Positions 1 through 64,000 of a DNA stretch of 64,000 nucleotides are shown here, piece by piece. Origin of the DNA: Nitratireductor sp. B36. GTDB lineage: Bacteria > Pseudomonadota > Alphaproteobacteria > Rhizobiales > Rhizobiaceae. The stretch is from assembly GCF_020833685.1 (NCBI RefSeq), contig NZ_JACKZY010000001.1, positions 942,578-1,006,577 of the forward strand, written 5' to 3'. The translations under genes were made by a program, and so were the position numbers. The notes beneath the pieces are model-generated. The model made no database searches, was not told the origin of the DNA, and saw only the letters and a list, made by a program, of their open reading frames with translations. Position 1 is the stretch's first letter. Each line of letters begins with the position of its first letter.

Positions 1-282
1 CCCTCGCCCACCATTGACTGGACGGTGCATGACGGCGTGAAGGAGATTCCCATCGAGGAACGTTCAGGCGACGAGGTCTCTCTCGTCTGGGGCAAGGATG
101 AGAACGGCAAGGTGCGGCAGGTGCGGATTTCGCCCGAGGCATCACCTGCCGGAAATCCCGCCTTCGACGTGACGCCGGCCCGGCTTGTCACCGGCCTCAT
201 CACCGAGCGCGGCATCGCCGATGCCTCACCCGAAGGGCTCGCCAAACTCTTCCCCGACCCGCCGAAATCGAACGCTGCGTGA
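1..282 (+). CDS. mtnA: S-methyl-5-thioribose-1-phosphate isomerase, C-terminal part
   Basis: The reading frame is open from base 1 and ends at a TGA at 280-282, so only about the last 93 residues lie in the window. They read PSPTIDW near the edge, then IPIEER and later NPAFDVTPARLVTGLITERG, which is the characteristic C-terminal block of MtnA in the eIF2B-alpha/MtnA family. MtnA converts methylthioribose-1-phosphate to methylthioribulose-1-phosphate in the cytoplasmic methionine salvage pathway. The catalytic residues lie upstream, outside the window. A strong terminator follows about 90 bases downstream, so this is the last gene of its transcript. The ATG at 25 is internal and is not the start. 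Confidence 0.88.
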   Translation, partial: PSPTIDWTVHDGVKEIPIEERSGDEVSLVWGKDENGKVRQVRISPEASPAGNPAFDVTPARLVTGLITERGIADASPEGLAKLFPDPPKSNAA

Positions 283-288
283 ATTTCA

Positions 289-337
289 GAAAACGATTCA
301 GAAATCCGGGAAAATCGCCTGTTTCTGAATCGTTTTC
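289..337. repeat. Palindromic intergenic element, 16-bp perfect arms
   Basis: Bases 289-304 and 322-337 are exact inverted copies of each other (arm GAAAACGATTCAGAAA) around a 17-base spacer. The element sits between the mtnA stop and its terminator. There is no T tract, so it is not an intrinsic terminator itself. It resembles the short palindromic elements scattered between genes in rhizobial genomes; that resemblance is from memory and unverified. Confidence 0.6.
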
Positions 338-371
338 GGGAAAAATCGGACGTTTTCCGGAAAACCGAGAA

Positions 372-407
372 CCGCCGCTTTGGCACTAACCAAAGCGGCG
401 GTTTTTT
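372..407 (+). terminator. Rho-independent terminator after mtnA
   Basis: A perfect 12-bp stem (CCGCCGCTTTGG at 372-383, its complement at 390-401) closes a 6-base loop and is followed by six T residues at 402-407. This is a textbook intrinsic terminator for mtnA. On the other strand a run of A precedes the stem, and the leftward SDR gene ends at 411, so it may also end that transcript. Confidence 0.92.
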
Positions 408-410
408 ACA

Positions 411-1178
411 TCAATAAGGCGTGTCGCCCCCATCAATGGTGATGGACTGTCCACGGATGATCGTTGCCGCATCGGACAACAGGAAAACGATCACACGCCC
501 CACCTCGACCGGCTGGATGTGACGCCCAAGCTGTGCGGGAACCATCTGCTTCATCATTTCTTCCGACTTCGCCGCATCGCCACCGACGATGAAGTCAGCC
601 ACCGTCTTGAGCATGTCGGTTGCCACGCCACCCGGGCACACAGCGTTGACATTGATGCCGCGTGCTGCCCATTCGAGTGAGAGCGAACGGGTCAGGTTGA
701 TCACCGCTGCCTTGGAGGCGTTGTAGCCGGCCATGTTGGGATAGCCGACCTTGCCGGCATTCGACGCGATGTTGACGATCGCCCCGCCCTTTTCCATCTG
801 GCGCGCGGCTGCCTGCGAGGCGAGGAGAACGCCCTTCACATTGACCGCCATTTCGAGATCGACGTCGTCTCCGGTCAGTTTGTCTGCCGCCCCGAGGCGC
901 ACCACGCCGGCATTGTTGACCAGCCCGTCAAGCCTGCCCATACGGGCCACCACCTCGTTGAACGCGGCCTCCATGCTGGCGCTGTCGGTCACGTCGCTTG
1001 CAGCCGCCATGACATTGGGTTCGCCGCCAAGATCCTTGAGTGCCGCTTCGAGTTTTGGCCCCGGCAGATCGAGCAGCGCCACGCGCCCGCCCGCGTCGAT
1101 GATCGCCTGAGCGATGCCACGGCCAATGCCGCCGGCTGCCCCGGTAACCGCGATGACCTTGCCTTCAAGTGCCTTCAT
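411..1178 (-). CDS. Short-chain dehydrogenase/reductase (SDR), last gene of the nucleoside operon
   Basis: This 255-residue protein has the full classical SDR signature: the TGAAGGIG dinucleotide-binding loop near residue 13, NNAG near residue 88, a catalytic serine in NIASNAG and the YNASK active-site pair. The C-terminus GQSITIDGGDTPY is also typical. SDRs of this size are cytoplasmic NAD(P)-dependent oxidoreductases acting on sugars, polyols or hydroxy acids; the substrate cannot be read from sequence. It begins about 80 bases downstream of a second SDR gene on the same strand and is the last gene of a leftward set led by a nucleoside transporter. A role in oxidising a sugar or sugar acid released from a nucleoside is my inference. 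Confidence 0.85.
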   Translation of the reverse strand: MKALEGKVIAVTGAAGGIGRGIAQAIIDAGGRVALLDLPGPKLEAALKDLGGEPNVMAAASDVTDSASMEAAFNEVVARMGRLDGLVNNAGVVRLGAADKLTGDDVDLEMAVNVKGVLLASQAAARQMEKGGAIVNIASNAGKVGYPNMAGYNASKAAVINLTRSLSLEWAARGINVNAVCPGGVATDMLKTVADFIVGGDAAKSEEMMKQMVPAQLGRHIQPVEVGRVIVFLLSDAATIIRGQSITIDGGDTPY

Positions 1179-1261
1179 TCCAAGCCCCTGTCATTCTTCG
1201 GAACTCACCTCACGGTCTGATTCCGATTCTTGTTGTAATTGTCTGTTTCAGTTTGATTTTC

Positions 1262-2044
1262 TCACCAGGTCGAACGGGCGCTGACGCCACCATCGACCGT
1301 GATGTTCGTTCCGCTCACCCAGCGCGAAGCCTCGGAGAGAAGGAAGAGCGCGGCGTCGCCGATATCCTCCGGCTGGCCGAGCCGGCCAAGCGGTGCCGCC
1401 TCCTTCCAGCGGTTCACACCTTCGGGCCATCCTTCTTCAATGCCGTCGCGGTGGATCAGACCCGGAGAGACGGAATTGACGCGAATGCCAAGCCCGCCAA
1501 GCTCCAATGCTGCCGCCTTGGTGAACATCAAGAGCGCTGCCTTGGAGGCCGCATAATGGGCATGGCCGGGGGCCGGCTGATGCCCTTCGATGGAGGCAAT
1601 GTTGACGACCGCACCACCGCCACCGCGCGTCTCGACATGGTCGGCGAAAGCGCGCGTCAGGAGAAACGGAGCGCCGGTGTTGATCGCCATCATCTGCGCC
1701 CAGCCGGCCTCGTCGATCTGCCTGAGCGCCTCGACGGGCTGGAAGCCGGCATTGTTGACCACGCCGTGAACAGAACCGAATTCTTCGAGCGCCGCTTGCA
1801 TGAGAGAGGCCGCTTCGGCTTCCTTCGAAAGGTCACCGCCGGCAGCGAACGCCCGCGCGCCCAATTCGCCCGCAAGCGCCTCGGCGGCACTTTTGTTGCC
1901 ATTGTAGTGACACACCACATTCGCACCCGCCTCATGCAGACGCCGCGCGATGCCGCTACCAATGCCGCCGCTGGCGCCGGTGACGATGACCGTGCGACCG
2001 GTGAGATCAAGCAGGGATGCGACGGGTGGGATGGTTGCAGCCAT
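1262..2044 (-). CDS. Short-chain dehydrogenase/reductase (SDR)
   Basis: This 260-residue classical SDR has TGASGGIG near residue 23, VNNAG, a serine in NIASIEG and the YAASK catalytic pair. The C-terminus VSGTNITVDGG is typical of the 3-oxoacyl reductase/glucose-dehydrogenase-like branch. Its start lies two bases after the stop of the purine nucleoside phosphorylase gene, so the two are almost certainly co-transcribed. It is clearly a different paralogue from the neighbouring SDR at 411-1178. Substrate unknown; the context suggests a nucleoside-derived pentose or a modified nucleoside. Confidence 0.86.
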   Translation of the reverse strand: MAATIPPVASLLDLTGRTVIVTGASGGIGSGIARRLHEAGANVVCHYNGNKSAAEALAGELGARAFAAGGDLSKEAEAASLMQAALEEFGSVHGVVNNAGFQPVEALRQIDEAGWAQMMAINTGAPFLLTRAFADHVETRGGGGAVVNIASIEGHQPAPGHAHYAASKAALLMFTKAAALELGGLGIRVNSVSPGLIHRDGIEEGWPEGVNRWKEAAPLGRLGQPEDIGDAALFLLSEASRWVSGTNITVDGGVSARSTW

Positions 2045-2046
2045 GA

Positions 2047-2883
2047 TCAGGCTCCTTTCAGATTGGGCAGAAGCTTGGCCAGGATCGCCTCGATTTTGCG
2101 CCCGGCAATCTCGGCATTGGCAAACACCTCTTCGATCGTGTCGGGCTGCTGGTCGGGACCGCCGGTCGCCTTGTTGGTGATGGCCGATAGCCCGATGACG
2201 GGCAGCAATGCGTGCCCGGCGGCAATCACCTCGGTGACAGTCGACATGCCGACGGCATCCGAGCCGGAAGCGCGGTAATAGCGGCGCTCCGCCGAGGTTT
2301 CGAGGGACGGCCCCAGAACGCCCGCATAGATGCCCTGCCGCACGGAAATGCCAGCCGCATCCGCCGCTTTGCGCGTGAGCTCGAGCAGGTCAGGATCATA
2401 GGCGCGCGACATGTCGGGAAAGCGAAGGCCGATCTCATCGTCATTGGGCCCGACCAGCGGGTTCAGCCCCGTGAAGTTCATGTGATCCTCAATGAGCATC
2501 ACGTCTCCGGGCTCATAGTCGGGATTGAGCGAGCCGGCGGCATTGGTGACGATCAGCGTTTCGGCACCGAGGCGCTTGAGCAGATAGACGGCAAGCGCGA
2601 TGTCGCGCGGCGCCCAGCCTTCATAAAGATGCAGCCGGCCCTGCATCATGATCACGCGCTGGCCTTCCAGATTGCCGATCACGAAAGCGCCCTTGTGGCC
2701 GGGTGCGGTGGAGACCGGAAAGCCATCGACCTCTCCGTAAGGGATCGTGACGGCATCCTCCACCCGGTCGGCGAGCTGGCCGAGCCCCGACCCCAGCATG
2801 ATGGCGATGGGTGCTGGCGCCCCTGCCCGCTTGGCAATCGATGCATGGGCGCGTTCAAGACGCGCGAGTTGGCTTTCGCTCAT
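2047..2883 (-). CDS. Purine nucleoside phosphorylase (trimeric PNP class)
   Basis: The 278-residue protein matches the trimeric PNP/MTA phosphorylase family. It carries the phosphate-binding GSGLG loop near residue 30, GHKG, MQGRLHLYEG, NAAGSLNP, SLETSAERRYYR, the GSDAVGMSTV segment and ITNKATG near the C-terminus. PNP cleaves purine nucleosides with phosphate to the free base and (deoxy)ribose-1-phosphate in the cytoplasm. The start at 2883 (MSESQ) is chosen because GGGAG stands about ten bases upstream; the open frame continues further upstream but shows no homology there. It lies between an amidohydrolase and two SDRs in the nucleoside operon. It lacks the GGSG-type N-terminus expected of MtnP, so PNP is preferred. 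Confidence 0.9.
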   Translation of the reverse strand: MSESQLARLERAHASIAKRAGAPAPIAIMLGSGLGQLADRVEDAVTIPYGEVDGFPVSTAPGHKGAFVIGNLEGQRVIMMQGRLHLYEGWAPRDIALAVYLLKRLGAETLIVTNAAGSLNPDYEPGDVMLIEDHMNFTGLNPLVGPNDDEIGLRFPDMSRAYDPDLLELTRKAADAAGISVRQGIYAGVLGPSLETSAERRYYRASGSDAVGMSTVTEVIAAGHALLPVIGLSAITNKATGGPDQQPDTIEEVFANAEIAGRKIEAILAKLLPNLKGA

Positions 2884-2906
2884 TTCATTCTCCCAGGGTT
2901 TTACTG

Positions 2907-4226
2907 TCAGGCCACGGTGGCGGCGATGCGCGGCGCGAGCTCTGCCACTGCGTCCAGTGTGTCGTCGATCGAGTGACGGGTGAGCACGCCATCGCGCACC
3001 ACCTGCTCGCCACCGACGAACACATGGCGCACGTCGGATCTGGCGGTGGAATAGACGAGATGGGTGACGGGATCGAACATCGGCACCGCATGCGGGCGCT
3101 TCACATCGATCAGGATCATGTCGGCGAGCTTGCCTTTTTCGAGACTGCCCAGCCTGTCGGACGCGCCCAGCGCCCGCGCGCCGGAGCGTGTCACCATGGC
3201 CAACGCCTGATGGGTGGAGACGGCATCGGCCCGCTGGCTCGCGCCCTTGTGCAGCGTGGCGGCCAGCCGTAGCGCCATCCACATGTCGAGATCATTGCCG
3301 CTGATCGCACCATCGGTTCCGAGTGCGACATGGACACCGGCTGCCAGCATGTCAGGTATGCGGGCAATCCCGGAGGCGAGTTTCAGGTTGGACATGGGGT
3401 TGTGCGAAACGGTCGTGCCCGTGCGCGCCAGAATGGCGATTTCCTCATCGTCCAGATGGACGCAATGGGCGAGCGTCGTGCGCTCATCAAGGAGATCAAG
3501 ATGATCGAGATGGCGGATGACGGAACTGCCATAGCGGCCTTCCACATCGGCCTGTTCGGCCTTCGTTTCCGCCGCATGCGTGCTGAAGAGCCCACCGTGT
3601 TTGTTTGTGATATCCCTGGCCGTCTTCAGGTTTTCGGGCCCCACCGTATAGGCTCCGTGGGGCATGGTTGCCGGGAAGACATCGTCTGCACCCGCAAACG
3701 CTTCAAAGAACGCCTCAGCACTGGCAATGCGGTCATCGAGCGTTGCGCCGTCCACACCCGGCCCATCGAAGAAGATGCCCCCCGTCGACACCCGCATGCC
3801 CACTTCGCGCGCGGCGCGAACCGTCTCCACCGGATACCAGAACATGTCCATCGTGCTGGTGACACCGGAGAGGAGCAGTTCGGAAAAGCCCAGAAGGCTG
3901 CCAAGATGCGAGGTCTGCGGATTGAGGATAGCGCCTTCGGCGGTCCACACCTTCTGCAGCCACGGCTCCAGCGGCAGATCCTCCACCAGACCGCGAAACA
4001 GGCTGTCGGCGGCATGGCAATGGCTGTTGATCAGCCCCGGCATCAGGATGTGCCCGCTGCCATCGATGACGTTGCGGGCGTTCCCCGCGGCCTGTTCGAG
4101 CGCTGCGCTCTCGCCAATCTGCGTGATGCGGCCATCTGAGACCGCAACGCCGCCATTTTGGATCACCGTCTGCTTTTCATCGCAGGTCACGACAATGGCG
4201 TTTTTGACAACCAGATCGACGGTCAT
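2907..4226 (-). CDS. Amidohydrolase of the TRZ/ATZ family, probable nucleoside or nucleobase deaminase
   Basis: The 439-residue protein is a metal-dependent amidohydrolase close to chlorohydrolases, SAH/MTA deaminases and guanine-type deaminases. It shows the N-terminal composite domain, the metal-binding HCHAAD motif, HAAET, the metal histidine in LAHCVHLD, SHNPMSNLKLASG, and the metal aspartate in ALGTDGAISGN. These enzymes remove an amino group from purine or triazine rings. Its ATG at 4226 overlaps the stop of the permease gene (ATGA), and GAGGAG lies just upstream. Placement between a nucleoside importer and PNP suggests deamination of an imported purine nucleoside before phosphorolysis. 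The exact substrate (adenosine-like, MTA, guanine, 8-oxopurine) cannot be decided here. Confidence 0.82.
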   Translation of the reverse strand: MTVDLVVKNAIVVTCDEKQTVIQNGGVAVSDGRITQIGESAALEQAAGNARNVIDGSGHILMPGLINSHCHAADSLFRGLVEDLPLEPWLQKVWTAEGAILNPQTSHLGSLLGFSELLLSGVTSTMDMFWYPVETVRAAREVGMRVSTGGIFFDGPGVDGATLDDRIASAEAFFEAFAGADDVFPATMPHGAYTVGPENLKTARDITNKHGGLFSTHAAETKAEQADVEGRYGSSVIRHLDHLDLLDERTTLAHCVHLDDEEIAILARTGTTVSHNPMSNLKLASGIARIPDMLAAGVHVALGTDGAISGNDLDMWMALRLAATLHKGASQRADAVSTHQALAMVTRSGARALGASDRLGSLEKGKLADMILIDVKRPHAVPMFDPVTHLVYSTARSDVRHVFVGGEQVVRDGVLTRHSIDDTLDAVAELAPRIAATVA

Positions 4227-5137
4227 GAAGCATCTCCTCTTGCGCGTCTTGCCCGCCACCATGACAGGGCAACCAGCACGATAAGGGTCGCCAGATACGG
4301 CATCATGTCGGTGAACTGCTGGGCAAGCCCCAGACCCTGCACGCGGAAGGACAGGCTGTCGACGGCACCGAACAGAAGCGCGATGAAGAAGAGCGGCCAC
4401 GGGCGGCCACGGGTCAAGAGCACCGCGACAACGGCGATCCAGCCGCGCCCGGCGCTCATGTTTTCAACGAAGAGATTGACATTGGCGATGGAAAGCTGCG
4501 CCCCGCCCAGACCGCAGAGCGCGCCGCATGCAATGAGCGCCAGAAGCTGGACACGTTTTGGACTGACACCGCCAGCCCGAAGCGCCTGAGGGTTTTCTCC
4601 CGCCGCGCGAATGCGCAAGCCAAGCCGGTGGCGGGCGAGAAACACATGCAGGAACGGAACGCTGAGAAGCGCCAGGTAGAACGGCAGCGCCTGGCCGCTC
4701 AGGATCGGGCCGAGAAGCGGCACATATTCTATGAAGGGCAAACGGATGGGTGCGAACCCGGCAATCGCCGGATCGCTGAAGGCACCCGTGACATCGAAAA
4801 TGGCGCGCAGGAAGAACGTGGTGAGACCGGCGGCGAGAAGGTTGATGGCGATGGAAACGACGATGGAATCGCCGCCGCGCCGCACATTGAACTCGGCAAA
4901 GACAAGCCCGAGCGCCATGCCGGCCACCATGGCGGTGAGCGCGCCTATATAGGGCGTTCCGGAGAAATAGGCCCCCAGCACCGCCGCAAACGCGCCCACG
5001 AGCAAAAAACCTTCCAGCGCGATGTTGAAGACACCGGCCCGCTCGCACAGCGCGCCGCCAAGGGCGGCCAGAAGAATGGGCGTGACAAAGCGCGGAATGG
5101 AGGCGGCGAAGGAAGGATCGGCGATCAGCTCAAACAT
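4223..5137 (-). CDS. Nucleoside ABC transporter permease (NupQ/YufQ type)
   Basis: This integral membrane protein of 304 residues has about eight to ten hydrophobic segments. The N-terminal GGALCERAGVFNIALEG and the later GENPQALRAGGVSP are typical of the BPD_transp_2 permeases paired with BMP binding proteins. It forms half of the membrane channel with the permease at 5130-6191. I chose the start at 5137 because GGAG stands six to nine bases upstream; an in-frame ATG at 5149 lacks a good ribosome site. It overlaps the upstream permease by eight bases and the downstream amidohydrolase by four, indicating tight translational coupling. Confidence 0.87.
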   Translation of the reverse strand: MFELIADPSFAASIPRFVTPILLAALGGALCERAGVFNIALEGFLLVGAFAAVLGAYFSGTPYIGALTAMVAGMALGLVFAEFNVRRGGDSIVVSIAINLLAAGLTTFFLRAIFDVTGAFSDPAIAGFAPIRLPFIEYVPLLGPILSGQALPFYLALLSVPFLHVFLARHRLGLRIRAAGENPQALRAGGVSPKRVQLLALIACGALCGLGGAQLSIANVNLFVENMSAGRGWIAVVAVLLTRGRPWPLFFIALLFGAVDSLSFRVQGLGLAQQFTDMMPYLATLIVLVALSWWRARRARGDAS

Positions 5138-6191
5138 GGCCGTCTCCATCGCCCCGCGAAGCGGTCAGCGCGCCGGAGACGCGGCTTGCCACGAAGAGGA
5201 TGATGACCGCCTGCACGACAAGCGCAATCTCCTTGGGAACGCCGGCCGCCCGCTCTATGCCGGCGGCACCCGTCTGGACGGCAGCAAAGAAGAAGCCGGA
5301 AATCGGCACCGCCCACGGCACCATGCCCACCAGAAGCACCGCGATGATGCCAGTCCACGCATAGAGCGGCTGTACCAGCATGCCGTCGATATAGCGGTGG
5401 TGAATGCCGAACACGGCGATTGCGCCGACCATGCCGGCAATCGCACCGCTGAGCGCCAGCGTCTGCAGCGTGAGCCTGCGCACCGGCAGACCCACCGTGC
5501 GGGCGAAATCGGGCGAAAGCCCGTTGAGCCGCGTGTGATAGCCGTGGACGGTCCTGTAGCTGTAGATCAGCGCAAAGGCTGCCGCCACTGCCGTGAAGAG
5601 GATGCCGATATCGAGCCGGGTTCCCGGAAAATAGGCAAACCAGGTTTCCTGCGGCACGAGATGCGACTGAACCATGCCCGACTGCACGTCGCGGTAAGGG
5701 TGGGCCACCAGATAGGAGGCGATGTAGCGGATGGGGTAGTTGAGGAGGAGCGAACCGACAAGCAGCGGCACGCCCATGAAAAGCTGGAGCACCCCGGCAA
5801 GCAGCGCCCATAAGGCCCCGGCCAGCATGGCAGCGAGGATCGCCACGACAAGCACCAGCAGCGGCGGCCCCGGCATGAGCACGGCAACCAGCGCTGCCAC
5901 CAGCCCGCCGGCGACAAGCTGCCCCTCCCCACCAATGTTGAACAGCCCGGCACGAAAGCTCAGCATGACCGAAAGCGCCATGCCGACAATCAGCGCCGAG
6001 CGGCTGAGCGTTGCCATCAGATAGGCGTTTCTGCGCCCGCCAAAAGCGCCGTTCCAGAAGCCCGAAAGCGCCTCGCCCACCGGTGCGCCGACAAAGAGCA
6101 GCAGCGCCAGAATGATCGCGGCGATCCACAGGAAGGTGAAGAGCCATGGCAGCGCGCTGCGGGTGGCCTTGCCGGCATCGAAAGCGATCAT
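5130..6191 (-). CDS. Nucleoside ABC transporter permease (NupP/YufP type)
   Basis: A 353-residue membrane protein with a long N-terminal hydrophobic helix and the motif FRAGLFNIGGEGQLVAGG, which marks the larger permease of the BMP-type nucleoside ABC systems. Around nine membrane segments are visible. A conserved cytoplasmic loop, LNGLSPDFARTVGLPVRR, probably contacts the ATPase. It overlaps the ATPase gene by four bases at its start and the second permease at its end. It is expected to bring nucleosides across the inner membrane. Confidence 0.88.
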   Translation of the reverse strand: MIAFDAGKATRSALPWLFTFLWIAAIILALLLFVGAPVGEALSGFWNGAFGGRRNAYLMATLSRSALIVGMALSVMLSFRAGLFNIGGEGQLVAGGLVAALVAVLMPGPPLLVLVVAILAAMLAGALWALLAGVLQLFMGVPLLVGSLLLNYPIRYIASYLVAHPYRDVQSGMVQSHLVPQETWFAYFPGTRLDIGILFTAVAAAFALIYSYRTVHGYHTRLNGLSPDFARTVGLPVRRLTLQTLALSGAIAGMVGAIAVFGIHHRYIDGMLVQPLYAWTGIIAVLLVGMVPWAVPISGFFFAAVQTGAAGIERAAGVPKEIALVVQAVIILFVASRVSGALTASRGDGDGHV

Positions 6192-7723
6192 GCAGCAGCT
6201 CCAGGCGAAGCCGCGCCCAGCGCGTCGGCGGCACGCGAGGTCATCAATGCGCCGACGCGGTCGCGGCTGGCTTCGCCGCCATCCACCTCTCCGGCGATGG
6301 CGCCGTCATACATGACCAGAATGCGGTCGGACAATGCGATCACCTCGTCGAGCTCGGTGGAAACCAGAAGAATGGCGTGACCCGCATCGCGCATGCGCAT
6401 CAACTCGCCATGGATGAAATCGATGGCGCCGATATCGACGCCCCATGTGGGATTTTCGGCGATCACCAGCGGGGTATTGCGCGAGAGTTCGCGCCCGACG
6501 ACGAGCTTCTGCTTGTTGCCGCCCGACATGGTGGAGGCGGAAGCGCGCGGACCGGCCACGCGAATGCGATAACGCTCGATCAGGGAGCGCGCATACTGCG
6601 CCATGGCACCGTGTTTCAGGAACGGCCCGGCGGTGAAAGCGCCCGCATCGTCGCGGCCCGCATTAGCGTTTTCGCTGACGGAGGCGCGAAGGGCGAGCCC
6701 CATTCGCTGCCGGTCTTCAGGAATGTAGCTCATGCCGCCCTGCCGGCGCGCTTCCACATCCAGTTTTTGTATCTCATTTCCGCACAGGGTGATGGAGCCA
6801 GAACGCACGGGCTCAAGCCCTGTGAGCGCGCGGATGAGCTCTGCCTGGCCATTGCCGCTGACGCCGGCAATGCCGACAATCTCGCCTGCACGAAGATCGA
6901 AGGAAACGGGCCCGACGTCACGGCCGCGGCGCGCGACGGTGAGGTGATCGACGGCCAGCACCGTTTCGCCGGGGGAAAGCGCCTTGCGGGTTCTGGCCGC
7001 CGGGAGATCGCCGCCGACAATGCCACGGGCGATCTCGTCCTTCGAGGTTTCGGCAAGTGGTGAGGAGGCGACAAGACGCCCTGCCCGCATCACGCTCACC
7101 CGGTCGGCGATCTCCATCACCTCATCGAGCTTATGGGTGATGAGAACGATCGCCTTGCCCGCCTCGCGGAAGCTCTTGAGCGTTGCAAAAAGCCGGTCCT
7201 TCTCCTGCGGGGTGAGCACGGCGGTCGGCTCGTCGAGGATCAGGACTTCGGCCTCGCGGTAGAGAACTTTGAGGATCTCCACCGCCTGCCGCTCGCCGAC
7301 GGAAAGGCGGCCGACGCGCCGGTCGAGATCGATGGCGACACCGTGGGTTTTGGCGATTTCATCGAGGCGCGACCGCGCGCGGGCGAAATCGACAAAGCCG
7401 AAGCGGCCCACCGGCTCGGCGCACAGGACGATGTTTTCCAGCACCGTCATCTCTTCCTGCAGCATGAAGTGCTGATGCACCATGCCCAGCCCATGGGCGA
7501 TGGCATCCTGCGGCGAGGCCCAGCGCCGCGCCTTACCATCCAGACGGATCGTGCCGCTTGCCGGCGTGACCAGCCCGAAAAGCGCGTTCATCAGGGTGGA
7601 CTTGCCAGCGCCATTTTCGCCCAGAAGCGCGTGGATTTCGCCCGGCTCGATGCCGAGCGAAACATTGTCCACGGCCGTGACCGGGCCAAAGCGGACGGTG
7701 ACGTCCTGCAGGTCGATGCGCAT
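6188..7723 (-). CDS. Nucleoside ABC transporter ATP-binding protein (two nucleotide-binding domains)
   Basis: The 511-residue protein is a tandem ATPase like those of ribose and nucleoside importers. The first domain has a full Walker A (GENGAGKST, near residue 36), the signature LSVGERQ and Walker B LILDEPTAVLTP. The second has a weak P-loop (GVSGNGQAEL), the signature MSGGNKQKLVVGRE and AENPTWGVDIGA in the Walker B region. This asymmetry is normal for the family. It lies between the binding-protein gene and the two permease genes and powers the transporter. Confidence 0.9.
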   Translation of the reverse strand: MRIDLQDVTVRFGPVTAVDNVSLGIEPGEIHALLGENGAGKSTLMNALFGLVTPASGTIRLDGKARRWASPQDAIAHGLGMVHQHFMLQEEMTVLENIVLCAEPVGRFGFVDFARARSRLDEIAKTHGVAIDLDRRVGRLSVGERQAVEILKVLYREAEVLILDEPTAVLTPQEKDRLFATLKSFREAGKAIVLITHKLDEVMEIADRVSVMRAGRLVASSPLAETSKDEIARGIVGGDLPAARTRKALSPGETVLAVDHLTVARRGRDVGPVSFDLRAGEIVGIAGVSGNGQAELIRALTGLEPVRSGSITLCGNEIQKLDVEARRQGGMSYIPEDRQRMGLALRASVSENANAGRDDAGAFTAGPFLKHGAMAQYARSLIERYRIRVAGPRASASTMSGGNKQKLVVGRELSRNTPLVIAENPTWGVDIGAIDFIHGELMRMRDAGHAILLVSTELDEVIALSDRILVMYDGAIAGEVDGGEASRDRVGALMTSRAADALGAASPGAAA

Positions 7724-7745
7724 GATGCGTGCTGCTCTGGCGCGC

Positions 7746-8756
7746 TTACTTGGCGAACATCGGGTCTTCGAGTTTTAGCGAGCCATCCTCGATCTGGCCT
7801 GCTACCTCGCGCATCTTGGCCACCACCTCCGGATGATCGGCGATGAGGCAGCCGCTGTCGGCCAGTTCGTCTTCCTCGAGCGCGATGGTCGATACGCCAC
7901 CTTCCTTGAGGCCGAGCGCCATGGTGAGCTTCTTCTCGCCCTCAAGGATCGCGCCGATGGCCTGAACCATGGCGTTGTCGACGCGCTTCAACGTGACATC
8001 GACCACGTGGCCGGGCGCATTGGGGCACTGGTTCACATCGACGGAATAGACCTGGAAATCCTTTTCCTTCGCCGCCTCGAAGACGCCGAAATCACCGCCC
8101 GATGTGGCCGTGAAGATCTGGTCGGCTCCGGCAGCATTCATGGCCACGGCCTGTTCCTTGGCGCGCACCGGATCGGCAAACGGATTTTCGCCACCCACCC
8201 AGCGAATGTCGACCGAGGCGTCGGCATTCACCGACTTGACGCCATCGGCATAGGCGTCCGTGTAGCGGTGCAGGAAGGGGATATCGAGCGCGCCGACAAC
8301 GCCGACCTTGTTGCTCTCGGTCAGCATGCCGGCGGCGACACCCACGAGATAGCTCGCCTCATATTCGCGGAAGACCGCGCAATGCACATTGTCGGGCCGG
8401 TCATCGATGCACTGGTCGACTATAAGGAACTGCGTGTCGGGCGCGGTGGGCGCGACCTGTTTGACAATGTCGTTGAACTCGAAACCAAGGAGCACGACGA
8501 TATCCGCGCCCTCGTTGACGGCGGCGTTGACGTTTTCGAGACGGTCGGCAGCCGTGCGGCTCTCATAGGTTTCGACATCCGCGCCGTATTTCTCGCCAGC
8601 CTGCTCGATGCCAGCCTGGCCAAGCTTCAGGAAGGCGTTGACGCCGATCTGGTCGGGAGAGACGTAGACGAAAAATTTATCCGCCGCAGAAGCAGGGACG
8701 GTGAATGCTGTCGTTGCCAGAAGCCCCACCGCCAACCAGTTTTTCAAACCCCTCAT
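7746..8756 (-). CDS. BMP family nucleoside-binding periplasmic protein
   Basis: The 336-residue product begins MRGLKNWLAVGLLATTAF and has a Sec signal peptide with probable cleavage after PASA. The mature part shows the BMP/PnrA-like fold (VYVSPDQIGVNAF, IVVLLGFEFNDIV, then ARA-like repeats). It should bind nucleosides in the periplasm and deliver them to the permeases. The start at 8756 has GGGAG about ten bases upstream; longer in-frame starts up to 8921 would place non-homologous sequence before the signal peptide. As first gene of the operon it is preceded by a divergent regulatory region. Confidence 0.88.
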   Translation of the reverse strand: MRGLKNWLAVGLLATTAFTVPASAADKFFVYVSPDQIGVNAFLKLGQAGIEQAGEKYGADVETYESRTAADRLENVNAAVNEGADIVVLLGFEFNDIVKQVAPTAPDTQFLIVDQCIDDRPDNVHCAVFREYEASYLVGVAAGMLTESNKVGVVGALDIPFLHRYTDAYADGVKSVNADASVDIRWVGGENPFADPVRAKEQAVAMNAAGADQIFTATSGGDFGVFEAAKEKDFQVYSVDVNQCPNAPGHVVDVTLKRVDNAMVQAIGAILEGEKKLTMALGLKEGGVSTIALEEDELADSGCLIADHPEVVAKMREVAGQIEDGSLKLEDPMFAK

Positions 8757-8832
8757 GCCATTACTCCCTGTTTGGCCTCCGGATCGCCGTGCGTTCATTC
8801 GGACGCAACAGAACGATCTGATCTTCTGATGG

Positions 8833-8880
8833 AGCATCGGAATAAGCAGAAAACCGGTTTCCGCTTTTCGGTCCGATGCT
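8833..8880. repeat. Imperfect palindromic repeat in a divergent promoter region
   Basis: The outer arms AGCATCGGA (8833-8841) and TCCGATGCT (8872-8880) are exact inverted copies. The interior contains the self-complementary core AAACCGGTTT and near-matching flanks (AAGCAGAAA against TTTCCGCTT). The unit has the look of the short palindromic elements found many times in rhizobial genomes. It lies between the binding-protein gene and the cupin gene. Confidence 0.5.
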
Positions 8881-8914
8881 TTAGTCGAAGGCATACTGAC
8901 GCACCGACAGGACT

Positions 8915-8928
8915 TTGACAATTGTCAA
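8915..8928. promoter_or_regulatory. Perfect 14-bp palindrome, candidate operator for the nucleoside operon and cupin gene
   Basis: TTGACAATTGTCAA is completely self-complementary. It lies 43 bases before the cupin ATG and about 160 bases before the binding-protein start, between two divergent genes. TTGACA is also a consensus -35 hexamer and can be read on both strands here. A dimeric repressor bound here could occlude at least one promoter. No regulator gene of an obvious matching family is adjacent, so the binding protein is unknown. Confidence 0.5.
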
Positions 8929-8970
8929 GCTGACTGATCATTGTGGAAGTCTGAGCGAACGAGGTTGGTC

Positions 8971-9339
8971 ATGCCCCCTTCATGGTTTGTACAAAATGCC
9001 GGTGTGCCGGAGTTCTGGACCGAGGAGCGGTGCTTCATCACCGAGTTGATGAACACGCCCGCTTCGCCCGAAACCTCGCTGGCAATAGCGCGTGTGGAAC
9101 CCGGGGTGACAACCCAGTTGCACAGTCTGACGGGCGTTTGCGAGCGCTATGTCGTGCGTAGAGGCGAGGGTGTGGTGGAGATCGATGGGGAACGTCAATT
9201 CCTCTCCATTGGAGATCAAGCCATCATTCCGGCCGGTGCGGCGCAGCGCATCATCAACACCGGGACAGAGGATCTGGAGTTCTATTGCGTCTGCACGCCG
9301 CGCTTCACGCCGGAGACTTATGTGAATCTTGAAGATTAA
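8971..9339 (+). CDS. Cupin-domain protein
   Basis: A 122-residue single-domain cupin. The two cupin motifs are recognisable: a first motif ending ERYVVRRGEGVVEIDGE and a second with GDQAIIPAGAAQRIINTG. The usual metal histidines are only partly present. The ATG at 8971 is preceded by GAGG at a good distance; a TTG 30 bases earlier is possible but less likely. It is divergent from the nucleoside importer and may share its regulation. Small cupins of this kind include isomerases and sensory proteins; no specific function can be assigned. Confidence 0.8.
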   Translation: MPPSWFVQNAGVPEFWTEERCFITELMNTPASPETSLAIARVEPGVTTQLHSLTGVCERYVVRRGEGVVEIDGERQFLSIGDQAIIPAGAAQRIINTGTEDLEFYCVCTPRFTPETYVNLED

Positions 9340-9428
9340 CACACAAAAAGGGGCCGACCTTTCGATCGACCCAAAACGTTTGCCGGCCTGAGTGTTTCGC
9401 CAGCCCTTTTGGTCCGGCTTCGTGACCG

Positions 9429-10196
9429 TCAGGACTGCATTTCACGAATTTTGTAAGCGACCTCGGTTCTGTTGGTCGCGTTCAACTTTTTCATGATGTT
9501 GCGAATGTGCACTTTGACCGTGCTTTCACACAGCTGAAGTTCATAGGCGATGATCTTGTTTGCCTTGCCGCGGCGCAGCGCCTCGGCAACTTCGGCCTCG
9601 CGGGCGGTGAAGAGATTGCCAAGGCCGACCACGCGGCTGCTGTTCGAATTGATGACATCGCGCATGGCCAAGACACCACTGGCAGGAACAAAAACCCCGC
9701 CTGCCCGCGCCAGAAGAATGGCTTCCGCGGCCACGTCGACACCGACATTGCTGGGAATGTACCCCTTGGCCCCGGCTTCCAGCGCCTTGAGTATCTGCCC
9801 CAGATCATCCGTATCAGCGATGACGATAACGGGTTGCTCTTCGAATTCTTCAGCGAGATCGTGGATTTCGTTGCAGATGCCCTGTTCGGTGATCTTGCGG
9901 CTGCCCACAATGAGAAGGACAGCTTTGGGATGACGTCCCCCGGCGATCTTATGCCATTCGTCCGAAGACCCGACGGCGAAAATGTCGAGAGAGGGGTTCT
10001 GCGTTTCCAGACTGCGGGCCAAACATTCTCGGTCCAGCACTCTGGGATCAATCAGAAGGACGAGTTCCCGATCCGTTTCGTCTCGTGCTTCGTCCCAGTC
10101 TTCCGGCGAGGGCGCTGCCAGTGCACCGCCCGATGCTTTCATGAGTCCGTGTAGATTATTGCTTCTGCTGCTTTGCCCTATCTTTGCATGTTCCAT
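9429..10196 (-). CDS. LuxR-family regulator with degenerate receiver domain
   Basis: The 255-residue protein has an N-terminal receiver-like domain (from about residue 45) and a C-terminal LuxR/GerE helix-turn-helix (FTAREAEVAEALRRGKANKIIA...ESTVKVHIRNIMKKLN). The receiver appears inactive: the strand that should end in the phospho-acceptor aspartate reads KAVLLIVGSRKI with no Asp, and the usual lysine after GAKGYI is replaced by Pro-Ser. It may therefore act without a partner kinase. The ATG at 10196 has GGGGAG upstream. Position beside the exopolysaccharide locus suggests, but does not prove, control of that locus. Confidence 0.82.
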   Translation of the reverse strand: MEHAKIGQSSRSNNLHGLMKASGGALAAPSPEDWDEARDETDRELVLLIDPRVLDRECLARSLETQNPSLDIFAVGSSDEWHKIAGGRHPKAVLLIVGSRKITEQGICNEIHDLAEEFEEQPVIVIADTDDLGQILKALEAGAKGYIPSNVGVDVAAEAILLARAGGVFVPASGVLAMRDVINSNSSRVVGLGNLFTAREAEVAEALRRGKANKIIAYELQLCESTVKVHIRNIMKKLNATNRTEVAYKIREMQS

Positions 10197-10678
10197 GACT
10201 AAAGCTCCCCAACACTCACCCAAGACAAACCCCAGTGATATTGGAGAAGCGCGTTCTTATTCTTATTGCACGACCCACCCTCCACCGAAAAGTCTAGCGG
10301 TGGCGCGAACCCCTCTCAGAGGCCCTCAACAGGATTATCACTTGGAGATTTATTATCCTCACGATTGGGGACATTTTGCATTAACATGGATCAATTTTAT
10401 GCAAGAATCATTCAATATGATTATAACTGCAAAATACTTCATCAGGGTTGCGATCCAACCCCGCCACAAGAATAAATTGAATTATCTAACTTTTTCGGAG
10501 TAAATGCCCTCAATTTGCCTGCTGAGAGGCGATTTTCGGGACATTCACGCGGTTTTTCGTTTATTTCCGACAGTCTACATGAACAGACTGCTGCCGTGAC
10601 AAGCACCCAGAAGCTGTAACCACAGGCATTTCATCCCAGTTGATATATCGGGATATACTACTGCTCGAAGAATAAATC
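10197..10678. other. 482-base non-coding, A/T-rich stretch between two regulator genes
   Basis: No convincing gene is present. The part from about 10240 to 10500 is visibly richer in A and T than its surroundings and has many TATTAT/ATAAT-like hexamers, so it probably holds the promoter of the leftward LuxR-type gene. A pair TTGCAT (10376-10381) and ATGCAA (10399-10404) forms a short inverted repeat. I see no clear terminator. Confidence 0.5.
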
Positions 10679-11488
10679 TCAGGAGACGAGCGGATCGGCT
10701 ATCGCCAGATAGGATCCCTCGAAGCCTGTGGCCTCGATCAATCCAGCGCGATTTTGAAACGTGACCACACCGCTGCGAAAGGACACGTAGCCGCTTTCGC
10801 GCAGTTTTCTCAAAACCCGATTGACGTGCACAACCGACAGACCAAGCGCATCGCCCAGGTCCACCTGGGTCAAAGGACAGGCAAAGGAGCTTGCTCCCTG
10901 CCCCTCATACACGCCGACGCGAAACGAAAGCTCCAGCAGAAGATGCGCTACCCTTTCGAAGGCGCCACGCCGGCTGATGTTGACAAAATGCTCTGCCGCA
11001 CGAGCATAGCGCCGTGCCATTCCCTTGAGAATGAACTCGCGCACATGACGTGGATAGGTCGACAGATTTTCGTAGATCGCACCGGGAAACTCAAAGAGAG
11101 TGACCGCGGTAAGTGCCCTCACTTCCTCTCGGGCCCATTCGGTTGTGCCAACGGTGATCACATCGCCGGTCAGGGAAAAATCGACCACCGTGCGAGAGCC
11201 GTCTTCGAGCTCCTTGCCGTTGGACACCCACCCAGACACGACCAGAAGGACAGCGCGCTTCTGTCCATCCATATCCGCAATGGTATCACCGCTTGAATAG
11301 ATGCGCTTTCGCAGTCCGGAGTGGTTCGACTTGTTCGCCCCCATCCCGAACATGCCACGAGCCGTTTCAGCCTCCAGATAATGCAGGATTTCCCTGTAAT
11401 TTTCGGTGCCCCGAACCGGCATACTACCCCGCATTCTGCGTGTCCGACCACTTGCGGGTCGGCTACTGTCGCGACCCGAAGTACTCAT
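10679..11488 (-). CDS. Crp/Fnr-family transcription regulator
   Basis: A 269-residue protein with a cyclic-nucleotide-binding-like N-terminal barrel (YSSGDTIADMDGQKRAVLLVVSGWV...VVDFSLTGDVI) and a C-terminal winged helix (LTQVDLGDALGLSVVHVNRVLRKLRESGYV). This is the standard Crp/Fnr layout. No Fnr cysteine cluster is visible, so iron-sulfur oxygen sensing is unlikely. An N-terminal extension of about 25 basic residues may be non-native; an in-frame ATG (MRGSM or MPVRG) could be the true start. It lies directly before the polysaccharide genes and may regulate them. Confidence 0.82.
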   Translation of the reverse strand: MSTSGRDSSRPASGRTRRMRGSMPVRGTENYREILHYLEAETARGMFGMGANKSNHSGLRKRIYSSGDTIADMDGQKRAVLLVVSGWVSNGKELEDGSRTVVDFSLTGDVITVGTTEWAREEVRALTAVTLFEFPGAIYENLSTYPRHVREFILKGMARRYARAAEHFVNISRRGAFERVAHLLLELSFRVGVYEGQGASSFACPLTQVDLGDALGLSVVHVNRVLRKLRESGYVSFRSGVVTFQNRAGLIEATGFEGSYLAIADPLVS

Positions 11489-11740
11489 GGGACAAATATC
11501 CGAGGTTTAGACACTCCACCATCAACCTCGGCTTTTCCTATAGTCCCCAGCAGTCGACAATACTCCAGAAAATTCTGCAACGGGACAGGGAGAACAGTAG
11601 ACAACACGGCTCTACGCCCAAATCACAAATACGTTAGCTGGCTTGCAATATAGCAGACACAAAACCGCCTCACCCGACGGGCGGCCATCACTCTTTTGCG
11701 CGTTGGTTCTGGCATCTTAGGTATAATCCTCGCTCGGTTG

Positions 11741-12946
11741 TCATGCTCTTGCGGGTTGCAGGCCACAGGTCGATCTCTTCAGATCTTCGGCCAGATCTCC
11801 TATTGCTTCTCTCGCTTTCTCCTTGGATGGATGCTGAAAAAAAGCACCATCCTTCTGCGTCAGTACCTTCTGGATGCGCTCAGCAATGCTACCCACCCCT
11901 CCTTTGTGCGTCGGGACGAAGAAAGGTTCGCAATCAATCATCCGGAAAAACGCGCCGACCTTCTGATCCCATCCAAGACCGACGGGCGGGACACCGAGGG
12001 CATAGGCCGTGATACAAGCATGCAACCGGTGTGCAGCCACCACGTCGAGTGTACCGATCAGGGCAATCAGTTCCTGCGGAGTGCAGGGGCGTCTGGCAAA
12101 GCGGTATCGCGTGGAGACCACAGTTCGCGTTCCGGCGATCTTGTCTTCAATCTGCTTCAGAGAAGCCTGATCCTCCACCGCACCGTTGGTGAAAAAGAGC
12201 ACATTGCACCCCGTCTCCTGCAATGTATCGGCCAAGGCAAGATAGTCGCCCACAGTTGCCAAAGGTATATCTCGCCCTGGGCCCGCGTGCCGCTTGAGAA
12301 CAAGTGGATTTGTTACGCACAAACCAACCAGCGGGGGTACATGCGCCCGAACGGTGTTGGCTGCCGGCTGTAGGGTCAGAGCCGGATCGGGTGCAAGATC
12401 AGGGCTTGGCCAGTCAGGGAAATGCTGCCGCCAGTTCCGCCGCGCGCCGGGATCACGCACGGTGAGGCGAATGACACGGCACCTGCGCAACGTTTCGAAC
12501 AACCTGACAGCGCGCGGCGACCAATTGCGCCCGACACCAACGGCGTGGATCGCAACCGGGCGGCCTGTCTCACGGCATAGCTCCAGCACCTGAGCGATCT
12601 TTAAAGGGAAATTCAGATCATCATCCTGGAAGAGATTGCCGCCCCCGATGATGACCGCATCGGCCTCGGCAATCTTCTGCCGCCACGTATCTCGTAGTGC
12701 GGACAATCTCGCGCCAATGACGCGCTCAACCAGCTTCCGGCGGAAAAAGGGGGGCATGGCTTGCAAGAGGCGCAGCGCCTGCGAACGCCCTGCATCTTGG
12801 GTCCCGTAAGACACACGACCGGCCAGATCCAAGGTTTCGATCTCAGCGCCCGGCAAGGCAAGCCCCAGTTCCCGCTCCAGGCATTCGGCCAGAATGCCAT
12901 CTCCAAGATTCGGACTGTACCGAACGTTGAAGATAACAATCCTCAT
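11741..12946 (-). CDS. Polysaccharide pyruvyl transferase family protein
   Basis: The 401-residue protein begins MRIVIFNVRYSPNLGDGILAE, the typical N-terminus of the polysaccharide pyruvyl transferase family (CsaB/ExoV/WcaK). Other family marks are ADAVIIGGGNLFQDD, AIHAVGVGR, LTVRDPGARR and, near the C-terminus, AAHRLHACITAYALGVPPVGLGWDQK. Such enzymes move a pyruvyl ketal from phosphoenolpyruvate to a sugar of an extracellular polysaccharide. The ATG at 12946 overlaps the stop of the membrane-protein gene (ATGA), so the two are coupled. No further gene follows on this strand until 11488. Confidence 0.85.
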   Translation of the reverse strand: MRIVIFNVRYSPNLGDGILAECLERELGLALPGAEIETLDLAGRVSYGTQDAGRSQALRLLQAMPPFFRRKLVERVIGARLSALRDTWRQKIAEADAVIIGGGNLFQDDDLNFPLKIAQVLELCRETGRPVAIHAVGVGRNWSPRAVRLFETLRRCRVIRLTVRDPGARRNWRQHFPDWPSPDLAPDPALTLQPAANTVRAHVPPLVGLCVTNPLVLKRHAGPGRDIPLATVGDYLALADTLQETGCNVLFFTNGAVEDQASLKQIEDKIAGTRTVVSTRYRFARRPCTPQELIALIGTLDVVAAHRLHACITAYALGVPPVGLGWDQKVGAFFRMIDCEPFFVPTHKGGVGSIAERIQKVLTQKDGAFFQHPSKEKAREAIGDLAEDLKRSTCGLQPARA

Positions 12947-14352
12947 TGCGCCGTCTCCGCCGCTGCCGGCCGGAATGTCCTCGCGCGGGCAGGATTCCAA
13001 CGCAGTGCAGCCGCACTCCCTGCAAGAACGTAAAAGAGAAGCCCGAGATCGTAGACGGTTCCCGAGATCATCGCTTCGCAAAGCCCTGCGAATACGCCCG
13101 CCTTGGCAGCTCGCATTGTCGTGTGCTCACGGATCCCGCCACCACTCTTCATCGAAAGAATGTTGCCAACGAACAATGCAAACAGAACCGTACCGATCAG
13201 TCCAACATTGGAAAGGAGTACAAGCGCATAGCTGGAGGCACGTGCACTGCCGAGACCGGCACCCCATCCCCATGTATCGAGAAAGACCTGAAACGCCACC
13301 GCATTCCATTGCATGCGCTCACGCGCTGATTGGCTGTTGAGCTTGGAGTAGAGCGTCTCGTCCAGAAATTCCTGCACTGCTTTCGCAAATTCGGGCATCA
13401 GCACGAGGATCAACATAAAGCAGAGCGGAACAGCGAGGATGGCGAGAGCTATGGCTCCCGGCCGGCCGGTGACATGTCCTGCATAAGAAGCCGGCAACGC
13501 CCGCCAGAAAAGAAAAACCACCACCATGGCGAGGCTGACCAGCGCCGTGGTGGAGGTCGAAAGAAGCAGAGCAGGCAACAGTAGGCCGGCGACTAGTCCG
13601 GTCGTCACCGTTCGCATGCGGTCAATCCATAAACTCGCGGTGAACGCGAACAGAACAATCGTGTAACCCGCAAAGGCCGAGGCCTCGGGAAATGTGCCCG
13701 AGATACGCTTGAAACCCGCCTTTTCCGACCCGGTCAAAAGCGCGTAATTCGCCGTGCGTATGAAATCAAAGAGATGCGCCGTGCCTGTGCGATAGGTGAT
13801 CACGTCCAGAAGCGCGAAGACCAAATTGGCGACGGCAAGAACCAACATGGCGTTGATCACGTCGCGAGCTGTGCCGCCACATTTGAGATAGGCGTATGTA
13901 AAGGCGAAGCATAAGAGCCCGCCGACCGCATAGATCGTTTGGGTGATGTTGTTGCTGGAGAACGACAATGGCGTGAGATCGATGATGCGATGACCAGCAG
14001 AGGAGCGAAGCACAATCATCGTTTCGGTCACGCCCTCCATCAGGCGCGGCAGGAAAAGAGCTGAGAAAACCCCATAAACGGTGAGCAGCAACAACCATAT
14101 GCCAGGCGATGCCGAAGACACCGCCGCAAAAACCGGTTTCTCGCCGAAAGCCATGAACAACCGCAGGCAATAAAAGGCGAGCAAAAGGCTGGGAACGAGA
14201 ACCGAAGCGCCGCCCAGACCAGGCACACCGAATGCGGCAGCGGCACCAAAGAGTGTCGAAAAAACAATGACAAAAAAGGAAAGCCGGGGCGGAGAAACAA
14301 GCACGACCGTCCCAACAAGCAGAGATAAAAAACCCAACAACTCGATGGGCAT
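12943..14352 (-). CDS. O-antigen ligase/polymerase-like membrane protein (Wzy/ExoQ type)
   Basis: The 469-residue protein has about ten to twelve hydrophobic segments and a large central loop. The segments RISGTFPEASAFAGYTIVLF and WGWGAGLGSARASSYALVLLSNVGLIG are typical of O-antigen ligase/Wzy_C proteins. Within an exopolysaccharide locus this is most likely the polymerase that joins repeat units in the periplasm. It is co-transcribed with the downstream pyruvyl transferase gene and is divergent from the GH16 gene. Confidence 0.8.
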   Translation of the reverse strand: MPIELLGFLSLLVGTVVLVSPPRLSFFVIVFSTLFGAAAAFGVPGLGGASVLVPSLLLAFYCLRLFMAFGEKPVFAAVSSASPGIWLLLLTVYGVFSALFLPRLMEGVTETMIVLRSSAGHRIIDLTPLSFSSNNITQTIYAVGGLLCFAFTYAYLKCGGTARDVINAMLVLAVANLVFALLDVITYRTGTAHLFDFIRTANYALLTGSEKAGFKRISGTFPEASAFAGYTIVLFAFTASLWIDRMRTVTTGLVAGLLLPALLLSTSTTALVSLAMVVVFLFWRALPASYAGHVTGRPGAIALAILAVPLCFMLILVLMPEFAKAVQEFLDETLYSKLNSQSARERMQWNAVAFQVFLDTWGWGAGLGSARASSYALVLLSNVGLIGTVLFALFVGNILSMKSGGGIREHTTMRAAKAGVFAGLCEAMISGTVYDLGLLFYVLAGSAAALRWNPARARTFRPAAAETAQ

Positions 14353-14524
14353 GGTGCGCCTCGCCCTTTTGCCGCAGAAGCGACGTAAACCCGGCTAAGA
14401 ATACCACGCAAGCGATTGAGCGTCGCGTTTCGGGGGGTACCACTTATGGTCAGTGGGCCAGCATTTGGCTGAATTCCGGGTCGAGCCAGGGCGATGTTAC
14501 CCTGCCTGCCGGGAGGTAGCTGCA

Positions 14525-15379
14525 GTGCCGTTCACCCCAGTAAAAGCGCCTCATCTGACACGCAGGCGTGCACTCGTTGGCGGTGCAGCCGCTTTAAGCG
14601 CGTCACTCGTTCCCCTGTTGAGGCCTGTCTCATCACGCGCCGAGGATCAGTTCCTTACCGAAGATGATAGATTGAATATGGAGACCTTGCGGGTTTCCTT
14701 CGACGAGGATTTCTCCACGCTGGACGTTTCAGCCTGGGGGCCAGGAACACGCTGGATCGCACACACACCCTGGTCGGGAGATTTCGGCGGCGCGCGGTTC
14801 GCCAATCCCGGCGAGCGATCACCGTTCCGAATTATCGACGGCAAATTGCGCATTGAAGCCAAGCGCGACCCGGAAGGCGACTGGCAATCGGGATTGCTCG
14901 CCTCGGTGGATCCGGACGGGAACGGGTTTTCTCAACAATACGGCTATTTTGAAATGCGCGCGCAATTGCCGGAGGGGCCCGGTGTGTGGCCTGCCTTCTG
15001 GCTGATCGGCAAGGATCGCTCGAAGGCCACAGCCGAGATCGATATTTTCGAATTCTACGGGGACAAACCCGACGGTTACTCCTCGGTCGTCCATGTCTGG
15101 CACCGGGACGGGCGCCATTATTCGCGCTTTCATCGAAACGCGGTCTTCGTGGAGGCAAGGCCGGGTGCGTTTCACACCTATGGGGTGAAAGTGGATCCGG
15201 ACTGGATCCGCTTCTATTTCGACCGCGAATTCGTGTGGAAGACAGAGACCCAGCCGGAACACCGGCAGCCGCTTTATATTCTGCTCAATCTCGCCCTGGT
15301 GGACGGACCAACAAGGAACGCCACCCCAGACCCCTCGCACATGATCGTCGACTATGTGAGGGCCTATCGCCTCGACTGA
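14525..15379 (+). CDS. Secreted GH16 family endo-beta-glucanase-like hydrolase
   Basis: The protein has a twin-arginine style leader (TRRRALVGGAAALSASLVPLL) followed by a GH16 jelly-roll domain. The catalytic motif ExDxxE is present in AEIDIFEFYG, followed by typical GH16 segments (GYFEMRAQLPEGPGVWPAFWLIG; FHTYGVKVDPDWIRFYFD). In rhizobia related enzymes (ExoK, ExsH) trim the secreted polysaccharide. The start is the GTG at 14525 because GGGAGG stands eight bases upstream; an upstream GTG at 14453 lacks a ribosome site. It is 284 residues and complete. Confidence 0.87.
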   Translation: MPFTPVKAPHLTRRRALVGGAAALSASLVPLLRPVSSRAEDQFLTEDDRLNMETLRVSFDEDFSTLDVSAWGPGTRWIAHTPWSGDFGGARFANPGERSPFRIIDGKLRIEAKRDPEGDWQSGLLASVDPDGNGFSQQYGYFEMRAQLPEGPGVWPAFWLIGKDRSKATAEIDIFEFYGDKPDGYSSVVHVWHRDGRHYSRFHRNAVFVEARPGAFHTYGVKVDPDWIRFYFDREFVWKTETQPEHRQPLYILLNLALVDGPTRNATPDPSHMIVDYVRAYRLD

Positions 15380-15568
15380 ATTTCTAATGCTTTGGGATAG
15401 GCTTCGCCCTTCTCCCAACATCCTCCCCGCCGAATGGTTTATACAGACAAAAGCCCAAGACATCCGGTCGATCCGAAGATCATCCGGATGGCCATCTGTC
15501 TCTTTGCCGGCCTGCGTGAAATCCTTCTTCCCGAAGGCATGAGAACCATTTTTCTCCCGCGCCTCTCC

Positions 15569-15574
15569 TATAAT
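15569..15574 (+). promoter_or_regulatory. Possible -10 element of the NRPS-PKS operon
   Basis: TATAAT stands about 60 bases before the first NRPS start in the otherwise featureless 255-base gap after the GH16 gene. No good -35 hexamer is visible at 16-18 bases, so an activator might be needed. This is a weak call. Confidence 0.25.
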
Positions 15575-15634
15575 CAGTGAGCGTTTTCGGATGCTTGAAA
15601 CATAGGCGCGGGCTTTTTCGGGCGGGGCGTCTAC

Positions 15635-17569
15635 ATGCATCACAAACAGCAACGAGCTGAACGATCCGGTTTTGACAGAAGCGGCAGTGTCGCACAGATT
15701 GCAGCGCGGTGCGCCTACGAGCGCGATGCGACAGTGCACGATAGCGTTGCCAGGATCGCGCGCGCCAGACCGGATGCGATCGCCATCACATTCGATGGCG
15801 TGGAGCTGACGTATGGCGCGTTCGAGCATGCGGCAACGAAACTTGCCGCCCGTCTCATCTCCATGGGTGTGCGCAAGGGGGACATTGTCGGCCTTCTTCT
15901 GCCCCGTGCCGCAAAAACGCTGATCGCCAAGCTGGCGATCCTCAAGGCGGGGGCAGCCTATGCGCCATTCGACCCGGCCTATCCGGTTCATCACCTTTCC
16001 TACATGATCAGGGACAGCGCACCCCGCGCGCTCATGATCGATCAGGAAAGCGCTTCGCTTGCCGCCAGTCTGCCGGTAGCGAGAGACTGCCTTGTCGATG
16101 CAGACAAGGCGCTTGCGGCACCCACAGGCAACGGGCTGCAAGAAGCTTTTCCCGAAGTGGGCGGCGGGGATGCGGCCTATGTGATGTACACGTCGGGTTC
16201 GACCGGACGCCCGAAAGGTGTCGTGGTACCACATCGCGGCATTCAGCGGCTTGTTCGCGATCAGAATTTTGTCGAATTTCGCTCTGACGACGTCGTGCTG
16301 CATACGGCGACGATCTCCTTCGACGCAGCCACGTTCGAGATCTGGGGAGCGCTTTTGAACGGTGCGCGGCTTGTGGGCATCGGCGACCGCACGCTTTCCA
16401 TGCAACGCATTGCCAATACGATTGACGAAGAGCGCGTCTCGGTGATGCTGCTCACCACCGGGCTTTTCAACCTCCTGGTCGATCATCCGAGCGGAGAGCT
16501 TGCCTCGCTGCGTCATGTCTTGTTCGGAGGGGAAGTAGCCTCGGCAGACCGTGCGCGGCGGTTCCTCGCAGCTCATCCCGAATGCCGCCTGACCAATGCC
16601 TATGGACCGACGGAAGTAACCGTAATCGCATCGACCTTCGATGTGCCGTCCGACTTTCGCGATGACACATTGCCGATTGGCCATTCCATCGCACACGGCC
16701 AGATTCACATTCTGGATGACGATCGCGCCGAGCTCCCACCGGGCCAGGAAGGCCAGCTTGCGGTTTCCGGCGACGGGCTCGCCATCGGTTATCTGAACCG
16801 GCCGGAGCTGACGCAGGAGCGCTTCGTCACGATCACCGCGAGGAATGGCGAGAGCCTGCGCTGCTATCTGACCGGCGACATGGCGGTGATGGATCCTGAC
16901 GGGCTTCTGCATTTTCGCGGGCGGCGGGACCGGCAGGTGAAAATCGACGGCAAGCGCATAGAGTTGGATGAAATCGAAAACGCGCTGCGTCGCGACGAGG
17001 CGCTCGCCGACGCGGTCGTGCAGTGCCACCAAGCCGGCAGCGCACGGCGGATGGTCGCCTATCTGCGCCCACACTCCATGGGCGGCCTCGACGATATCAC
17101 CTTCGCGGCAGGGGTGCTGAGGCGCCTGAAAGGGGTTCTTCCCGCTCACATGGTCCCTGGACGTGCGATCGTGTTGCAGAAGTTTCCGCTCAACCGTGCC
17201 GGCAAGGTTGACCGCTCTCGCCTGCCGGCCCCAACCGAAGCCCCGGCGGCAACGACGATAACAGAAGGGATAGAGGGCATCATCGCGCGGCACTGGCGCA
17301 GGGTGCTCGGCACCGACGCGGGCGGACTGGATCAGAATTTCTTCGATCTGGGCGGAACGTCGATGCAGCTCATGCGCGTCCACGCAGCGCTGGAACAGGA
17401 GCTTGGCCGCAGCATCGACGTGGTGAGCGTGTTCGAGCATCCGAAAATCCGCAGTCTGGCGCGCTTTCTTGAGAAAGCGCCAGATGGTGATCAACCGGGC
17501 TTTGAAGCCCGCAGTCGCGCTGCGCGACAGAAGCGGGTCATGTCGCAGTTTCGTCGGAGCAGACAATGA
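15635..17569 (+). CDS. NRPS initiation module: adenylation domain plus peptidyl carrier
   Basis: This 644-residue protein loads the first amino acid. The adenylation domain (about residues 35-540) has A3 YTSGSTGRPKG near 185, A4 ATISFDAATFEIWG, A5 NAYGPTE, A7 YLTGD, A8 RDRQVKIDGKRIELDEIE and A10 NRAGKVD. The carrier domain follows, with phosphopantetheine serine 576 in GGTSM. There is no condensation domain, so it is a starter module. My by-eye specificity code, aligned to GrsA, is D-A-F-L-L-G-A-V-I-K, which fits an aliphatic residue, uncertainly. The stop overlaps the next start (ATGA). The ATG at 15635 has a modest GGGGCG upstream. Confidence 0.9.
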   Translation: MHHKQQRAERSGFDRSGSVAQIAARCAYERDATVHDSVARIARARPDAIAITFDGVELTYGAFEHAATKLAARLISMGVRKGDIVGLLLPRAAKTLIAKLAILKAGAAYAPFDPAYPVHHLSYMIRDSAPRALMIDQESASLAASLPVARDCLVDADKALAAPTGNGLQEAFPEVGGGDAAYVMYTSGSTGRPKGVVVPHRGIQRLVRDQNFVEFRSDDVVLHTATISFDAATFEIWGALLNGARLVGIGDRTLSMQRIANTIDEERVSVMLLTTGLFNLLVDHPSGELASLRHVLFGGEVASADRARRFLAAHPECRLTNAYGPTEVTVIASTFDVPSDFRDDTLPIGHSIAHGQIHILDDDRAELPPGQEGQLAVSGDGLAIGYLNRPELTQERFVTITARNGESLRCYLTGDMAVMDPDGLLHFRGRRDRQVKIDGKRIELDEIENALRRDEALADAVVQCHQAGSARRMVAYLRPHSMGGLDDITFAAGVLRRLKGVLPAHMVPGRAIVLQKFPLNRAGKVDRSRLPAPTEAPAATTITEGIEGIIARHWRRVLGTDAGGLDQNFFDLGGTSMQLMRVHAALEQELGRSIDVVSVFEHPKIRSLARFLEKAPDGDQPGFEARSRAARQKRVMSQFRRSRQ

Positions 17570-20500
17570 GCGCAGCGATTGCGGTAGAGCCTGAAACGGG
17601 ACTGGATGAGGGCATCGGCAGCGTTGCGATCATCGGCATGGCCGGGCGGTTTCCCGGTGCGCCATCGGTCGATGCGCTGTGGCAGATGGTGCGCGGGGGG
17701 CGTCACGCCTTCCGCACCTTTGCAGCCGATGAAATCGAGGACGCCTATGACGAGGCGACGCGCGCCTCGCCGGACTATGTGCCCTCCCGCCCCTATTTGG
17801 ACGATGTCGGCATGTTCGATGCGGAATTCTTCGGCATGTATCCGCGCGAGGCGGCGGTGCTCGATCCGCAGTTCCGGCTGTTTCTGGAAATCTGCTGGGA
17901 AGCGCTGGAAAGTGCGGGCTGCGATCCCTTCGGTGCGAAACAGTCGATCGGCGTCTTCGCCGGCTCGGCGATGAGCACCTATCTCATCAACAACATCCTG
18001 TCGGATCGACAAAAGGCCGAAGCCTTCACCTCCGGCTATCAAGTCGACATGTTCAACGAACTGGTGGGCGCGATCAACGACACGCTGGCGACGCGCGTGG
18101 CCTATAAGCTCGACCTGAAAGGGCCGGCCTTCACCATCCAGTCGGCCTGCTCCACATCGCTCCTGGCGGTGACGCAGGCCTGCCAGAACCTTTTGACCTA
18201 TGGTTGCGACATGGCGCTGGCGGGCGGTGTGTCGATCTCGGTGCCGCAGAAGCGTGGCTACATCCACATGGAAGGCGGCATGGTTTCGCCGGACGGTTTC
18301 TGCCGGCCCTTCGATGCGCAGGCAGGCGGCACGGTTTTCGGCAGCGGCGGCGGCGTGGTGCTTCTGAAACGGCTCGAAGACGCCATCGACGGTGGCGATA
18401 CGATCCATGCCGTCATTCGCGGCTATGGCGTCAACAATGACGGCGCGGACAAGGTGGGCTACACCGCACCCAGCGTTTCTGGACAGGCCGACGCGATTGC
18501 GGCAGCCCTTGCCAGTGCCGGCATCGACCCTGATAGCATCGGTTATGTGGAGTGCCACGGCACTGCCACGCCGCTCGGCGATCCCATCGAGTTCAACGGC
18601 CTGATGAACGCTTTTGGCGGCGATGGCGCTGAAGGCCACTGCGCGCTCGGGTCCGTGAAGGGGAATATCGGCCATCTGGACGCCGCTGCAGGCGTCACCG
18701 GTCTCATCAAGGCGGCACTCGTGGTGCGCGACGGCGAGATCCCGCCGGTGGCGAATTTCGTATCGCCCAACCCGCATATGGCACTGGAAAACAGTCCGTT
18801 CCGCATTCCAACGGAGCGCGTAGCGTGGGAAGCGGCGGGCGCAAAGCGCCGCGCCGGCGTCAGCTCGTTCGGGGTGGGCGGCACCAATGCACATGTGGTG
18901 CTCGAACAGGCGCCCGACCGAGACGGTCTTTCGGAGACATCGCCCGACCGCCCACTCATTCTCCCGCTTTCGGCGCGAAACGAGGCGGCGCTCGCCGCGA
19001 TGCGCAAGAATTTGGCCGAAGCTCTGCGCGAGAGCACAGAGCCGCTCGCCACCGTGGCGCACACGTTGCAGCGGGGGCGGCACGCTTTTTCGCACCGAAC
19101 GGCGATTATTGCGCGCACGCGCGACGAGGCGATTGCGGCACTTGAAGCAGAACGCCCGATCAGCGGCGAGGCAGCACAGGATGCCCCGCCCGTGGTCTTC
19201 ATGTTTCCCGGACAGGGCGCGCAGCATGTGGGCATGGGCGGCGCGCTTTATGGGACCGAACCGGTCTTTGCCGAATGGATCGACAAAGGCGCTGATCTTC
19301 TTGAGCCTCTGATTGGCCGTGACATTCGCGATTTCATCCGGCTGCCCGATGGCGACGCGCCGCAAGAGCTTTCCGAAGCACTGCGCGACACGCAAATCGC
19401 CCAGCCCGCACTCTTTCTCGTCGAATATGCGACGGCAAAACTCTGGATGAGCCGTGGCCTCATGCCCGAAGCCATGATCGGCCACAGCGTGGGTGAATTC
19501 GTTGCCGCCACACTTTCGGGCACGATGCGCTTCGAGGATGCGCTCGGGCTGGTCGCAGCACGCGGGCGGCTGATGCAGAGCCAGCCCAGGGGAGCCATGG
19601 TTTCCGTGCGGTCGGATGCGGAAACGGTCGAAGCGCATCTTTGCGACGGGGTGGAGATCGCAGCCCTCAATGCACCGAAGCTCAGCGTCATCTCCGGCAC
19701 GTTCGAGGCGATGGACGAGACATGCGCAAAGCTGGATGCCGCAGGCATCGCCTATAGCCGGTTGCACACCTCCCACGCCTTCCATTCGGCCATGATGGAC
19801 GAGGCTGCCAGGGCGCTCGAAGAAGAGACGGCAAAGGTCGAATACGGTCCATCCACCATTCCCTATATTTCCTGTGTGAGCGGCGACTGGCAGACGGACG
19901 CGCAGGGCGCTTCGCCCGCATACTGGGCACGCCATTGCCGCGATGCGGTGCGCTTTGCCGACGGCATCAAGACCGTTGCGCGCGAGCGCAGGCCCGTTTT
20001 CATCGAGGTCGGCCCCGGCCGCACGCTTTCTGTTTTCACCGCGCAGACGCTCAAGCGCGATGACATCGCCGCCATTATCCAGTCCCTGCCCGAACACGAC
20101 CGCGCATCCTTGGGTGAGGACGTTTTCGCCGAAGCCCATGCGCGGTCGTGGATCGCCGGCTGCGGGCTCGACTGGCCGGCCCTGCCAGAGACGGCGCGGC
20201 GGAAAATCCCGCTGCCGACCTATCCCTTCCAGCGCCAGATGCACTGGATCGACGCACCGACGCCGGAGAACCGGGCGCATGCGGCACTTGCCCATACGCT
20301 GCCCGATACACCGGTAAAAACAATCCCGACAGACGGAATGAGCCCAATGACCACCGCACCTGCAACAACCGACCGGCGTGCCACCCTGGAACGCGCCCTG
20401 ACCGCCCTGCTCTCAGACCTTTCAGGCGAAGACCTGCCAGGCGATGCAGCCGGAGCGACCTTTCTGGAGCTTGGCTACGATTCCCTCTTCATCGGCCAAT

Positions 20501-23500
20501 TCGCGCAGAAGGTGGAGAAGGAATACAGGATCAAGCTCTCCTTCCGCGAGCTGCTCGGCAACATTCCGACCATTCATGATTTGGCGCGACACCTCGACAC
20601 CGAACTGCCGGCAGATACCGTGCAGGCGGTGTCTCCCTCTCCGGTGGCTCAGGTCCCCCCCACGCCGGACGTCGCGTCTGCTGCGCCATCTTCAGTGGCG
20701 AATGGAACTCCACAGGCACCTCAAGGGCTCGAGGCGCTTTTCCAGTCCCAGTTGCAGATGGCGCAGCAACTTTTCGCACAGCAGATGCAGACCATTCAGT
20801 CGCTTGGCGGCTCGATCCCGACGGCAGCGCCTTCAGCCACGCCGCAGCCTGCACCGGCCCCAGCCGCTGCGCCCGCGCCTGTGCCGGACACGAGCGGTGA
20901 CGAGAGTGAGATCGGTGGCGGCCGCATCCGCGTGTACAAGCCCGGCGCGCAGGCCGGCGAAAAGGCGCTCACGGAGGAAAAACGCGCCTTCATCAACGAT
21001 CTGGTTGCCCGCTATTGCGAGAAGAATGCCCGCTCCAAAGCGTTCACGCAGGAACACCGGCCGCATCTGGCCGATCCACGCGCGGCCTCCGGGTTTCGCA
21101 TCGACTGGAAGGAACTGGTCTTCCCTGTCGTCTCCGACCGCTCGAAGGGATCGCGCATCTGGGACATAGACGGCAATGAATATATCGATCTCGTGAACGG
21201 CATGGGGCAAACCGCCTTCGGTCATGCCCCCGATTTCGTGGTCGAGGCGATCCGCGCGCAGACCGACAGAGGTTTTGCCATTGGCCCGCAGACACCGCTC
21301 GCCGGCGAAGTCGCGGACCTGATCAGCGAATTGACCGGGCACAGCCGCGTCACCTTCTGCAACACCGGATCGGAAGCCGTGATGGCGGCCATGCGGGTTG
21401 CCCGCACCGTGACGGGCCGCGACCGCATCGTCGTTTTCGGCAATGATTATCACGGCCAGTTCGACGAGGTTCTGGTCAAGGGCCGCAGCCGTGCGGGGCA
21501 GCATCGTACCCTGCCCATTGCCGCCGGCATCCCCGCAGATTCCCTGTCGAACATCACGGTCCTGCCCTATGGCGCGCCTGAAAGCCTCGACTGGATCCGC
21601 GCCAATGCGGACGAGCTTGCGGCCGTCATCATCGAGCCGGTGCAGAGCCGCCATCCGGAGCTGCAACCGGTCGAATTCGTGCGTGCGCTGCGCGCGCTCG
21701 CAACGGAACGCGATTTCGCTCTGGTGTTCGACGAGGTGGTGACGGGCTTCCGCGTCGACCCCGGTGGCATGCAGGCCGTGTGGGGCATACGCGGCGACCT
21801 CGCCACCTATGGCAAGGTGCTGGGCGGCGGAATGCCGATCGGCGTTCTGGCCGGTGACAGCCGGTATATGGATGCGCTCGATGGCGGTCATTGGGATTAT
21901 GGCGATGACAGCGTGCCAATGGTCGCGCCGACTTTCTTTGCAGGCACATTCGTGCGCCATCCTGTCGTGCTGGCGGCGACACGCGCCGTGCTCGAGCACA
22001 TCAAGGGTGAAGGCCGTGCGCTCTATGACCGGGTGGCCACCCGCACGGAAACGCTTGTCACGGAGCTGAACGGCCAGCTTTCGGATCGCGGGATTGCGAC
22101 GCAGATCCATGGCTACAAGAGCTGGTTCGTGACAGATTTTGGCAATGCCGACCCGCTCGGCGCGCTGTTTTATCCCTATGCGCGGATGCAGGGCCTGCAT
22201 GTCCAGGACGGCTATCCCTGTTTCCTGACGACCGCGCATTCGGAAGAAGACTTTTCGCGCATTGCAACGGTCTTCGGCGAGACGCTCGATGCGCTTCAAG
22301 GTGCCGGCATTCTAGTCGCCGATGACGGACGGGCGGAGCGCCCCACCGCAAGGCCCCTGCAGGAGACGCCGCAACAGGCACCGCTGACCGAGGCGCAGAA
22401 GGAAATCTGGCTTGCAGCGCAGGCCGGCGACGAAGCCTCCTGCTCCTTCAACGAATCCTTCAATCTCACGCTCGATGGCGCGCTGGATGAAGCCGCATTC
22501 CGCAAAGCGTTTGATCTTATCGTTGCGCGACACAATGCGCTTCACATCCGTTTTGCGCGGACGGGCAAGCATTTCGACGTGACGCCCGATTTCCGCATCG
22601 ACATGCCGTTGACGGAGGTTTCTGATGACGAGGCGCTTGCACAAATCATTGAGCGCGAGGCGCGGACCCCGTTCGATCTCGTCAATGGTCCGCTGGCGCG
22701 CGCAGAACTCGTTCGGCTTTCAAACGACCGGCACGTGCTTGTCTTCACGGCCCATCATATCGTTTGTGATGGCTGGTCGGCGAATGTGCTGATCGAAGAG
22801 CTTGCAACAGCCTATAGAGCGCTCGCGCAGGGAGACACGCCTGACCTGCCCCCGGCACTGGCTTTCTCGAGCTATGCGCAGGCGCGCGCTAGCCGGACGG
22901 AGGACGATGAAGAGACGGAGCGGTTCTGGCTTTCGCAATTCGAGACCGTACCGGACCTGCCGGACATGCCGACCGACCGGCCGCGCCCAGAACAGCGCAG
23001 CTTTGCTGGCGGCACCGTGACCGCGCATATCGACAGCGATGTCTACAGGCGGCTGAAGAAGGCCGGCGCGAAGAACGGCGCGACGCTGTTTTCGACCCTG
23101 CTCGCAGCCATGCAGGTGATGATCGCGCGGCTTTCGGGCAGCAACGACATCGTGATCGCCGTGCCTTCGGCAGGGCAGAGCCTGCTTGATGACGAAACGC
23201 TGGTCGGCCATTGCGTCAATCTTCTGCCCCTGCGGCAGGCGCTTGATGAAGAACGGTCCTTCGCCGAGCATTTGAAGGACACGCAGCAACTGGTTCTTCA
23301 GGCTTTCGAGCATCAGGACTTTACCTATGGAACGCTGGTGCGGAAGCTTGGCCTGAAGCGCGATCCAAGCCGCCTTCCCCTGACCGAAATCCAGTTCAAC
23401 CTGGAGCGGGTGACGAAGGGAATGGATTTTGGCGGGCTTGCCGCCGAGGTCACGCCCAACCCCAAGGCGTTTTCGAATTTCGACATGTTCGCCAACATGA

Positions 23501-25551
23501 TCGAAAGCGAGGACGGCATCCGCATCGATGTCGACTACAATGGCGACGTGTTCGATCCGGAGACCATCGAACGCTGGCTCGGCCATTTCGCCACGCTCGT
23601 GGGGACGCTGGCAGAAGATATGTCCAAACCCATCGAGCGCCTGCCGCTCATGTCTCAGGACGAGATGGACTGGCTTGCCTATGAGCTCAACCAGACGCAG
23701 GCGGCCTATGACGACGAGCGCTTTGCCTTCGAGCTGTTTGGCGACCGTGCGGCGGAAACGCCCGACGCCATTGCCGCCACTCATGGCAAGGAAAGCATCA
23801 CCTATGGGGAACTCGATGCGCGAAGCTGGCAGATGGCACGGCTGCTCCAGGAAAAGCTGCTCGTGCCCGGCTGCCGTGTCGCGGTGGCGCTCGACCGCTC
23901 CATAGACATGCTGGTGACGCTGCTGGCAATCATGAAAGCCGACCACATCTATGTGCCGCTCGACCCGGATCACCCCGAGGCACGCCTGCGGCAGACCATG
24001 GAGGCAGCCAAAATCTCCGCGGTGATCTGCAAGAGTGACAGGATTGCCGCCCTTGCCGGTGAAGACGTGCTGCCGATCATGCTCGATGAGGAGCGCGATG
24101 CGATTGCCGCCAGGGATGCAGCACCGCTCGAGGAGCGGGTTCATGGCACGCAGGCTGCGGCCTACATCATCTTCACTTCAGGTTCGACCGGTGTGCCGAA
24201 GGGCGTGGAGGTTCCGCACAACGCGCTGGTCAACTTCCTAACCTCCATGGCGAAGGAACCCGGCTTTACGGCAGATGACACGCTGCTTGCCGTCACCACC
24301 ATTTCCTTCGACATCGCCGCGCTGGAACTCTACCTGCCGCTGATCTGCGGTGGCCGCGTGGTGATCGCCGACAGGATCGAGGTGCAGGACGGGTTTCGGC
24401 TCGTGCAACGTCTCGACGAATGCGGCGCAACCGTTCTGCAGGCAACGCCAACGCTCTGGCAGATGCTTGTCGAAGCGGGGCTGGGCGAGAGGAAATCGCT
24501 CAAGATGCTGTGCGGCGGCGAACCGCTGCCCGCAACGCTGGCGCAGAGCCTGTGCGCGCTGGGCGGCGAATTGTGGAACATGTATGGACCGACCGAAACC
24601 ACGATCTGGTCGTCGGTCGCGAGGATCGACAATCCGGATGCGCCGATCACCATCGGCCAGCCCATCGCCAACACGCAGCTCTACATTCTGGACGCGCGCA
24701 ACCGGCTTGCGCCCGTGGGCGTGACGGGTGAACTGAACATTGGCGGCGACGGCCTTGCCGTCGGCTATTTCAAGAACGCCGAGCAAACCCATGCCGCTTT
24801 CCGCAATGTGTCGATTGGCGGCGTTCCGCAACGGCTCTACAAGACGGGAGATGTGGGACGGCGCCTGGCCGATGGCTCGCTCCAGCTTCTGGGGCGCCGC
24901 GACAACCAGATCAAGCTGCGCGGCTTCCGTATCGAGCTGGGCGACATCGAGGCGGTCATCGCAAAGGCAGATGGCGTGCGCCAGTGCGCCGTTGTCGCCC
25001 CCGTGAACCGCAATGGCGACCGGCAGCTCGTGTGTCACACCGTGCCTGACGATCCGGCGAGCCCGCCGGAAGCAAAGGCGCTCAGCGCCCATGCCAAGGC
25101 GCATCTTCCCGGCCATATGGTGCCCGCCTTTTGGGTCAATGCCGAAGCGCTGCCCCAGACGGCCAATGGCAAGCTCGACCGCAAGACGCTCGAAAAGCAG
25201 GGTATCCCGCGCCAGGAGGCGGCCATCATCCGCACCGCGCCGCGCACGCCCATGGAAGAGAAACTCTCGGCCATCTGGTGTGACGTGCTCAACATTCCCG
25301 AAATCGGCGTGGAGGAGAACATCTACGCGCTGGGGGCGGATTCGCTCAGCATTTTCCGCATCGCAGCCCGGATGATCGATGCCGGCCTGCCGCTGGAGGC
25401 GCGGCATCTCCTGCAACACCCCACGATCGGGGAGCTGGCGCTGATCGCCGATGAAGCGGACAGCCAGCCGGTGAACGGGATCAAGCCGCATGTCCCCTCG
25501 CTGAAAGATTTCCGGCATGGCGCGCGGCGGCGCATGGAGGCACACGGATGA
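17566..25551 (+). CDS. Hybrid PKS-NRPS: KS-AT-ACP-aminotransferase-C-A-PCP
   Basis: The 2661-residue protein has seven domains. KS (about 20-450): Cys195 in ACSTSL, CHGTATPLGDPIE, KGNIGHLDAAAG. AT (about 545-850): Ser641 in GHSVGEF, and HAFH at 737-740, the malonyl-CoA type. ACP: Ser973 in GYDSL. PLP aminotransferase (about 1110-1570): Lys1417 in TYGKVLGGG. C (about 1610-2040): HHIVCDG at 1730. A (about 2060-2550): FTSGSTG near 2203, and a code read by eye as D-I-L-Q-L-G-M-I-W-K, matching glycine. PCP: Ser2593 in GADSL. It should extend the starter by malonate, transaminate the beta-keto group, then add glycine. KS-AT-ACP-AMT-C-A layouts occur in McyE- and iturin/mycosubtilin-type synthetases. 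There is no KR, DH, ER or methyltransferase. Confidence 0.93.
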   Translation: MSAAIAVEPETGLDEGIGSVAIIGMAGRFPGAPSVDALWQMVRGGRHAFRTFAADEIEDAYDEATRASPDYVPSRPYLDDVGMFDAEFFGMYPREAAVLDPQFRLFLEICWEALESAGCDPFGAKQSIGVFAGSAMSTYLINNILSDRQKAEAFTSGYQVDMFNELVGAINDTLATRVAYKLDLKGPAFTIQSACSTSLLAVTQACQNLLTYGCDMALAGGVSISVPQKRGYIHMEGGMVSPDGFCRPFDAQAGGTVFGSGGGVVLLKRLEDAIDGGDTIHAVIRGYGVNNDGADKVGYTAPSVSGQADAIAAALASAGIDPDSIGYVECHGTATPLGDPIEFNGLMNAFGGDGAEGHCALGSVKGNIGHLDAAAGVTGLIKAALVVRDGEIPPVANFVSPNPHMALENSPFRIPTERVAWEAAGAKRRAGVSSFGVGGTNAHVVLEQAPDRDGLSETSPDRPLILPLSARNEAALAAMRKNLAEALRESTEPLATVAHTLQRGRHAFSHRTAIIARTRDEAIAALEAERPISGEAAQDAPPVVFMFPGQGAQHVGMGGALYGTEPVFAEWIDKGADLLEPLIGRDIRDFIRLPDGDAPQELSEALRDTQIAQPALFLVEYATAKLWMSRGLMPEAMIGHSVGEFVAATLSGTMRFEDALGLVAARGRLMQSQPRGAMVSVRSDAETVEAHLCDGVEIAALNAPKLSVISGTFEAMDETCAKLDAAGIAYSRLHTSHAFHSAMMDEAARALEEETAKVEYGPSTIPYISCVSGDWQTDAQGASPAYWARHCRDAVRFADGIKTVARERRPVFIEVGPGRTLSVFTAQTLKRDDIAAIIQSLPEHDRASLGEDVFAEAHARSWIAGCGLDWPALPETARRKIPLPTYPFQRQMHWIDAPTPENRAHAALAHTLPDTPVKTIPTDGMSPMTTAPATTDRRATLERALTALLSDLSGEDLPGDAAGATFLELGYDSLFIGQFAQKVEKEYRIKLSFRELLGNIPTIHDLARHLDTELPADTVQAVSPSPVAQVPPTPDVASAAPSSVANGTPQAPQGLEALFQSQLQMAQQLFAQQMQTIQSLGGSIPTAAPSATPQPAPAPAAAPAPVPDTSGDESEIGGGRIRVYKPGAQAGEKALTEEKRAFINDLVARYCEKNARSKAFTQEHRPHLADPRAASGFRIDWKELVFPVVSDRSKGSRIWDIDGNEYIDLVNGMGQTAFGHAPDFVVEAIRAQTDRGFAIGPQTPLAGEVADLISELTGHSRVTFCNTGSEAVMAAMRVARTVTGRDRIVVFGNDYHGQFDEVLVKGRSRAGQHRTLPIAAGIPADSLSNITVLPYGAPESLDWIRANADELAAVIIEPVQSRHPELQPVEFVRALRALATERDFALVFDEVVTGFRVDPGGMQAVWGIRGDLATYGKVLGGGMPIGVLAGDSRYMDALDGGHWDYGDDSVPMVAPTFFAGTFVRHPVVLAATRAVLEHIKGEGRALYDRVATRTETLVTELNGQLSDRGIATQIHGYKSWFVTDFGNADPLGALFYPYARMQGLHVQDGYPCFLTTAHSEEDFSRIATVFGETLDALQGAGILVADDGRAERPTARPLQETPQQAPLTEAQKEIWLAAQAGDEASCSFNESFNLTLDGALDEAAFRKAFDLIVARHNALHIRFARTGKHFDVTPDFRIDMPLTEVSDDEALAQIIEREARTPFDLVNGPLARAELVRLSNDRHVLVFTAHHIVCDGWSANVLIEELATAYRALAQGDTPDLPPALAFSSYAQARASRTEDDEETERFWLSQFETVPDLPDMPTDRPRPEQRSFAGGTVTAHIDSDVYRRLKKAGAKNGATLFSTLLAAMQVMIARLSGSNDIVIAVPSAGQSLLDDETLVGHCVNLLPLRQALDEERSFAEHLKDTQQLVLQAFEHQDFTYGTLVRKLGLKRDPSRLPLTEIQFNLERVTKGMDFGGLAAEVTPNPKAFSNFDMFANMIESEDGIRIDVDYNGDVFDPETIERWLGHFATLVGTLAEDMSKPIERLPLMSQDEMDWLAYELNQTQAAYDDERFAFELFGDRAAETPDAIAATHGKESITYGELDARSWQMARLLQEKLLVPGCRVAVALDRSIDMLVTLLAIMKADHIYVPLDPDHPEARLRQTMEAAKISAVICKSDRIAALAGEDVLPIMLDEERDAIAARDAAPLEERVHGTQAAAYIIFTSGSTGVPKGVEVPHNALVNFLTSMAKEPGFTADDTLLAVTTISFDIAALELYLPLICGGRVVIADRIEVQDGFRLVQRLDECGATVLQATPTLWQMLVEAGLGERKSLKMLCGGEPLPATLAQSLCALGGELWNMYGPTETTIWSSVARIDNPDAPITIGQPIANTQLYILDARNRLAPVGVTGELNIGGDGLAVGYFKNAEQTHAAFRNVSIGGVPQRLYKTGDVGRRLADGSLQLLGRRDNQIKLRGFRIELGDIEAVIAKADGVRQCAVVAPVNRNGDRQLVCHTVPDDPASPPEAKALSAHAKAHLPGHMVPAFWVNAEALPQTANGKLDRKTLEKQGIPRQEAAIIRTAPRTPMEEKLSAIWCDVLNIPEIGVEENIYALGADSLSIFRIAARMIDAGLPLEARHLLQHPTIGELALIADEADSQPVNGIKPHVPSLKDFRHGARRRMEAHG

Positions 25552-28355
25552 GCGACATTGAACACCGCGTGATGGCCTCCGGTTCGGACGACATCATTGG
25601 AGAATTTCCCTGCACGCAGACGCAGATGCGTTGCTGGTTCCTGGATCGTCTGAATCCGGGAAACCCCGCGCTCAACGTCGCCGTGCGGTGGGAGATTCGC
25701 GGGAACTTCAGGACCGAGAGCATTGAGGAGGCTTTCCGGCAGATCATCCAGCGACACGAGGTCCTGCGAACCCGTTTTGTGGAGAAGGATGGGCAACCCA
25801 CGCAGCAGGTGGTGCGCGGGGTCGAGTTCCGCATGCCGGTCATCGACCTGCGTCACGTGCCGGAAGACCAGCGCGAGGCGCGCATCCAGTCGATCAGCAG
25901 GGAGACGGCGGCAGCGCCGTTCGACCTCGGCCAGCCGGGGCTCTTCCGCGTCACGCTGTTGATGGTGGAGAACAGGCGCGGCTTCATTCTCATCACCGCG
26001 CATCAGAGCTGTTTCGACGGCTGGTCGATCCGCGTTCTGGGGCGCGAAGTGGGAGAACTCGCAGCGGCCATCGACGCGAAACGCGCGCCGCACCTGCCGG
26101 AGCTGGCGCTGCAATATGGCGACTTCGCGCTGTGGCAGGACGAATACCGGAACAGCTATGGTTTCGAAGCGGAGAAGACCTATTGGCGCGAACAGTTGCG
26201 CGACGCGCCCTATTTCGAGATCAGGCCGGACCGCCCGCGCGGGCGCGTAAAAACCAGCCGCGGGGAGATCCTTTCCGCCGTGCTCCCGCTGGAATTCGGC
26301 GAGCGGATCGAGGCGGCGGCGCGGGCGCATCACGTATCGCTGTTCAGCTATGGCGTGGCGGTCATCAGTGCTGCACTTCACCACTATTCGGGCGAACGTG
26401 AAGTGCTGTTCGGGACGCAGATCGCGGGGCGCGAGGATGTGGATCTGGAGAATCTCATCGGCGTGTTCATCAACAATCTCGTTCTGCGTTTCGATATCGG
26501 TGAGGAGTTGAGCTTCGCCGATCACCTCTCAAGGGTCAGCGCAACGGTGGGGGCGGCCCTCAACCACCAGAAAATGCCGTTCAACAATCTCGTCGAACTG
26601 ATCAACCCGGTGCGGGACCCTTCCCGCAATCCACTTGTTTCGGTGAACTTCAACCAGCAAAAGGCCTTTCTGGAAGACACTCGCTATGGCGATTTCGAGC
26701 TGATCAGCGCCCCGTCGCAATCGCCGGGCGTGATCTATGATCTCAACTTCATCATGATCGGCCGGCCGACCGGCTGGCGCATGTCGGTGGAATACAACAC
26801 CGATCTGTTCGACGAAGCGACCGCGCGGGAGCTGCTCGATCTGTGGCAGAAGGCCTATGCCTTCGCGCTTGACGATCCGCAGGCGCAGATTGGCGCGATG
26901 GCGGGGCCGGTTCGTGCCGGCACATTGCCGAAGGAAGCGCAGCCGAAACCGGCATCGCGGCTGGAAGCGCTGCTTCTCGCGCAACCGGATGTCGCCGATG
27001 TCGCGGTCCGGCGAGACGGACCGGTCGGCCGGTCTCACGCCTTCGTGGTGCCGACTGCAGGGCTCATGGTGCCGCTCGAGACCCTTCCTGCACAACTGAA
27101 CGCCTATCTGGCAGAACGGCTGCCAGAGGAAGAGGTACCCGCCGCAATCAGCGTTCTTCTTTCCCTGCCGAGACGGGCGGACGGCGCAGTGGAGTTGCCG
27201 GCAATGCCGCCACCCACGGCCAATGTCCCTGCCCCGGTTCCAGCGAAAGACCCGGCCCCGCCGGCGGACAGGCAGGCGGAGCTTGGCCGGATATGGGCGC
27301 GTGTGCTTGACGTGCCGCGGGTGGATGCAGACGACGACTTCTTTGCGCTGGGCGGTCATTCGCTTCTGGCTCTCAGAATGTTCTCCGGCGTGCGCGAGGC
27401 CTTCGGCATCCAGCCTGACCTCGCTCTCCTGTTCAGGGAGCCGACGCTCTCGGGCTTCGCGTCCGCGATCTTCGGCACACAGCCTGCCCCTGTCGCAGAA
27501 CCGGCGGAAGAACTGGAGACCCCGTCACCGGTTACCGTCGACTGGGAGACAACGACCTACCGGCAGGGCAGCGGAGACTGCGCGGTCTATACGCTCAACC
27601 ATCCCTTCCTCTATTACCGGATGGCCAAGTCGCTTCCCGGTCATGCCTCCGTCGTCAATCTTCACATGTTCAATGCGCGGATCGATGAACAAACCGAAGG
27701 CTTCTCGCTGGAAAAGATCGCCGGCGATGCGGTGGACGCGATGCAGCTTGGCGACACACCAAAAACCGTCGCGCTGGTGGGGCTTTGCGTCAACGGCATC
27801 CTGGCCGCCGAGATGACCCGGCAATTGCGGGCCAGGGGGCATGATGTGAGCTTCGTCGCGCTGATCGACAGCTGGGCACCCGGTTATGTGCGTTCGCAGC
27901 CGGCCCTGACCCGCTGGCGCTGGAACACCGAGAAACGGGCAAAACGTCTCGTCTATTTCACCGGTAAGCTTTTACGCGGGCGTATGTCGCTGATCACCTA
28001 TCTGAAGGAGTTCAGCCTTTCGCTGAAGCTTGTCGAGCGCTTCGCGCCCGCCCGTGCGATGAATGAGGAAGAGGAAACCAACGAAGCGGTCACCCAGTAT
28101 CTCGTTCGTGCGGCCCGGCGTTACAGTCCGCGCACGCTTTCCGGTGAAACCGTGCTCTTCTTCCGCAGTCAGGCCACACACCGGCGCGCAAGGCGGCTTC
28201 TATTCGGGTGGCGTGGTTTCGTGCCGGATGAATCGCCGGTTTTCGATCTCAGCGGCTGGCACGAGGATTCGTTGAGTGACAGGGGCGTCGACAAACTTTC
28301 ATCCGTGCTTGGCGAGCGTCTTGAACTGGGAGGCTCCGCTGACCGCCGTTCCTAA
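25548..28355 (+). CDS. Terminal NRPS module: C - adenylation remnant - PCP - Cys thioesterase
   Basis: The 935-residue protein starts on an ATGA overlap. The condensation domain (about 15-445) carries HQSCFDG at 152-158, so the second, normally catalytic, His is Gln153. Residues about 471-557 resemble only the small C-terminal subdomain of an adenylation domain (RLEALLLAQPDVADVAVR to LAERLPEEEVPAAISVL), and the A10 lysine motif has become RADGAVELP; the large ATP-binding part is absent. A carrier follows (Ser605 in GGHSL). The thioesterase (about 645-925) has GLCVNG at 745-750, so Cys747 replaces the usual serine; Asp774 and His905 are candidate triad partners. The carrier cannot be loaded in cis. 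It may receive its residue in trans, or act only in release. Confidence 0.9.
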   Translation: MSDIEHRVMASGSDDIIGEFPCTQTQMRCWFLDRLNPGNPALNVAVRWEIRGNFRTESIEEAFRQIIQRHEVLRTRFVEKDGQPTQQVVRGVEFRMPVIDLRHVPEDQREARIQSISRETAAAPFDLGQPGLFRVTLLMVENRRGFILITAHQSCFDGWSIRVLGREVGELAAAIDAKRAPHLPELALQYGDFALWQDEYRNSYGFEAEKTYWREQLRDAPYFEIRPDRPRGRVKTSRGEILSAVLPLEFGERIEAAARAHHVSLFSYGVAVISAALHHYSGEREVLFGTQIAGREDVDLENLIGVFINNLVLRFDIGEELSFADHLSRVSATVGAALNHQKMPFNNLVELINPVRDPSRNPLVSVNFNQQKAFLEDTRYGDFELISAPSQSPGVIYDLNFIMIGRPTGWRMSVEYNTDLFDEATARELLDLWQKAYAFALDDPQAQIGAMAGPVRAGTLPKEAQPKPASRLEALLLAQPDVADVAVRRDGPVGRSHAFVVPTAGLMVPLETLPAQLNAYLAERLPEEEVPAAISVLLSLPRRADGAVELPAMPPPTANVPAPVPAKDPAPPADRQAELGRIWARVLDVPRVDADDDFFALGGHSLLALRMFSGVREAFGIQPDLALLFREPTLSGFASAIFGTQPAPVAEPAEELETPSPVTVDWETTTYRQGSGDCAVYTLNHPFLYYRMAKSLPGHASVVNLHMFNARIDEQTEGFSLEKIAGDAVDAMQLGDTPKTVALVGLCVNGILAAEMTRQLRARGHDVSFVALIDSWAPGYVRSQPALTRWRWNTEKRAKRLVYFTGKLLRGRMSLITYLKEFSLSLKLVERFAPARAMNEEEETNEAVTQYLVRAARRYSPRTLSGETVLFFRSQATHRRARRLLFGWRGFVPDESPVFDLSGWHEDSLSDRGVDKLSSVLGERLELGGSADRRS

Positions 28356-28356
28356 A

Positions 28357-29955
28357 ATGCATGGAAAGCAGGCGAAGGTGGCGGCGCCCCTGCGCATCGG
28401 CATCATGCGCGAGGCAGGACAGCCTTTTGAAAACTGGGAGCTTCAACTCATCGAGCGGCTGCTTGCGGACCGCCGTTTCCGGCTTGTCGCGTTTCTCGAT
28501 ACTTCGAAACCGGCTGGCGCAAAGGCCAACATGCTCACCAGAATGGTGGCACGATTTGACGGTGCGCTATTTGCGCGTCAGTCGGGCTATAGCGCAAAGC
28601 GGTTCGAGCGCGCGCGAAAAGCCATACTCAATATCCCGCTGGCCAATGCTGTCGCGAATGGAGACCGGCACGGACCGCAACTCGACATCATCCTTCGCCA
28701 CTGCAATGCAGATTTGCCTGAGGCAATTCTTAATGCTCTCCCGCTCGGCGTCTGGTCGCTCAGCCATGTTTTCACGCAGTCGGGCTCGGCGAGCTGGGAC
28801 GGCATCGCCGATATGGCGGCCGGTGCTCCGACAAGCCATCTCTCGCTTTTTCTGGAAACGGCACGGCACCCGGAAAGACGCGTCATCGCGCAGGCCGAAT
28901 TCAATGTGAAATTCAGTGCGGCGCGCAATGCCGCCTTCATCAAGGAAAAGTCGGTTCTGCTTCTGATGCGTGAACTCAGACGCATCGCGGACACCAGCAA
29001 ACTGCCAAAGCCGCTCAGAGCCCCCGATGCCGTCCAGGCGCTCAGGCCGCCCGGCATTTTCAGGACAGGCCGCTATGCAGCGGCGCTCACAAAAAACATA
29101 GCGCAGCGGGCGCTCAAGACCATGCGCCGCGCCTCCCATCAGGAAACCGCCGTCTGGACGCTTTTCAGCGGGCGCGGTGCCATTGACGATTTCGATCCCA
29201 GCGAAGCCATGGAGATCCCACCGACGGACACGGCCATCAAGGCCGATCCCTTCCTTTTTCACCATGAGGGGCGGACTTATCTGTTCTACGAGAACTATGG
29301 ACTGGGCGATACCAAAGCGCACATCGCTGTGGGCGAAATCACCCGCAGCGGCTTCGAGCCCATCGGCATAGCGCTGGGCGGCAGCGAGCACCTCTCGTTT
29401 CCCTTCGTTTTCCGCGTGGGGGACGAGATTTTCCTCATGCCGGAGACGCATCAGAGGAAGCGCATCGAAATCTGGCGCGCGGTGAGCTTTCCGTTGATAT
29501 GGGAGCCCTATTCTCGAGCCCTCGAGGGATGGTCAACCGCCGACAGCACGCTTTTCAAACATCGCGGTCAGTGGTGGCTTTTCACCAATCTTTCAGAGCA
29601 TCACGCGTTCGAGGATCACTGCTCCGCGCTCTACGCGTTCCAGGTCGACGGACCGGAATTGAAACGGATCGTTCCCCATCGGCGGAATCCCATTGTTGTG
29701 GGCAGCGCCACGGCACGCAATGCCGGCCGCATCTTCTCACGCCATCGCCGGCTCTACCGGCCCGCGCAGTACAATGCGCACGGCATCTATGGCTACGGTC
29801 TCAACATCATGGAGATCGAGCAACTGGACCTGGATGATTATCGGGAAACATGTGTGCGCCGCATCCTGCCCGATTTCAAACCGGGCCTGACCGGCTGCCA
29901 TCATTTCGATGCGAGCGGCTCACGCTATATTCTGGATGCGCGGCTCAACGCCTGA
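28357..29955 (+). CDS. Two-domain protein: formyltransferase-like N-terminus and GH43-like beta-propeller
   Basis: A protein of 532 residues. The N-terminal half (from LRIGIMREAG) looks like the formyltransferase fold: a Rossmann-like start, LDIILRHCNADLPEAILNALPLGVWSLSHV near the middle, and a weak THL-type segment. The C-terminal half (about 265-525) has the repeated blade pattern of GH43/GINT1-like propellers (ADPFLFHHEGRTYLFYENY, LSFPFVFRVGDEIFLMPET, STADSTLFKHRGQWWLFTN). Proteins joining these domains occur in glycan and glycolipid loci; their chemistry is poorly known. The ATG at 28357 lies just after the NRPS stop; a GTG at 28276 would overlap the NRPS gene. It is probably co-transcribed with the synthetase. 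Confidence 0.72.
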   Translation: MHGKQAKVAAPLRIGIMREAGQPFENWELQLIERLLADRRFRLVAFLDTSKPAGAKANMLTRMVARFDGALFARQSGYSAKRFERARKAILNIPLANAVANGDRHGPQLDIILRHCNADLPEAILNALPLGVWSLSHVFTQSGSASWDGIADMAAGAPTSHLSLFLETARHPERRVIAQAEFNVKFSAARNAAFIKEKSVLLLMRELRRIADTSKLPKPLRAPDAVQALRPPGIFRTGRYAAALTKNIAQRALKTMRRASHQETAVWTLFSGRGAIDDFDPSEAMEIPPTDTAIKADPFLFHHEGRTYLFYENYGLGDTKAHIAVGEITRSGFEPIGIALGGSEHLSFPFVFRVGDEIFLMPETHQRKRIEIWRAVSFPLIWEPYSRALEGWSTADSTLFKHRGQWWLFTNLSEHHAFEDHCSALYAFQVDGPELKRIVPHRRNPIVVGSATARNAGRIFSRHRRLYRPAQYNAHGIYGYGLNIMEIEQLDLDDYRETCVRRILPDFKPGLTGCHHFDASGSRYILDARLNA

Positions 29956-30731
29956 TGACGTTCGATCCGGGCTGCGGGCCGCCAGGCCCCGCGCCTTTCT
30001 CGCCGGGCAGGCTGAAGCGTGCCGCCGCGATAGTTCAGCGAAACGGCGTTGCCTGCCGTCAGCGCCGCGACCGCGCCGACATAGCCGCGCGGCAGGGTCA
30101 GATTCAAAAACTGCCACTGGGCCGGCGCATCGTCCACGCCATCGAGCCGCAGCAGCCGCGGCTCACCGACGGGATCGATGGTGACATCAAAGGATTCAAG
30201 CGGCAGCGAAAGCCCCGCACCATGTGCCTTCACGAACGCTTCCTTGCGTGTCCAGCAACGGAAAAACGCGCCAAGATACTCCTGCACCGGGACCGCCCTG
30301 AGCGCTTCATTCTCAGCCCCGGAGAAAAAGTGCTCTGCGAGATTTTCCCGGAACGGAAGGACGCGCTCTATGTCTATGCCGAGCTGATAGCGATCGGAAA
30401 CGGCGAGAACCGCCGTCGGGCCGCTGTGACTGAGATTGAAATGAAGCGGCGGTTCACCGCGCCCGGCAAGCCGGGGTTTGCCAAAGGCATTGTATGAGAA
30501 AGCTAGCCGGTTTGGCGCAACGCCGAGATAGGATCCGAGGATCGCCCTCAGCCGGCCCCGCCCGGCGATGAAACGCAGCCGGTGCTGCTCATGCACGAAG
30601 CGAGAGGCACGTGCGAACTCAGCCTCGCTGAGTGCCGAGACGAGCGGTGGAAGCGCCTCCAGGGGTACATCGAGGGTCCACTGCCAGACATCGATCGTGC
30701 CGGCGCCTATGCTCACGGGTTTAAGCTGCAT
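29925..30731 (-). CDS. Sfp-type 4'-phosphopantetheinyl transferase
   Basis: The 268-residue protein has the Sfp/Gsp pattern: LGIDIERV with the metal-binding acidic pair, then FFRCWTRKEAFVKAHGAGLSLPLESFDV. It attaches phosphopantetheine from CoA to the serines of carrier domains, here presumably those at residues 576, 973, 2593 and 605 of the three synthetase proteins. The ATG at 30731 overlaps the end of the upstream aminotransferase gene by 11 bases. Its 3' end overlaps the convergent propeller gene by 31 bases on the opposite strand. Confidence 0.92.
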   Translation of the reverse strand: MQLKPVSIGAGTIDVWQWTLDVPLEALPPLVSALSEAEFARASRFVHEQHRLRFIAGRGRLRAILGSYLGVAPNRLAFSYNAFGKPRLAGRGEPPLHFNLSHSGPTAVLAVSDRYQLGIDIERVLPFRENLAEHFFSGAENEALRAVPVQEYLGAFFRCWTRKEAFVKAHGAGLSLPLESFDVTIDPVGEPRLLRLDGVDDAPAQWQFLNLTLPRGYVGAVAALTAGNAVSLNYRGGTLQPARRERRGAWRPAARIERHQALSRASRI

Positions 30732-31899
30732 AGGACAACCGCCTTTCCGGCGCTTTCCCCCCGACCATGCGGCGGGCAAGATAGGCCATAAGTGCCGTCG
30801 GATAGTTTTCGCCAAGGCTGATGCGGCAAGTGCGTTTCAGAATATCCAGCGAGCGGGCACACATGTCGGGCCCATACTCCACATCGGCCGAAGCCCAGCC
30901 ATAGGGGTTCATGGCCGGATGGAATGCCCGCTTCTCAAGGATCGGAGTCCAGTGGGTACAGACGTGGCGACTTGAATCGAAAACACGGTAGACGCCGCGC
31001 CTGTTCCGGGCGGCAAAGGCCTTGGCCTCGCCTTCCGTCTCGAACAGAACATGGAGACCGACGGCGTTTTGCGGGTCGTTGTGCGGTCCCAGCCGGAAGG
31101 CATCGCTGCCCGACAGGATGTGCGACATGACCTGATGCCGCCTGCGCATGCGGCGCAGCATGGGATCGAGCTTGGCTAGCTGCACATTGAGCATCGCCCC
31201 CTGGATCTGGCTTGCCTTGAAGTTCACGCCGAAAAAACTCGGCTCGTTGTAATTGTCGAGATGTCCGCGAAAGAGTTCACCCACATCATGATACATGCGC
31301 GCGCGGGCGAAATACCGGTCGCTCTGGGAGGCCACCGCACCACCCTCGCCGATATTCATGTTCTTGAACTGGTTGAAGCTGAAAGCGCCAATGTCGCCAA
31401 TCGTGCCGACACGCTGGCCCCGGTAACGCACGCCCACCGCCTGGCAGGCATCCTCGATCACCGTGAGGCCGTTCTGACGGGCGAGCGTCGTGATCGCCTC
31501 CATGTCGCAGACCATGTTGGCCATGTGCACCGGCAGGATCGCACGGGTGCGCGGCGTGATCTTGCGCGCAATGTCTTCGGGATCCATGGTCAGCGTCTCG
31601 TCGATATCGACGATGACCGGAACAGCCCCCACGGCGAGCACGGAAGCGGCCGTCGCAATCCATGTATAGGCAGGCACAAGCACCTCGTCGCCGGGCCCGA
31701 CGCCGGAGGCAGCCAATGCACTGATCAACGCGCCTGTGCCGCTGCTGACTGTCAACACATGTTTGACGCCGAACTTTTCGGAAAATGCCTTTTCGAACCG
31801 GTCGAGCGGCCCCTCGCCGGGCCCGCCATAGCGCGCAAGACGCCCCGAAGCGATGACCCCGCCGATGGCCAGCCACTCACGCAAACCAACCTTTGCCAT
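30721..31899 (-). CDS. DegT/DnrJ/EryC1/StrS family PLP aminotransferase
   Basis: The 392-residue protein has the fold-type I layout of sugar aminotransferases: SSGTGALISALAASGVGPGDEVLVPAYTW, IEDACQAVG, and the PLP lysine in FSFNQFKNMNIGEGG. The family usually aminates nucleotide keto-sugars, and some members act on inositol or cyclitol ketones. The ATG at 31899 (MAKVGL) is preferred over an upstream TTG. It is coupled to the PPTase gene and divergent from the GMC oxidoreductase, so it belongs to the biosynthetic locus. It could serve the NRPS-PKS product or the polysaccharide; sequence alone does not say. Confidence 0.85.
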   Translation of the reverse strand: MAKVGLREWLAIGGVIASGRLARYGGPGEGPLDRFEKAFSEKFGVKHVLTVSSGTGALISALAASGVGPGDEVLVPAYTWIATAASVLAVGAVPVIVDIDETLTMDPEDIARKITPRTRAILPVHMANMVCDMEAITTLARQNGLTVIEDACQAVGVRYRGQRVGTIGDIGAFSFNQFKNMNIGEGGAVASQSDRYFARARMYHDVGELFRGHLDNYNEPSFFGVNFKASQIQGAMLNVQLAKLDPMLRRMRRRHQVMSHILSGSDAFRLGPHNDPQNAVGLHVLFETEGEAKAFAARNRRGVYRVFDSSRHVCTHWTPILEKRAFHPAMNPYGWASADVEYGPDMCARSLDILKRTCRISLGENYPTALMAYLARRMVGGKAPERRLSYAA

Positions 31900-32188
31900 G
31901 GTGTTTTCCCGCTTGGCCGACGGGCGAGCCGTGCCCGTGGCGCCCCATTTATTCTTCAAGCGTATGCCCGGGCCATGGGGTTTTCAAATAATCCAATAAT
32001 GTAGCGCCACGCCGTCTTGCCCTACCCGATGATGGCCAAAACCCTTAGCAAGCTGCCCCTTCTATGCAATTTGGATGAGTTCGGCCGGGCGCAGGATTTT
32101 GATAGCCTTTGCAGGGGCTTTACGACGCAGCGAACCCATTTTCTTTCGCAACTGACGTGCTGCTCTGGTGGCCCGCTCAGGGGGCAGT

Positions 32189-33844
32189 GTGTCCATTCTA
32201 GACTTGCGCAGCGTGCCATCCGGCACACGGTTCGAGGCCGATATCGCCCTTGTTGGGGCGGGACCGGCCGGACTGACGCTAGCGCGGGAGTTTGCCGATA
32301 CGCGTCTCAAGATACTTCTGGTCGAAAGCGGCGGCGTGGAGTTTGATTCCGAGATCCAGCTTCTCAATCGAGTGGAGAATATCGGCGAACCTCGTGCGCG
32401 TGACGCCATGTCGCTTCAGCGAGGCTATACGGGCGATCTCGCCTGGCTCAACGACATTCCCCCATTCGAACTGCGAAACCGGATGGTGGGCGGCAGCACA
32501 CACACCTGGGTCGGCAAATGCGCCGCATTCGACGAGATCGACTTCGATGCGCGCCAATGGGTGCCTGACTCCGGCTGGCCACTGCAACGGCGCGATCTGG
32601 CGGATGTGCTAGGTCGGGCAGCAAACCTGCTCAATCTTGGTCCCAATATCTACGACAAAGCACTCTACACCCGGCTGAAAACGCCGCCGGCAGACATCGA
32701 TCTAAATGACAATCTGCTGCGCACTTTCTTCTGGCAATTCAGCCATAAGCCCAAGAGCAGCGAGCCATTGCGGTTTTCGGAGCTCGCAGCAAAACTTTCA
32801 ACCGACAACATCGATATTCTCACACATGCGACCGTTATCCGGATCGGATTGTGTGAAAGCGGGAGGAAGGTGGAGACACTCCATGTCAAAAGCCTCTCCG
32901 GGGTGGACGCCGTGATACGGGCGCCGGTGATCGTGCTGTGTGGTGGCGGCATTGAAAATGCGCGCATACTCCTGGCATCCACGAATGTGGCCACACAGGG
33001 CATCGGCAACGATCATGACTGCGTGGGGCGATATCTGGCCGACCATCCGCGAACCGTGATCGCACGGTTCGGGAAGGAGCCCCTGCAGGACGTTGCCGAG
33101 CATTTCGGCTTTTACGGGCTCAGTCACAACCGCCGCACGCATTTTTATCTGCGTGGGCTGGCGCTTAGCCCGCGCCTGCAGGCGCGCGAGGGGCTGCTCA
33201 ACTGCGCCACCTACCCGGTACAGGTGTTGGCGCCGAACGACCCTTGGCTGGCACTCAAGCGATTTTACTCCGGCAACCGGCGGTTCCGGCTCGACGACCT
33301 GAGGACCGCGCTTGCGGCCCCCGGCGGTCTGGCAGCGGGGCTGCACCGCCGGCTCATCATGAAACGGGGCCTGCCCCGCCAGCTCAGCGAACTGCGCTTC
33401 GACGCCATGGTCGAACAGAGGCCCGACCGCGAAAGCCGCGTGACACTCTCTTCGGTGCGGGACCGTCTGGGTGTACCGCTGGCGCGCGTGAACTGGAAGA
33501 TCGGCTGGGCGGAAGCTGCAAGCCTCGCACGGCTCGCCGAACTCATTTCGGCCGAGTTCTGGCGGGTCGGCCTGCCACAGCCCAAACTCGAACCCTGGGT
33601 CCTGGACGAGGATTTCAGGAACGCTCCTTTCAGTGACATGGCCCACCCGGCCTGCACCACGCGCATGGGTGCAAACCCGAAGACAAGCGTTGTCGACCCG
33701 AACGCCAAGGTTCACAGTGTCGATGGACTTTTTGTGGCCGGCAGTTCGGTTTTCCCCACGCCCGGCCACGCCAACCCGACACTGATGATCATCGCCATGA
33801 CGCTGCGCCTTGCCGATCATCTCAAGAAGCGCCTTCTCAAGTGA
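32189..33844 (+). CDS. GMC family FAD-dependent oxidoreductase
   Basis: The protein of about 551 residues has an N-terminal ADP-binding fold (DIALVGAGPAGLTLAREFA, then LLVESGG), the middle GMC segment with GGGIENARILLAS, and the C-terminal GMC block HPACTTRMG...GLFVAGSSVFPTPGHANPTLMIIAMTLRLADHL. Such enzymes oxidise alcohols, sugars or polyols in the cytoplasm or periplasm; no signal peptide is seen. I chose GTG 32189 because AGGGGG lies just upstream; GTG 32168 is an alternative. It is divergent from the DegT gene and is the likely tailoring oxidase of the NRPS-PKS locus or an enzyme of sugar metabolism. Confidence 0.84.
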   Translation: MSILDLRSVPSGTRFEADIALVGAGPAGLTLAREFADTRLKILLVESGGVEFDSEIQLLNRVENIGEPRARDAMSLQRGYTGDLAWLNDIPPFELRNRMVGGSTHTWVGKCAAFDEIDFDARQWVPDSGWPLQRRDLADVLGRAANLLNLGPNIYDKALYTRLKTPPADIDLNDNLLRTFFWQFSHKPKSSEPLRFSELAAKLSTDNIDILTHATVIRIGLCESGRKVETLHVKSLSGVDAVIRAPVIVLCGGGIENARILLASTNVATQGIGNDHDCVGRYLADHPRTVIARFGKEPLQDVAEHFGFYGLSHNRRTHFYLRGLALSPRLQAREGLLNCATYPVQVLAPNDPWLALKRFYSGNRRFRLDDLRTALAAPGGLAAGLHRRLIMKRGLPRQLSELRFDAMVEQRPDRESRVTLSSVRDRLGVPLARVNWKIGWAEAASLARLAELISAEFWRVGLPQPKLEPWVLDEDFRNAPFSDMAHPACTTRMGANPKTSVVDPNAKVHSVDGLFVAGSSVFPTPGHANPTLMIIAMTLRLADHLKKRLLK

Positions 33845-33856
33845 GCAGACAGCGCT

Positions 33857-35353
33857 TTATCGGCCGGATTTGAGCCAGCCTGTCCATCTCCAGCTTGCAT
33901 AGAGAACGCCCAGATAAATCAATGCCCCCACCAGAACCTGCATCGCCATTTGCGAATAGGCCGGCAGGTGAGCCTCGGTGGGCCAGTGAGCAAGCGACGA
34001 GACGCCGACGAACATCACCGCGGCGGCCAGCATGATAAGACCGCTATTGGCAGAGATCCCCATCCAGTCGAGTTTTCCGTAGCGGACTTGAAACCAGACC
34101 GACAGCGCGCCGGCGAAAGCAGCCGCCACACATTGCCCGAGGGCTGCATACACAAGTCCGAAGGGCGCGAGAGCCACGATCATCAGGATCGAAGCAAAGC
34201 TGATGAAGAGTGACAATGGCCAAAGCCGTTTGACCTCCCCGCGAACCGCCAATAACGGTTCCGTCACATATCCCTGAAACATCAGAAGCTGGCGGATCGC
34301 GAGAATTTTGACCACCAACGCAACCGGCGCCCAGGCTGCTCCAAGAGCAATGTCCACCAGATTGCCGGCAACGAGAACCAGACCGAGATAAACGGGCGCG
34401 GCGATGGCGAAAAGAACAGGCAGGAAAAAGCTGCCGGCACGGGTGATCGGATCAACTGTCGTGGCAGCAGCGCTGCGGCTGTTTGCGCGGCGGAACACCA
34501 CCCAGGCAAGCAATCTTGCCGGTTCGCCAACCAATTCTGAGAAGGCGGCCACAATCCTTTCCGCGGCCCGGTAGTAACCGGCGTCCGCGAGGCCGAGCAA
34601 ACCACCGACAACAAGCGTGCCCGAATAGGATCGGGCGAACACGATGATCCGCACACTAAGAATATAGCGCGCAAAGTGAATCACCTCGGCGAACACCGCA
34701 CGGCTCGGGATTTTCGGCGTGATCCAGCCAATCACCCAGACTCCGCCGAAAACACCCAGGATATGCGTGGCCAGCCGTCCAACCACGAGTGCGGCGATAT
34801 TCCACCCGGCCCACAGGCCAAACAATGTTATTGCAAGGCCCACCGCTTCCGCGAGAATGCGGATTATAGCCTGCATGTTGAGTAGGCTTCGGTGCACCAA
34901 CATCCCGTCATAAACGGCATTAACCGCAGCGGGTATGAACCAGAGCGCAAAGAGCGCGAACAGCCATGCCTGCCAGGCTGGGAACCAGAAGACGCCCACA
35001 AAGAGCCCCAGGAGCAGCCCAGCGGCAGTGAAGCCAAAGCCGCTTACAAGCGCGATCGCAGTGAGTTGCGGCAGTTGCTCCTCACCATGATCGGCGCGCA
35101 TGATGAACTCCGCCCATCCCCCTTCACTCACCACCACAAAGAGAAAGGCGATGGCTGAAACGAATGCGAAAAAGCCGAATTCTGCTGGCGAAAGAACACG
35201 GGCAGCGGCCACAAAGGCGATCAGTTGCGCGACCTGTGAAAAAAGCCGCGCCACCATGACCCACACGCCCCCCCCAAGGAGAGACGAGACAGACAATCCG
35301 AAAAATCCGCCCGGTTGTGTATCATTTTGCGGTGGTTTGTGATCCGCTTTCAC
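33857..35353 (-). CDS. Polysaccharide flippase (Wzx/MATE-type, oligosaccharide translocase)
   Basis: This 498-residue membrane protein has about twelve to fourteen hydrophobic segments and the Polysacc_synt pattern: LGGGVWVMVARLFSQVAQLIAFVAAARVLSPAEFGFFAFV near the N-terminus. It probably flips lipid-linked repeat units across the inner membrane for polymerisation. The start is the GTG at 35353, with GGGGAAGG upstream; the frame remains open to 35590 but the extra residues are low-complexity and basic. It ends 12 bases from the convergent GMC gene. Confidence 0.85.
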   Translation of the reverse strand: MKADHKPPQNDTQPGGFFGLSVSSLLGGGVWVMVARLFSQVAQLIAFVAAARVLSPAEFGFFAFVSAIAFLFVVVSEGGWAEFIMRADHGEEQLPQLTAIALVSGFGFTAAGLLLGLFVGVFWFPAWQAWLFALFALWFIPAAVNAVYDGMLVHRSLLNMQAIIRILAEAVGLAITLFGLWAGWNIAALVVGRLATHILGVFGGVWVIGWITPKIPSRAVFAEVIHFARYILSVRIIVFARSYSGTLVVGGLLGLADAGYYRAAERIVAAFSELVGEPARLLAWVVFRRANSRSAAATTVDPITRAGSFFLPVLFAIAAPVYLGLVLVAGNLVDIALGAAWAPVALVVKILAIRQLLMFQGYVTEPLLAVRGEVKRLWPLSLFISFASILMIVALAPFGLVYAALGQCVAAAFAGALSVWFQVRYGKLDWMGISANSGLIMLAAAVMFVGVSSLAHWPTEAHLPAYSQMAMQVLVGALIYLGVLYASWRWTGWLKSGR

Positions 35354-35756
35354 GTCGCCTTCCCCCCTGCCGCTATTCACCTGTGCCGGCGCTTCCGCTA
35401 CGATTTCCCTTGCAACACTGATGATTCGTCGTCCTTGACGATGGGATTTGTGAGTGTGCGGCCGTATGGATGACGGGGCTCGATACGGCTTGAAGCCCGA
35501 TGTGGGGACGCGAATGTGTGTGCTTTCCCTGTTCTGGTTTCCAGTTTCGATGCCTTGTGGCGGACGATGAGCAGCCAGTGCGAGATGCAAGCAAACAAGA
35601 CCAGTTGAACCATGGTTTCCTTGCGCGGCCGTTCAAGGCAATCAGCGCCAAGATTTCCATACGCTGGGTCGTTGTCGTTTTCTGCCTCATCGTCTGGTTG
35701 GCCGTTCTGCTGTTCTTCCTTTTCTAAAGGAGCTCCCTCTCCACGCCCTACCGTTG
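35354..35756. other. 403-base gap between flippase and ExoY-like genes
   Basis: No confident gene. On the plus strand an open frame ending at 35727 has a very hydrophobic 20-residue C-terminus (WVVVVFCLIVWLAVLLFFLF), which might be a single-span small membrane protein, but it lacks a clear start and opposes the genes on both sides. The remainder probably holds the promoter of the leftward flippase gene. No terminator with a T run is obvious. Confidence 0.4.
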
Positions 35757-36476
35757 TCAGCAGCCATTGCGATCGAAAAGAAAGACACCGACGGTACGCC
35801 AGACAATCTTCAGATCGAGCCAGGTCGTGCGGTTGTGAAAATACTGCACATCCAGTTGAACCCGTTCGGCGTACGATGTGTCGCTGCGACCTGATACCTG
35901 CCAAAGACCGGTGATACCGGGCTTCATCAACAGATAATCGTTTATGCGCTCGCCATAGCGTACCATCTCGTCCTCGACGATCGGACGCGGGCCGACCACG
36001 CTCATTTCGCCGCGCAGCACGTTCACGAATTGCGGCAACTCATCGAGACTGGATATCCTCAAGAAATGACCGATGGGGTGAATGCGCGGATCGTTGCGCA
36101 ACTTCTGACAGGCGCGCCATTCCTGGAGGAGAACCGGATTTTGATCCAGTAATTCTCTGAGCAGGCGATCCGCATCCCGCCGCATGGTGCGAAACTTCAA
36201 GCAGTCGAACATTTTTCCATCCCGTCCGATCCGCTTCTGTCGATAGAAAACAGGCCGCCCATCGCTTACGAGGATGCAGAGGGAGATGAGCACAATGGCA
36301 GGGAAAAGAAACACGAGCACGAGGGCGCTGAACGCCACATCGAACACCCTTTTTACAAAGACGTAAGAGCGGAAATGCCTGACTTTCCGCAGCTCCAATC
36401 CCTGCTTTACGGAATCATCGTATGCGTACAGCATGAACCCGCCCCTGGGTGTTTTGTTTGCCTCGCCGTCGATCAT
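35757..36476 (-). CDS. Sugar transferase, ExoY-like (undecaprenyl-phosphate priming glycosyltransferase)
   Basis: A protein of about 239 residues with one N-terminal hydrophobic helix (FDVAFSALVLVFLFPAIVLISL), then the bacterial sugar-transferase core: RQKRIGRDGKMFDCLKFRTM, SLDELPQFVNVLRGEMSVVGPRP and KPGITGLWQVSGRS. These membrane enzymes place the first sugar-phosphate (galactose or glucose) on undecaprenyl phosphate. The start is uncertain: ATG at 36476 (MIDGEA) is given; 36434 (MLYAYDD) and a longer form from 36563 are possible. It is the priming step of the exopolysaccharide locus. Confidence 0.88.
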   Translation of the reverse strand: MIDGEANKTPRGGFMLYAYDDSVKQGLELRKVRHFRSYVFVKRVFDVAFSALVLVFLFPAIVLISLCILVSDGRPVFYRQKRIGRDGKMFDCLKFRTMRRDADRLLRELLDQNPVLLQEWRACQKLRNDPRIHPIGHFLRISSLDELPQFVNVLRGEMSVVGPRPIVEDEMVRYGERINDYLLMKPGITGLWQVSGRSDTSYAERVQLDVQYFHNRTTWLDLKIVWRTVGVFLFDRNGC

Positions 36477-36587
36477 TATAAGGCCCCGCAAAGCCCGTGA
36501 TATAACTCCATCGGGGTATTGGGCAGGGCCATTTAGGTGCAGTCCACCGCACAATCGAACCATGCCTACCCCTGCAGCGCAGCCGGA

Positions 36588-37940
36588 CTAACCGGCGTCA
36601 TTTGACTGGCTGGCTGCGTGGCCAAAAGCATTAGAATCACGCCCCGGCTTCCCGCCTATTCCTGGCGGTACCGTAGACCTGGTTGCAGCGCCTCTTTTGC
36701 CGCCCGGCGTTGGTGACCGGGCGTTAATCGCGTCATGCAGAATGCCGGCATAGAGATCCAACAGTGCCGAAAGCCAGCTCTGCGTCGTGTTGGCGAGATG
36801 TGGGGCGCATGAGCGTGCATTTTCACTCATCGCGGAGACCAGTTCGTCGTCATCGGCCAAGCGGCTCAGCTTGGCGGCCAACGCCTCGATGCCCAGCGTG
36901 GGAAATGTGAATGCCGCACCTGCCTCCGCCAGTTCGGCAGCCAGCAATGCATGGGATGGCAACACGACAGGGATGCCGCTGCCCACCGCCTCGAGCGCGG
37001 CAAGGCCAAATGGCTCGGGCACCCGGGAAGAGACAATGACGCATCGCGCATGGCGCAGGCGGTCGGCGATCTGTGCGCGATTGCACCAGCCATGAAGCAT
37101 CACCTCCGGATAGCGTTCCTCAAGAAGCGCTCGGCCAGCGCCCTCGCCGATCACGTGCAGGGGAACGCCCGCGAGGCGCGCGGCCCGTGCGGCGTCTTCA
37201 AACCCCTTCTCCGGCTCCAGCCGGCCAATGAAGAAGAAATCGCGCTGTGTATGGGGCCGGGTCGGGGATGACAAAAAAGGCGCAACCGGGTTGCGAATGG
37301 TAACCATGCGGCTGTCGTCAACTCCTGCACGTTTGAAGAAGCCGCGCATCTGCTCATGCACGAGCACGATGTTGGCAGGACTACTACGCAATGCGAAGAA
37401 GCGCTGCAGCAGGAGGTGCCGCGTGGAACGCCACACCTTCTGATGATAGCCACGCTTGTCGCATTGGGTCGACAGGCAGCGCATCGACATGGGATCGAGT
37501 GTGCATATGGATGCTGCCGGATAGTTGATAAAGCCGCCATTGGGACAGGCGAGAAAATAATCGTGCGCGTGCAGCACGACCCGCTCGCGCACCGGCATAA
37601 GCGCCCGGAAGATGGACGGCGACAGGATTTTGGACCATCCATGCACGTGATAGATTGTCGAGGGGTTGTCGTGCCCGGCGATCCAGCGGCTCAGGATTTT
37701 ATAGGCGTCCCGGTTGTAGAGGCCGCCGGCGAGGGCGGACAAACGCCCCTGCTCGACGAGCGGCCTTCCATTGACGTGAACCGTCTGCGGCTGCGCCATT
37801 CCAGCGGGCTCATCGCCCGCAAAAAAAGTGACCGGAACGCCCGCCTCACGCAACATGCGCGCAGCAAGGCTTGACAGGTTCGACGCTCCGCCAATCTCCG
37901 CCGAACGGTCATTGATGATGACAACCCGCCCTGGACGCAT
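36588..37940 (-). CDS. Glycosyltransferase family 4
   Basis: The 450-residue protein has a GT-B fold with the GT4 C-terminal pattern: FFFIGRLEPEKGFEDAARAA, LHVIGEGAGR, and the EPFGLAALEAVGSGIPVVLPS donor-binding motif (E-x7-E). The N-terminal half has a cysteine-containing stretch (CTLDPMSMRCLSTQCDKRGYHQK) also found in some rhizobial glycosyltransferases. It probably adds a sugar to the lipid-linked repeat unit in the cytoplasm. The tail after about residue 400 is low-complexity, rich in Pro, Gly, Arg and Ser. It ends 111 bases before the ExoY-like gene on the same strand. Confidence 0.85.
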   Translation of the reverse strand: MRPGRVVIINDRSAEIGGASNLSSLAARMLREAGVPVTFFAGDEPAGMAQPQTVHVNGRPLVEQGRLSALAGGLYNRDAYKILSRWIAGHDNPSTIYHVHGWSKILSPSIFRALMPVRERVVLHAHDYFLACPNGGFINYPAASICTLDPMSMRCLSTQCDKRGYHQKVWRSTRHLLLQRFFALRSSPANIVLVHEQMRGFFKRAGVDDSRMVTIRNPVAPFLSSPTRPHTQRDFFFIGRLEPEKGFEDAARAARLAGVPLHVIGEGAGRALLEERYPEVMLHGWCNRAQIADRLRHARCVIVSSRVPEPFGLAALEAVGSGIPVVLPSHALLAAELAEAGAAFTFPTLGIEALAAKLSRLADDDELVSAMSENARSCAPHLANTTQSWLSALLDLYAGILHDAINARSPTPGGKRGAATRSTVPPGIGGKPGRDSNAFGHAASQSNDAG

Positions 37941-37950
37941 GTTCGCCCCC

Positions 37951-38865
37951 CTATTCCAGAGCGTTCACGTTCTGGGGTGAAAGGCGACCGCGCACCAAAT
38001 CAACGACAGCCCGCATGTTGCCGAGAAACCGCCCACGCCGGTCCACCCAGGGTTCGGGCCAGACGATCTTCACGGCATTGGCGACAAGATTGCGCATGAT
38101 TTGCGGGGCGGCGTGACGAGGGCTCATCGTTTTCTTGCCCATGAGATAAACGGGATTGGCAATCTGTGAGTAACCCAGCCGGAGACCGGATGTCCGCCCT
38201 GACTTGGTGCCCAGGTGAACACCGTGAAGCCGTTCAGAAGTCACAATGCGGCCGTATCGCGCAAGCTGCCGGCTGAAGTCCACGTCCTCCAACCAACCAT
38301 AAAGCGGCAGGTTTTCATCAAACCGAAGGCCATATCCGCGAACGGTCGAGAGGCGCACAGCCATGTTGCAACCATAGCCGCTATAGACCGGTTTTTCGCA
38401 ACCGGCAGACCTTGATGTCGAATGTGTTCGGATAAGCCGCAGACCGTCTTCAAGCGGGATTCCCGGCCCCAGAATGCCGTCTGCATCGACCGTGCCTGTG
38501 CTCAGCACAACATCCGGGTATCCCCTGAAGATACGCAGGGTCTCTTCCAGATAATTCGGGGCGAGGAGGAAGTCGTCATCGAGGAAGAGAAGAATGTCGG
38601 CGTCCTCCACGCTTCCGAGAATTCGATTTCGCTGTCGGCAGAGCCCACGTTCGGCGAAAACGATGCGCGCATTGGAAAGCTGAGCGGACATGGCATCGGC
38701 ATCCACATCCTCAGGGTCTGCCGCGCATATGACGATACTGTCGGCTGGACGCGTCTGGTTCAGCAGGTGCGGCACAACGGAGTGGAGTATCGGTCTGCGC
38801 CCAGTGGTGGCAATGCCGACGGCAATGCGAAGATCGCTCCGGCCCGGATAGCGTTCAAACCGCAT
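37951..38865 (-). CDS. Glycosyltransferase family 2
   Basis: A 304-residue GT-A enzyme. Visible parts are the N-terminal RIAVGIATTGRRPIL, the metal-binding LFLDDDFLLAPNYLEE, and the acceptor-site region YGWLEDVDFSRQLARYG with its ED pair. It likely transfers one sugar of the repeat unit. The start at 38865 (MRFERYP) has GGGAGGAC upstream. It overlaps the 3' end of the chain-length kinase gene by 11 bases and ends 10 bases before the GT4 gene start, so the three are in one operon. Confidence 0.85.
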   Translation of the reverse strand: MRFERYPGRSDLRIAVGIATTGRRPILHSVVPHLLNQTRPADSIVICAADPEDVDADAMSAQLSNARIVFAERGLCRQRNRILGSVEDADILLFLDDDFLLAPNYLEETLRIFRGYPDVVLSTGTVDADGILGPGIPLEDGLRLIRTHSTSRSAGCEKPVYSGYGCNMAVRLSTVRGYGLRFDENLPLYGWLEDVDFSRQLARYGRIVTSERLHGVHLGTKSGRTSGLRLGYSQIANPVYLMGKKTMSPRHAAPQIMRNLVANAVKIVWPEPWVDRRGRFLGNMRAVVDLVRGRLSPQNVNALE

Positions 38866-41122
38866 GCCGTCCTCCCGACTCAAGCCTGTTTCTCCGCATC
38901 GGTCGCCACCACTGGCGGGTTTTGCGCTTGTTGAAGACCACCCCGAGAATCCCCACGCGCGACTTGCCGAATGTCGCGAGCGCACTCGCCAGCCACTCAA
39001 CAGTCATCTTGCGCCGGTTGCCGAGAACCAGAAGGATGCCGTCGAGATGGGCACTGGCCGCCCGCGTGTCTGCCGATGTGGCAAAGGTCGACAGATCGAC
39101 AATGATGACATCGTAATTCTGTCGCAGTTCATCGATCTTTTTCTTCAACGCTGGCAGATGACCAAAGCGATGGCCCGGATGTGCGGCTTTTCGAATCTGC
39201 TCCACTGTGAGCACCGGGAGGATCAGCCCATCCTCCATCTGCATCAGCTTGTCTTTCTTTCGTTTTTCAGGTTGTTCGTCATCAGGGGTATAGTCACCTT
39301 GATAGACAGTAAGACCCGCCTTTGCGTCGATATTGGCTGCCTGCAAACTCAGGAACGGATTCCTGAAATTGGCATCGACCAGCACCACACGCAGCCCCTC
39401 GTTGGCGTAAAGCTGGCCCAGATTGGCCGCAATCGTGCTTTTTCCTTCGTCGCCGCTCACTGAAGTAAGTCCCACGACGATTGGCCCGCCGGAAGGAAAT
39501 GCCGCGTCAATGGAGCTCTTCACGCCGCGCAACGCTTCGGAGAAACCGGAATAGGGTGCATCGAGCACGAAGCGCAGGGCGCCCTTGCTGCCCGGCACCT
39601 GAAAGCGGGTAAAGGGAACGTGGCCGAGTGTCGGCAGACCCAGTTCACGGCTCAGACGCTCGCCCGAGCTGATGCGACGGTCGAGCACATCGCGCAGACC
39701 TGCGAGCCCCAGGCCGCCGGCAAAACCGAGCATCAAAGCCATGGGGATGATGAGCGTGGTTTTCGGCCAGTTCTTGGCGAGCGGCGGTGTAGCCGCGGTC
39801 ACCATGCGGGCATCGCCGATGGGGAATGACTGCTTCTGCAGTGTCGTGATCAGTTGCTGAAGGACGCTTTCATACATGCGCCTATAGGTGGTCGCCCGAC
39901 TTTCGAGCTCCGTGAGCTGGACACGGGCCAGATTCTTTTCAGTGACGCTACCCTTGATCGCCTCGAGTTGCTTGCTCAAGAGTTCTTCACGCGCCTGAGC
40001 CGTGTCGAGGTTGGACCTGTAGACGCCCTGAATGCGCACCAATTCGGTGTTGATGAGGGATTCTAGCCGCGCGATCTCCGATTTCGCTGTGAGGGTGGGC
40101 TCGCTGCCGGTGCCGTAGCGTGTCTGCAATGTTTCCAATCGCTTGCGTGCTGCGCCCAGATCCGCCCTCAGGCGATTGATTTCGGTGTTGCTGAGCGCCT
40201 CGCCGACATAACTGTCGGGCAGTTCTCCGGCCAGGATGCGGTTAATGGTGGCAAGCCGTGCTGCCTCACCAGCGGTTGCTGTCTGCGCTGCCAGAAGCTG
40301 GCTGCTGATCTCGGCCAACTGCTGCTGGTCGAGCCCCGAGGGACCGACCTGTGCAATGTCGTTGTTGTTCCTGTATTGCTCGGCACTGAGAGCAGCCTCC
40401 TGCGCCTGCCGTCCGATCTCTACGAGCCGATCCTCGATCCATTGCGCTCCACGCGCAATGATCTGCGATTTGGCGTCGAGGCTTGACTGCATATAGGTGT
40501 TGGCAATGGCATTTGCCGCCCGCGCCGCCTTGACCGGATCAGTGGAAGTGTAGCCGATTTCAAGAACATAGGACTGACCGACACGACGTACGGATACGCG
40601 CCCCAAAAAACCCGCCATGGTGCGCCGCATGATCTCTTCTTCGTTGGGCTCGCCCGCCGTCTCCGCCCCTTCCTCTGGCGCCGGGTCGAATATGGAAAGC
40701 ATCGCTGCAAGCGCACCACGCACGGCCGATCTCCAGGAACTGCTTGTCTGGATTTCCGGGTCTTCGGTCAGGTTGAGCTGCTTGATCACCGAACGGGCAA
40801 TTGCCTCGGATTTGACGATCTCGACCTCGCTGGCAATCTCGGCGGTTTCGATGATGATGGTGCCGGTGGAAGCGTCCTGTGATGCAATACGCGCCTGCTC
40901 GCGGTCGATAACGATACGGGCGATGGAGGTATAGGTGGGTTCGGTGTTTGCGATATAGAGCGCGCCAAGCGCCACGCCGGCGGCCGACGCCAGCGCGAGA
41001 ACCAGAAAATGCCTTTGCAGGAAAGCCCAGATATCGCGAAAGGAGATGTAATCCTCATGCCGTCCGCTTTCCTTCGACGCCATCTCCGTCCCGGTCAGCT
41101 TCCTGATTTCCTGCACCACCAT
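38855..41122 (-). CDS. Chain-length determinant/BY-kinase-like protein (ExoP/Wzc type) without tyrosine tail
   Basis: A 755-residue inner-membrane protein. Residues about 30-60 and 435-460 are the two membrane spans of the Wzz domain; the periplasmic part between them is largely coiled coil. The C-terminal cytoplasmic kinase has Walker A GDEGKST, Walker A' VVLVDANFR and Walker B VIIVDLSTFATSAD. The C-terminus KTRQWWRPMRRNRLESGGRHAV has no tyrosine, so the usual autophosphorylated tyrosine cluster is missing. It should govern polymer length and export with the ExoF-like protein. It lies 32 bases downstream of that gene. Confidence 0.88.
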   Translation of the reverse strand: MVVQEIRKLTGTEMASKESGRHEDYISFRDIWAFLQRHFLVLALASAAGVALGALYIANTEPTYTSIARIVIDREQARIASQDASTGTIIIETAEIASEVEIVKSEAIARSVIKQLNLTEDPEIQTSSSWRSAVRGALAAMLSIFDPAPEEGAETAGEPNEEEIMRRTMAGFLGRVSVRRVGQSYVLEIGYTSTDPVKAARAANAIANTYMQSSLDAKSQIIARGAQWIEDRLVEIGRQAQEAALSAEQYRNNNDIAQVGPSGLDQQQLAEISSQLLAAQTATAGEAARLATINRILAGELPDSYVGEALSNTEINRLRADLGAARKRLETLQTRYGTGSEPTLTAKSEIARLESLINTELVRIQGVYRSNLDTAQAREELLSKQLEAIKGSVTEKNLARVQLTELESRATTYRRMYESVLQQLITTLQKQSFPIGDARMVTAATPPLAKNWPKTTLIIPMALMLGFAGGLGLAGLRDVLDRRISSGERLSRELGLPTLGHVPFTRFQVPGSKGALRFVLDAPYSGFSEALRGVKSSIDAAFPSGGPIVVGLTSVSGDEGKSTIAANLGQLYANEGLRVVLVDANFRNPFLSLQAANIDAKAGLTVYQGDYTPDDEQPEKRKKDKLMQMEDGLILPVLTVEQIRKAAHPGHRFGHLPALKKKIDELRQNYDVIIVDLSTFATSADTRAASAHLDGILLVLGNRRKMTVEWLASALATFGKSRVGILGVVFNKRKTRQWWRPMRRNRLESGGRHAV

Positions 41123-41154
41123 GGTCTGCCCCGCCCGTCTGGCCGTGAAATTCT

Positions 41155-42486
41155 CTAACGCGACTGCACCTGTCTCATTCCGCTTTCAAGGGAAGCACGC
41201 GGCATCGAGGCGCGCAGGAGATCGAGCTGCACATCCAGGACGTCACCGGGTTCGAGCCCGGTCGTTTCAAGCGCTTCTACCCTCTGTTTTTCATCACCGC
41301 CGCGCAGAATGCTGAACCGCAACGGCTGCTGCTCAAACGCCCTGTCCTCCCGCCGAAGGATCGACGCCCCGGTTGCCTGAAGTAGCTGCTCCGTCATTCC
41401 ACGGCGCAGTTCCAGGTCGTCGATTTCCAGATTGACCCTTTGCAGCTCGACGCCGATTTCCGTGCGGCGTGAGCCCTCAAGACTGAGCGCATCACGCTCG
41501 GTTTCGCTCAATCTTTGCCGGGCGCGCATGGAAGCCACCGCAAGATCGAGCCGGCTGGATTGCAGGTCCGCCACGATGCGCTCAAGCCCGGTCTCTCGTG
41601 ATTTCGTGACAGTGCCTCTTTTGACCAGTTGAGCGACATCGCCGAGCTCTTCTTCGGCGATTTTTATCTGCCGGTCCTGCGCCACCATCTTCTCGCCGAG
41701 AATCCGGATTTCCTCGCGAAAGAGCGTTCCGAGTTCTTCGAGCGCGTTGCGCTGCCGCTCATAGGCGTTGCGACGGGCCTCGAATATCGCCTGCTCATCC
41801 CTTACGAACTGCGCTGCGTGGCCAGCCAGGGGGCGTCCCTGCAAGGCGGCATCGAAATCGACACGCTCGTCCTCGACGAGTTCCGTTTCGAGCCGTGTTC
41901 TGCGGATCGTGAGTTGAAGGAGTTGCAGATCTATGCGGCCAATCTCGCCCGCATAGCGGATCTGCTCCAGCTCGGAATAGCCGCCTGCCTGATCAGACCT
42001 GCGCACACGGCCACCGGCCATCGCCAGCGCCTGCAAAACGTTGAGTCCCGGCTTGAACTCGAACTCACCCGGCCGTTCCACACTGCCCGTGACGAACACA
42101 GATGGATAGCGCACCACTTCCACGGTTGTGGCTGGCGGCGCAATAAGACCTGTTCTCTTTTGAAGTGCTGCCGAGATTTCATCGGCGAGTTCCTGGGAAG
42201 TTCTGCCATCCGCCTCAAGCTGCCCCACCAAGGGAAGAGAAATCATGCCAGCGGGCGAGACGGTGTATTCACCGTTCAGGGCGGTCCATTCCCGATATTC
42301 TCCCTGCGCCTCGTCCCATTCCACCACAGCGATCTTCACCCGCGTCTGCTCAAGAAGCTGAAACTCATCCTGCGCGCGAACAGCGGCATCGCTAATAAAA
42401 AAGGACAATGTGAACACAAGCACCGCAAGCACGAGGGCTCGTGCCTTTGAAAATGAAATGGTGGGACCAGCCTTTGCCTGCTTCAT
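41155..42486 (-). CDS. Polysaccharide export protein, ExoF-like (OPX family)
   Basis: The product of about 443 residues has a signal peptide (ALVLAVLVFTLSFFI then AAVRAQ) and a Poly_export/SLBB arrangement (LNGEYTVSPAGMISLPLVGQLEADGRTSQELADEIS; YPSVFVTGSVERPGEFEFKPGLNVLQALAMAGG), followed by a long helical stretch and a final SLBB-like segment (LEPGDVLDVQLDL). ExoF-type proteins lack the Wza outer-membrane helix and join the ExoP complex in the periplasm. The ATG at 42486 places the signal peptide near the N-terminus; an ATG at 42546 is also in frame. Confidence 0.86.
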   Translation of the reverse strand: MKQAKAGPTISFSKARALVLAVLVFTLSFFISDAAVRAQDEFQLLEQTRVKIAVVEWDEAQGEYREWTALNGEYTVSPAGMISLPLVGQLEADGRTSQELADEISAALQKRTGLIAPPATTVEVVRYPSVFVTGSVERPGEFEFKPGLNVLQALAMAGGRVRRSDQAGGYSELEQIRYAGEIGRIDLQLLQLTIRRTRLETELVEDERVDFDAALQGRPLAGHAAQFVRDEQAIFEARRNAYERQRNALEELGTLFREEIRILGEKMVAQDRQIKIAEEELGDVAQLVKRGTVTKSRETGLERIVADLQSSRLDLAVASMRARQRLSETERDALSLEGSRRTEIGVELQRVNLEIDDLELRRGMTEQLLQATGASILRREDRAFEQQPLRFSILRGGDEKQRVEALETTGLEPGDVLDVQLDLLRASMPRASLESGMRQVQSR

Positions 42487-42593
42487 TCTGCCCGTTCCGG
42501 AGTGCTCATAACCTTCGGGAAGACGCAAAGCCGCCTCCCCCACCATCGATCATCAGCGGAAACGGGGGCAGGTAAATTCGGTTGAAATGGTGT

Positions 42594-42619
42594 GGGGCTA
42601 GTCCCTTTCGCCTAGCCCC
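42594..42619 (+). promoter_or_regulatory. Stem-loop in the divergent region before a glycosyltransferase gene
   Basis: GGGGCTAG (42594-42601) and CTAGCCCC (42612-42619) form a perfect 8-bp stem with a 10-base loop. Close downstream, AAGCCCATTGGGCTT is another near-perfect palindrome. Both lie in the gap between the leftward ExoF-like gene and the rightward GT4 gene and could be part of a leader or an operator. There is no convincing T tract. Confidence 0.4.
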
Positions 42620-42808
42620 TCTAAGCCCATTGGGCTTTTGACGCAGAAGGGATGGCGCACAGGTGTGGATGACGCCCGATCGGATGATGACCTAGACCGT
42701 TTGAGCGCATTTCTGCGCCCTTCAGACACGGGTTCAACCGTATTGTCGGTGTGCCCTGCTGCGCCTTTTCAAAGCAGTATTCCGGAGGGCAAATCCGGGA
42801 GAAGCATC

Positions 42809-44005
42809 TTGCGCGTCGCCATCGTTCACTATTGGCTGGTCTCCATGCGCGGGGGCGAGAAGGTCGTTGAAGCCCTGTGCGACATGTATCCCGAGGCCGA
42901 TATCTTCACGCTCGTCTACGATGAAAGGCGGGTGTCGGAGAAGATCCGCAGCCACCGCGTCATCCCCTCCTTCTTGCAGAAAATCCCGGGGGCGCGGCGG
43001 CATTACCAATCACTCCTGCCACTGATGCCCTTTGCGTTGGAAAGCCTGGATGTCTCGGGCTACGACCTGATCATCTCAAGCGAATCGGGCCCCGCCAAGG
43101 GCATCACGCCCGGGCCGCAGGCAACGCATGTCTGCTACTGTCATTCACCCATGCGCTATGTGTGGGATCACTATCACTTCTATCGGGCGAACGCCGGCCT
43201 ACCGACACGAATGCTCATGCCGTGGATTGCACCGGCCCTGCGGGCATGGGACGTCACCACCGCTGCGCGTGTCGACGCTTTTGTTGCCAATTCACGCCAT
43301 GTGGCGGATCGGATCAGCAAGTATTACCGGCGTCGAGCCACCGTGCTCAATCCACCCGTGAACGTCGATGAGTTCGCGCCGGCAGCCGAATTGGGCGATC
43401 ACTATCTCGTGGCCGGCCAACTGGTTGGGTACAAGCGGGTCGATCTGGCCGTACGCGCTTTCACTCGGATGAACCGCAAGCTTGTCGTCATCGGGGAAGG
43501 ACCGGAAATGGCAGCCCTGAAACGCCTAGCCGGGCCCAGTGTGACGTTTCTGGGCCGGGCGCCCTTCGCACAACTCAAGGACATGCTTTCCCGCTGCAGG
43601 GCGCTGGTCTTTCCGGGAACAGAAGATTTCGGGATTGTGCCGGTGGAGGCGATGGCGAGCGGCCGGCCTGTGATCGCCCATGCAAGCGGGGGTGTGCTCG
43701 ATTCGATCGTCCCCGACCAGACCGGGCTCCTGTTCGAGGAACAGTCCGAGGCCGGACTCATTGAGGCGGTGCACCGCTTCGAGGCCATGGAAGGGTGCTT
43801 CCGTTCTGAGGATATGCGTCGTCACGCGCAACAGTTCAGCGATGCCCATTTCAAACAACGCATGCGACAGATCATTGAGGAGGAGATGGCCAGGCGAAAG
43901 CCGACCCCGGTTTTGTTATCGGGGGCCGTCCGCAAGCAGCCCTCGCTACGACCTCGCGTCGCCAGGGTGAAACTCTCCGACCCCCATCTGAGAAACGGAG
44001 CATGA
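42809..44005 (+). CDS. Glycosyltransferase family 4
   Basis: About 398 residues from the TTG at 42809, where the family N-terminus LRVAIVHYWLVSMRGGEKVVEAL begins and GGGAG stands upstream. The frame is open further to 42638 but those residues are unlike the family. GT4 signs are HSPMRYVWDHYHFY, AGQLVGYKRVDLAVRAF, VVIGEGPEMAALKRL and PGTEDFGIVPVEAMASGRPVIA (E-x7-E). It resembles mannosyl- or rhamnosyltransferases of capsule loci. It is divergent from the ExoF-like gene and followed eight bases later by a small coiled-coil gene. Confidence 0.83.
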   Translation: MRVAIVHYWLVSMRGGEKVVEALCDMYPEADIFTLVYDERRVSEKIRSHRVIPSFLQKIPGARRHYQSLLPLMPFALESLDVSGYDLIISSESGPAKGITPGPQATHVCYCHSPMRYVWDHYHFYRANAGLPTRMLMPWIAPALRAWDVTTAARVDAFVANSRHVADRISKYYRRRATVLNPPVNVDEFAPAAELGDHYLVAGQLVGYKRVDLAVRAFTRMNRKLVVIGEGPEMAALKRLAGPSVTFLGRAPFAQLKDMLSRCRALVFPGTEDFGIVPVEAMASGRPVIAHASGGVLDSIVPDQTGLLFEEQSEAGLIEAVHRFEAMEGCFRSEDMRRHAQQFSDAHFKQRMRQIIEEEMARRKPTPVLLSGAVRKQPSLRPRVARVKLSDPHLRNGA

Positions 44006-44012
44006 GAGAGCC

Positions 44013-44417
44013 ATGTTTTCAGCCTTACGCGTGCGCAGCGCGGTGCGCGAGCAGGAAACCGACGCAATGCGGCTCAAATCACTCACCTATACACTCGATC
44101 TTTTGGAGCGGGAGCTGATCGCCGAACGAAGCGGTCTGAGGGAGCGCTGCGAGCGGCTTTCTGCTACCGCAGCCTTTGCGCAGGAGCGCTTCGAGAGCCA
44201 TGGTCGCGAGAATGCGCTGTCGAGGCGGATCGATGACATGACCCGGTCCATGAAGGACTACACACGGAGGATGGCCGCACTCGAGCATCAGATCGAAATC
44301 GTCGGACAGTTGCGCGCAACCGCTTCAGACCTGGTCGAACCCGGAGAGCCACGAAAAGCATCAGGCTTGCGATCCATGCCGGAACCGCAGCCGCTACGCA
44401 CATGCCTCTCAAAATGA
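44013..44417 (+). CDS. Unrecognised small coiled-coil protein
   Basis: I do not recognise this 134-residue protein. Residues about 18-100 are almost wholly helical and charged (LLERELIAERSGLRERCERL, FAQERFESHGREN, MKDYTRRMAALEHQIEIVGQ), which predicts a coiled coil; the C-terminus is rich in proline. GAGAG precedes the ATG, and the gene begins eight bases after the GT4 stop, so translation with that gene is likely. A structural or assembly role in polysaccharide production is possible but unproven. Confidence 0.55.
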   Translation: MFSALRVRSAVREQETDAMRLKSLTYTLDLLERELIAERSGLRERCERLSATAAFAQERFESHGRENALSRRIDDMTRSMKDYTRRMAALEHQIEIVGQLRATASDLVEPGEPRKASGLRSMPEPQPLRTCLSK

Positions 44418-44788
44418 TTAGAGGAGCCCCGCCGATACGCTGACAAGATGAACGCTGTAACACCTAAGCGCAGGGGATTTGCCCCAACGTTCTATCTGCA
44501 GGATGCGCTTGGGCTTTTATGATTTCCAGCAGTTGGGAAGATTGAGAATCGTCAAGCATGAAACGCTAAACTACGGCCTTTATTGAGGTTTCCCGGCTTG
44601 GCGAAGTTCAAAAAACGAGGCTCCGGATCGCCAGTGCACAGGCCATGGCGAGGAATGACTTCCGGTCACAAGGAGAGGAACGGACCGGGAGCGTGGGAGG
44701 ACACGCGTAAGGATGGACACGTCCGGGGCGGGTTGGCTTCGCAGCGGGCGGTAGACCAGGAAAGGTCGGCGAACCGGGCAGAACTCTG
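44418..44788. other. 371-base gap before an unrecognised gene
   Basis: The first part holds the structured terminator-like element at 44463-44518. The remainder (44519-44788) has no gene that I can support; it probably contains the promoter of the gene starting at 44789, but I could not pick one convincing pair of hexamers. Confidence 0.45.
44463..44518 (+). terminator. Branched terminator-like RNA structure
   Basis: CCTAAGCGCA (44463-44472) pairs with TGCGCTTGGG (44504-44513) in ten pairs, one of them G-U. Inside, GGGG and CCCC of 44473-44485 form a small hairpin. CTTTTAT follows immediately. It lies 46 bases after the small coiled-coil gene and probably ends the GT4 transcript; a small structured RNA is the alternative. 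Confidence 0.6.
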
Positions 44789-45832
44789 ATGGCAAGCAGT
44801 GGCAGTTCAGAACGAGCACTTCAACACACAGACACCACCGGCATGCTCGCACTCATCGAAGAGAACATTCGTGTCTTCGATCTGAGCCTTTCTGGACTGC
44901 GTGTCGTGGTTCCCGTGGACAACCGGTTTCTTGCCGCCACCGCAGCGACGGCTCTGATGGCGGGAGCCGCTGCAGTAACCGCGGTGACACCGACGGCCAC
45001 GCGTTTCCAGTCAGCCGAGGAGGCGGCGGAGGCCACACGCACGCTGGTGGAGGCTGCGGGTCTTGTGAAGGGGCTTTCCGTGGACGAGCGTATCGATCAC
45101 GAGACCTGCCGCGCGACCAATGTTCTTCTCAACGGACCATCCATCCGCCCCATCACACGCTCACTCATCGAGCGCCTGCCCGACCATTCGGTCGTGGCGC
45201 TGATGCACGAGGCATGGATGACCCTGGCGGGCGAGGTGGACATCGAGGCGTGCCTTGAGCATGATATTCCTATCTCTGCCGTGAATGAATCGCATCCTCT
45301 GGTGGGCGCCAGAGATCGCCACGCGACCCTCTGTCTCGAATTGTTGAGGGAGGCAGGCATTCCGGTAGAGGGGGCGGACATCGCACTGATCTGCGACAAC
45401 CCCCTCTCTGATCCACTCGAACAGGGGCTAAGGCAGGCTGGCGCACAGGTGGCCGTGGTCGCGCACGCCAGCCAGATCTTCGGGCATGACTGGCGCGCCA
45501 TTCTTCTCGCCAAACGGCCGCGGGACGAACCAAGGCTGGGAATTCAGGACCTTGGCTGGATCGCCAAAAGCGCACCAGACGCAACGATCATCCAATACTG
45601 GGGCGATGTGGATCGAAAAGCGGCGCGCTATTTCGAGTTGAAAGTGTGGCCACAGCGCACCCCCGGTAAGGGGCAGTGGGGCATAGCTCTGGATACGCTG
45701 GGGCCCGAGCCGATATTGCAGCGCATCACGGCTGGCCTTAAAGCGGCACAAACGGTGCTGGCAGGACTGCCGACGGCACCTGACAGCCTGGCGCAAACCC
45801 TTACATCAACTGACATTTTCAACGGCGATTGA
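44789..45832 (+). CDS. Unrecognised protein with two Rossmann-like segments
   Basis: A 347-residue protein that I cannot place in a family. Two stretches look like beta-alpha-beta nucleotide-binding starts: LRVVVPVDNRFLAATAATALMAGAAAVTAV (about 35-65) and ADIALICDNPLSDPLEQGLRQAGAQVAVVAH (about 200-230), but neither has a strict GxGxxG. There is no signal peptide or membrane span. A conserved-looking block near 285 reads IIQYWGDVDRKAARYFELKVWP. It lies 117 bases before panB on the same strand, so it may be linked to pantothenate or branched keto-acid metabolism, but that rests only on position. Confidence 0.6.
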   Translation: MASSGSSERALQHTDTTGMLALIEENIRVFDLSLSGLRVVVPVDNRFLAATAATALMAGAAAVTAVTPTATRFQSAEEAAEATRTLVEAAGLVKGLSVDERIDHETCRATNVLLNGPSIRPITRSLIERLPDHSVVALMHEAWMTLAGEVDIEACLEHDIPISAVNESHPLVGARDRHATLCLELLREAGIPVEGADIALICDNPLSDPLEQGLRQAGAQVAVVAHASQIFGHDWRAILLAKRPRDEPRLGIQDLGWIAKSAPDATIIQYWGDVDRKAARYFELKVWPQRTPGKGQWGIALDTLGPEPILQRITAGLKAAQTVLAGLPTAPDSLAQTLTSTDIFNGD

Positions 45833-45949
45833 CATTCGGCAATCTTCCTTATCTGCCTTCGCATCCGCAAAAAACTATGTCATATCCCTGTCGCAATCGT
45901 TTGGTGGCGGAACATTCCGCATCGTTTCGATCTGCGAAGGGAGGAGAGT

Positions 45950-46783
45950 TTGAGCGCCAATGTAAGGGTTTCGGCCCTGACACCCCCTGATGTACTGGCA
46001 AGAAAGGGCGGTGCACCGCTTGTCTGCCTGACCGCCTACACCACCCCGCTTGCGCGTATCGTCGATCGGCACTGCGACATTGTGCTAGTGGGCGACAGTG
46101 TCGGCATGGTCCTGCATGGTCTGCCAAGCACAGTCGGTGTGTCTCTCGATATGATGATCATGCACGGGCAAGCCGTTCGGCGCGGCGTGGAGAAGGCGCT
46201 TCTTGTGGTGGACATGCCCTTCGGCAGCTATGAAGAATCACCGGAACAGGCTTTTCACAATGCCGCCCGCATCATGGCCGAAACCGGCTGCGGTGCCGTC
46301 AAGCTCGAAGGCGGCGAAACGATGGAAAAAACCATCAGATTTCTGACGCGGCGCGGCATTCCGGTCATGGCGCATATCGGCCTCACACCCCAGACCGTGA
46401 ATACTTTCGGCGGCTACAAGGTGCAAGGACGCGGCGACGATGCTTTCCACATCCTGCGTGACGCCGAAGCGGTTGCAGAAGCGGGCGCATTCTCTGTGGT
46501 GCTCGAAAAGCTTACAGCCACGCTGGCCGACCGCATCACGAAAACGATACCCATTCCCACCATCGGTATCGGCGCATCGCGTACCTGTGACGGACAGATA
46601 CTCGTGGTCGATGACATGCTTGGCATGTTCGATACGTTCCGGCCGAAATTCGTCAAGCGCTTCGCGGAGCTTGGCGAAGCTTCAGATGTGGCCGTCGCTT
46701 CCTATGCGCGGGAGGTTCGCTCCCGGGAGTTTCCCAGCGACGCTCATATTTTCACCGACGGAAAGAAGGGAAAGACGGAATGA
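45950..46783 (+). CDS. panB: 3-methyl-2-oxobutanoate hydroxymethyltransferase
   Basis: The 277-residue protein is Pan[65 protein letters not shown] and [14 protein letters not shown] are family motifs, including the metal-binding Asp residues. It makes ketopantoate from 3-methyl-2-oxobutanoate and methylene-tetrahydrofolate. The start is the TTG at 45950: GGGAGGAG lies directly upstream and no in-frame ATG is suitable. The stop overlaps panC (ATGA). Confidence 0.95.
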
Positions 46784-47637
46784 ACCCCTGCATCCTGCGC
46801 ACGGTCGCAGAACTGCGTGAGCGCGTTGGCACATGGCGCCGCGCTGGAGAGCGTGTTGCCGTCGTGCCCACCATGGGCGCCCTCCACCAAGGCCACCTGA
46901 GCCTAGTGGAGACGGCCAAGGCGCGTGCCGAGCGGGTGATCGTCACACTGTTCGTCAACCCGAAGCAGTTCAATAATCCTAACGACCTTGCCGCCTATCC
47001 GCGCACCGAGGCCGATGATGCGGCAAAGCTTGCGCCTTACGAAATTGATGTTCTGTTTGCTCCCTCGGTGGAGGAGATGTATGGCACCGGCTTCTCAACC
47101 ACCGTTTCGGTGACCGGCGTCAGTGAGGGGTTGTGCGGAGCTCATCGGCCCGGTCATTTTGACGGCGTTGCCACGGTGGTCACCAAACTGCTTCTTCAAA
47201 GCGGTGCCGACATAGCTTGTTTCGGCGAGAAGGATTTTCAACAGCTTCTGGTGGTGCGCCGGCTCGTTGCGGACCTCAACATCCCTGTCGAGATTGTCGG
47301 CTGTCCGACTGTGCGCGAAGCTGACAATCTGGCTCTCTCATCCCGCAATATACGCCTGACAGCCGCGCAGCGTCGCATCGCACCCGCAATTGCAGATGTT
47401 TTGCTGCAGAGTGCGGCGCGCCTTGCCGGCGGGGCTGACGCTGCTCCCGTTCTGGAAGCCGCGCAGACGGCCCTGCAAGGAGCGGGGTTTGACCGGGTGG
47501 AGTATTTCGAGCTGCGCGATGCAGAAACCCTGAAGCCTCTTCAGCGCGCCGATCGCCGTGCAAGGCTTCTCGCAGCCGCCTGGCTCGGTGAAACCCGGTT
47601 GATCGACAACGTCCCCGTCACCTCATCCAACGACTGA
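46780..47637 (+). CDS. panC: Pantothenate synthetase
   Basis: A 285-residue PanC with the expected motifs: [15 protein letters not shown] (the HxGH nucleotide loop), [43 protein letters not shown] and NLALSSRN (KMSKS-like). It joins pantoate and beta-alanine using ATP, the last step to pantothenate. The start overlaps the stop of panB by four bases, so the two are one operon. No panD is in the window. Confidence 0.96.
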
Positions 47638-47846
47638 AACCCATGGTCGTTCGGTCCCGGATTTTCAACGGCGCCGCCATAACGCCTGCGTGAACTCTGG
47701 TACCAATGGTTTTATCAAACGGGGCGGTTTTCCTCGCCACTGCTTGATTTCACAGTGATCATCCGTGCTGCGATGTTCCCGGCATCGGTACTGGCCATAT
47801 CCAGTCCGAAATCGTGAAGCAAACCAGTTTTTATACGGAAATTATT

Positions 47847-48089
47847 ATGAAAATAGCAGTTTTTGCCGCCCTCGCCACGCTTTACCTCGTCGCGCCCGCG
47901 GCGGCGCTCGAGCCGATCAAGGGAAGTTTGAACTACAACGCCGATCAATCCCCTCTGAACAGGACACCCGTGGGCTCGGTGACGTTCAACGAGTTCCACA
48001 GCGGCGGGAACCGCTACCGTGAAATCTATGTCGTTGAGCCCGATGGCCGCTTGAAAATCGTCAATCGCACGGTGGTCAGCGATTCATAA
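47847..48089 (+). CDS. Small secreted protein of unknown function
   Basis: An 80-residue protein starting MKIAVFAALATLYLVAPAAALEP, a clean signal peptide with probable cleavage after AAA. The mature part of about 58 residues has FNEFHSGGNRYREIYVVEPDGRLKIVNRTV and is not recognised. GGA precedes the ATG at ten bases. A solid rho-independent terminator follows 24 bases after its stop, supporting a real gene. An upstream in-frame ATG at 47814 would bury the signal peptide. Confidence 0.65.
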   Translation: MKIAVFAALATLYLVAPAAALEPIKGSLNYNADQSPLNRTPVGSVTFNEFHSGGNRYREIYVVEPDGRLKIVNRTVVSDS

Positions 48090-48112
48090 TCGCCAGTCCG
48101 TTTTCAACCTCG

Positions 48113-48139
48113 AACGGCCCTGCACTGCGGGGCCGTTTT
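48113..48139 (+). terminator. Rho-independent terminator
   Basis: AACGGCCC (48113-48120) pairs perfectly with GGGCCGTT (48130-48137), with a nine-base loop; four T residues end the right arm (48136-48139). It lies just after the small secreted-protein gene and faces the convergent AI-2E-family gene. Confidence 0.8.
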
Positions 48140-48170
48140 GATTTGGAGAGCGCGCTCGCACGACCTGATT

Positions 48171-49259
48171 TCACCGCTCCTCCTCCTCACCATTATGCAG
48201 CACTGCCTGAACATCATCCGCCAGCAGCAGGGCAATCGGCCGGGTGCTCTCGAAATTGGCCATGATGATGGCAATGATGGAGGTCAGCGGAATGGCGAGA
48301 ATGGCGCCGGGAATGCCCCACAAGGAGGACCACAGGGCCAGCGACACCAGCACGACGAATGGAGACATGTTTATCCGCCGTCCGATCATGCGTGGTTCCA
48401 GAGCATTGCCCACCCACATTTGCGCAGAAGTCAGCAAAACCGCCACCAGAAGCGTCGTCTGGAGTGAGCCATACTGTGCCAGTGTGAGAAGGACCGGGAA
48501 CATCACCCCCATCAGTGATCCGACATAGGGGATGTAGTTCAAAAGCCCGATCAAGACCGCCCAGAACAGGGCAAAATCGACACCAAAGAGCTTAAGCACG
48601 ACAAAGGACAGAGCACCCAGAATAACGTTCACGAACGTTTTGACCGCCAGATACTCTCCAATGCTGCGGTTGATGTCGCGCACGATCGTGTGGGTCTGGC
48701 TGGCCCGGTCTCTGGGAAGGGCTGCCGCAATCTTTCTCGCAAAGCCACCCCGCTCTGCCATCAAAAAGGTCGAGTAGACAACGGCCATGACAATGATGCC
48801 GGCCAGAGATCCGACCGAACCAAGGCTGACAGCCGCCAGGCGTTGCAAGTTGATGCGCCCCCACAGGGTCTCGACAAGGGTCGAAAGATTGGGAATCTCT
48901 TCGATGTCGAACCGTGAAAGGATGCCGGTGAGCATGTCTGTCAGGTTTTTCTGATACACCGGCAGACGCGCAATCACCTGTTCGGCGGTCCCCACCATCA
49001 CGCTGGCCAGCATGACAAGGGCCAGAACGAAAATCGCCAGAACAAGGCCGCGCCGCATCCACTCAGGAAGACGGCCTAGCACTGGCAGCCGCCCAAGCGC
49101 TTCGGACGCGGTCAAGAGAACGTAGACGGAGATCACCGCAATGAAGATCGGCATCAGGACCGAGCGGCCGACGACCAGTATCCACCCGACCAAAACCGCG
49201 AGAATGACGGCCAGAACCAGGGTTATAAATGCGCGAAGCGGGTCAGTTTTCTCCAGCAT
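48171..49259 (-). CDS. AI-2E family (TqsA/PerM-like) transporter
   Basis: The 362-residue membrane protein has the AI-2E_transport layout: two or three N-terminal spans, a soluble middle part (VMVGTAEQVIARLPVYQKNL to about residue 150), then the conserved region LFGVDFALFWAVLIGLLNYIPYVGSLMGVMFPVLL and GNALEPRMIGRRINMSPFVVLVSLALWSSLWG. The family includes autoinducer-2 and small-solute exporters; the substrate here is unknown. It overlaps the HdeD-like gene by 17 bases, so the pair is co-transcribed. Confidence 0.9.
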   Translation of the reverse strand: MLEKTDPLRAFITLVLAVILAVLVGWILVVGRSVLMPIFIAVISVYVLLTASEALGRLPVLGRLPEWMRRGLVLAIFVLALVMLASVMVGTAEQVIARLPVYQKNLTDMLTGILSRFDIEEIPNLSTLVETLWGRINLQRLAAVSLGSVGSLAGIIVMAVVYSTFLMAERGGFARKIAAALPRDRASQTHTIVRDINRSIGEYLAVKTFVNVILGALSFVVLKLFGVDFALFWAVLIGLLNYIPYVGSLMGVMFPVLLTLAQYGSLQTTLLVAVLLTSAQMWVGNALEPRMIGRRINMSPFVVLVSLALWSSLWGIPGAILAIPLTSIIAIIMANFESTRPIALLLADDVQAVLHNGEEEER

Positions 49260-49710
49260 GTCTCTTCAATCGCAATGACAGCAGCACGAGCCCGACACCG
49301 CTGGCCAACAGTTCCAGAGCCACGATCAGACCGAAATTGATCGTCACTCCGAGAAGCACAGGAAACACGCGGTCTCCGTGCAGACTGCGCCCCACCCAGA
49401 GTTTTGTCGCACCCGACGCCATCAAAATTGCTCCAAGGAGAAACCGCAACACGCGACCGTCGCCAAACGGGCCGAACAGAAGAGACAGACCGAGAAAGAC
49501 ACCGGCGAGTGCCAGCAGACCGGCACCGATCATCGCGGGGACACTGGGGGCCTTATAGGCCGCCCAGCCCTGAAGTCCGCCAACGATGATCAAAGCCCAG
49601 CCGCCCAATGTCAGTGTCAAACTGGAAGCGGAGCCGAGGTTGAAAAGGGCGGCAAGACCACCGATCAGGGCAACAATCCCAGCAAGCAGCCACAACATCC
49701 AGTGCTTCAT
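49243..49710 (-). CDS. HdeD-like (DUF308) membrane protein
   Basis: About 155 residues, nearly all in five or six short hydrophobic helices with Gly-rich turns (LTLTLGGWALIIVGGLQGWAAYKAP; IGAGLLALAGVFLGLSLLFGP). This is the pattern of HdeD/DUF308 proteins, some linked to acid stress. I set the start at 49710 (MKHWM) because GGAG lies upstream; an ATG at 49722 is in frame. It overlaps the following transporter gene. Confidence 0.75.
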   Translation of the reverse strand: MKHWMLWLLAGIVALIGGLAALFNLGSASSLTLTLGGWALIIVGGLQGWAAYKAPSVPAMIGAGLLALAGVFLGLSLLFGPFGDGRVLRFLLGAILMASGATKLWVGRSLHGDRVFPVLLGVTINFGLIVALELLASGVGLVLLSLRLKRHAGEN

Positions 49711-49751
49711 CTTCTTCTCCATCGGACCTTATACGCCAATTCGAACCGACG

Positions 49752-51323
49752 TTAGAGCAGCCACTCCACCGGAAGCCAGCCGACCACCACCGTTGCGATC
49801 TGCCGGAACCAGGTCGCGCCAGGCTCTTCCTGATAGATGACCGGATCCTGCTGCCGCCGTTCCTCGACCCAGACCATTTTGCTTTCGGGCGTAAGTCGAG
49901 GCTGATAGCTGACCAGTCCCAACCTATCGTCAAATCCATCGCTGATCTTCCGAGCCATGCTTTCGCTGTCAATCAGGAAGCCCATTTCGCAGTTCAGGAT
50001 TGCCGACCGCGGATCGAAGTTGAACGAGCCAATGAAGATGCGTTTGCCGTCAACTGCGAAGGTCTTCGCGTGCAGACTGGCGCCCGACAGTCCGAAAGGC
50101 TTCAGCTGCTTCTCCGAGCCCTGTGTCTCGCCACCCCGCAATTTCAATTCGTAGAGTTTCACACCTGCCTCAAGGAGGCCGCGTCGATATTTGGCGTAGC
50201 CGCTGTGCACGAGGAGCACATCCGTTGTGTTGAGAGCATTGGTCAGGATACGCACCTGCTTACCGGCCCTTGCGAGATCGCTGAAATAGGTGCTGCCGAT
50301 CTTGCTTGGCACAAAGTAGGCCGAAATCAGATCGAGCCGTTGTCGCGCTTCGCCGAGAATTGCGCCTAGCCGCATGATCATCAACTGGTCACGCGTGGCT
50401 TTCCCCTCGCCTTTCACCGGGTCATCGGCAACGAGTTGGACATCCGTCCATTCCAACGCGACACCGCCTCTGGCATAGCGTTCAGCGCTGCTTTCGAGCT
50501 CTGCCAGAACCGTCTGTGCTTCTTCGCTCGCCTTTACCTGTGCGACACGCGCATCGAATCCCTGAAGATCTCCGGACCCAGAAATGATCCTTTCGACTTC
50601 AAACACCGAAGCGCTGTTCCAATAGTCGTCAAATACCGCAGCCGTTTGCGGAACGATCGCCCCGGTCGCCAGCACATCCATATCCACGTAGAATGCTTCG
50701 CCGATCTGAAAATATTCGTCGCCAATGTTGCGGCCGCCAACGATTGCGGCAGCCCCGTCAACGACAAAGGACTTGTTGTGCATGCGCCGGTTCATGCGGA
50801 AGAAATCAAACATATAGCCAAAAAGTTTTGGCTGGCGCACGGTGGATGGGTTGAAAAGACGAATGTGGAAATTCGGTAGCGCGTTGAGGGCAGCCATATA
50901 GGGGTCAAGCCCCGGCACGCCATTGTCGTCCAGCAGCAAGCGCACTCGAACACCCCGCGCTGCTGCGTTGCGCAGAGCATCCAGCAGCAAAATCCCCGAA
51001 GTGTCATCGTGCCAGATGTAATATTGCGCGTCGATGGAGTTTTGCGCGCGCTCGATCAGTTCCAGCCGGCTCGCCAGGGCATCCTTGCCATCGGCTAACG
51101 GAAAGACACCCGTTTTGCCAGGATGCGCTGCTATGCCCGTCTCGAGAAGCTGGCCAAGCTGCGTTTCAGGATCTGCGGCAAAAGCCTCCTGGTGCTCTCG
51201 TTGCGAAATACCCGGCAACGGGAAGAGCAATCGGAGGACGACGACTGCCAGAACGATGGCAGCAGCTATAAAAATAACAGCGAACATAACCTGCTTTATA
51301 CGCACGAAGTCCCCCTTTCGCAC
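49752..51323 (-). CDS. Phospholipase D family protein, cardiolipin-synthase-like
   Basis: The 523-residue protein has one N-terminal membrane span (FAVIFIAAAIVLAVVVLRLLF) and two PLD motifs: HNKSFVVDGAAAIVGGRN near residue 180 and HAKTFAVDGKRIFIGSFNFDPRS near residue 417, both HxKx4D. Also present is IDAQYYIWHDDTSG, as in ClsC/YmdC-type proteins. It likely transfers phosphatidyl groups to make cardiolipin or related lipids at the inner membrane, though other PLD reactions are possible. It ends about 30 bases upstream of the HdeD-like gene on the same strand. Confidence 0.88.
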   Translation of the reverse strand: MRKGDFVRIKQVMFAVIFIAAAIVLAVVVLRLLFPLPGISQREHQEAFAADPETQLGQLLETGIAAHPGKTGVFPLADGKDALASRLELIERAQNSIDAQYYIWHDDTSGILLLDALRNAAARGVRVRLLLDDNGVPGLDPYMAALNALPNFHIRLFNPSTVRQPKLFGYMFDFFRMNRRMHNKSFVVDGAAAIVGGRNIGDEYFQIGEAFYVDMDVLATGAIVPQTAAVFDDYWNSASVFEVERIISGSGDLQGFDARVAQVKASEEAQTVLAELESSAERYARGGVALEWTDVQLVADDPVKGEGKATRDQLMIMRLGAILGEARQRLDLISAYFVPSKIGSTYFSDLARAGKQVRILTNALNTTDVLLVHSGYAKYRRGLLEAGVKLYELKLRGGETQGSEKQLKPFGLSGASLHAKTFAVDGKRIFIGSFNFDPRSAILNCEMGFLIDSESMARKISDGFDDRLGLVSYQPRLTPESKMVWVEERRQQDPVIYQEEPGATWFRQIATVVVGWLPVEWLL

Positions 51324-51424
51324 GATGGAATACCGGTTTTATCCCAACTGCGCGGATGCAAGGCAAGAAAGGCTTTTCGCGGAAGGCGCGGGCGTGTCTC
51401 AGCCGAGCCCGGCCTCGAGAGCAC

Positions 51425-51787
51425 TCAGGAGGCGAATGCGGCCTCGTAAATCTCGGGCTTGAAGCCGACCACTCGCCGGTCTCCGAGATCGAGAACGGGG
51501 CGCTTTATCATGCTGGGCTGGTCCTCCATCAGGTGGACGGCCTTTTCAGCATTCATGTCCGCCTTCTCAGCATCGGGAAGCTTGCGAAAGGTCGTGCCAG
51601 CCCGGTTCAACAGCTTTTCCCAGCCGACTTCTTCCACCCATGCTTTCAGGCGATCTCGTTCGATGCCAGCGGCCTTGTAGTCGTGGAACCTATAGGCAAT
51701 GTCATGCGCCTCAAGCCAGGTTCTCGCCTTCTTCATCGTGTCGCAGTTCTTGATGCCGTAGATCACGACAGGGCTTCCAACCGTCAT
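51425..51787 (-). CDS. ArsC/YffB-family (Spx-like) reductase
   Basis: A 120-residue thioredoxin-fold protein: VVIYGIKNCDTMKKARTWLEAHDIAYRFHDYKAAGI at the start, FRKLP in the middle and MIKRPVLDLGDRRVVGFKPEIYE near the end. It has a single N-terminal cysteine, like YffB and ArsC, and no CxxC. True arsenate reductase activity is doubtful; YffB-type proteins are usually annotated as glutathione-dependent reductases. The ATG at 51787 has GAGG close upstream. It stands alone downstream of the polyamine-type ABC operon. Confidence 0.86.
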   Translation of the reverse strand: MTVGSPVVIYGIKNCDTMKKARTWLEAHDIAYRFHDYKAAGIERDRLKAWVEEVGWEKLLNRAGTTFRKLPDAEKADMNAEKAVHLMEDQPSMIKRPVLDLGDRRVVGFKPEIYEAAFAS

Positions 51788-51869
51788 CCTCAGATACTCC
51801 CAGTCAAAGATTTTCCTCAAAGCCGATGCGTTGAGGTGATAGGCGTGTTTGAAGCCGGTTGGAAGTGCC

Positions 51870-52931
51870 TCACATACCGATAAGCACCGCACTTTCGGGC
51901 GACCACCGCAATATCACGTCCTGGCCTTCAGCCAAGCTTGTGCCGCCATTGTTCTGGACGTGGACCTTGATGATGTCACCACGGTGTTCAACGAAATACG
52001 TGCTGCTGTTGCCCCCGAAAATCCGTTTTGAGACACGCCCCTTCAATCGGTTTTCCTCTCCAAGGGTGGCGTTGTCAGCCTCGCCAATGCTTATGCGCTC
52101 AGGCCGCACGGCACAGCTTGCACTGGTCCCGACCGCGGGCTTTGTTCCTTGATTTGCGACAACCACGGTGCCATCCGGCAAACGTATGCCATTGCCGGTC
52201 GCAACGCCGCGCAGGATGTTGGCGTCGCCGAGGAAGGTCGCAGCGAATTCACTCTCCGGCCTGTCGTATATCTCTTCGGGTGGCCCCTCCTGAACCAGTC
52301 GGCCGTCACGCAAAATGCCAATTCGGTCGCTCATCGTCAGCGCTTCTTCCTGATCGTGCGTGACGAAGATCGTGGTGATCCCGATCTCGCGCTGGATACG
52401 CTTCAACTCGATCTGCATGTCCACGCGCAGCGCCTTGTCGAGCGCCGACAGTGGTTCGTCCAGCAAGAGCACACGGGGCTTGGTCACGATTGCGCGCGCA
52501 AGCGCCACGCGCTGGCGTTGTCCACCCGACAATTGGTGCGGGCGCCGCTCGCCAAGGTGCCCCAGTTGAACGAGGTCAAGAGCGCGCTTCACCTCGACCT
52601 CGATCGCGCCTCTGGTTTCTCCTCGAACGGAAAGGCCGAAGGCCACATTTTCAGCCACGCTCATGTTGGGGAAAAGCGCGTAATTCTGGAACACCATTCC
52701 GATGCGACGCTTTTCCACCGGCACACGCTCGACCCCTTCACCGCCAATGGCGATACGCCCGGCATCGGGAAAGTCGAACCCGGCTATCATGCGCAACAAC
52801 GTGGTCTTGCCTGAGCCAGATGGGCCGAGCAATCCATAAAACCCCTTGTCAGGAAAGGCGATCGACATCTCATCGAGTGCCTTGTGCGAACCGAAGGAAC
52901 GCGAAACCTTGTCAACGACGACCTCGGCCAT
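51870..52931 (-). CDS. Spermidine/putrescine-type ABC transporter ATP-binding protein
   Basis: The 353-residue ATPase has Walker A GPSGSGKTT, the Q-loop in VFQNYALFP, the signature LSGGQRQR, Walker B VLLLDEPLSALD and the switch H in FVTHDQEEA. A TOBE-like domain follows from about residue 275. It powers the transporter formed with the two permeases directly upstream. The gap to the upstream permease gene is three bases. Confidence 0.9.
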   Translation of the reverse strand: MAEVVVDKVSRSFGSHKALDEMSIAFPDKGFYGLLGPSGSGKTTLLRMIAGFDFPDAGRIAIGGEGVERVPVEKRRIGMVFQNYALFPNMSVAENVAFGLSVRGETRGAIEVEVKRALDLVQLGHLGERRPHQLSGGQRQRVALARAIVTKPRVLLLDEPLSALDKALRVDMQIELKRIQREIGITTIFVTHDQEEALTMSDRIGILRDGRLVQEGPPEEIYDRPESEFAATFLGDANILRGVATGNGIRLPDGTVVVANQGTKPAVGTSASCAVRPERISIGEADNATLGEENRLKGRVSKRIFGGNSSTYFVEHRGDIIKVHVQNNGGTSLAEGQDVILRWSPESAVLIGM

Positions 52932-52934
52932 TGC

Positions 52935-53726
52935 TTATTTCTCTCCCCCGAACTTGAAGAAGCGGGCGGTGACGAGCATCAGCCCCATGGATATGCCTAT
53001 GATGATGGTGGATACGGCATTGATCTCGGGCGTGAAGCCCTTGCGGATTGCCGCATAAATCTCCACCGGAAGTGTCGCTTCGCCCGGTGTCGACAGGAAA
53101 TAGGAAACGACGAACTGGTCGAATGAGACCGCGAAAGCGAACAGGCCACCGGCGATCACCCCAGGCATGATCCACGGAAGTGTGACGCGCGTGGTGACCT
53201 GCCACTGGCTGGCGCCCAGCGAACGGGCGGCTTCTTCAAGCTCAGGAGCAAAGGTCTGCAAGCGTGCGGAAACGACCACGATGACATAGGGCAGTGCGAG
53301 AGCAACATGGCCGAGCAGGATGGCGTGAAGACCACGCCCGATGCCGACGCCGAAGAAGAAGATCAACATTGCGGTGCCGGTGATCAGCCATGGAATGGCT
53401 ATGGGTGGGAACAACAGGGCCTGAAGCAGTCTCTTGCCGCGAAACTCATAGCGAAACAGCGCTATCGATGCCGCTGTCCCCAGCACGGTAGCGATTGCCG
53501 TGGTGAAGACCGCGATCTGGAGGGAATTCCAGGTTGCGGCGAGAAGTCGTCCGTTCCGTGAAAGATCGGCATACCAGCCCGTCGTCCACTCGAACGGCAA
53601 TTGGTAGAATGGGGAAGCGTTGAACGACATCAACGCCATGATGCAGATCGGCAGGTAGAGAAAAGAGAGCAGCAGCCCGATCCACACACGACCGAGCGCT
53701 TCGAGCAGACGGGTCGTGAACATCAT
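52935..53726 (-). CDS. ABC transporter permease (PotC-like)
   Basis: A 263-residue inner-membrane protein with about six spans and the cytoplasmic EAA loop LEEAARSLGASQWQVTTRVTLPWIMPGVIAG. This is the PotC-type second permease of polyamine-family importers. It overlaps the upstream permease gene by four bases and lies three bases before the ATPase gene. Confidence 0.88.
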   Translation of the reverse strand: MMFTTRLLEALGRVWIGLLLSFLYLPICIMALMSFNASPFYQLPFEWTTGWYADLSRNGRLLAATWNSLQIAVFTTAIATVLGTAASIALFRYEFRGKRLLQALLFPPIAIPWLITGTAMLIFFFGVGIGRGLHAILLGHVALALPYVIVVVSARLQTFAPELEEAARSLGASQWQVTTRVTLPWIMPGVIAGGLFAFAVSFDQFVVSYFLSTPGEATLPVEIYAAIRKGFTPEINAVSTIIIGISMGLMLVTARFFKFGGEK

Positions 53727-54586
53727 TGCACCCTTCTCAGGATCGGTGCCGACAGGCTGAGAATAACGAGCACCACAGCCAGCAAGATGAAGGAGAGCGC
53801 CGCGCCCAGCGGCCAGTTGAAGACGGCAACAAACTGATCCTCGATCACCGTGCCGTAGAATGTTCCGGTGCGCCCGCCCAGAATGCGCGGCTCCATGAAA
53901 GAGCCAACCACCGGCACGAATATCAGAACGGAACCGGCAAGCAGGCCGGGCATGGCGAGTGGCAGAACGACGCGCCTCAGGGTCTGCAGTCTCGAAGCCC
54001 CCAGTGAGCGGGCCGCCTCGATGAGCGCGTTGTCGATTGCCTGCAGGGTCAGATAGCAGGTAAGGACCATGTAGGGCACGTAGGAATGAACGAGGCCGAT
54101 GATCACCGCCGGATAGGAATACATGAGGTCAATATCGATCCGGAACGGCAATATCGCGTTCAGTGTCGTGTCCAGAAGCCCCCCTTCCCGAAGCACCATG
54201 GCCCAGGAGAATATGCGGACGAGGCCATTTGACCAGAATGGAAGAATGACCAGGAGGAAAATCGCTTCTCGCGCCCTGCCCTTCAGAACCCTCGCCAACA
54301 CATAGGCTGCAGGAAAGCCGATTATCGCGCACCAGAGGGTTACTTCGAGGCCGAGACGGATCGACGCCCAGAGCAACGTGACGTACAACCCGCTGGAAAA
54401 GAACGCCGCGTAGTGCTCCAGGGTTAACGACCAATCCCTGCCAGACATGGGCAGCTCGGTCATGAAGGAGAAAAGCGCCATCGCCGAGAGTGGAAGGAAG
54501 ATGGCCACGACAAGCCAAAGATAGGCGGGCGTGAGCAGCGGTAATGCTGGTCCGATGCCCCCTCTTCCGCGGATCGATGTTGCCAT
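53723..54586 (-). CDS. ABC transporter permease (PotB-like)
   Basis: A 287-residue membrane protein with about six spans, and the EAA loop LIEAARSLGASRLQTLRRVVLPLAMPGLLAGS. It matches the first permease of spermidine/putrescine-type transporters. It is translated after an intercistronic stem-loop downstream of the binding-protein gene and overlaps the second permease by four bases. Confidence 0.88.
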   Translation of the reverse strand: MATSIRGRGGIGPALPLLTPAYLWLVVAIFLPLSAMALFSFMTELPMSGRDWSLTLEHYAAFFSSGLYVTLLWASIRLGLEVTLWCAIIGFPAAYVLARVLKGRAREAIFLLVILPFWSNGLVRIFSWAMVLREGGLLDTTLNAILPFRIDIDLMYSYPAVIIGLVHSYVPYMVLTCYLTLQAIDNALIEAARSLGASRLQTLRRVVLPLAMPGLLAGSVLIFVPVVGSFMEPRILGGRTGTFYGTVIEDQFVAVFNWPLGAALSFILLAVVLVILSLSAPILRRVQ

Positions 54587-54614
54587 GCCTCTCCTCCCGA
54601 TGGTCTCGATGCCG

Positions 54615-54647
54615 CATCCCGCCCCTTTTCCTCATGTGAGCGGGATG
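54615..54647 (-). promoter_or_regulatory. Intercistronic stem-loop between binding-protein and permease genes
   Basis: CATCCCGC (54615-54622) and GCGGGATG (54640-54647) form a perfect 8-bp stem with a 17-base loop in the 77-base gap. No T tract follows on the minus strand. Such hairpins often protect the upstream binding-protein message and lower permease expression. Confidence 0.5.
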
Positions 54648-54663
54648 GGGCCGCTTTTTCTGA

Positions 54664-55719
54664 CTATTGTGCGCCGACCTTGAGTTCCTGCCAGATGGCC
54701 AGATATTCTTTTCTCTGTTCGTCGGTGATGGGAGCCTGAAACTGGATGCGATCCGCCACTTTGGGGTCGCCCATCACAGCCCTGTTGAATGCATCTTCGG
54801 GAAGAGCAGCGACAGCCTTTTCATTGGCGGAAACCGGCGCGCCGACTTTCGTGACCCATTCGACGTAGAACTCCGGGTCGATCATGTAATTAATAAAGGC
54901 TTCGGCACCCTCGACATTGTCGGAGCCGACAGGAATGGAGAAGGCGTCGAGCCAGGCCACGGCTCCCTCCTCCGGGATTACCAGACTGACCGGCAGGTTG
55001 AACTGGGTTTTGGCACGATCAGCCGAGCCGGACCAGTATGTTCCTATATCGATCTGGTTCGAAGCGACCATCTGATTCCAGTCGTTCTCCGAACTCCAGA
55101 AGGTGCGGATTTGCGGCATGAGTGAAGTGAGCTTCTCCTTCACCGCATCCATATCCTTGATGTCATTGATGTTCTGCCCCGAGGCGATCGCTCCGAACTG
55201 GATAGCCTCGACGGCGTCATCGCGAATGACGACCCTGCCCTTGTGCGCCTCATCCCACATGACCGAGATGCTGGTGGGGGACGTCTCGAACGATTTGTCG
55301 TTGACGGCGATCGCGGTCAGTCCCCAAACCCACGGCACACCATAAACCTTGCCGTCCTGGTTCAGCATGGGAGAGTTGGCCTTTTCGCCGGAAATGTCCG
55401 CGTAATTCGGGATTTTTGCGGTGTCGATCGGCTGGATGAGAGATTCCGCCAGTGCCTGACCGGTGAACGCCGCATTGATCATGACAACATCGTAAAGGCC
55501 GGGATTCGTCCTCAACTTGGTCAGCATTTCCTGTTCGGAATTGAAGAAGTCGTTGACCACCTTGTGGCCCGTCGCCTTCTCAAAGGCTTCCACAGCCCAC
55601 GGCTCGTCAGCGCCATACCCTTTCCAGTTGAGCACGTGCAGCTCGGCGGCATGGACGGAGACTGTACACACGGACAGCAGCACCGCTTGTGCTGCCAGTT
55701 TCCCAAGCAAATTGGTCAT
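54664..55719 (-). CDS. Periplasmic substrate-binding protein (PotD-like)
   Basis: The 351-residue protein starts MTNLLGKLAAQAVLLSVCTVSVHAAE, a Sec signal peptide. The mature part begins LHVLNWKGYGADEPWAVEAFEKATGHKVV, the typical opening of spermidine/putrescine-type binding proteins (SBP_bac family). The ligand is not evident. The ATG at 55719 is preceded by GAGAGGAAC. It is the binding protein of the ABC system encoded downstream. Confidence 0.88.
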   Translation of the reverse strand: MTNLLGKLAAQAVLLSVCTVSVHAAELHVLNWKGYGADEPWAVEAFEKATGHKVVNDFFNSEQEMLTKLRTNPGLYDVVMINAAFTGQALAESLIQPIDTAKIPNYADISGEKANSPMLNQDGKVYGVPWVWGLTAIAVNDKSFETSPTSISVMWDEAHKGRVVIRDDAVEAIQFGAIASGQNINDIKDMDAVKEKLTSLMPQIRTFWSSENDWNQMVASNQIDIGTYWSGSADRAKTQFNLPVSLVIPEEGAVAWLDAFSIPVGSDNVEGAEAFINYMIDPEFYVEWVTKVGAPVSANEKAVAALPEDAFNRAVMGDPKVADRIQFQAPITDEQRKEYLAIWQELKVGAQ

Positions 55720-55750
55720 CGGTTGTTCCTCTCTTTTTGTGCCATCGTTG

Positions 55751-56716
55751 TTATTGTTTCCTGCGCATATCATCGGTCGGTTCGCCGCAGGTTCTTTCAG
55801 TCAGGAAAGCCCGTATCTCAGTGTCGTTCGGCGCAGCGCAACCACCATGCCGGCTGACAGAGATTGCCGCCGCGGCGTTGGCATAGCGCGCAGCCGCGAA
55901 AGCCTCTTCGCCCCGCGCGAGTGCTGCGATGAAGGCGCCGATATGCGTGTCGCCCGCGCCATTCGTGTCCAAAGCAGGCACTGAAAACCCGTCGACGGCG
56001 CCATCGCTTCCACCACCCAAAAGCAGATATGCGCCAAGTGCACCGGAGCGGATGACCACACCATTTGCACGAGGGCAATGGTCGGACATGAGAAGGGCAG
56101 CATTGATGGCAGGATCGGCCGCACCGGCAAGTGAACGTGCTTCCGCGACATTGCAGCTCAACCATGTCGTACGGGCCAGAACGCGGGCACGAATGGAAGA
56201 AGGTATCTCGGCCACAACCGGCGTCGGGTCGAAAATGACCGGTGTGCCTGACGGCAAGGCCTCAAGCCAATCGGCCAGCGCATCACGGCTGCCGGGATAA
56301 GAGAGTGTATAGCCCGATATGAAAACCCAATCGGTTTCCTGCACGGTTATCGGAGCCAGGTCAGCGATCGTCAACGCGGCTTCTGCACCGGGCCAGGAGA
56401 CAAAGGTTCGTTCGGCATCTGCGGTGACCAACACCACACAATTCCCGCTGTCGAGCTCGGGTGCGCGCGGGGTCAATGTTTCCACCCCTTCGGCCGCGAA
56501 CGCTGCGCGCAGAAAATCTCCTTCCGGCCCTGTGCCATGGCGACCGGCAAACGCAACCGGCATGCCGGCCCGTCTGGCTGCGACCATCACGTTGAAACCG
56601 CCACCGGCGATGCGGTTGTAGCTCGATGCGGTCTTTTCGCCGCCAGGCTTCGGCAAGGCGTCTATCCGGTAGACGTAATCAACAACGGCGCTGCCGGCAT
56701 GGATGAGACGTGTCAT
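55751..56716 (-). CDS. PfkB family carbohydrate kinase
   Basis: The 321-residue protein is a ribokinase-type kinase: GGGFNVMVAARRAG near residue 38, IFDPTPV in the middle, and the C-terminal DTNGAGDTHIGAFIAAL with the catalytic Asp and anion hole. It would phosphorylate a sugar or nucleoside with ATP. The ATG at 56716 follows GAGGAGGCGG and overlaps the stop of the ADP-ribosylglycohydrolase-family gene (ATGA). Position suggests that it phosphorylates the sugar released by that enzyme. Confidence 0.88.
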   Translation of the reverse strand: MTRLIHAGSAVVDYVYRIDALPKPGGEKTASSYNRIAGGGFNVMVAARRAGMPVAFAGRHGTGPEGDFLRAAFAAEGVETLTPRAPELDSGNCVVLVTADAERTFVSWPGAEAALTIADLAPITVQETDWVFISGYTLSYPGSRDALADWLEALPSGTPVIFDPTPVVAEIPSSIRARVLARTTWLSCNVAEARSLAGAADPAINAALLMSDHCPRANGVVIRSGALGAYLLLGGGSDGAVDGFSVPALDTNGAGDTHIGAFIAALARGEEAFAAARYANAAAAISVSRHGGCAAPNDTEIRAFLTERTCGEPTDDMRRKQ

Positions 56717-57744
56717 GCCGCCTCCTCGTCCCCGACACGACGGAAGCGCTCTGCAACGAGCTTCGCAGCCAATGTTTCGACAATCCTCATGTCGAGCCCG
56801 TTCAACTCCGCTATGCGGTTCTGCGGCAGGCTGTTCATGCCCGCACAGGCGCCCGCCATGCCTGCAGCAATCGCTCCGATCGTGTCGGTGTCGCCACCGA
56901 GATTGGCGCTGATGACCGCAGCACGCCACGGATCCCCTTGTGCCACTTCGAGGACAGCGAAAGCCGCAGGCACAGACTGCTGGCTTGCAACGCCCGTGCC
57001 CACGAGCTCTGAAATCAATCCGATTGCGCGTTCAGCAGGCTCGCCGCGTACGAGGTCTGTCGCCCAACGAATGCGCGCTGAAATATCGGGGCCGGCCACC
57101 CAGTGCCCGTGGCCTGCACCCAGCCTCGCGGCGTCTACGGCGTGCTTGGCCGCATGCCGCCAGTCGCTGCCAGAAACACCATGGCTCACGGCAGCCGCCA
57201 CTGCCGCCGCTGAAGCAATCGCCATGGATGTGTTGTGGGTGGCGCGGCAGGTTTCGGCCACCTTGGCCGCGAGCGCAGCCGGTGCGCTGGACGGCATCAT
57301 GATCCCGACCGGGGCGATGCGCATGGCGGCACCGTTGGTGTCGCCGTCGCGCCCCGCCTCTTCAGGTGGCGTACCACTGTTGATGGCATCAATGGCGCGT
57401 TTGGTAGATGGGCCCAGCAAATCGTAGCTGCCGCGCGCCTTGACGTCACGCTCCCACTCGACAAGCGCATTCACCCAGCGGTGATGATCAAACGCATCGT
57501 CGGTTTCAAGCAGGACCTGCCCCAACAACAGCGCCTGTTCCGTATCGTCGGTGATGGTGCCGGCGGGAAGCCCTTTCGACACCGGATGGTCGGGAACAGG
57601 TAGAACGAAATTTTCCACGAACCCGTAAGTCTCACGGATTTGGGCTGGCGAAAGCAACTGCGTTGGCATGCCAAGCGCGTCGCCCAACGCCCCACCGATC
57701 AACGCGGCCTTTGCCCGATCTTCAGCAACTGACCTGTCCGACAT
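56713..57744 (-). CDS. ADP-ribosylglycohydrolase family protein
   Basis: The 343-residue protein has the all-helical ARH pattern with both metal-binding sites: TITDDTEQALLLG near residue 63 and GGDTDTIGAIAAGMAGA near residue 283. The N-terminal AALIGGALGDALGMP is also typical. Family members cut N- or O-glycosidic bonds of ADP-ribose conjugates and related ribosides. In an operon with a PfkB kinase, a small-molecule importer and a GntR regulator, a catabolic role on an imported riboside is more likely than protein de-ADP-ribosylation; that is inference. It starts three bases after the regulator stop. Confidence 0.88.
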   Translation of the reverse strand: MSDRSVAEDRAKAALIGGALGDALGMPTQLLSPAQIRETYGFVENFVLPVPDHPVSKGLPAGTITDDTEQALLLGQVLLETDDAFDHHRWVNALVEWERDVKARGSYDLLGPSTKRAIDAINSGTPPEEAGRDGDTNGAAMRIAPVGIMMPSSAPAALAAKVAETCRATHNTSMAIASAAAVAAAVSHGVSGSDWRHAAKHAVDAARLGAGHGHWVAGPDISARIRWATDLVRGEPAERAIGLISELVGTGVASQQSVPAAFAVLEVAQGDPWRAAVISANLGGDTDTIGAIAAGMAGACAGMNSLPQNRIAELNGLDMRIVETLAAKLVAERFRRVGDEEAA

Positions 57745-57747
57745 TCC

Positions 57748-58473
57748 TCAAAACTCCAGGTGCAGTGCAAAGTGCTTGGGGTTGAGCAAGCTGGTGACAT
57801 ACTCGATGGGATAGCCGTTCGGCCTGCGTGTCAGCCGGCGTGTGCGCAGAAAAGGCGTTCCCGTTTCGCATCCCAGAATGGCCGCATCCTCGGGCGACAA
57901 CATTTCGATATCGGCCCACTCTTCTCCGTGATCCGGAACAAGGCCGGCTCCCCGCAATGTCTGGTGCAAAGACCCCTCCCGCAGCCCTTTGAGCGGCACC
58001 TCTTCGAGCTCGGGCGACAGGGGCAGGCGCGAACGCTCGATGGAGATCGCATAGCCGGTGCCCGCATTGCTGCGTGCGCGATCGACAGCGATGAAGGCCG
58101 GCTTTTCGATGCCGAGCATCTCGGCCAGTTCCGGATCCTCAATCACTTCCAGACGCAGCGTGCGGGTCTGGACATTGGCGCCCGCGTCAGCAAGCGCCTT
58201 CGACCAGCCGATCGCGTCATCAACCATTTTTCCGTCGAAGGTGACAAAGGAGCCGATCCCGACCTTCGTCGTGATCAGCCCCCTGGCCGAAAGTTCTTCC
58301 AGGCCGCGCCGAACCGTATTGCGACTGACGGCGAAGCGCTGCACCAACTCGTTCTCACTTTGCAGCCGCTCGCCAAACCCCAGGGCACCTGAACGAATTT
58401 CCCGTTCCAGAACGGTGGCAATCCGCTCGGGCTTCGCCATTCCCGGTGACAACGTATTCGCGCGTCGAGACAT
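57748..58473 (-). CDS. GntR family regulator (HutC/UTRA type)
   Basis: A 241-residue repressor-type protein. The N-terminal winged helix (about 12-78) reads LQSENELVQRFAVSRNTVRRGLEELSARGLITTKVGIGSFV; the C-terminal part is a UTRA ligand domain (AIGWSKALADAGANVQTRTL, AFIAVDRARSNAGTGYAISIERSRLP, FLRTRRLTRRPNGYPIEYVTSLLNP). It heads the operon and probably represses it until a ligand, perhaps the imported riboside or a phosphorylated product, binds. Confidence 0.9.
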   Translation of the reverse strand: MSRRANTLSPGMAKPERIATVLEREIRSGALGFGERLQSENELVQRFAVSRNTVRRGLEELSARGLITTKVGIGSFVTFDGKMVDDAIGWSKALADAGANVQTRTLRLEVIEDPELAEMLGIEKPAFIAVDRARSNAGTGYAISIERSRLPLSPELEEVPLKGLREGSLHQTLRGAGLVPDHGEEWADIEMLSPEDAAILGCETGTPFLRTRRLTRRPNGYPIEYVTSLLNPKHFALHLEF

Positions 58474-58501
58474 ATAAACCTGTCCAGTGAACCTGTATAA
58501 T

Positions 58502-58516
58502 CCTGTACTTTACAAG
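58502..58516. promoter_or_regulatory. Candidate GntR operator upstream of its own gene
   Basis: CCTGTACTTTACAAG contains TGTA and TACA as inverted arms around a three-base centre, with one mismatch in the outer pairs. It stands about 30 bases upstream of the GntR start, near a further CCTGTATAAT stretch. This fits autoregulation but is unproven. Confidence 0.35.
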
Positions 58517-58691
58517 TCGGCAGGTGTCAACGCGTTCGGCTCCTGCCCTGTGCGCAAAGAGAATACCTGCGGCAGCGCACGATCAGGCGGACATCATGAA
58601 TGTCGACAATGAAACCACCACCATGCCTGCTGAACTCTTGATCCCTTCGTGAAGGTCGCCGACAGCGACCAGGGATGGGAATTATAGCGCT

Positions 58692-59276
58692 TCACCGGTG
58701 AGGGTGATCGCTCTCCAATGCCCTGTCGAGCAGGGACTGCGCATAATCCCGGTCCGGCGCGGTGGTCGTGAACAGAATTCGGTACATGATCGGCGCGATA
58801 ACCCGGTCGAGGAGTTTATCGACATCGATCGGGCGGTCTTCTCCCTCTGCTGCACGGTCCAGAATCATTTCCAGTTGCTGGCGCGTGTAGGCGGAGCATT
58901 GACCCGCATTCTCGGAACGCTCGCCACCAAGAACCTCACGCAGCATTTCCCGTCCCGGTTCGGAGGACATTTCCTCGACAAATTGCTGCAGCCAGATCGC
59001 GAGATCATTCCGCCAGTCGCCTGTTTCTTCCGGTGGGGCATCGGGCCGCAGGTTCCGGGCCGCCACCTCGGAAAGAAGCTCCTGGAGAGAACCCCACCGC
59101 CGGTAGATGGTCGACGGTGTGACGCCAGCCCGCACGGCGATCGCAGGAACGGTCAGTCCAGACGCGTCGCCCTCCTGTTTAAGCTCTTCAACAGCTTTGA
59201 AAACGGCAGCCTGCACCCGGGCAGAACGCCCTCCCGGCCTTGGAACCACGTCAAGTGCACGATCTGAATTCTTCAT
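58692..59276 (-). CDS. TetR family regulator
   Basis: A protein of about 194 residues with the N-terminal helix-turn-helix LTVPAIAVRAGVTPSTIYRRWGSLQELLSEVAARNL and a helical TetR_C-like remainder. I set the start at 59276 (MKNSD); the frame extends to 59321. It is divergent from the MFS gene, with two similar A/T-rich operator-like sites between them, so it most likely represses the MFS-amidase operon. Confidence 0.85.
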   Translation of the reverse strand: MKNSDRALDVVPRPGGRSARVQAAVFKAVEELKQEGDASGLTVPAIAVRAGVTPSTIYRRWGSLQELLSEVAARNLRPDAPPEETGDWRNDLAIWLQQFVEEMSSEPGREMLREVLGGERSENAGQCSAYTRQQLEMILDRAAEGEDRPIDVDKLLDRVIAPIMYRILFTTTAPDRDYAQSLLDRALESDHPHR

Positions 59277-59335
59277 CTTTTCAACCACTTCCCCCCAGGG
59301 TGACCATACAACCGGCGGCAAAAAAAATCACTAAC

Positions 59336-59348
59336 GCAAAATATTTGC
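59336..59348. promoter_or_regulatory. Candidate TetR operator, site 1
   Basis: GCAAA-ATA-TTTGC is a perfect inverted repeat with a three-base centre, preceded by AAC. It lies in the TetR-MFS gap. Confidence 0.45.
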
Positions 59349-59373
59349 ATTAAGGAGCCTTTCGCATTATAAC

Positions 59374-59386
59374 GCAAAAAATTCGC
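59374..59386. promoter_or_regulatory. Candidate TetR operator, site 2
   Basis: GCAAA-AAA-TTCGC repeats the pattern of site 1 with one arm mismatch, again preceded by AAC. It is 38 bases from site 1 and close before the MFS start. Confidence 0.4.
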
Positions 59387-59406
59387 TTTTAGCAAAGGAC
59401 CAGACC

Positions 59407-60618
59407 ATGACCTCGCGAACGATGGGGGCGACGGCCTGCCCCACAACCCAAACTGGCCTCAGTCTGCACGCCTTGTCTCTTATTGCGTTCCTTGCTGCGT
59501 CCAGCGTTCCGGCACCGCTTTATCCGCTTTATCAGGCAAAATGGGGCTTTTCCGCTTTCACCATTTCGCTGGTTTTTGCTGTCTATGCGCTGGCTTTGCT
59601 TTTCGGCCTGCTGTTTTTCGGAACAATGTCGAACCGTTTCGGCAGGCGCCCCGTCATTCTCGTATCGCTGGCAATACAACTCGTCGCGATGGGGCTGTTT
59701 CTCATGGCCCAGGACAGCGCCTGGCTGATTGTCGCGCGCACGATCCAGGGGTTTGCCACCGGCCTCGCGACGACAGCTCTTGCCGCAGCATTGCTGGACA
59801 TCGATCAAAAAGCGGGTGCAACCATCAACAGCATCGCCCCCATGATCGGGATGGGGGTCGGCGCACTTGGCTCGGGCCTGCTTGCACAGCTCGCTCCCGC
59901 ACCCCTCCATTTCGTCTATTTTCTTCTGGTAGCGATTTTTATCGTTCAGGTTCTGCGCACCTTTGCAAGCACGGAAACCGCGACCGGCCTTGCAACCGAG
60001 CCCTGGCGCCCTCGCTTGCGCATCGAAATTCCCCGGCAGGCACGCCTGGCTTTTCTGCGGGTTGCGCCGATCAACATCGCGGTCTGGGCGCTTGGCGGGT
60101 TCTTTCTCTCTCTGATGCCTTCCCTGATTGGCGAGATCGCCCCGGGGCAGACGCAGGTGCTGGGAGGTGGAGCCGTGGGCGCATTGACACTTGCCGGAGC
60201 CGTCGCTGTTTTAACCTTCCGCAACCTACCCATCCGCTCTGCCCTGCTTTTCGGCAGCCTCGCCATGATTGTTGGTCCCGCCGTCATTCTTGGAGGCTTC
60301 AGTCATTCCAGCACGATGGCTCTCATGTCAGGAGCCGTCATTTCGGGGCTTGGATTCGGGGCGGGCTTTCTGGGCGCTATGCGCAGCCTCGCCGCTCTTG
60401 CCACAGCACAGCAGCGCGCCGGCCTGCTCTCGGCATTCTACACCGAGAGCTATCTCTCGAATGCCCTTCCAGCCCTGGTGGCCGGGGTTGCGGCACAGCG
60501 CATCGGACTGGTTCCGACTGCCACGATCTTTGGCGCGGTCATCATTGCGCTCGCCACGCTCTCCCTGATCCTGACCTATTTCGCAACAGTTCCGACCTCG
60601 ATGGACAAGAAGCCATGA
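59407..60618 (+). CDS. MFS transporter
   Basis: The 403-residue protein has about twelve membrane spans and the MFS loop FGTMSNRFGRRPVILVSL between spans two and three. It resembles sugar/drug MFS exporters of the YdhP/AraJ-like branch, but direction and substrate are not certain. The stop overlaps the start of the small AtzG-like gene (ATGA). It is the first gene of a rightward operon divergent from tetR. Confidence 0.87.
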   Translation: MTSRTMGATACPTTQTGLSLHALSLIAFLAASSVPAPLYPLYQAKWGFSAFTISLVFAVYALALLFGLLFFGTMSNRFGRRPVILVSLAIQLVAMGLFLMAQDSAWLIVARTIQGFATGLATTALAAALLDIDQKAGATINSIAPMIGMGVGALGSGLLAQLAPAPLHFVYFLLVAIFIVQVLRTFASTETATGLATEPWRPRLRIEIPRQARLAFLRVAPINIAVWALGGFFLSLMPSLIGEIAPGQTQVLGGGAVGALTLAGAVAVLTFRNLPIRSALLFGSLAMIVGPAVILGGFSHSSTMALMSGAVISGLGFGAGFLGAMRSLAALATAQQRAGLLSAFYTESYLSNALPALVAGVAAQRIGLVPTATIFGAVIIALATLSLILTYFATVPTSMDKKP

Positions 60619-60809
60619 CCATCCCCGCCTACACTGCTGAAATGATTGCCGATCTGGCCAATCGTCACGAACTGCCCTTGCCCCAGGAGCGGCGCGCCGC
60701 GGTGGCTGCAACATTGACACATGTGCGCAGCTTCATTGGCACACTTCAGTCCGCCCGACAGGATGCCAAAGGCGCCATCACGGAGAAAGACTTTCATGGA
60801 ACCGTTTGA
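60615..60809 (+). CDS. AtzG-like small subunit (DUF4089 type)
   Basis: A 64-residue protein of one or two helices: MTIPAYTAEMIADLANRHELPLPQE, then VAATLTHVRSFIGTLQS. The length, the pattern 'residues-LPLP-x-RR-x-VAA-x-L' and the location directly before an amidase match AtzG, a GatC-like partner that stabilises AtzE-type amidases. It overlaps the MFS stop by four bases and the amidase start by 14. Confidence 0.72.
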   Translation: MTIPAYTAEMIADLANRHELPLPQERRAAVAATLTHVRSFIGTLQSARQDAKGAITEKDFHGTV

Positions 60810-62175
60810 ACTGTCGATTACCGAAGCGTCCACGCTAATCGCAAAGAAAGAACTGTCCCCGGTGGAACTTGTCGACTCGGTGCTCCAGCGGGTTTGGAAG
60901 CTGGATGACAATATCGCCGCCTACTCCCTGCTGCTTGCCGAACCTGCGTTGGAGAGAGCCCGGCTCGCCGAAGAGCAGATCATGACCGGTGCTGCCCTTC
61001 CACCGCTACAAGGCATTCCGATCGCATTGAAGGACCTCATCGATGTTGCCGGATTGCCGACCAGTGCCAGCTCCAGAGTTCAGGTGGGACATGTGGCAGA
61101 AAGCGATGCTGTGACCGTGAAACAGCTCCAGAAGGCCGGTGCCATTTTCACCGGCAAGACGCACACGCACGAATTCGCTTTCGGCCTCACAACACCGCAA
61201 ACCGCCAATCCCTGGCACACCGAACACACGCCCGGCGGCTCGAGCGGTGGTTCTGCCGCGGCAGTGTCATATGGCGGAGCGCTTGCTGCATTGGGAACGG
61301 ACACCGGCGGATCAATCCGCGTTCCTGCTGCGCTATGCGGCGTGGTGGGGTTGAAGCCGACGCGCGGAACGGTTTCACTTGAGGGCGTCATTCCCCTTGC
61401 GCCGTCGCTCGATCATGTGGGACCGATCACCCGCACGGTGAAAGATGCAGCGCTTCTTCTGGAGGCAATCTCGAAAGCCAAGGTGGACAACTCATCAGCA
61501 AATGCGCTGGTCGATCATGAGATTACCGGAACGAAACTCGGCGTGCCGGTCAATTATTTCTACGAGCGGCTCGAGCCGGAAATCGAGGAAGCTCTCGCAC
61601 AGCTGCAGAGGGCCCTGGCGGACGCCGGCGCCGAGCTTGTGGAAGTCTCGGTGCCGCTGACCGAGACCATTATGCCGGGCCAATGGGGAATCATGCTGGC
61701 GGAAGCAGCTTTCGTGCATCGTGACAACATTCGGTCGCGACCAGACCATTACGGCGAAGACGTGCGGCTTCTCCTTGAAACAGGAAGTCTTTTGCCGGCC
61801 CAGGACTATCTAATGGCGAAGCAGGCACAAGCACGGCTGGAGCGCGCATGGACAGAGATGTTCCAGAAGGTCGACGCATTGATCGTCCCCACCGTACCGA
61901 CCGTGGCAGCACGACGCGGCCAGAGCGCTTTCATCTGGCAGGACGGCAGCGAGGAGCCGGTCGTGGTGGCTTATGTAAGATTTAACGCCGCTGCCAATCT
62001 GACGGGTGTACCAGCGTTGTCGGTCCCGGCCGGGCGGCACTCATCCGGCCTGCCTTTCGGCGTACAATTCATCGGCCCCGCCCATTCGGAGGCGGTGCTC
62101 CTGAAACTGGGGCAGTTGGTTGAAGGCATCACCGGACGGATGCCAATGCCTGCACCGTTTGCCATATGCGCCTGA
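60796..62175 (+). CDS. Amidase signature family hydrolase (AtzE/GatA-like)
   Basis: The 459-residue protein has the Ser-cisSer-Lys amidase core: the lysine in GIPIALKDLIDVAG, the middle serine in TPGGSSGGSAAAVS and the nucleophile in GTDTGGSIRVPAALCGVVGLKPT. With the small AtzG-like protein it should form an amide-cleaving complex in the cytoplasm. The ATG at 60796 has GGAG upstream. The substrate is unknown; transport by the MFS protein suggests an imported or exported amide. Confidence 0.88.
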   Translation: MEPFELSITEASTLIAKKELSPVELVDSVLQRVWKLDDNIAAYSLLLAEPALERARLAEEQIMTGAALPPLQGIPIALKDLIDVAGLPTSASSRVQVGHVAESDAVTVKQLQKAGAIFTGKTHTHEFAFGLTTPQTANPWHTEHTPGGSSGGSAAAVSYGGALAALGTDTGGSIRVPAALCGVVGLKPTRGTVSLEGVIPLAPSLDHVGPITRTVKDAALLLEAISKAKVDNSSANALVDHEITGTKLGVPVNYFYERLEPEIEEALAQLQRALADAGAELVEVSVPLTETIMPGQWGIMLAEAAFVHRDNIRSRPDHYGEDVRLLLETGSLLPAQDYLMAKQAQARLERAWTEMFQKVDALIVPTVPTVAARRGQSAFIWQDGSEEPVVVAYVRFNAAANLTGVPALSVPAGRHSSGLPFGVQFIGPAHSEAVLLKLGQLVEGITGRMPMPAPFAICA

Positions 62176-62187
62176 CTGGATTGAGCG

Positions 62188-62226
62188 ACCGCTTTGAGGC
62201 AGCGTTTCGGCGCTGCCTCAAAGCGG
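62188..62226. terminator. Perfect long hairpin between convergent genes
   Basis: CCGCTTTGAGGCAGC (62189-62203) and its exact complement (62212-62226) form a 15-bp stem, with one further G-C pair closing a six-base loop TTTCGG. It lies between the amidase and pcaB stops. There is no T run on either side, so ending of both transcripts may need other help, but a bidirectional stop is likely. Confidence 0.6.
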
Positions 62227-62232
62227 CGCAGC

Positions 62233-63321
62233 TTATCGATGATCGCGACGGGTGGTTTTTCCGTCCGCAGACGGTTCGCCAATCCATGTTATCGCTTGAG
62301 ACAGGTCCCTGGCCGCTGAAAGCGCGCGCGCAGTCGCCATCAACATTTGCGGAAGCACCATCCACTCAAGGCTCCACGCTGCCCCCGAACGCTCCTGCTC
62401 ATGGATCACTGCATGATGCATGGCCGAAACCTGCGTGGCATTGAAGCGAGCAAGCGTTACCAGAAGTTCACCCAGAACCGGGTTCTGCTTGTGAGGCATT
62501 GCCGATGACCCTCCGCCGCCCGAAAGCGCGATCTCGTCGATCCCCTGCTGCGCCATCAGCACCACATCCTGCCCGAACTTGCCGAGAGTTCCTGTCACAA
62601 GGGAAAGGAACGATGCGTAATCGGCGATGCCGTGGCGCATGGCGTGCCAGGCCTTGGCTGTGGGGGCGAGCCCAAGGACTTGCGCAACATTCACGACGAC
62701 GGTGTCAGCCTGAACGCCCAATGCTTTGCGGTCACCAGATGCGCCACCAATCTGGACCCGCTCGACATCAGAGCGTAGCGCGGTTAGCCGCTTCAAATGA
62801 TCATCCAACGGCAGACGCCAGGTTTTGATCCGGTCGCCAGCCGTAATCATGGTGGCAGCCTGCATGCGCGTACGTCCCATCAGAGGCGCATCCCCGAAAC
62901 GACTGATGAGTTCATCGAGCGATGCCGCCAGCGCCTTGATGCGCGCTTCCAGAAGATCGGAGGCTTCTTTCAGGGTGAGGGCCAGCGCCGTGTCCACGAC
63001 ATCCTGAGATGTGGCATGACGATGAACCGGATCGGGACCCGCTACGGCCTTCAACTGCCGAACCAGGCGCGGCACCGGCACACCGTCCTGCGCCATGCCG
63101 GCTGCAATATCCGTCAAGTCGATCCGTGCATTCTCGATTGCAAGCGCCGCCGCCTCAGCCTCTCCCTCATCGAAAAGACCTGCCCGGCCACAGGCCCGCG
63201 TCCAAGCCGCCTCGAAGGCGAGCATGTGGCGCATCTGCTGATCCGGGCCCAGGAGCGTGGCCATCTCCGGGTCGCCGAACAAGCCCGCCAGCCATGGATG
63301 ATCAAAAACGGAGACGTCCAT
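62233..63321 (-). CDS. pcaB: 3-carboxy-cis,cis-muconate cycloisomerase
   Basis: The 362-residue protein is of the fumarase/aspartase superfamily. It has the signature GGGGSSAMPHKQNP near residue 270, HRHATSQDVVDTAL near residue 105, and MGRTRMQAA. It converts 3-carboxymuconate to gamma-carboxymuconolactone in the protocatechuate branch of the beta-ketoadipate pathway. The start at 63321 (MDVSVFDHPW) agrees with the family N-terminus; longer in-frame starts reach 63456. It follows pcaG on the same strand. Confidence 0.93.
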   Translation of the reverse strand: MDVSVFDHPWLAGLFGDPEMATLLGPDQQMRHMLAFEAAWTRACGRAGLFDEGEAEAAALAIENARIDLTDIAAGMAQDGVPVPRLVRQLKAVAGPDPVHRHATSQDVVDTALALTLKEASDLLEARIKALAASLDELISRFGDAPLMGRTRMQAATMITAGDRIKTWRLPLDDHLKRLTALRSDVERVQIGGASGDRKALGVQADTVVVNVAQVLGLAPTAKAWHAMRHGIADYASFLSLVTGTLGKFGQDVVLMAQQGIDEIALSGGGGSSAMPHKQNPVLGELLVTLARFNATQVSAMHHAVIHEQERSGAAWSLEWMVLPQMLMATARALSAARDLSQAITWIGEPSADGKTTRRDHR

Positions 63322-63385
63322 CCCGAAGCGCCTTTCGACATTGTTCGCGTCGCCTTGATCGGCGCTGCACGGTGAGCTGCATCTT

Positions 63386-63985
63386 TCAGAGATCAAGAAA
63401 CACCGTTTCGTGATCGCCTTGAAGGCGGATGTCGAAACGGTATTTCCCATCGGCAACTTTCTTCGCGATCAGCGTTTCCACGCGCGTGCGCTGTTCGATG
63501 CGGCTCAGCAGCGGATCGCCAGAATTATCCTCATCCTCGAAGTAGATCCTGGTGTTGAGCCCGGTGTTGATGCCGCGCGCGACGATCCACAATGAGATGT
63601 GAGGGGCGCTTCTTACCCCTCCCCGCCCCACATAGCTGCCGGGCTTGACCGTCGTGAGCCTGAACTCGCCGGTCGCCTCATCGACGGCAAAGCGGCAATG
63701 GCCCGAAACATTCGGGTCGGCACCCTCCTCCCCCGGGAACCTGCCGCCTCCGTCGCACTGCCAGCTTTCAATCAGCGCGTCGCGCAGCACCCATCCGGTG
63801 CCATCAAAGACAGAGCCCACAATGTCTATCATCTGCCCGTTCACCTTACCTGTGACAGGCGACGCGCCGATCTCCTGCGGGAAGGAGCCGGCATTGCCTG
63901 CATAAGTGGGCATCAGGCCGATGTGAACGTATGGACCTGCGGTCTGTGAGGGCGTTTCAGCAAGAGTCGTCAGCTTCTGCACCAT
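63386..63985 (-). CDS. pcaG: Protocatechuate 3,4-dioxygenase alpha subunit
   Basis: The protein of 199 residues has the intradiol dioxygenase alpha-chain pattern: TPSQTAGPYVHIGL at the N-terminus, GSVFDGTGWVLRDALIESWQ, FRLTTVKPGSY and HISLWIVARGINTGLNTRIYF. With PcaH it forms the iron enzyme that opens protocatechuate. The ATG at 63985 is preceded by GGAGG at the window edge; pcaH is expected just outside the window. It lies 64 bases upstream of pcaB. Confidence 0.94.
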   Translation of the reverse strand: MVQKLTTLAETPSQTAGPYVHIGLMPTYAGNAGSFPQEIGASPVTGKVNGQMIDIVGSVFDGTGWVLRDALIESWQCDGGGRFPGEEGADPNVSGHCRFAVDEATGEFRLTTVKPGSYVGRGGVRSAPHISLWIVARGINTGLNTRIYFEDEDNSGDPLLSRIEQRTRVETLIAKKVADGKYRFDIRLQGDHETVFLDL

Positions 63986-64000
63986 GATCACATCCCCTCC

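Follow-up and report, generated by a model that had tools for sequence, protein, structure and literature searches.

Why a hybrid NRPS-PKS assembly line should lie in the midst of exopolysaccharide (EPS) genes is the question raised by a locus in a 64,000-nucleotide stretch of Nitratireductor sp. B36 DNA (hereafter the window). The initial annotation considered two answers: insertion of the NRPS genes into an EPS cluster, or a peptide-ketide that is joined to the polymer or regulated together with it. We find that a single EPS gene cluster, shared by many Alphaproteobacteria, includes the assembly line as an integral component.

The placing of the NRPS-PKS and tailoring genes between two groups of EPS genes, as first described, is upheld by Pfam matches; the PPTase and DegT genes, however, run on the minus strand, and topology (10 hydrophobic stretches) and position are the only grounds for naming the polymerase, which has no family match in Pfam, NCBIfam or PHROGs. 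The three NRPS genes are tightly packed, with 4-base overlaps (ATGA) at both the nrpA/nrpB and nrpB/nrpC junctions, and the GH16 gene, which runs in the same direction, ends 255 bases upstream of nrpA. Homology of the propeller protein with its relatives mostly starts near residue 38, so that its start is probably the ATG at 28357. A plus-strand open reading frame at 29850 has no Pfam match, and a 347-aa protein none in PHROGs.

Features of the NRPS-PKS and EPS locus, in positions of the window
Feature	Positions	Strand	Basis
nrpA: A-PCP loading protein	15635..17569	+	Pfam
nrpB: KS-AT-ACP-aminotransferase (class III)-C-A (glycine-type code)-PCP	17566..25551	+	Pfam, motifs, A code
nrpC: C (HQxxxDG)-A-domain remnant-PCP-thioesterase with Cys nucleophile	25548..28355	+	Pfam, motifs, structure model
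Propeller protein: formyltransferase-like domain and GH43/GH117-like propeller, GINT1_N	28357..29955 (ORF 28276-29955)	+	Pfam, model, fold search
PPTase, Sfp/HetI-type	29925..30815 (real start possibly near 30734)	-	Pfam PF01648, NCBIfam
DegT aminotransferase	30721..31959	-	Pfam; PDB comparison, nearest solved relative 8-amino-Kdo transaminase (KdnA)
GMC oxidoreductase, sugar-dehydrogenase/oxidase-like	32168..33844	+	Pfam; PDB comparison
GH16 glycanase	14453..15379	+	Pfam
Putative Wzy polymerase	12943..14352	-	Topology and position only
Polysaccharide pyruvyl transferase	11741..13081	-	Pfam
Wzx-type flippase	33857..35590	-	Pfam
ExoY-like priming sugar transferase (Bac_transf)	35757..36563	-	Pfam
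Glycosyltransferase GT4	36588..37940	-	Pfam
Glycosyltransferase GT2	37951..39000 (real start probably downstream of ORF start)	-	Pfam
Wzz/ATPase, ExoP/Wzc-like	38855..41122	-	Pfam, NCBIfam
Poly_export/SLBB protein, ExoF/Wza-like	41155..42546	-	Pfam
Glycosyltransferase GT4	42638..44005	+	Pfam
LuxR-type and Crp-type regulators	9429..11488	-	Pfam; locus membership uncertain

As in Wzx/Wzy-dependent loci, the EPS genes bring together a priming transferase (PF02397), a flippase (PF13440/PF01943), a Wzz/Wzc co-polymerase (PF02706 with ATPase) and a Wza-type export protein (PF02563/SLBB). No transporter other than this set, and no separate exporter or receptor family, was found by Pfam among the block genes scanned.

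Comparison of 18 genomes shows that the order pyrT-wzy-GH16-nrpABC-propeller-PPTase-degT-gmc-wzx-exoY-gt4a-gt2-wzc-wza-gt4b is common to several genera, with same-order loci in Nitratireductor, Chelativorans, Pseudaminobacter, Sinorhizobium and Rhizobium genomes; in Rhodobacterales, Methylobacterium and others the NRPS-PKS and EPS genes are linked but rearranged. An NRPS block that always occurs alone, named in the initial annotation as evidence against its reading, is not what the loci show: nrpC has EPS-type genes linked to it in 78 of the 80 loci read (the best 80 of 141 NrpC relatives), three of them on thin evidence, the contigs of the other two being too short. Linkage lies within about 10 kb in 65 loci, is made through gt4b on the same contig, 16-42 kb off, in 12, and in one (L103) is taken from the whole contig (G009). 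A tally of these 80 loci that excludes cross-hits gives nrpA in 73, nrpB in 78 and gmc in 44. Several reading frames picked by script in GC-rich distant loci were antisense and were set aside; one contig (G326, the same as L107) stands in both the genome and the locus sets. The same gene company is seen in the distributed annotation of a Rhizobium sp. SL42 and a Loktanella salsilacus plasmid. Only three ExoY-type and three Wzz-type matches, one of each at the locus, occur in the whole 4.19 Mb genome, and set against the recurrence in 78 of 80 loci this leads us to reject chance adjacency.

The NRPS and EPS proteins also co-diverge: once rpoB distances are accounted for, those of nrpB still track wzy (partial r 0.88) and wzc (0.85), over 15 genomes and with wza, gt4b and luxR (each missing from one genome) and genomes G008, G009, G060 and G205 omitted. 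In one Nitratireductor genome (G007) the NRPS and EPS genes are absent together. The genes panB and panC, considered as members of the locus that would supply pantothenate for the carriers, were dropped because they are present in this genome, which lacks the locus. LuxR and Crp regulators lie beside the locus in several genera yet are still present at the empty site, which makes their membership uncertain. The GC content of the NRPS genes is 63.1%, compared with 58.2% for the left and 59.3% for the right EPS genes. Compared by gene class, GC does show an offset, but the NRPS genes are the richer in all genomes compared, by 0.5-4.9 points over the left genes (19 of 19) and by 0.4-3.8 points over the right (18 of 18), so that GC is no mark of insertion.

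NrpB is of the MycA/McyE type, KS-AT-ACP-AMT-C-A-PCP, with intact catalytic residues; its aminotransferase domain has MycA as nearest match (4e-119), and in the window it has its own A domain and the HHxxxDG condensation motif. The aminotransferase Lys and the AT motif HAFH are each found in 94 of 94 rows, and the glycine-type code DILQLGMIW in 87 of 95, all 95 fitting DILQ.G..W; in these row sets, as in the 97 rows for NrpA, 14 of the 18 compared genomes are counted twice, with an NrpC end identical to one of the 80 loci. The code DILQLGMIWK is printed for glycine-activating domains in PMC12283262. The 12 Pfam families of NrpB include no KR, DH or ER, and NrpB is thus not a fatty-acid-type PKS of the RkpA/WcbR kind. 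The NrpA code, DAFLLGAVI in the window, differs between species; 16 of the 97 rows, which carry a DILQ code and represent an NrpB or NrpC reading frame as best match, were not counted as NrpA. Such differences in the first residue among close relatives suggest a diversified surface trait.

NrpC, judged from its sequence, is a degenerate terminal module, in which the A domain has been lost, the condensation His is usually Gln, and the thioesterase has a conserved Cys. Of the 81 rows, 80 lack the A domain (the one that keeps it, L179, is of doubtful orthology); the condensation motif begins HQ in 75, HH in 5 and HR in one, and the nucleophile is Cys in 80, the remaining row being truncated. In MycA/McyE-type lines every elongation module carries an A domain of its own and an HHxxxDG motif. 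NrpC departs from this rule: its A domain is gone and the second His of the motif usually is too, so that it probably hands the chain on and does not extend it. Fold searches with the thioesterase place that of Pks13 first in Foldseek, whereas VIA-align ranks EntF and NocB above it; a special kinship with Pks13 was therefore dropped, and we treat Pks13 as a precedent only.

Of the accessory genes, the KdnA-like aminotransferase and the sugar-oxidase-like GMC protein are usually part of the gene set in the rhizobial clade. The propeller gene occurs in four of the eight related NRPS-free EPS loci that were read, and the idea that it encodes an NRPS tailoring enzyme was abandoned in favour of the EPS side.

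The comparisons show a single Wzx/Wzy-type EPS locus with an integral NRPS-PKS. We propose, with a probability slightly above one half, that its product is a beta,gamma-diamino-acyl-glycine that becomes attached to one of the sugars in the repeat unit of the EPS. NrpA would load an amino acid, probably hydrophobic from its A code, on its carrier. NrpB would add one malonate, convert the beta-keto group to a beta-amine by transamination and then add glycine, as its intact domains, malonyl-type AT, MycA-like aminotransferase and constant glycine code suggest. The chain would pass to the PCP of NrpC, probably a relay, and the Cys thioesterase would acylate a sugar of the lipid-linked repeat unit with the diamino-acyl-glycine. 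In the clade of the window, the GMC oxidase and the KdnA-like aminotransferase may produce an amine that serves as the acceptor. Wzx, Wzy, Wzc and Wza would then take the decorated unit, presumably cationic, through flipping, polymerisation and export. The conserved single locus bears out an association of peptide-ketide and polymer, the second answer of the initial annotation; for covalent attachment we infer about even odds.

A free small molecule, such as a signal, a metallophore or a matrix-held antimicrobial, merely co-regulated and co-inherited with the EPS, is the strongest alternative, and we consider it unlikely. The domain order resembles that of lines with free products (as in the MycA match), a thioesterase may release its chain by hydrolysis or cyclisation, LuxR and Crp regulators adjoin the locus, and related EPS loci without NRPS exist; against this, the linkage persists even where gene order is reshuffled, the block genes scanned include no exporter or receptor family of its own, and a sugar-type aminotransferase and oxidase are adjacent. 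Less probable again, and in our view improbable, is that the product caps, primes or terminates the EPS chain or anchors it in the membrane, as has been proposed for RkpA-type PKSs, and does not decorate each repeat. Type I PKSs are known from polysaccharide (capsule) loci, those of rhizobia included (RkpA/WcbR; PMC3908369 and PMC3557214), but a lipid anchor is unlikely, as the predicted chain is a short, polar diamino compound and NrpB lacks any reductive domain family. That an older EPS locus was recently split by the arrival of an NRPS-PKS cluster, as the slightly higher GC of the NRPS genes might suggest, can be set aside as very improbable given the identical order in several genera, the presence of the GC offset in all 19 genomes, the co-divergence and the joint absence in G007.

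Peptides made on assembly lines are generally taken for free secondary metabolites, and the groups expected on an EPS are acetyl, pyruvyl, succinyl or single amino acids. Transfer to the repeat unit, if it occurs, would point further, to a new polymer class across Alphaproteobacteria, in which repeat units carry a non-ribosomal beta,gamma-diamino-acyl-glycine with a constant glycine link and a lineage-dependent first residue, and the A-less module and Cys thioesterase act as a sugar acyltransferase; this we hold tentatively, at a shade below an even chance. The locus is common to Nitratireductor, Chelativorans, the Rhizobium tropici group, Ensifer/Sinorhizobium and marine Rhodobacterales. If NRPS and EPS are coupled, a common EPS determinant may be wrongly classed as a secondary-metabolite cluster in genome mining, and a matrix polymer of cationic or zwitterionic character may be produced by many bacteria of plants and of the sea; the locus would also be a ready model for a thioesterase that hands a peptide chain to a sugar. 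Searches of an open-access library, which cannot prove absence, turned up no description of it, in agreement with the initial annotation, which knew of no described product with this module order in this setting.

Parts of this system have counterparts elsewhere. MycA, ItuA and McyE, of mycosubtilin/iturin and microcystin synthesis, have the domain order KS-AT-ACP-AMT-C-A-PCP of NrpB, but make free peptides, whereas here NrpA provides an amino acid starter and the chain passes to an A-less terminal module in an EPS locus. In the Dlt system, which D-alanylates teichoic acids, an amino acid is loaded by means of an A domain and a carrier protein and finishes up on a polymer of the cell surface. 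NrpA matches the DltA model (NCBIfam) as an A domain, far below the cut-off, and the present system differs in its multidomain NRPS-PKS, longer chain, thioesterase and Gram-negative Wzx/Wzy-type EPS, with no MBOAT family found by Pfam among the window genes scanned. RkpA and WcbR are fatty-acid-type PKSs for a lipid, in contrast to the present NRPS-PKS, which includes both an aminotransferase and a module for glycine. In Pks13, of mycolic acid synthesis, the terminal thioesterase, which carries a Ser (S1533), releases its product on to polyols, preferably trehalose, according to PMC9210659. This domain is among the close fold matches of the NrpC thioesterase, but Pks13 is a PKS only, with a lipid product and Ser in place of Cys. 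We know of no EPS locus associated with Pks13. Finally, in KdnA and in the oxidase and aminotransferase pairs of aminoglycoside pathways, a sugar hydroxyl is oxidised and then transaminated; KdnB, the partner of KdnA, belongs to an enzyme family other than GMC. The resemblance lies in the DegT protein, with KdnA as nearest solved relative, and in the GMC protein, whose relatives by PDB comparison include an oxidase of the paromomycin pathway.

Gene order and divergence among relatives show one conserved NRPS-PKS/exopolysaccharide (EPS) locus. The proteins of the window were compared with regions of 35-60 kb surrounding nrpC in 18 further genomes, and 14 genomes (six Nitratireductor, three Chelativorans, two Sinorhizobium, one Pseudaminobacter, one Rhizobium and one Rhizobium relative) have the order pyrT-wzy-GH16-nrpA-nrpB-nrpC-propeller-PPTase-degT-gmc-wzx-exoY-gt4a-gt2-wzc-wza-gt4b. 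The left half, as far as nrpC, is present in G009, whose contig stops at nrpC. G283, Tianweitania (G205) and Consotaella (G060) also have their NRPS and EPS genes linked, though in an order different from that of the window. In the genus sample nrpB is present in nine of ten genomes, in one of them in fragments. It is missing from the tenth, G007, in which panC-panB-h347 adjoin crp-luxR-bmp-abc and the entire pyrT-to-gt4b block is absent. The LuxR- and Crp-type regulators of the window adjoin the locus in several genera and are retained at this empty site. At the locus of genome G008 (L062-L063), nrpB and the propeller gene are split between frames, as is the rpoB of G008, and these splits are likely sequencing errors.

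The linked genes also diverge together. Pairwise protein distances in 15 genomes correlate with those of nrpB at r 0.95 for wzy, 0.94 for gmc and 0.93 for wzc, compared with 0.74 for rpoB; the partial correlations given rpoB are 0.88, 0.89 and 0.85 respectively, with only 0.38 for exoY. Among 394 genomes of the family sample, 20 have an NrpC match past 1e-60; 17 of these matches are orthologues, with 38% identity or more, and the other three (30-34%) are general condensation (C) domains. Every one of the 15 genomes with wzy at 50% identity or more is among the 17. The initial annotation had raised insertion of the NRPS-PKS genes into an EPS cluster; this is rejected on the gene order common to 14 of 18 genomes, the co-divergence and the absence of the whole block from G007. 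The comparison of GC that it proposed gives no mark of insertion either, since the NRPS genes are richer in GC than the left EPS genes in 19 of 19 genomes and their higher GC is a property of the gene class.

A scan of an 84,980-species collection gave 141 NrpC relatives, of which the best 80 were read as loci. These include many genera of Rhizobiaceae, Rhodobacterales (Pseudooceanicola, Maritimibacter, Jannaschia, Cereibacter and Oceaniglobus), Methylobacterium, Ancylobacter, Chelatococcus, Acuticoccus and an Acetobacteraceae MAG; one contig, carrying the G326 locus (L107), was read here and, in part, in the gene-order comparison. One or more of the window's EPS families lie within ∼10 kb of nrpC in 65 of the 80 loci, 60 of them with a family other than GH16. 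Where few EPS genes were in view (22 loci), the nrpC contig carries gt4b in 20; 12 of these 20 belong to the 15 loci with no EPS gene within 10 kb, at distances of 16-42 kb. For L103 the link is seen on the longer contig (G009), and the contigs of L102 and L141 (9.1 and 8.5 kb) are too short to judge. In total 78 of these best 80 loci are EPS-linked, most thinly by GH16 alone (L116, L142), wzc alone (L175) or a gt4b at 41% identity 42 kb away (L174), so that the case named by the initial annotation as a refutation, an NRPS block always standing without flanking polymer genes, is not what these loci show. Distributed annotation gives the same neighbour genes on plasmids of Rhizobium sp. SL42 and Loktanella salsilacus, and 19 of 72,556 plasmid records, including those of Rhizobium, Sinorhizobium and Loktanella, have a region that matches 80% or more of NrpC.

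With each gene counted once, nrpB (78 of the 80 loci), nrpA (73) and PPTase (71) are the most frequent, followed by propeller (56), degT (48) and gmc (44). The core is therefore NrpABC, PPTase and the EPS genes. Propeller, degT and gmc characterise the rhizobial clade, though not every locus in it has them. Several distant loci have instead an alpha/beta hydrolase after NrpC or PPTase. The hydrolases adjoining PPTase in two Rhodobacterales loci might act as peptide trimmers or as transferases.

Of eight further EPS loci whose wzy is more distant, four belong to genus g63: they have the EPS backbone and propeller in common with the window and lack nrpB and nrpC. In G218, the one of these four annotated in more detail, genes of the asparagine-synthase, AMP-ligase and NAD-synthase families stand between wza and wzy; the remaining four loci gave no propeller or ligase matches. 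Judged from about five loci rather than a survey, the NRPS may be one of several amide-forming cassettes carried by the EPS backbone.

Pfam bears out the initial gene list in the window except in the strand of the PPTase and DegT genes, the start of the propeller ORF and the basis for 'polymerase': wzy has no family match, and the name rests on ten hydrophobic stretches and its position in the locus. Four-base overlaps join nrpA to nrpB and nrpB to nrpC, and the GH16 gene lies 255 bases upstream of nrpA in the same direction. The 4.19 Mb genome also has a second assembly-line cluster outside the window.

Features of the NRPS-PKS/EPS locus and of related loci
Feature	Sequence	Coordinates	Strand	Content
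Regulators	window	9429-11488		LuxR-/Crp-type
nrpA-nrpB-nrpC	window	15635-28355	+	hybrid NRPS-PKS genes
NrpA	window		+	A-PCP
NrpB	window		+	KS-AT-ACP-aminotransferase-C-A-PCP
NrpC	window		+	C-(A remnant)-PCP-TE
Propeller ORF	window	from 28357 (probable start)		
PPTase, degT	window		-	
Second cluster	G000:C2, near contig start	230-27457		KS/AT/C/A
Single module	L179	2215-6177		complete C-A(glycine-type)-PCP-TE(Cys); ExoY-like gene adjoins
Hydrolase	L169	14024-15811		X-Pro dipeptidyl-peptidase (S15)/CocE-type
Hydrolase	L241	1461-3272		X-Pro dipeptidyl-peptidase (S15)/CocE-type
Sister EPS locus	L200 (G218:C11)	11701-17587		asparagine-synthase, AMP-ligase, NAD-synthase families

The adenylation (A) codes of NrpA, read after exclusion of 16 of 97 rows, vary among species and are mostly of hydrophobic type; DAFLLGAVM, DALFLGAVF and DAFWLGGTF we take to be Leu-, Ile- or Val-like. 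Even close relatives differ (DAFLLGAVI, DAFLLGVCM and DAFLFGAVI in Nitratireductor), whereas the NrpB code is nearly fixed. The AT motif of NrpB is HAFH in 94 of 94 rows, presumably malonyl-type. Its aminotransferase domain, closest among solved structures to that of mycosubtilin MycA (4e-119), keeps the lysine in all 94 rows. No KR domain was found, and the β-ketoacyl chain would therefore be transaminated by this domain. The nine-residue NrpB code is DILQLGMIW in 87 of 95 rows and fits DILQ.G..W in all 95; DILQLGMIWK is printed for glycine-activating domains (PMC12283262), DILQLGVI is assigned to glycine (PMC5466765), and the glycine pocket of DhbF is closed by a Trp-Gln pair (PMC11253843). 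The chain expected is H2N-CHR-CH(NH2)-CH2-CO-Gly.

The closest PDB match of DegT is the 8-amino-Kdo transaminase 5k8b (1.1e-56), followed by perosamine and 2-deoxy-scyllo-inosose transaminases. Among the matches of GMC, which also include pyranose oxidases and a paromomycin-pathway oxidase, glucose and fructose dehydrogenases are the closest. These similarities would fit an oxidise-then-aminate pair acting on a sugar hydroxyl, and the resulting amine could be acylated by the NrpC thioesterase (TE). The propeller protein model (pLDDT 86.4) combines a formyltransferase-like domain with a GH43/GH117-like propeller.

Of 81 NrpC rows, 80 are without an A domain. The one that has it, L179 from the Acetobacteraceae MAG, carries an A domain of glycine type and is a better match to NrpB than to NrpC; it is therefore possibly not an orthologue but a related single module, and the NrpB/NrpC end perhaps derives from a module of this kind. 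At the HHxxxDG motif of NrpC, 75 of the 81 rows begin with HQ, five with HH and one with HR. G-x-C is found in the TE of 80 rows, and the last row is truncated. A catalytic-type histidine can be aligned across the rhizobial clade, Ancylobacter and Chelatococcus, and does not align in most Rhodobacterales rows.

Attachment of the product to the polymer, the other possibility raised initially along with co-regulation, is the most economical reading, at about even odds. No description of such an NRPS-PKS/EPS locus was found in searches of an open-access library, and the R. tropici/PRF 81 genome paper lacks the NRPS and PKS terms looked for. The NrpC model (pLDDT 91.8) has a type I TE fold, and its close structural matches include the TEs of EntF, NocB, SulM and Pks13. 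The Pks13 TE releases its product onto polyols, with trehalose preferred (PMC9210659); while no proof for NrpC, it is a precedent for transfer from a TE to a sugar.
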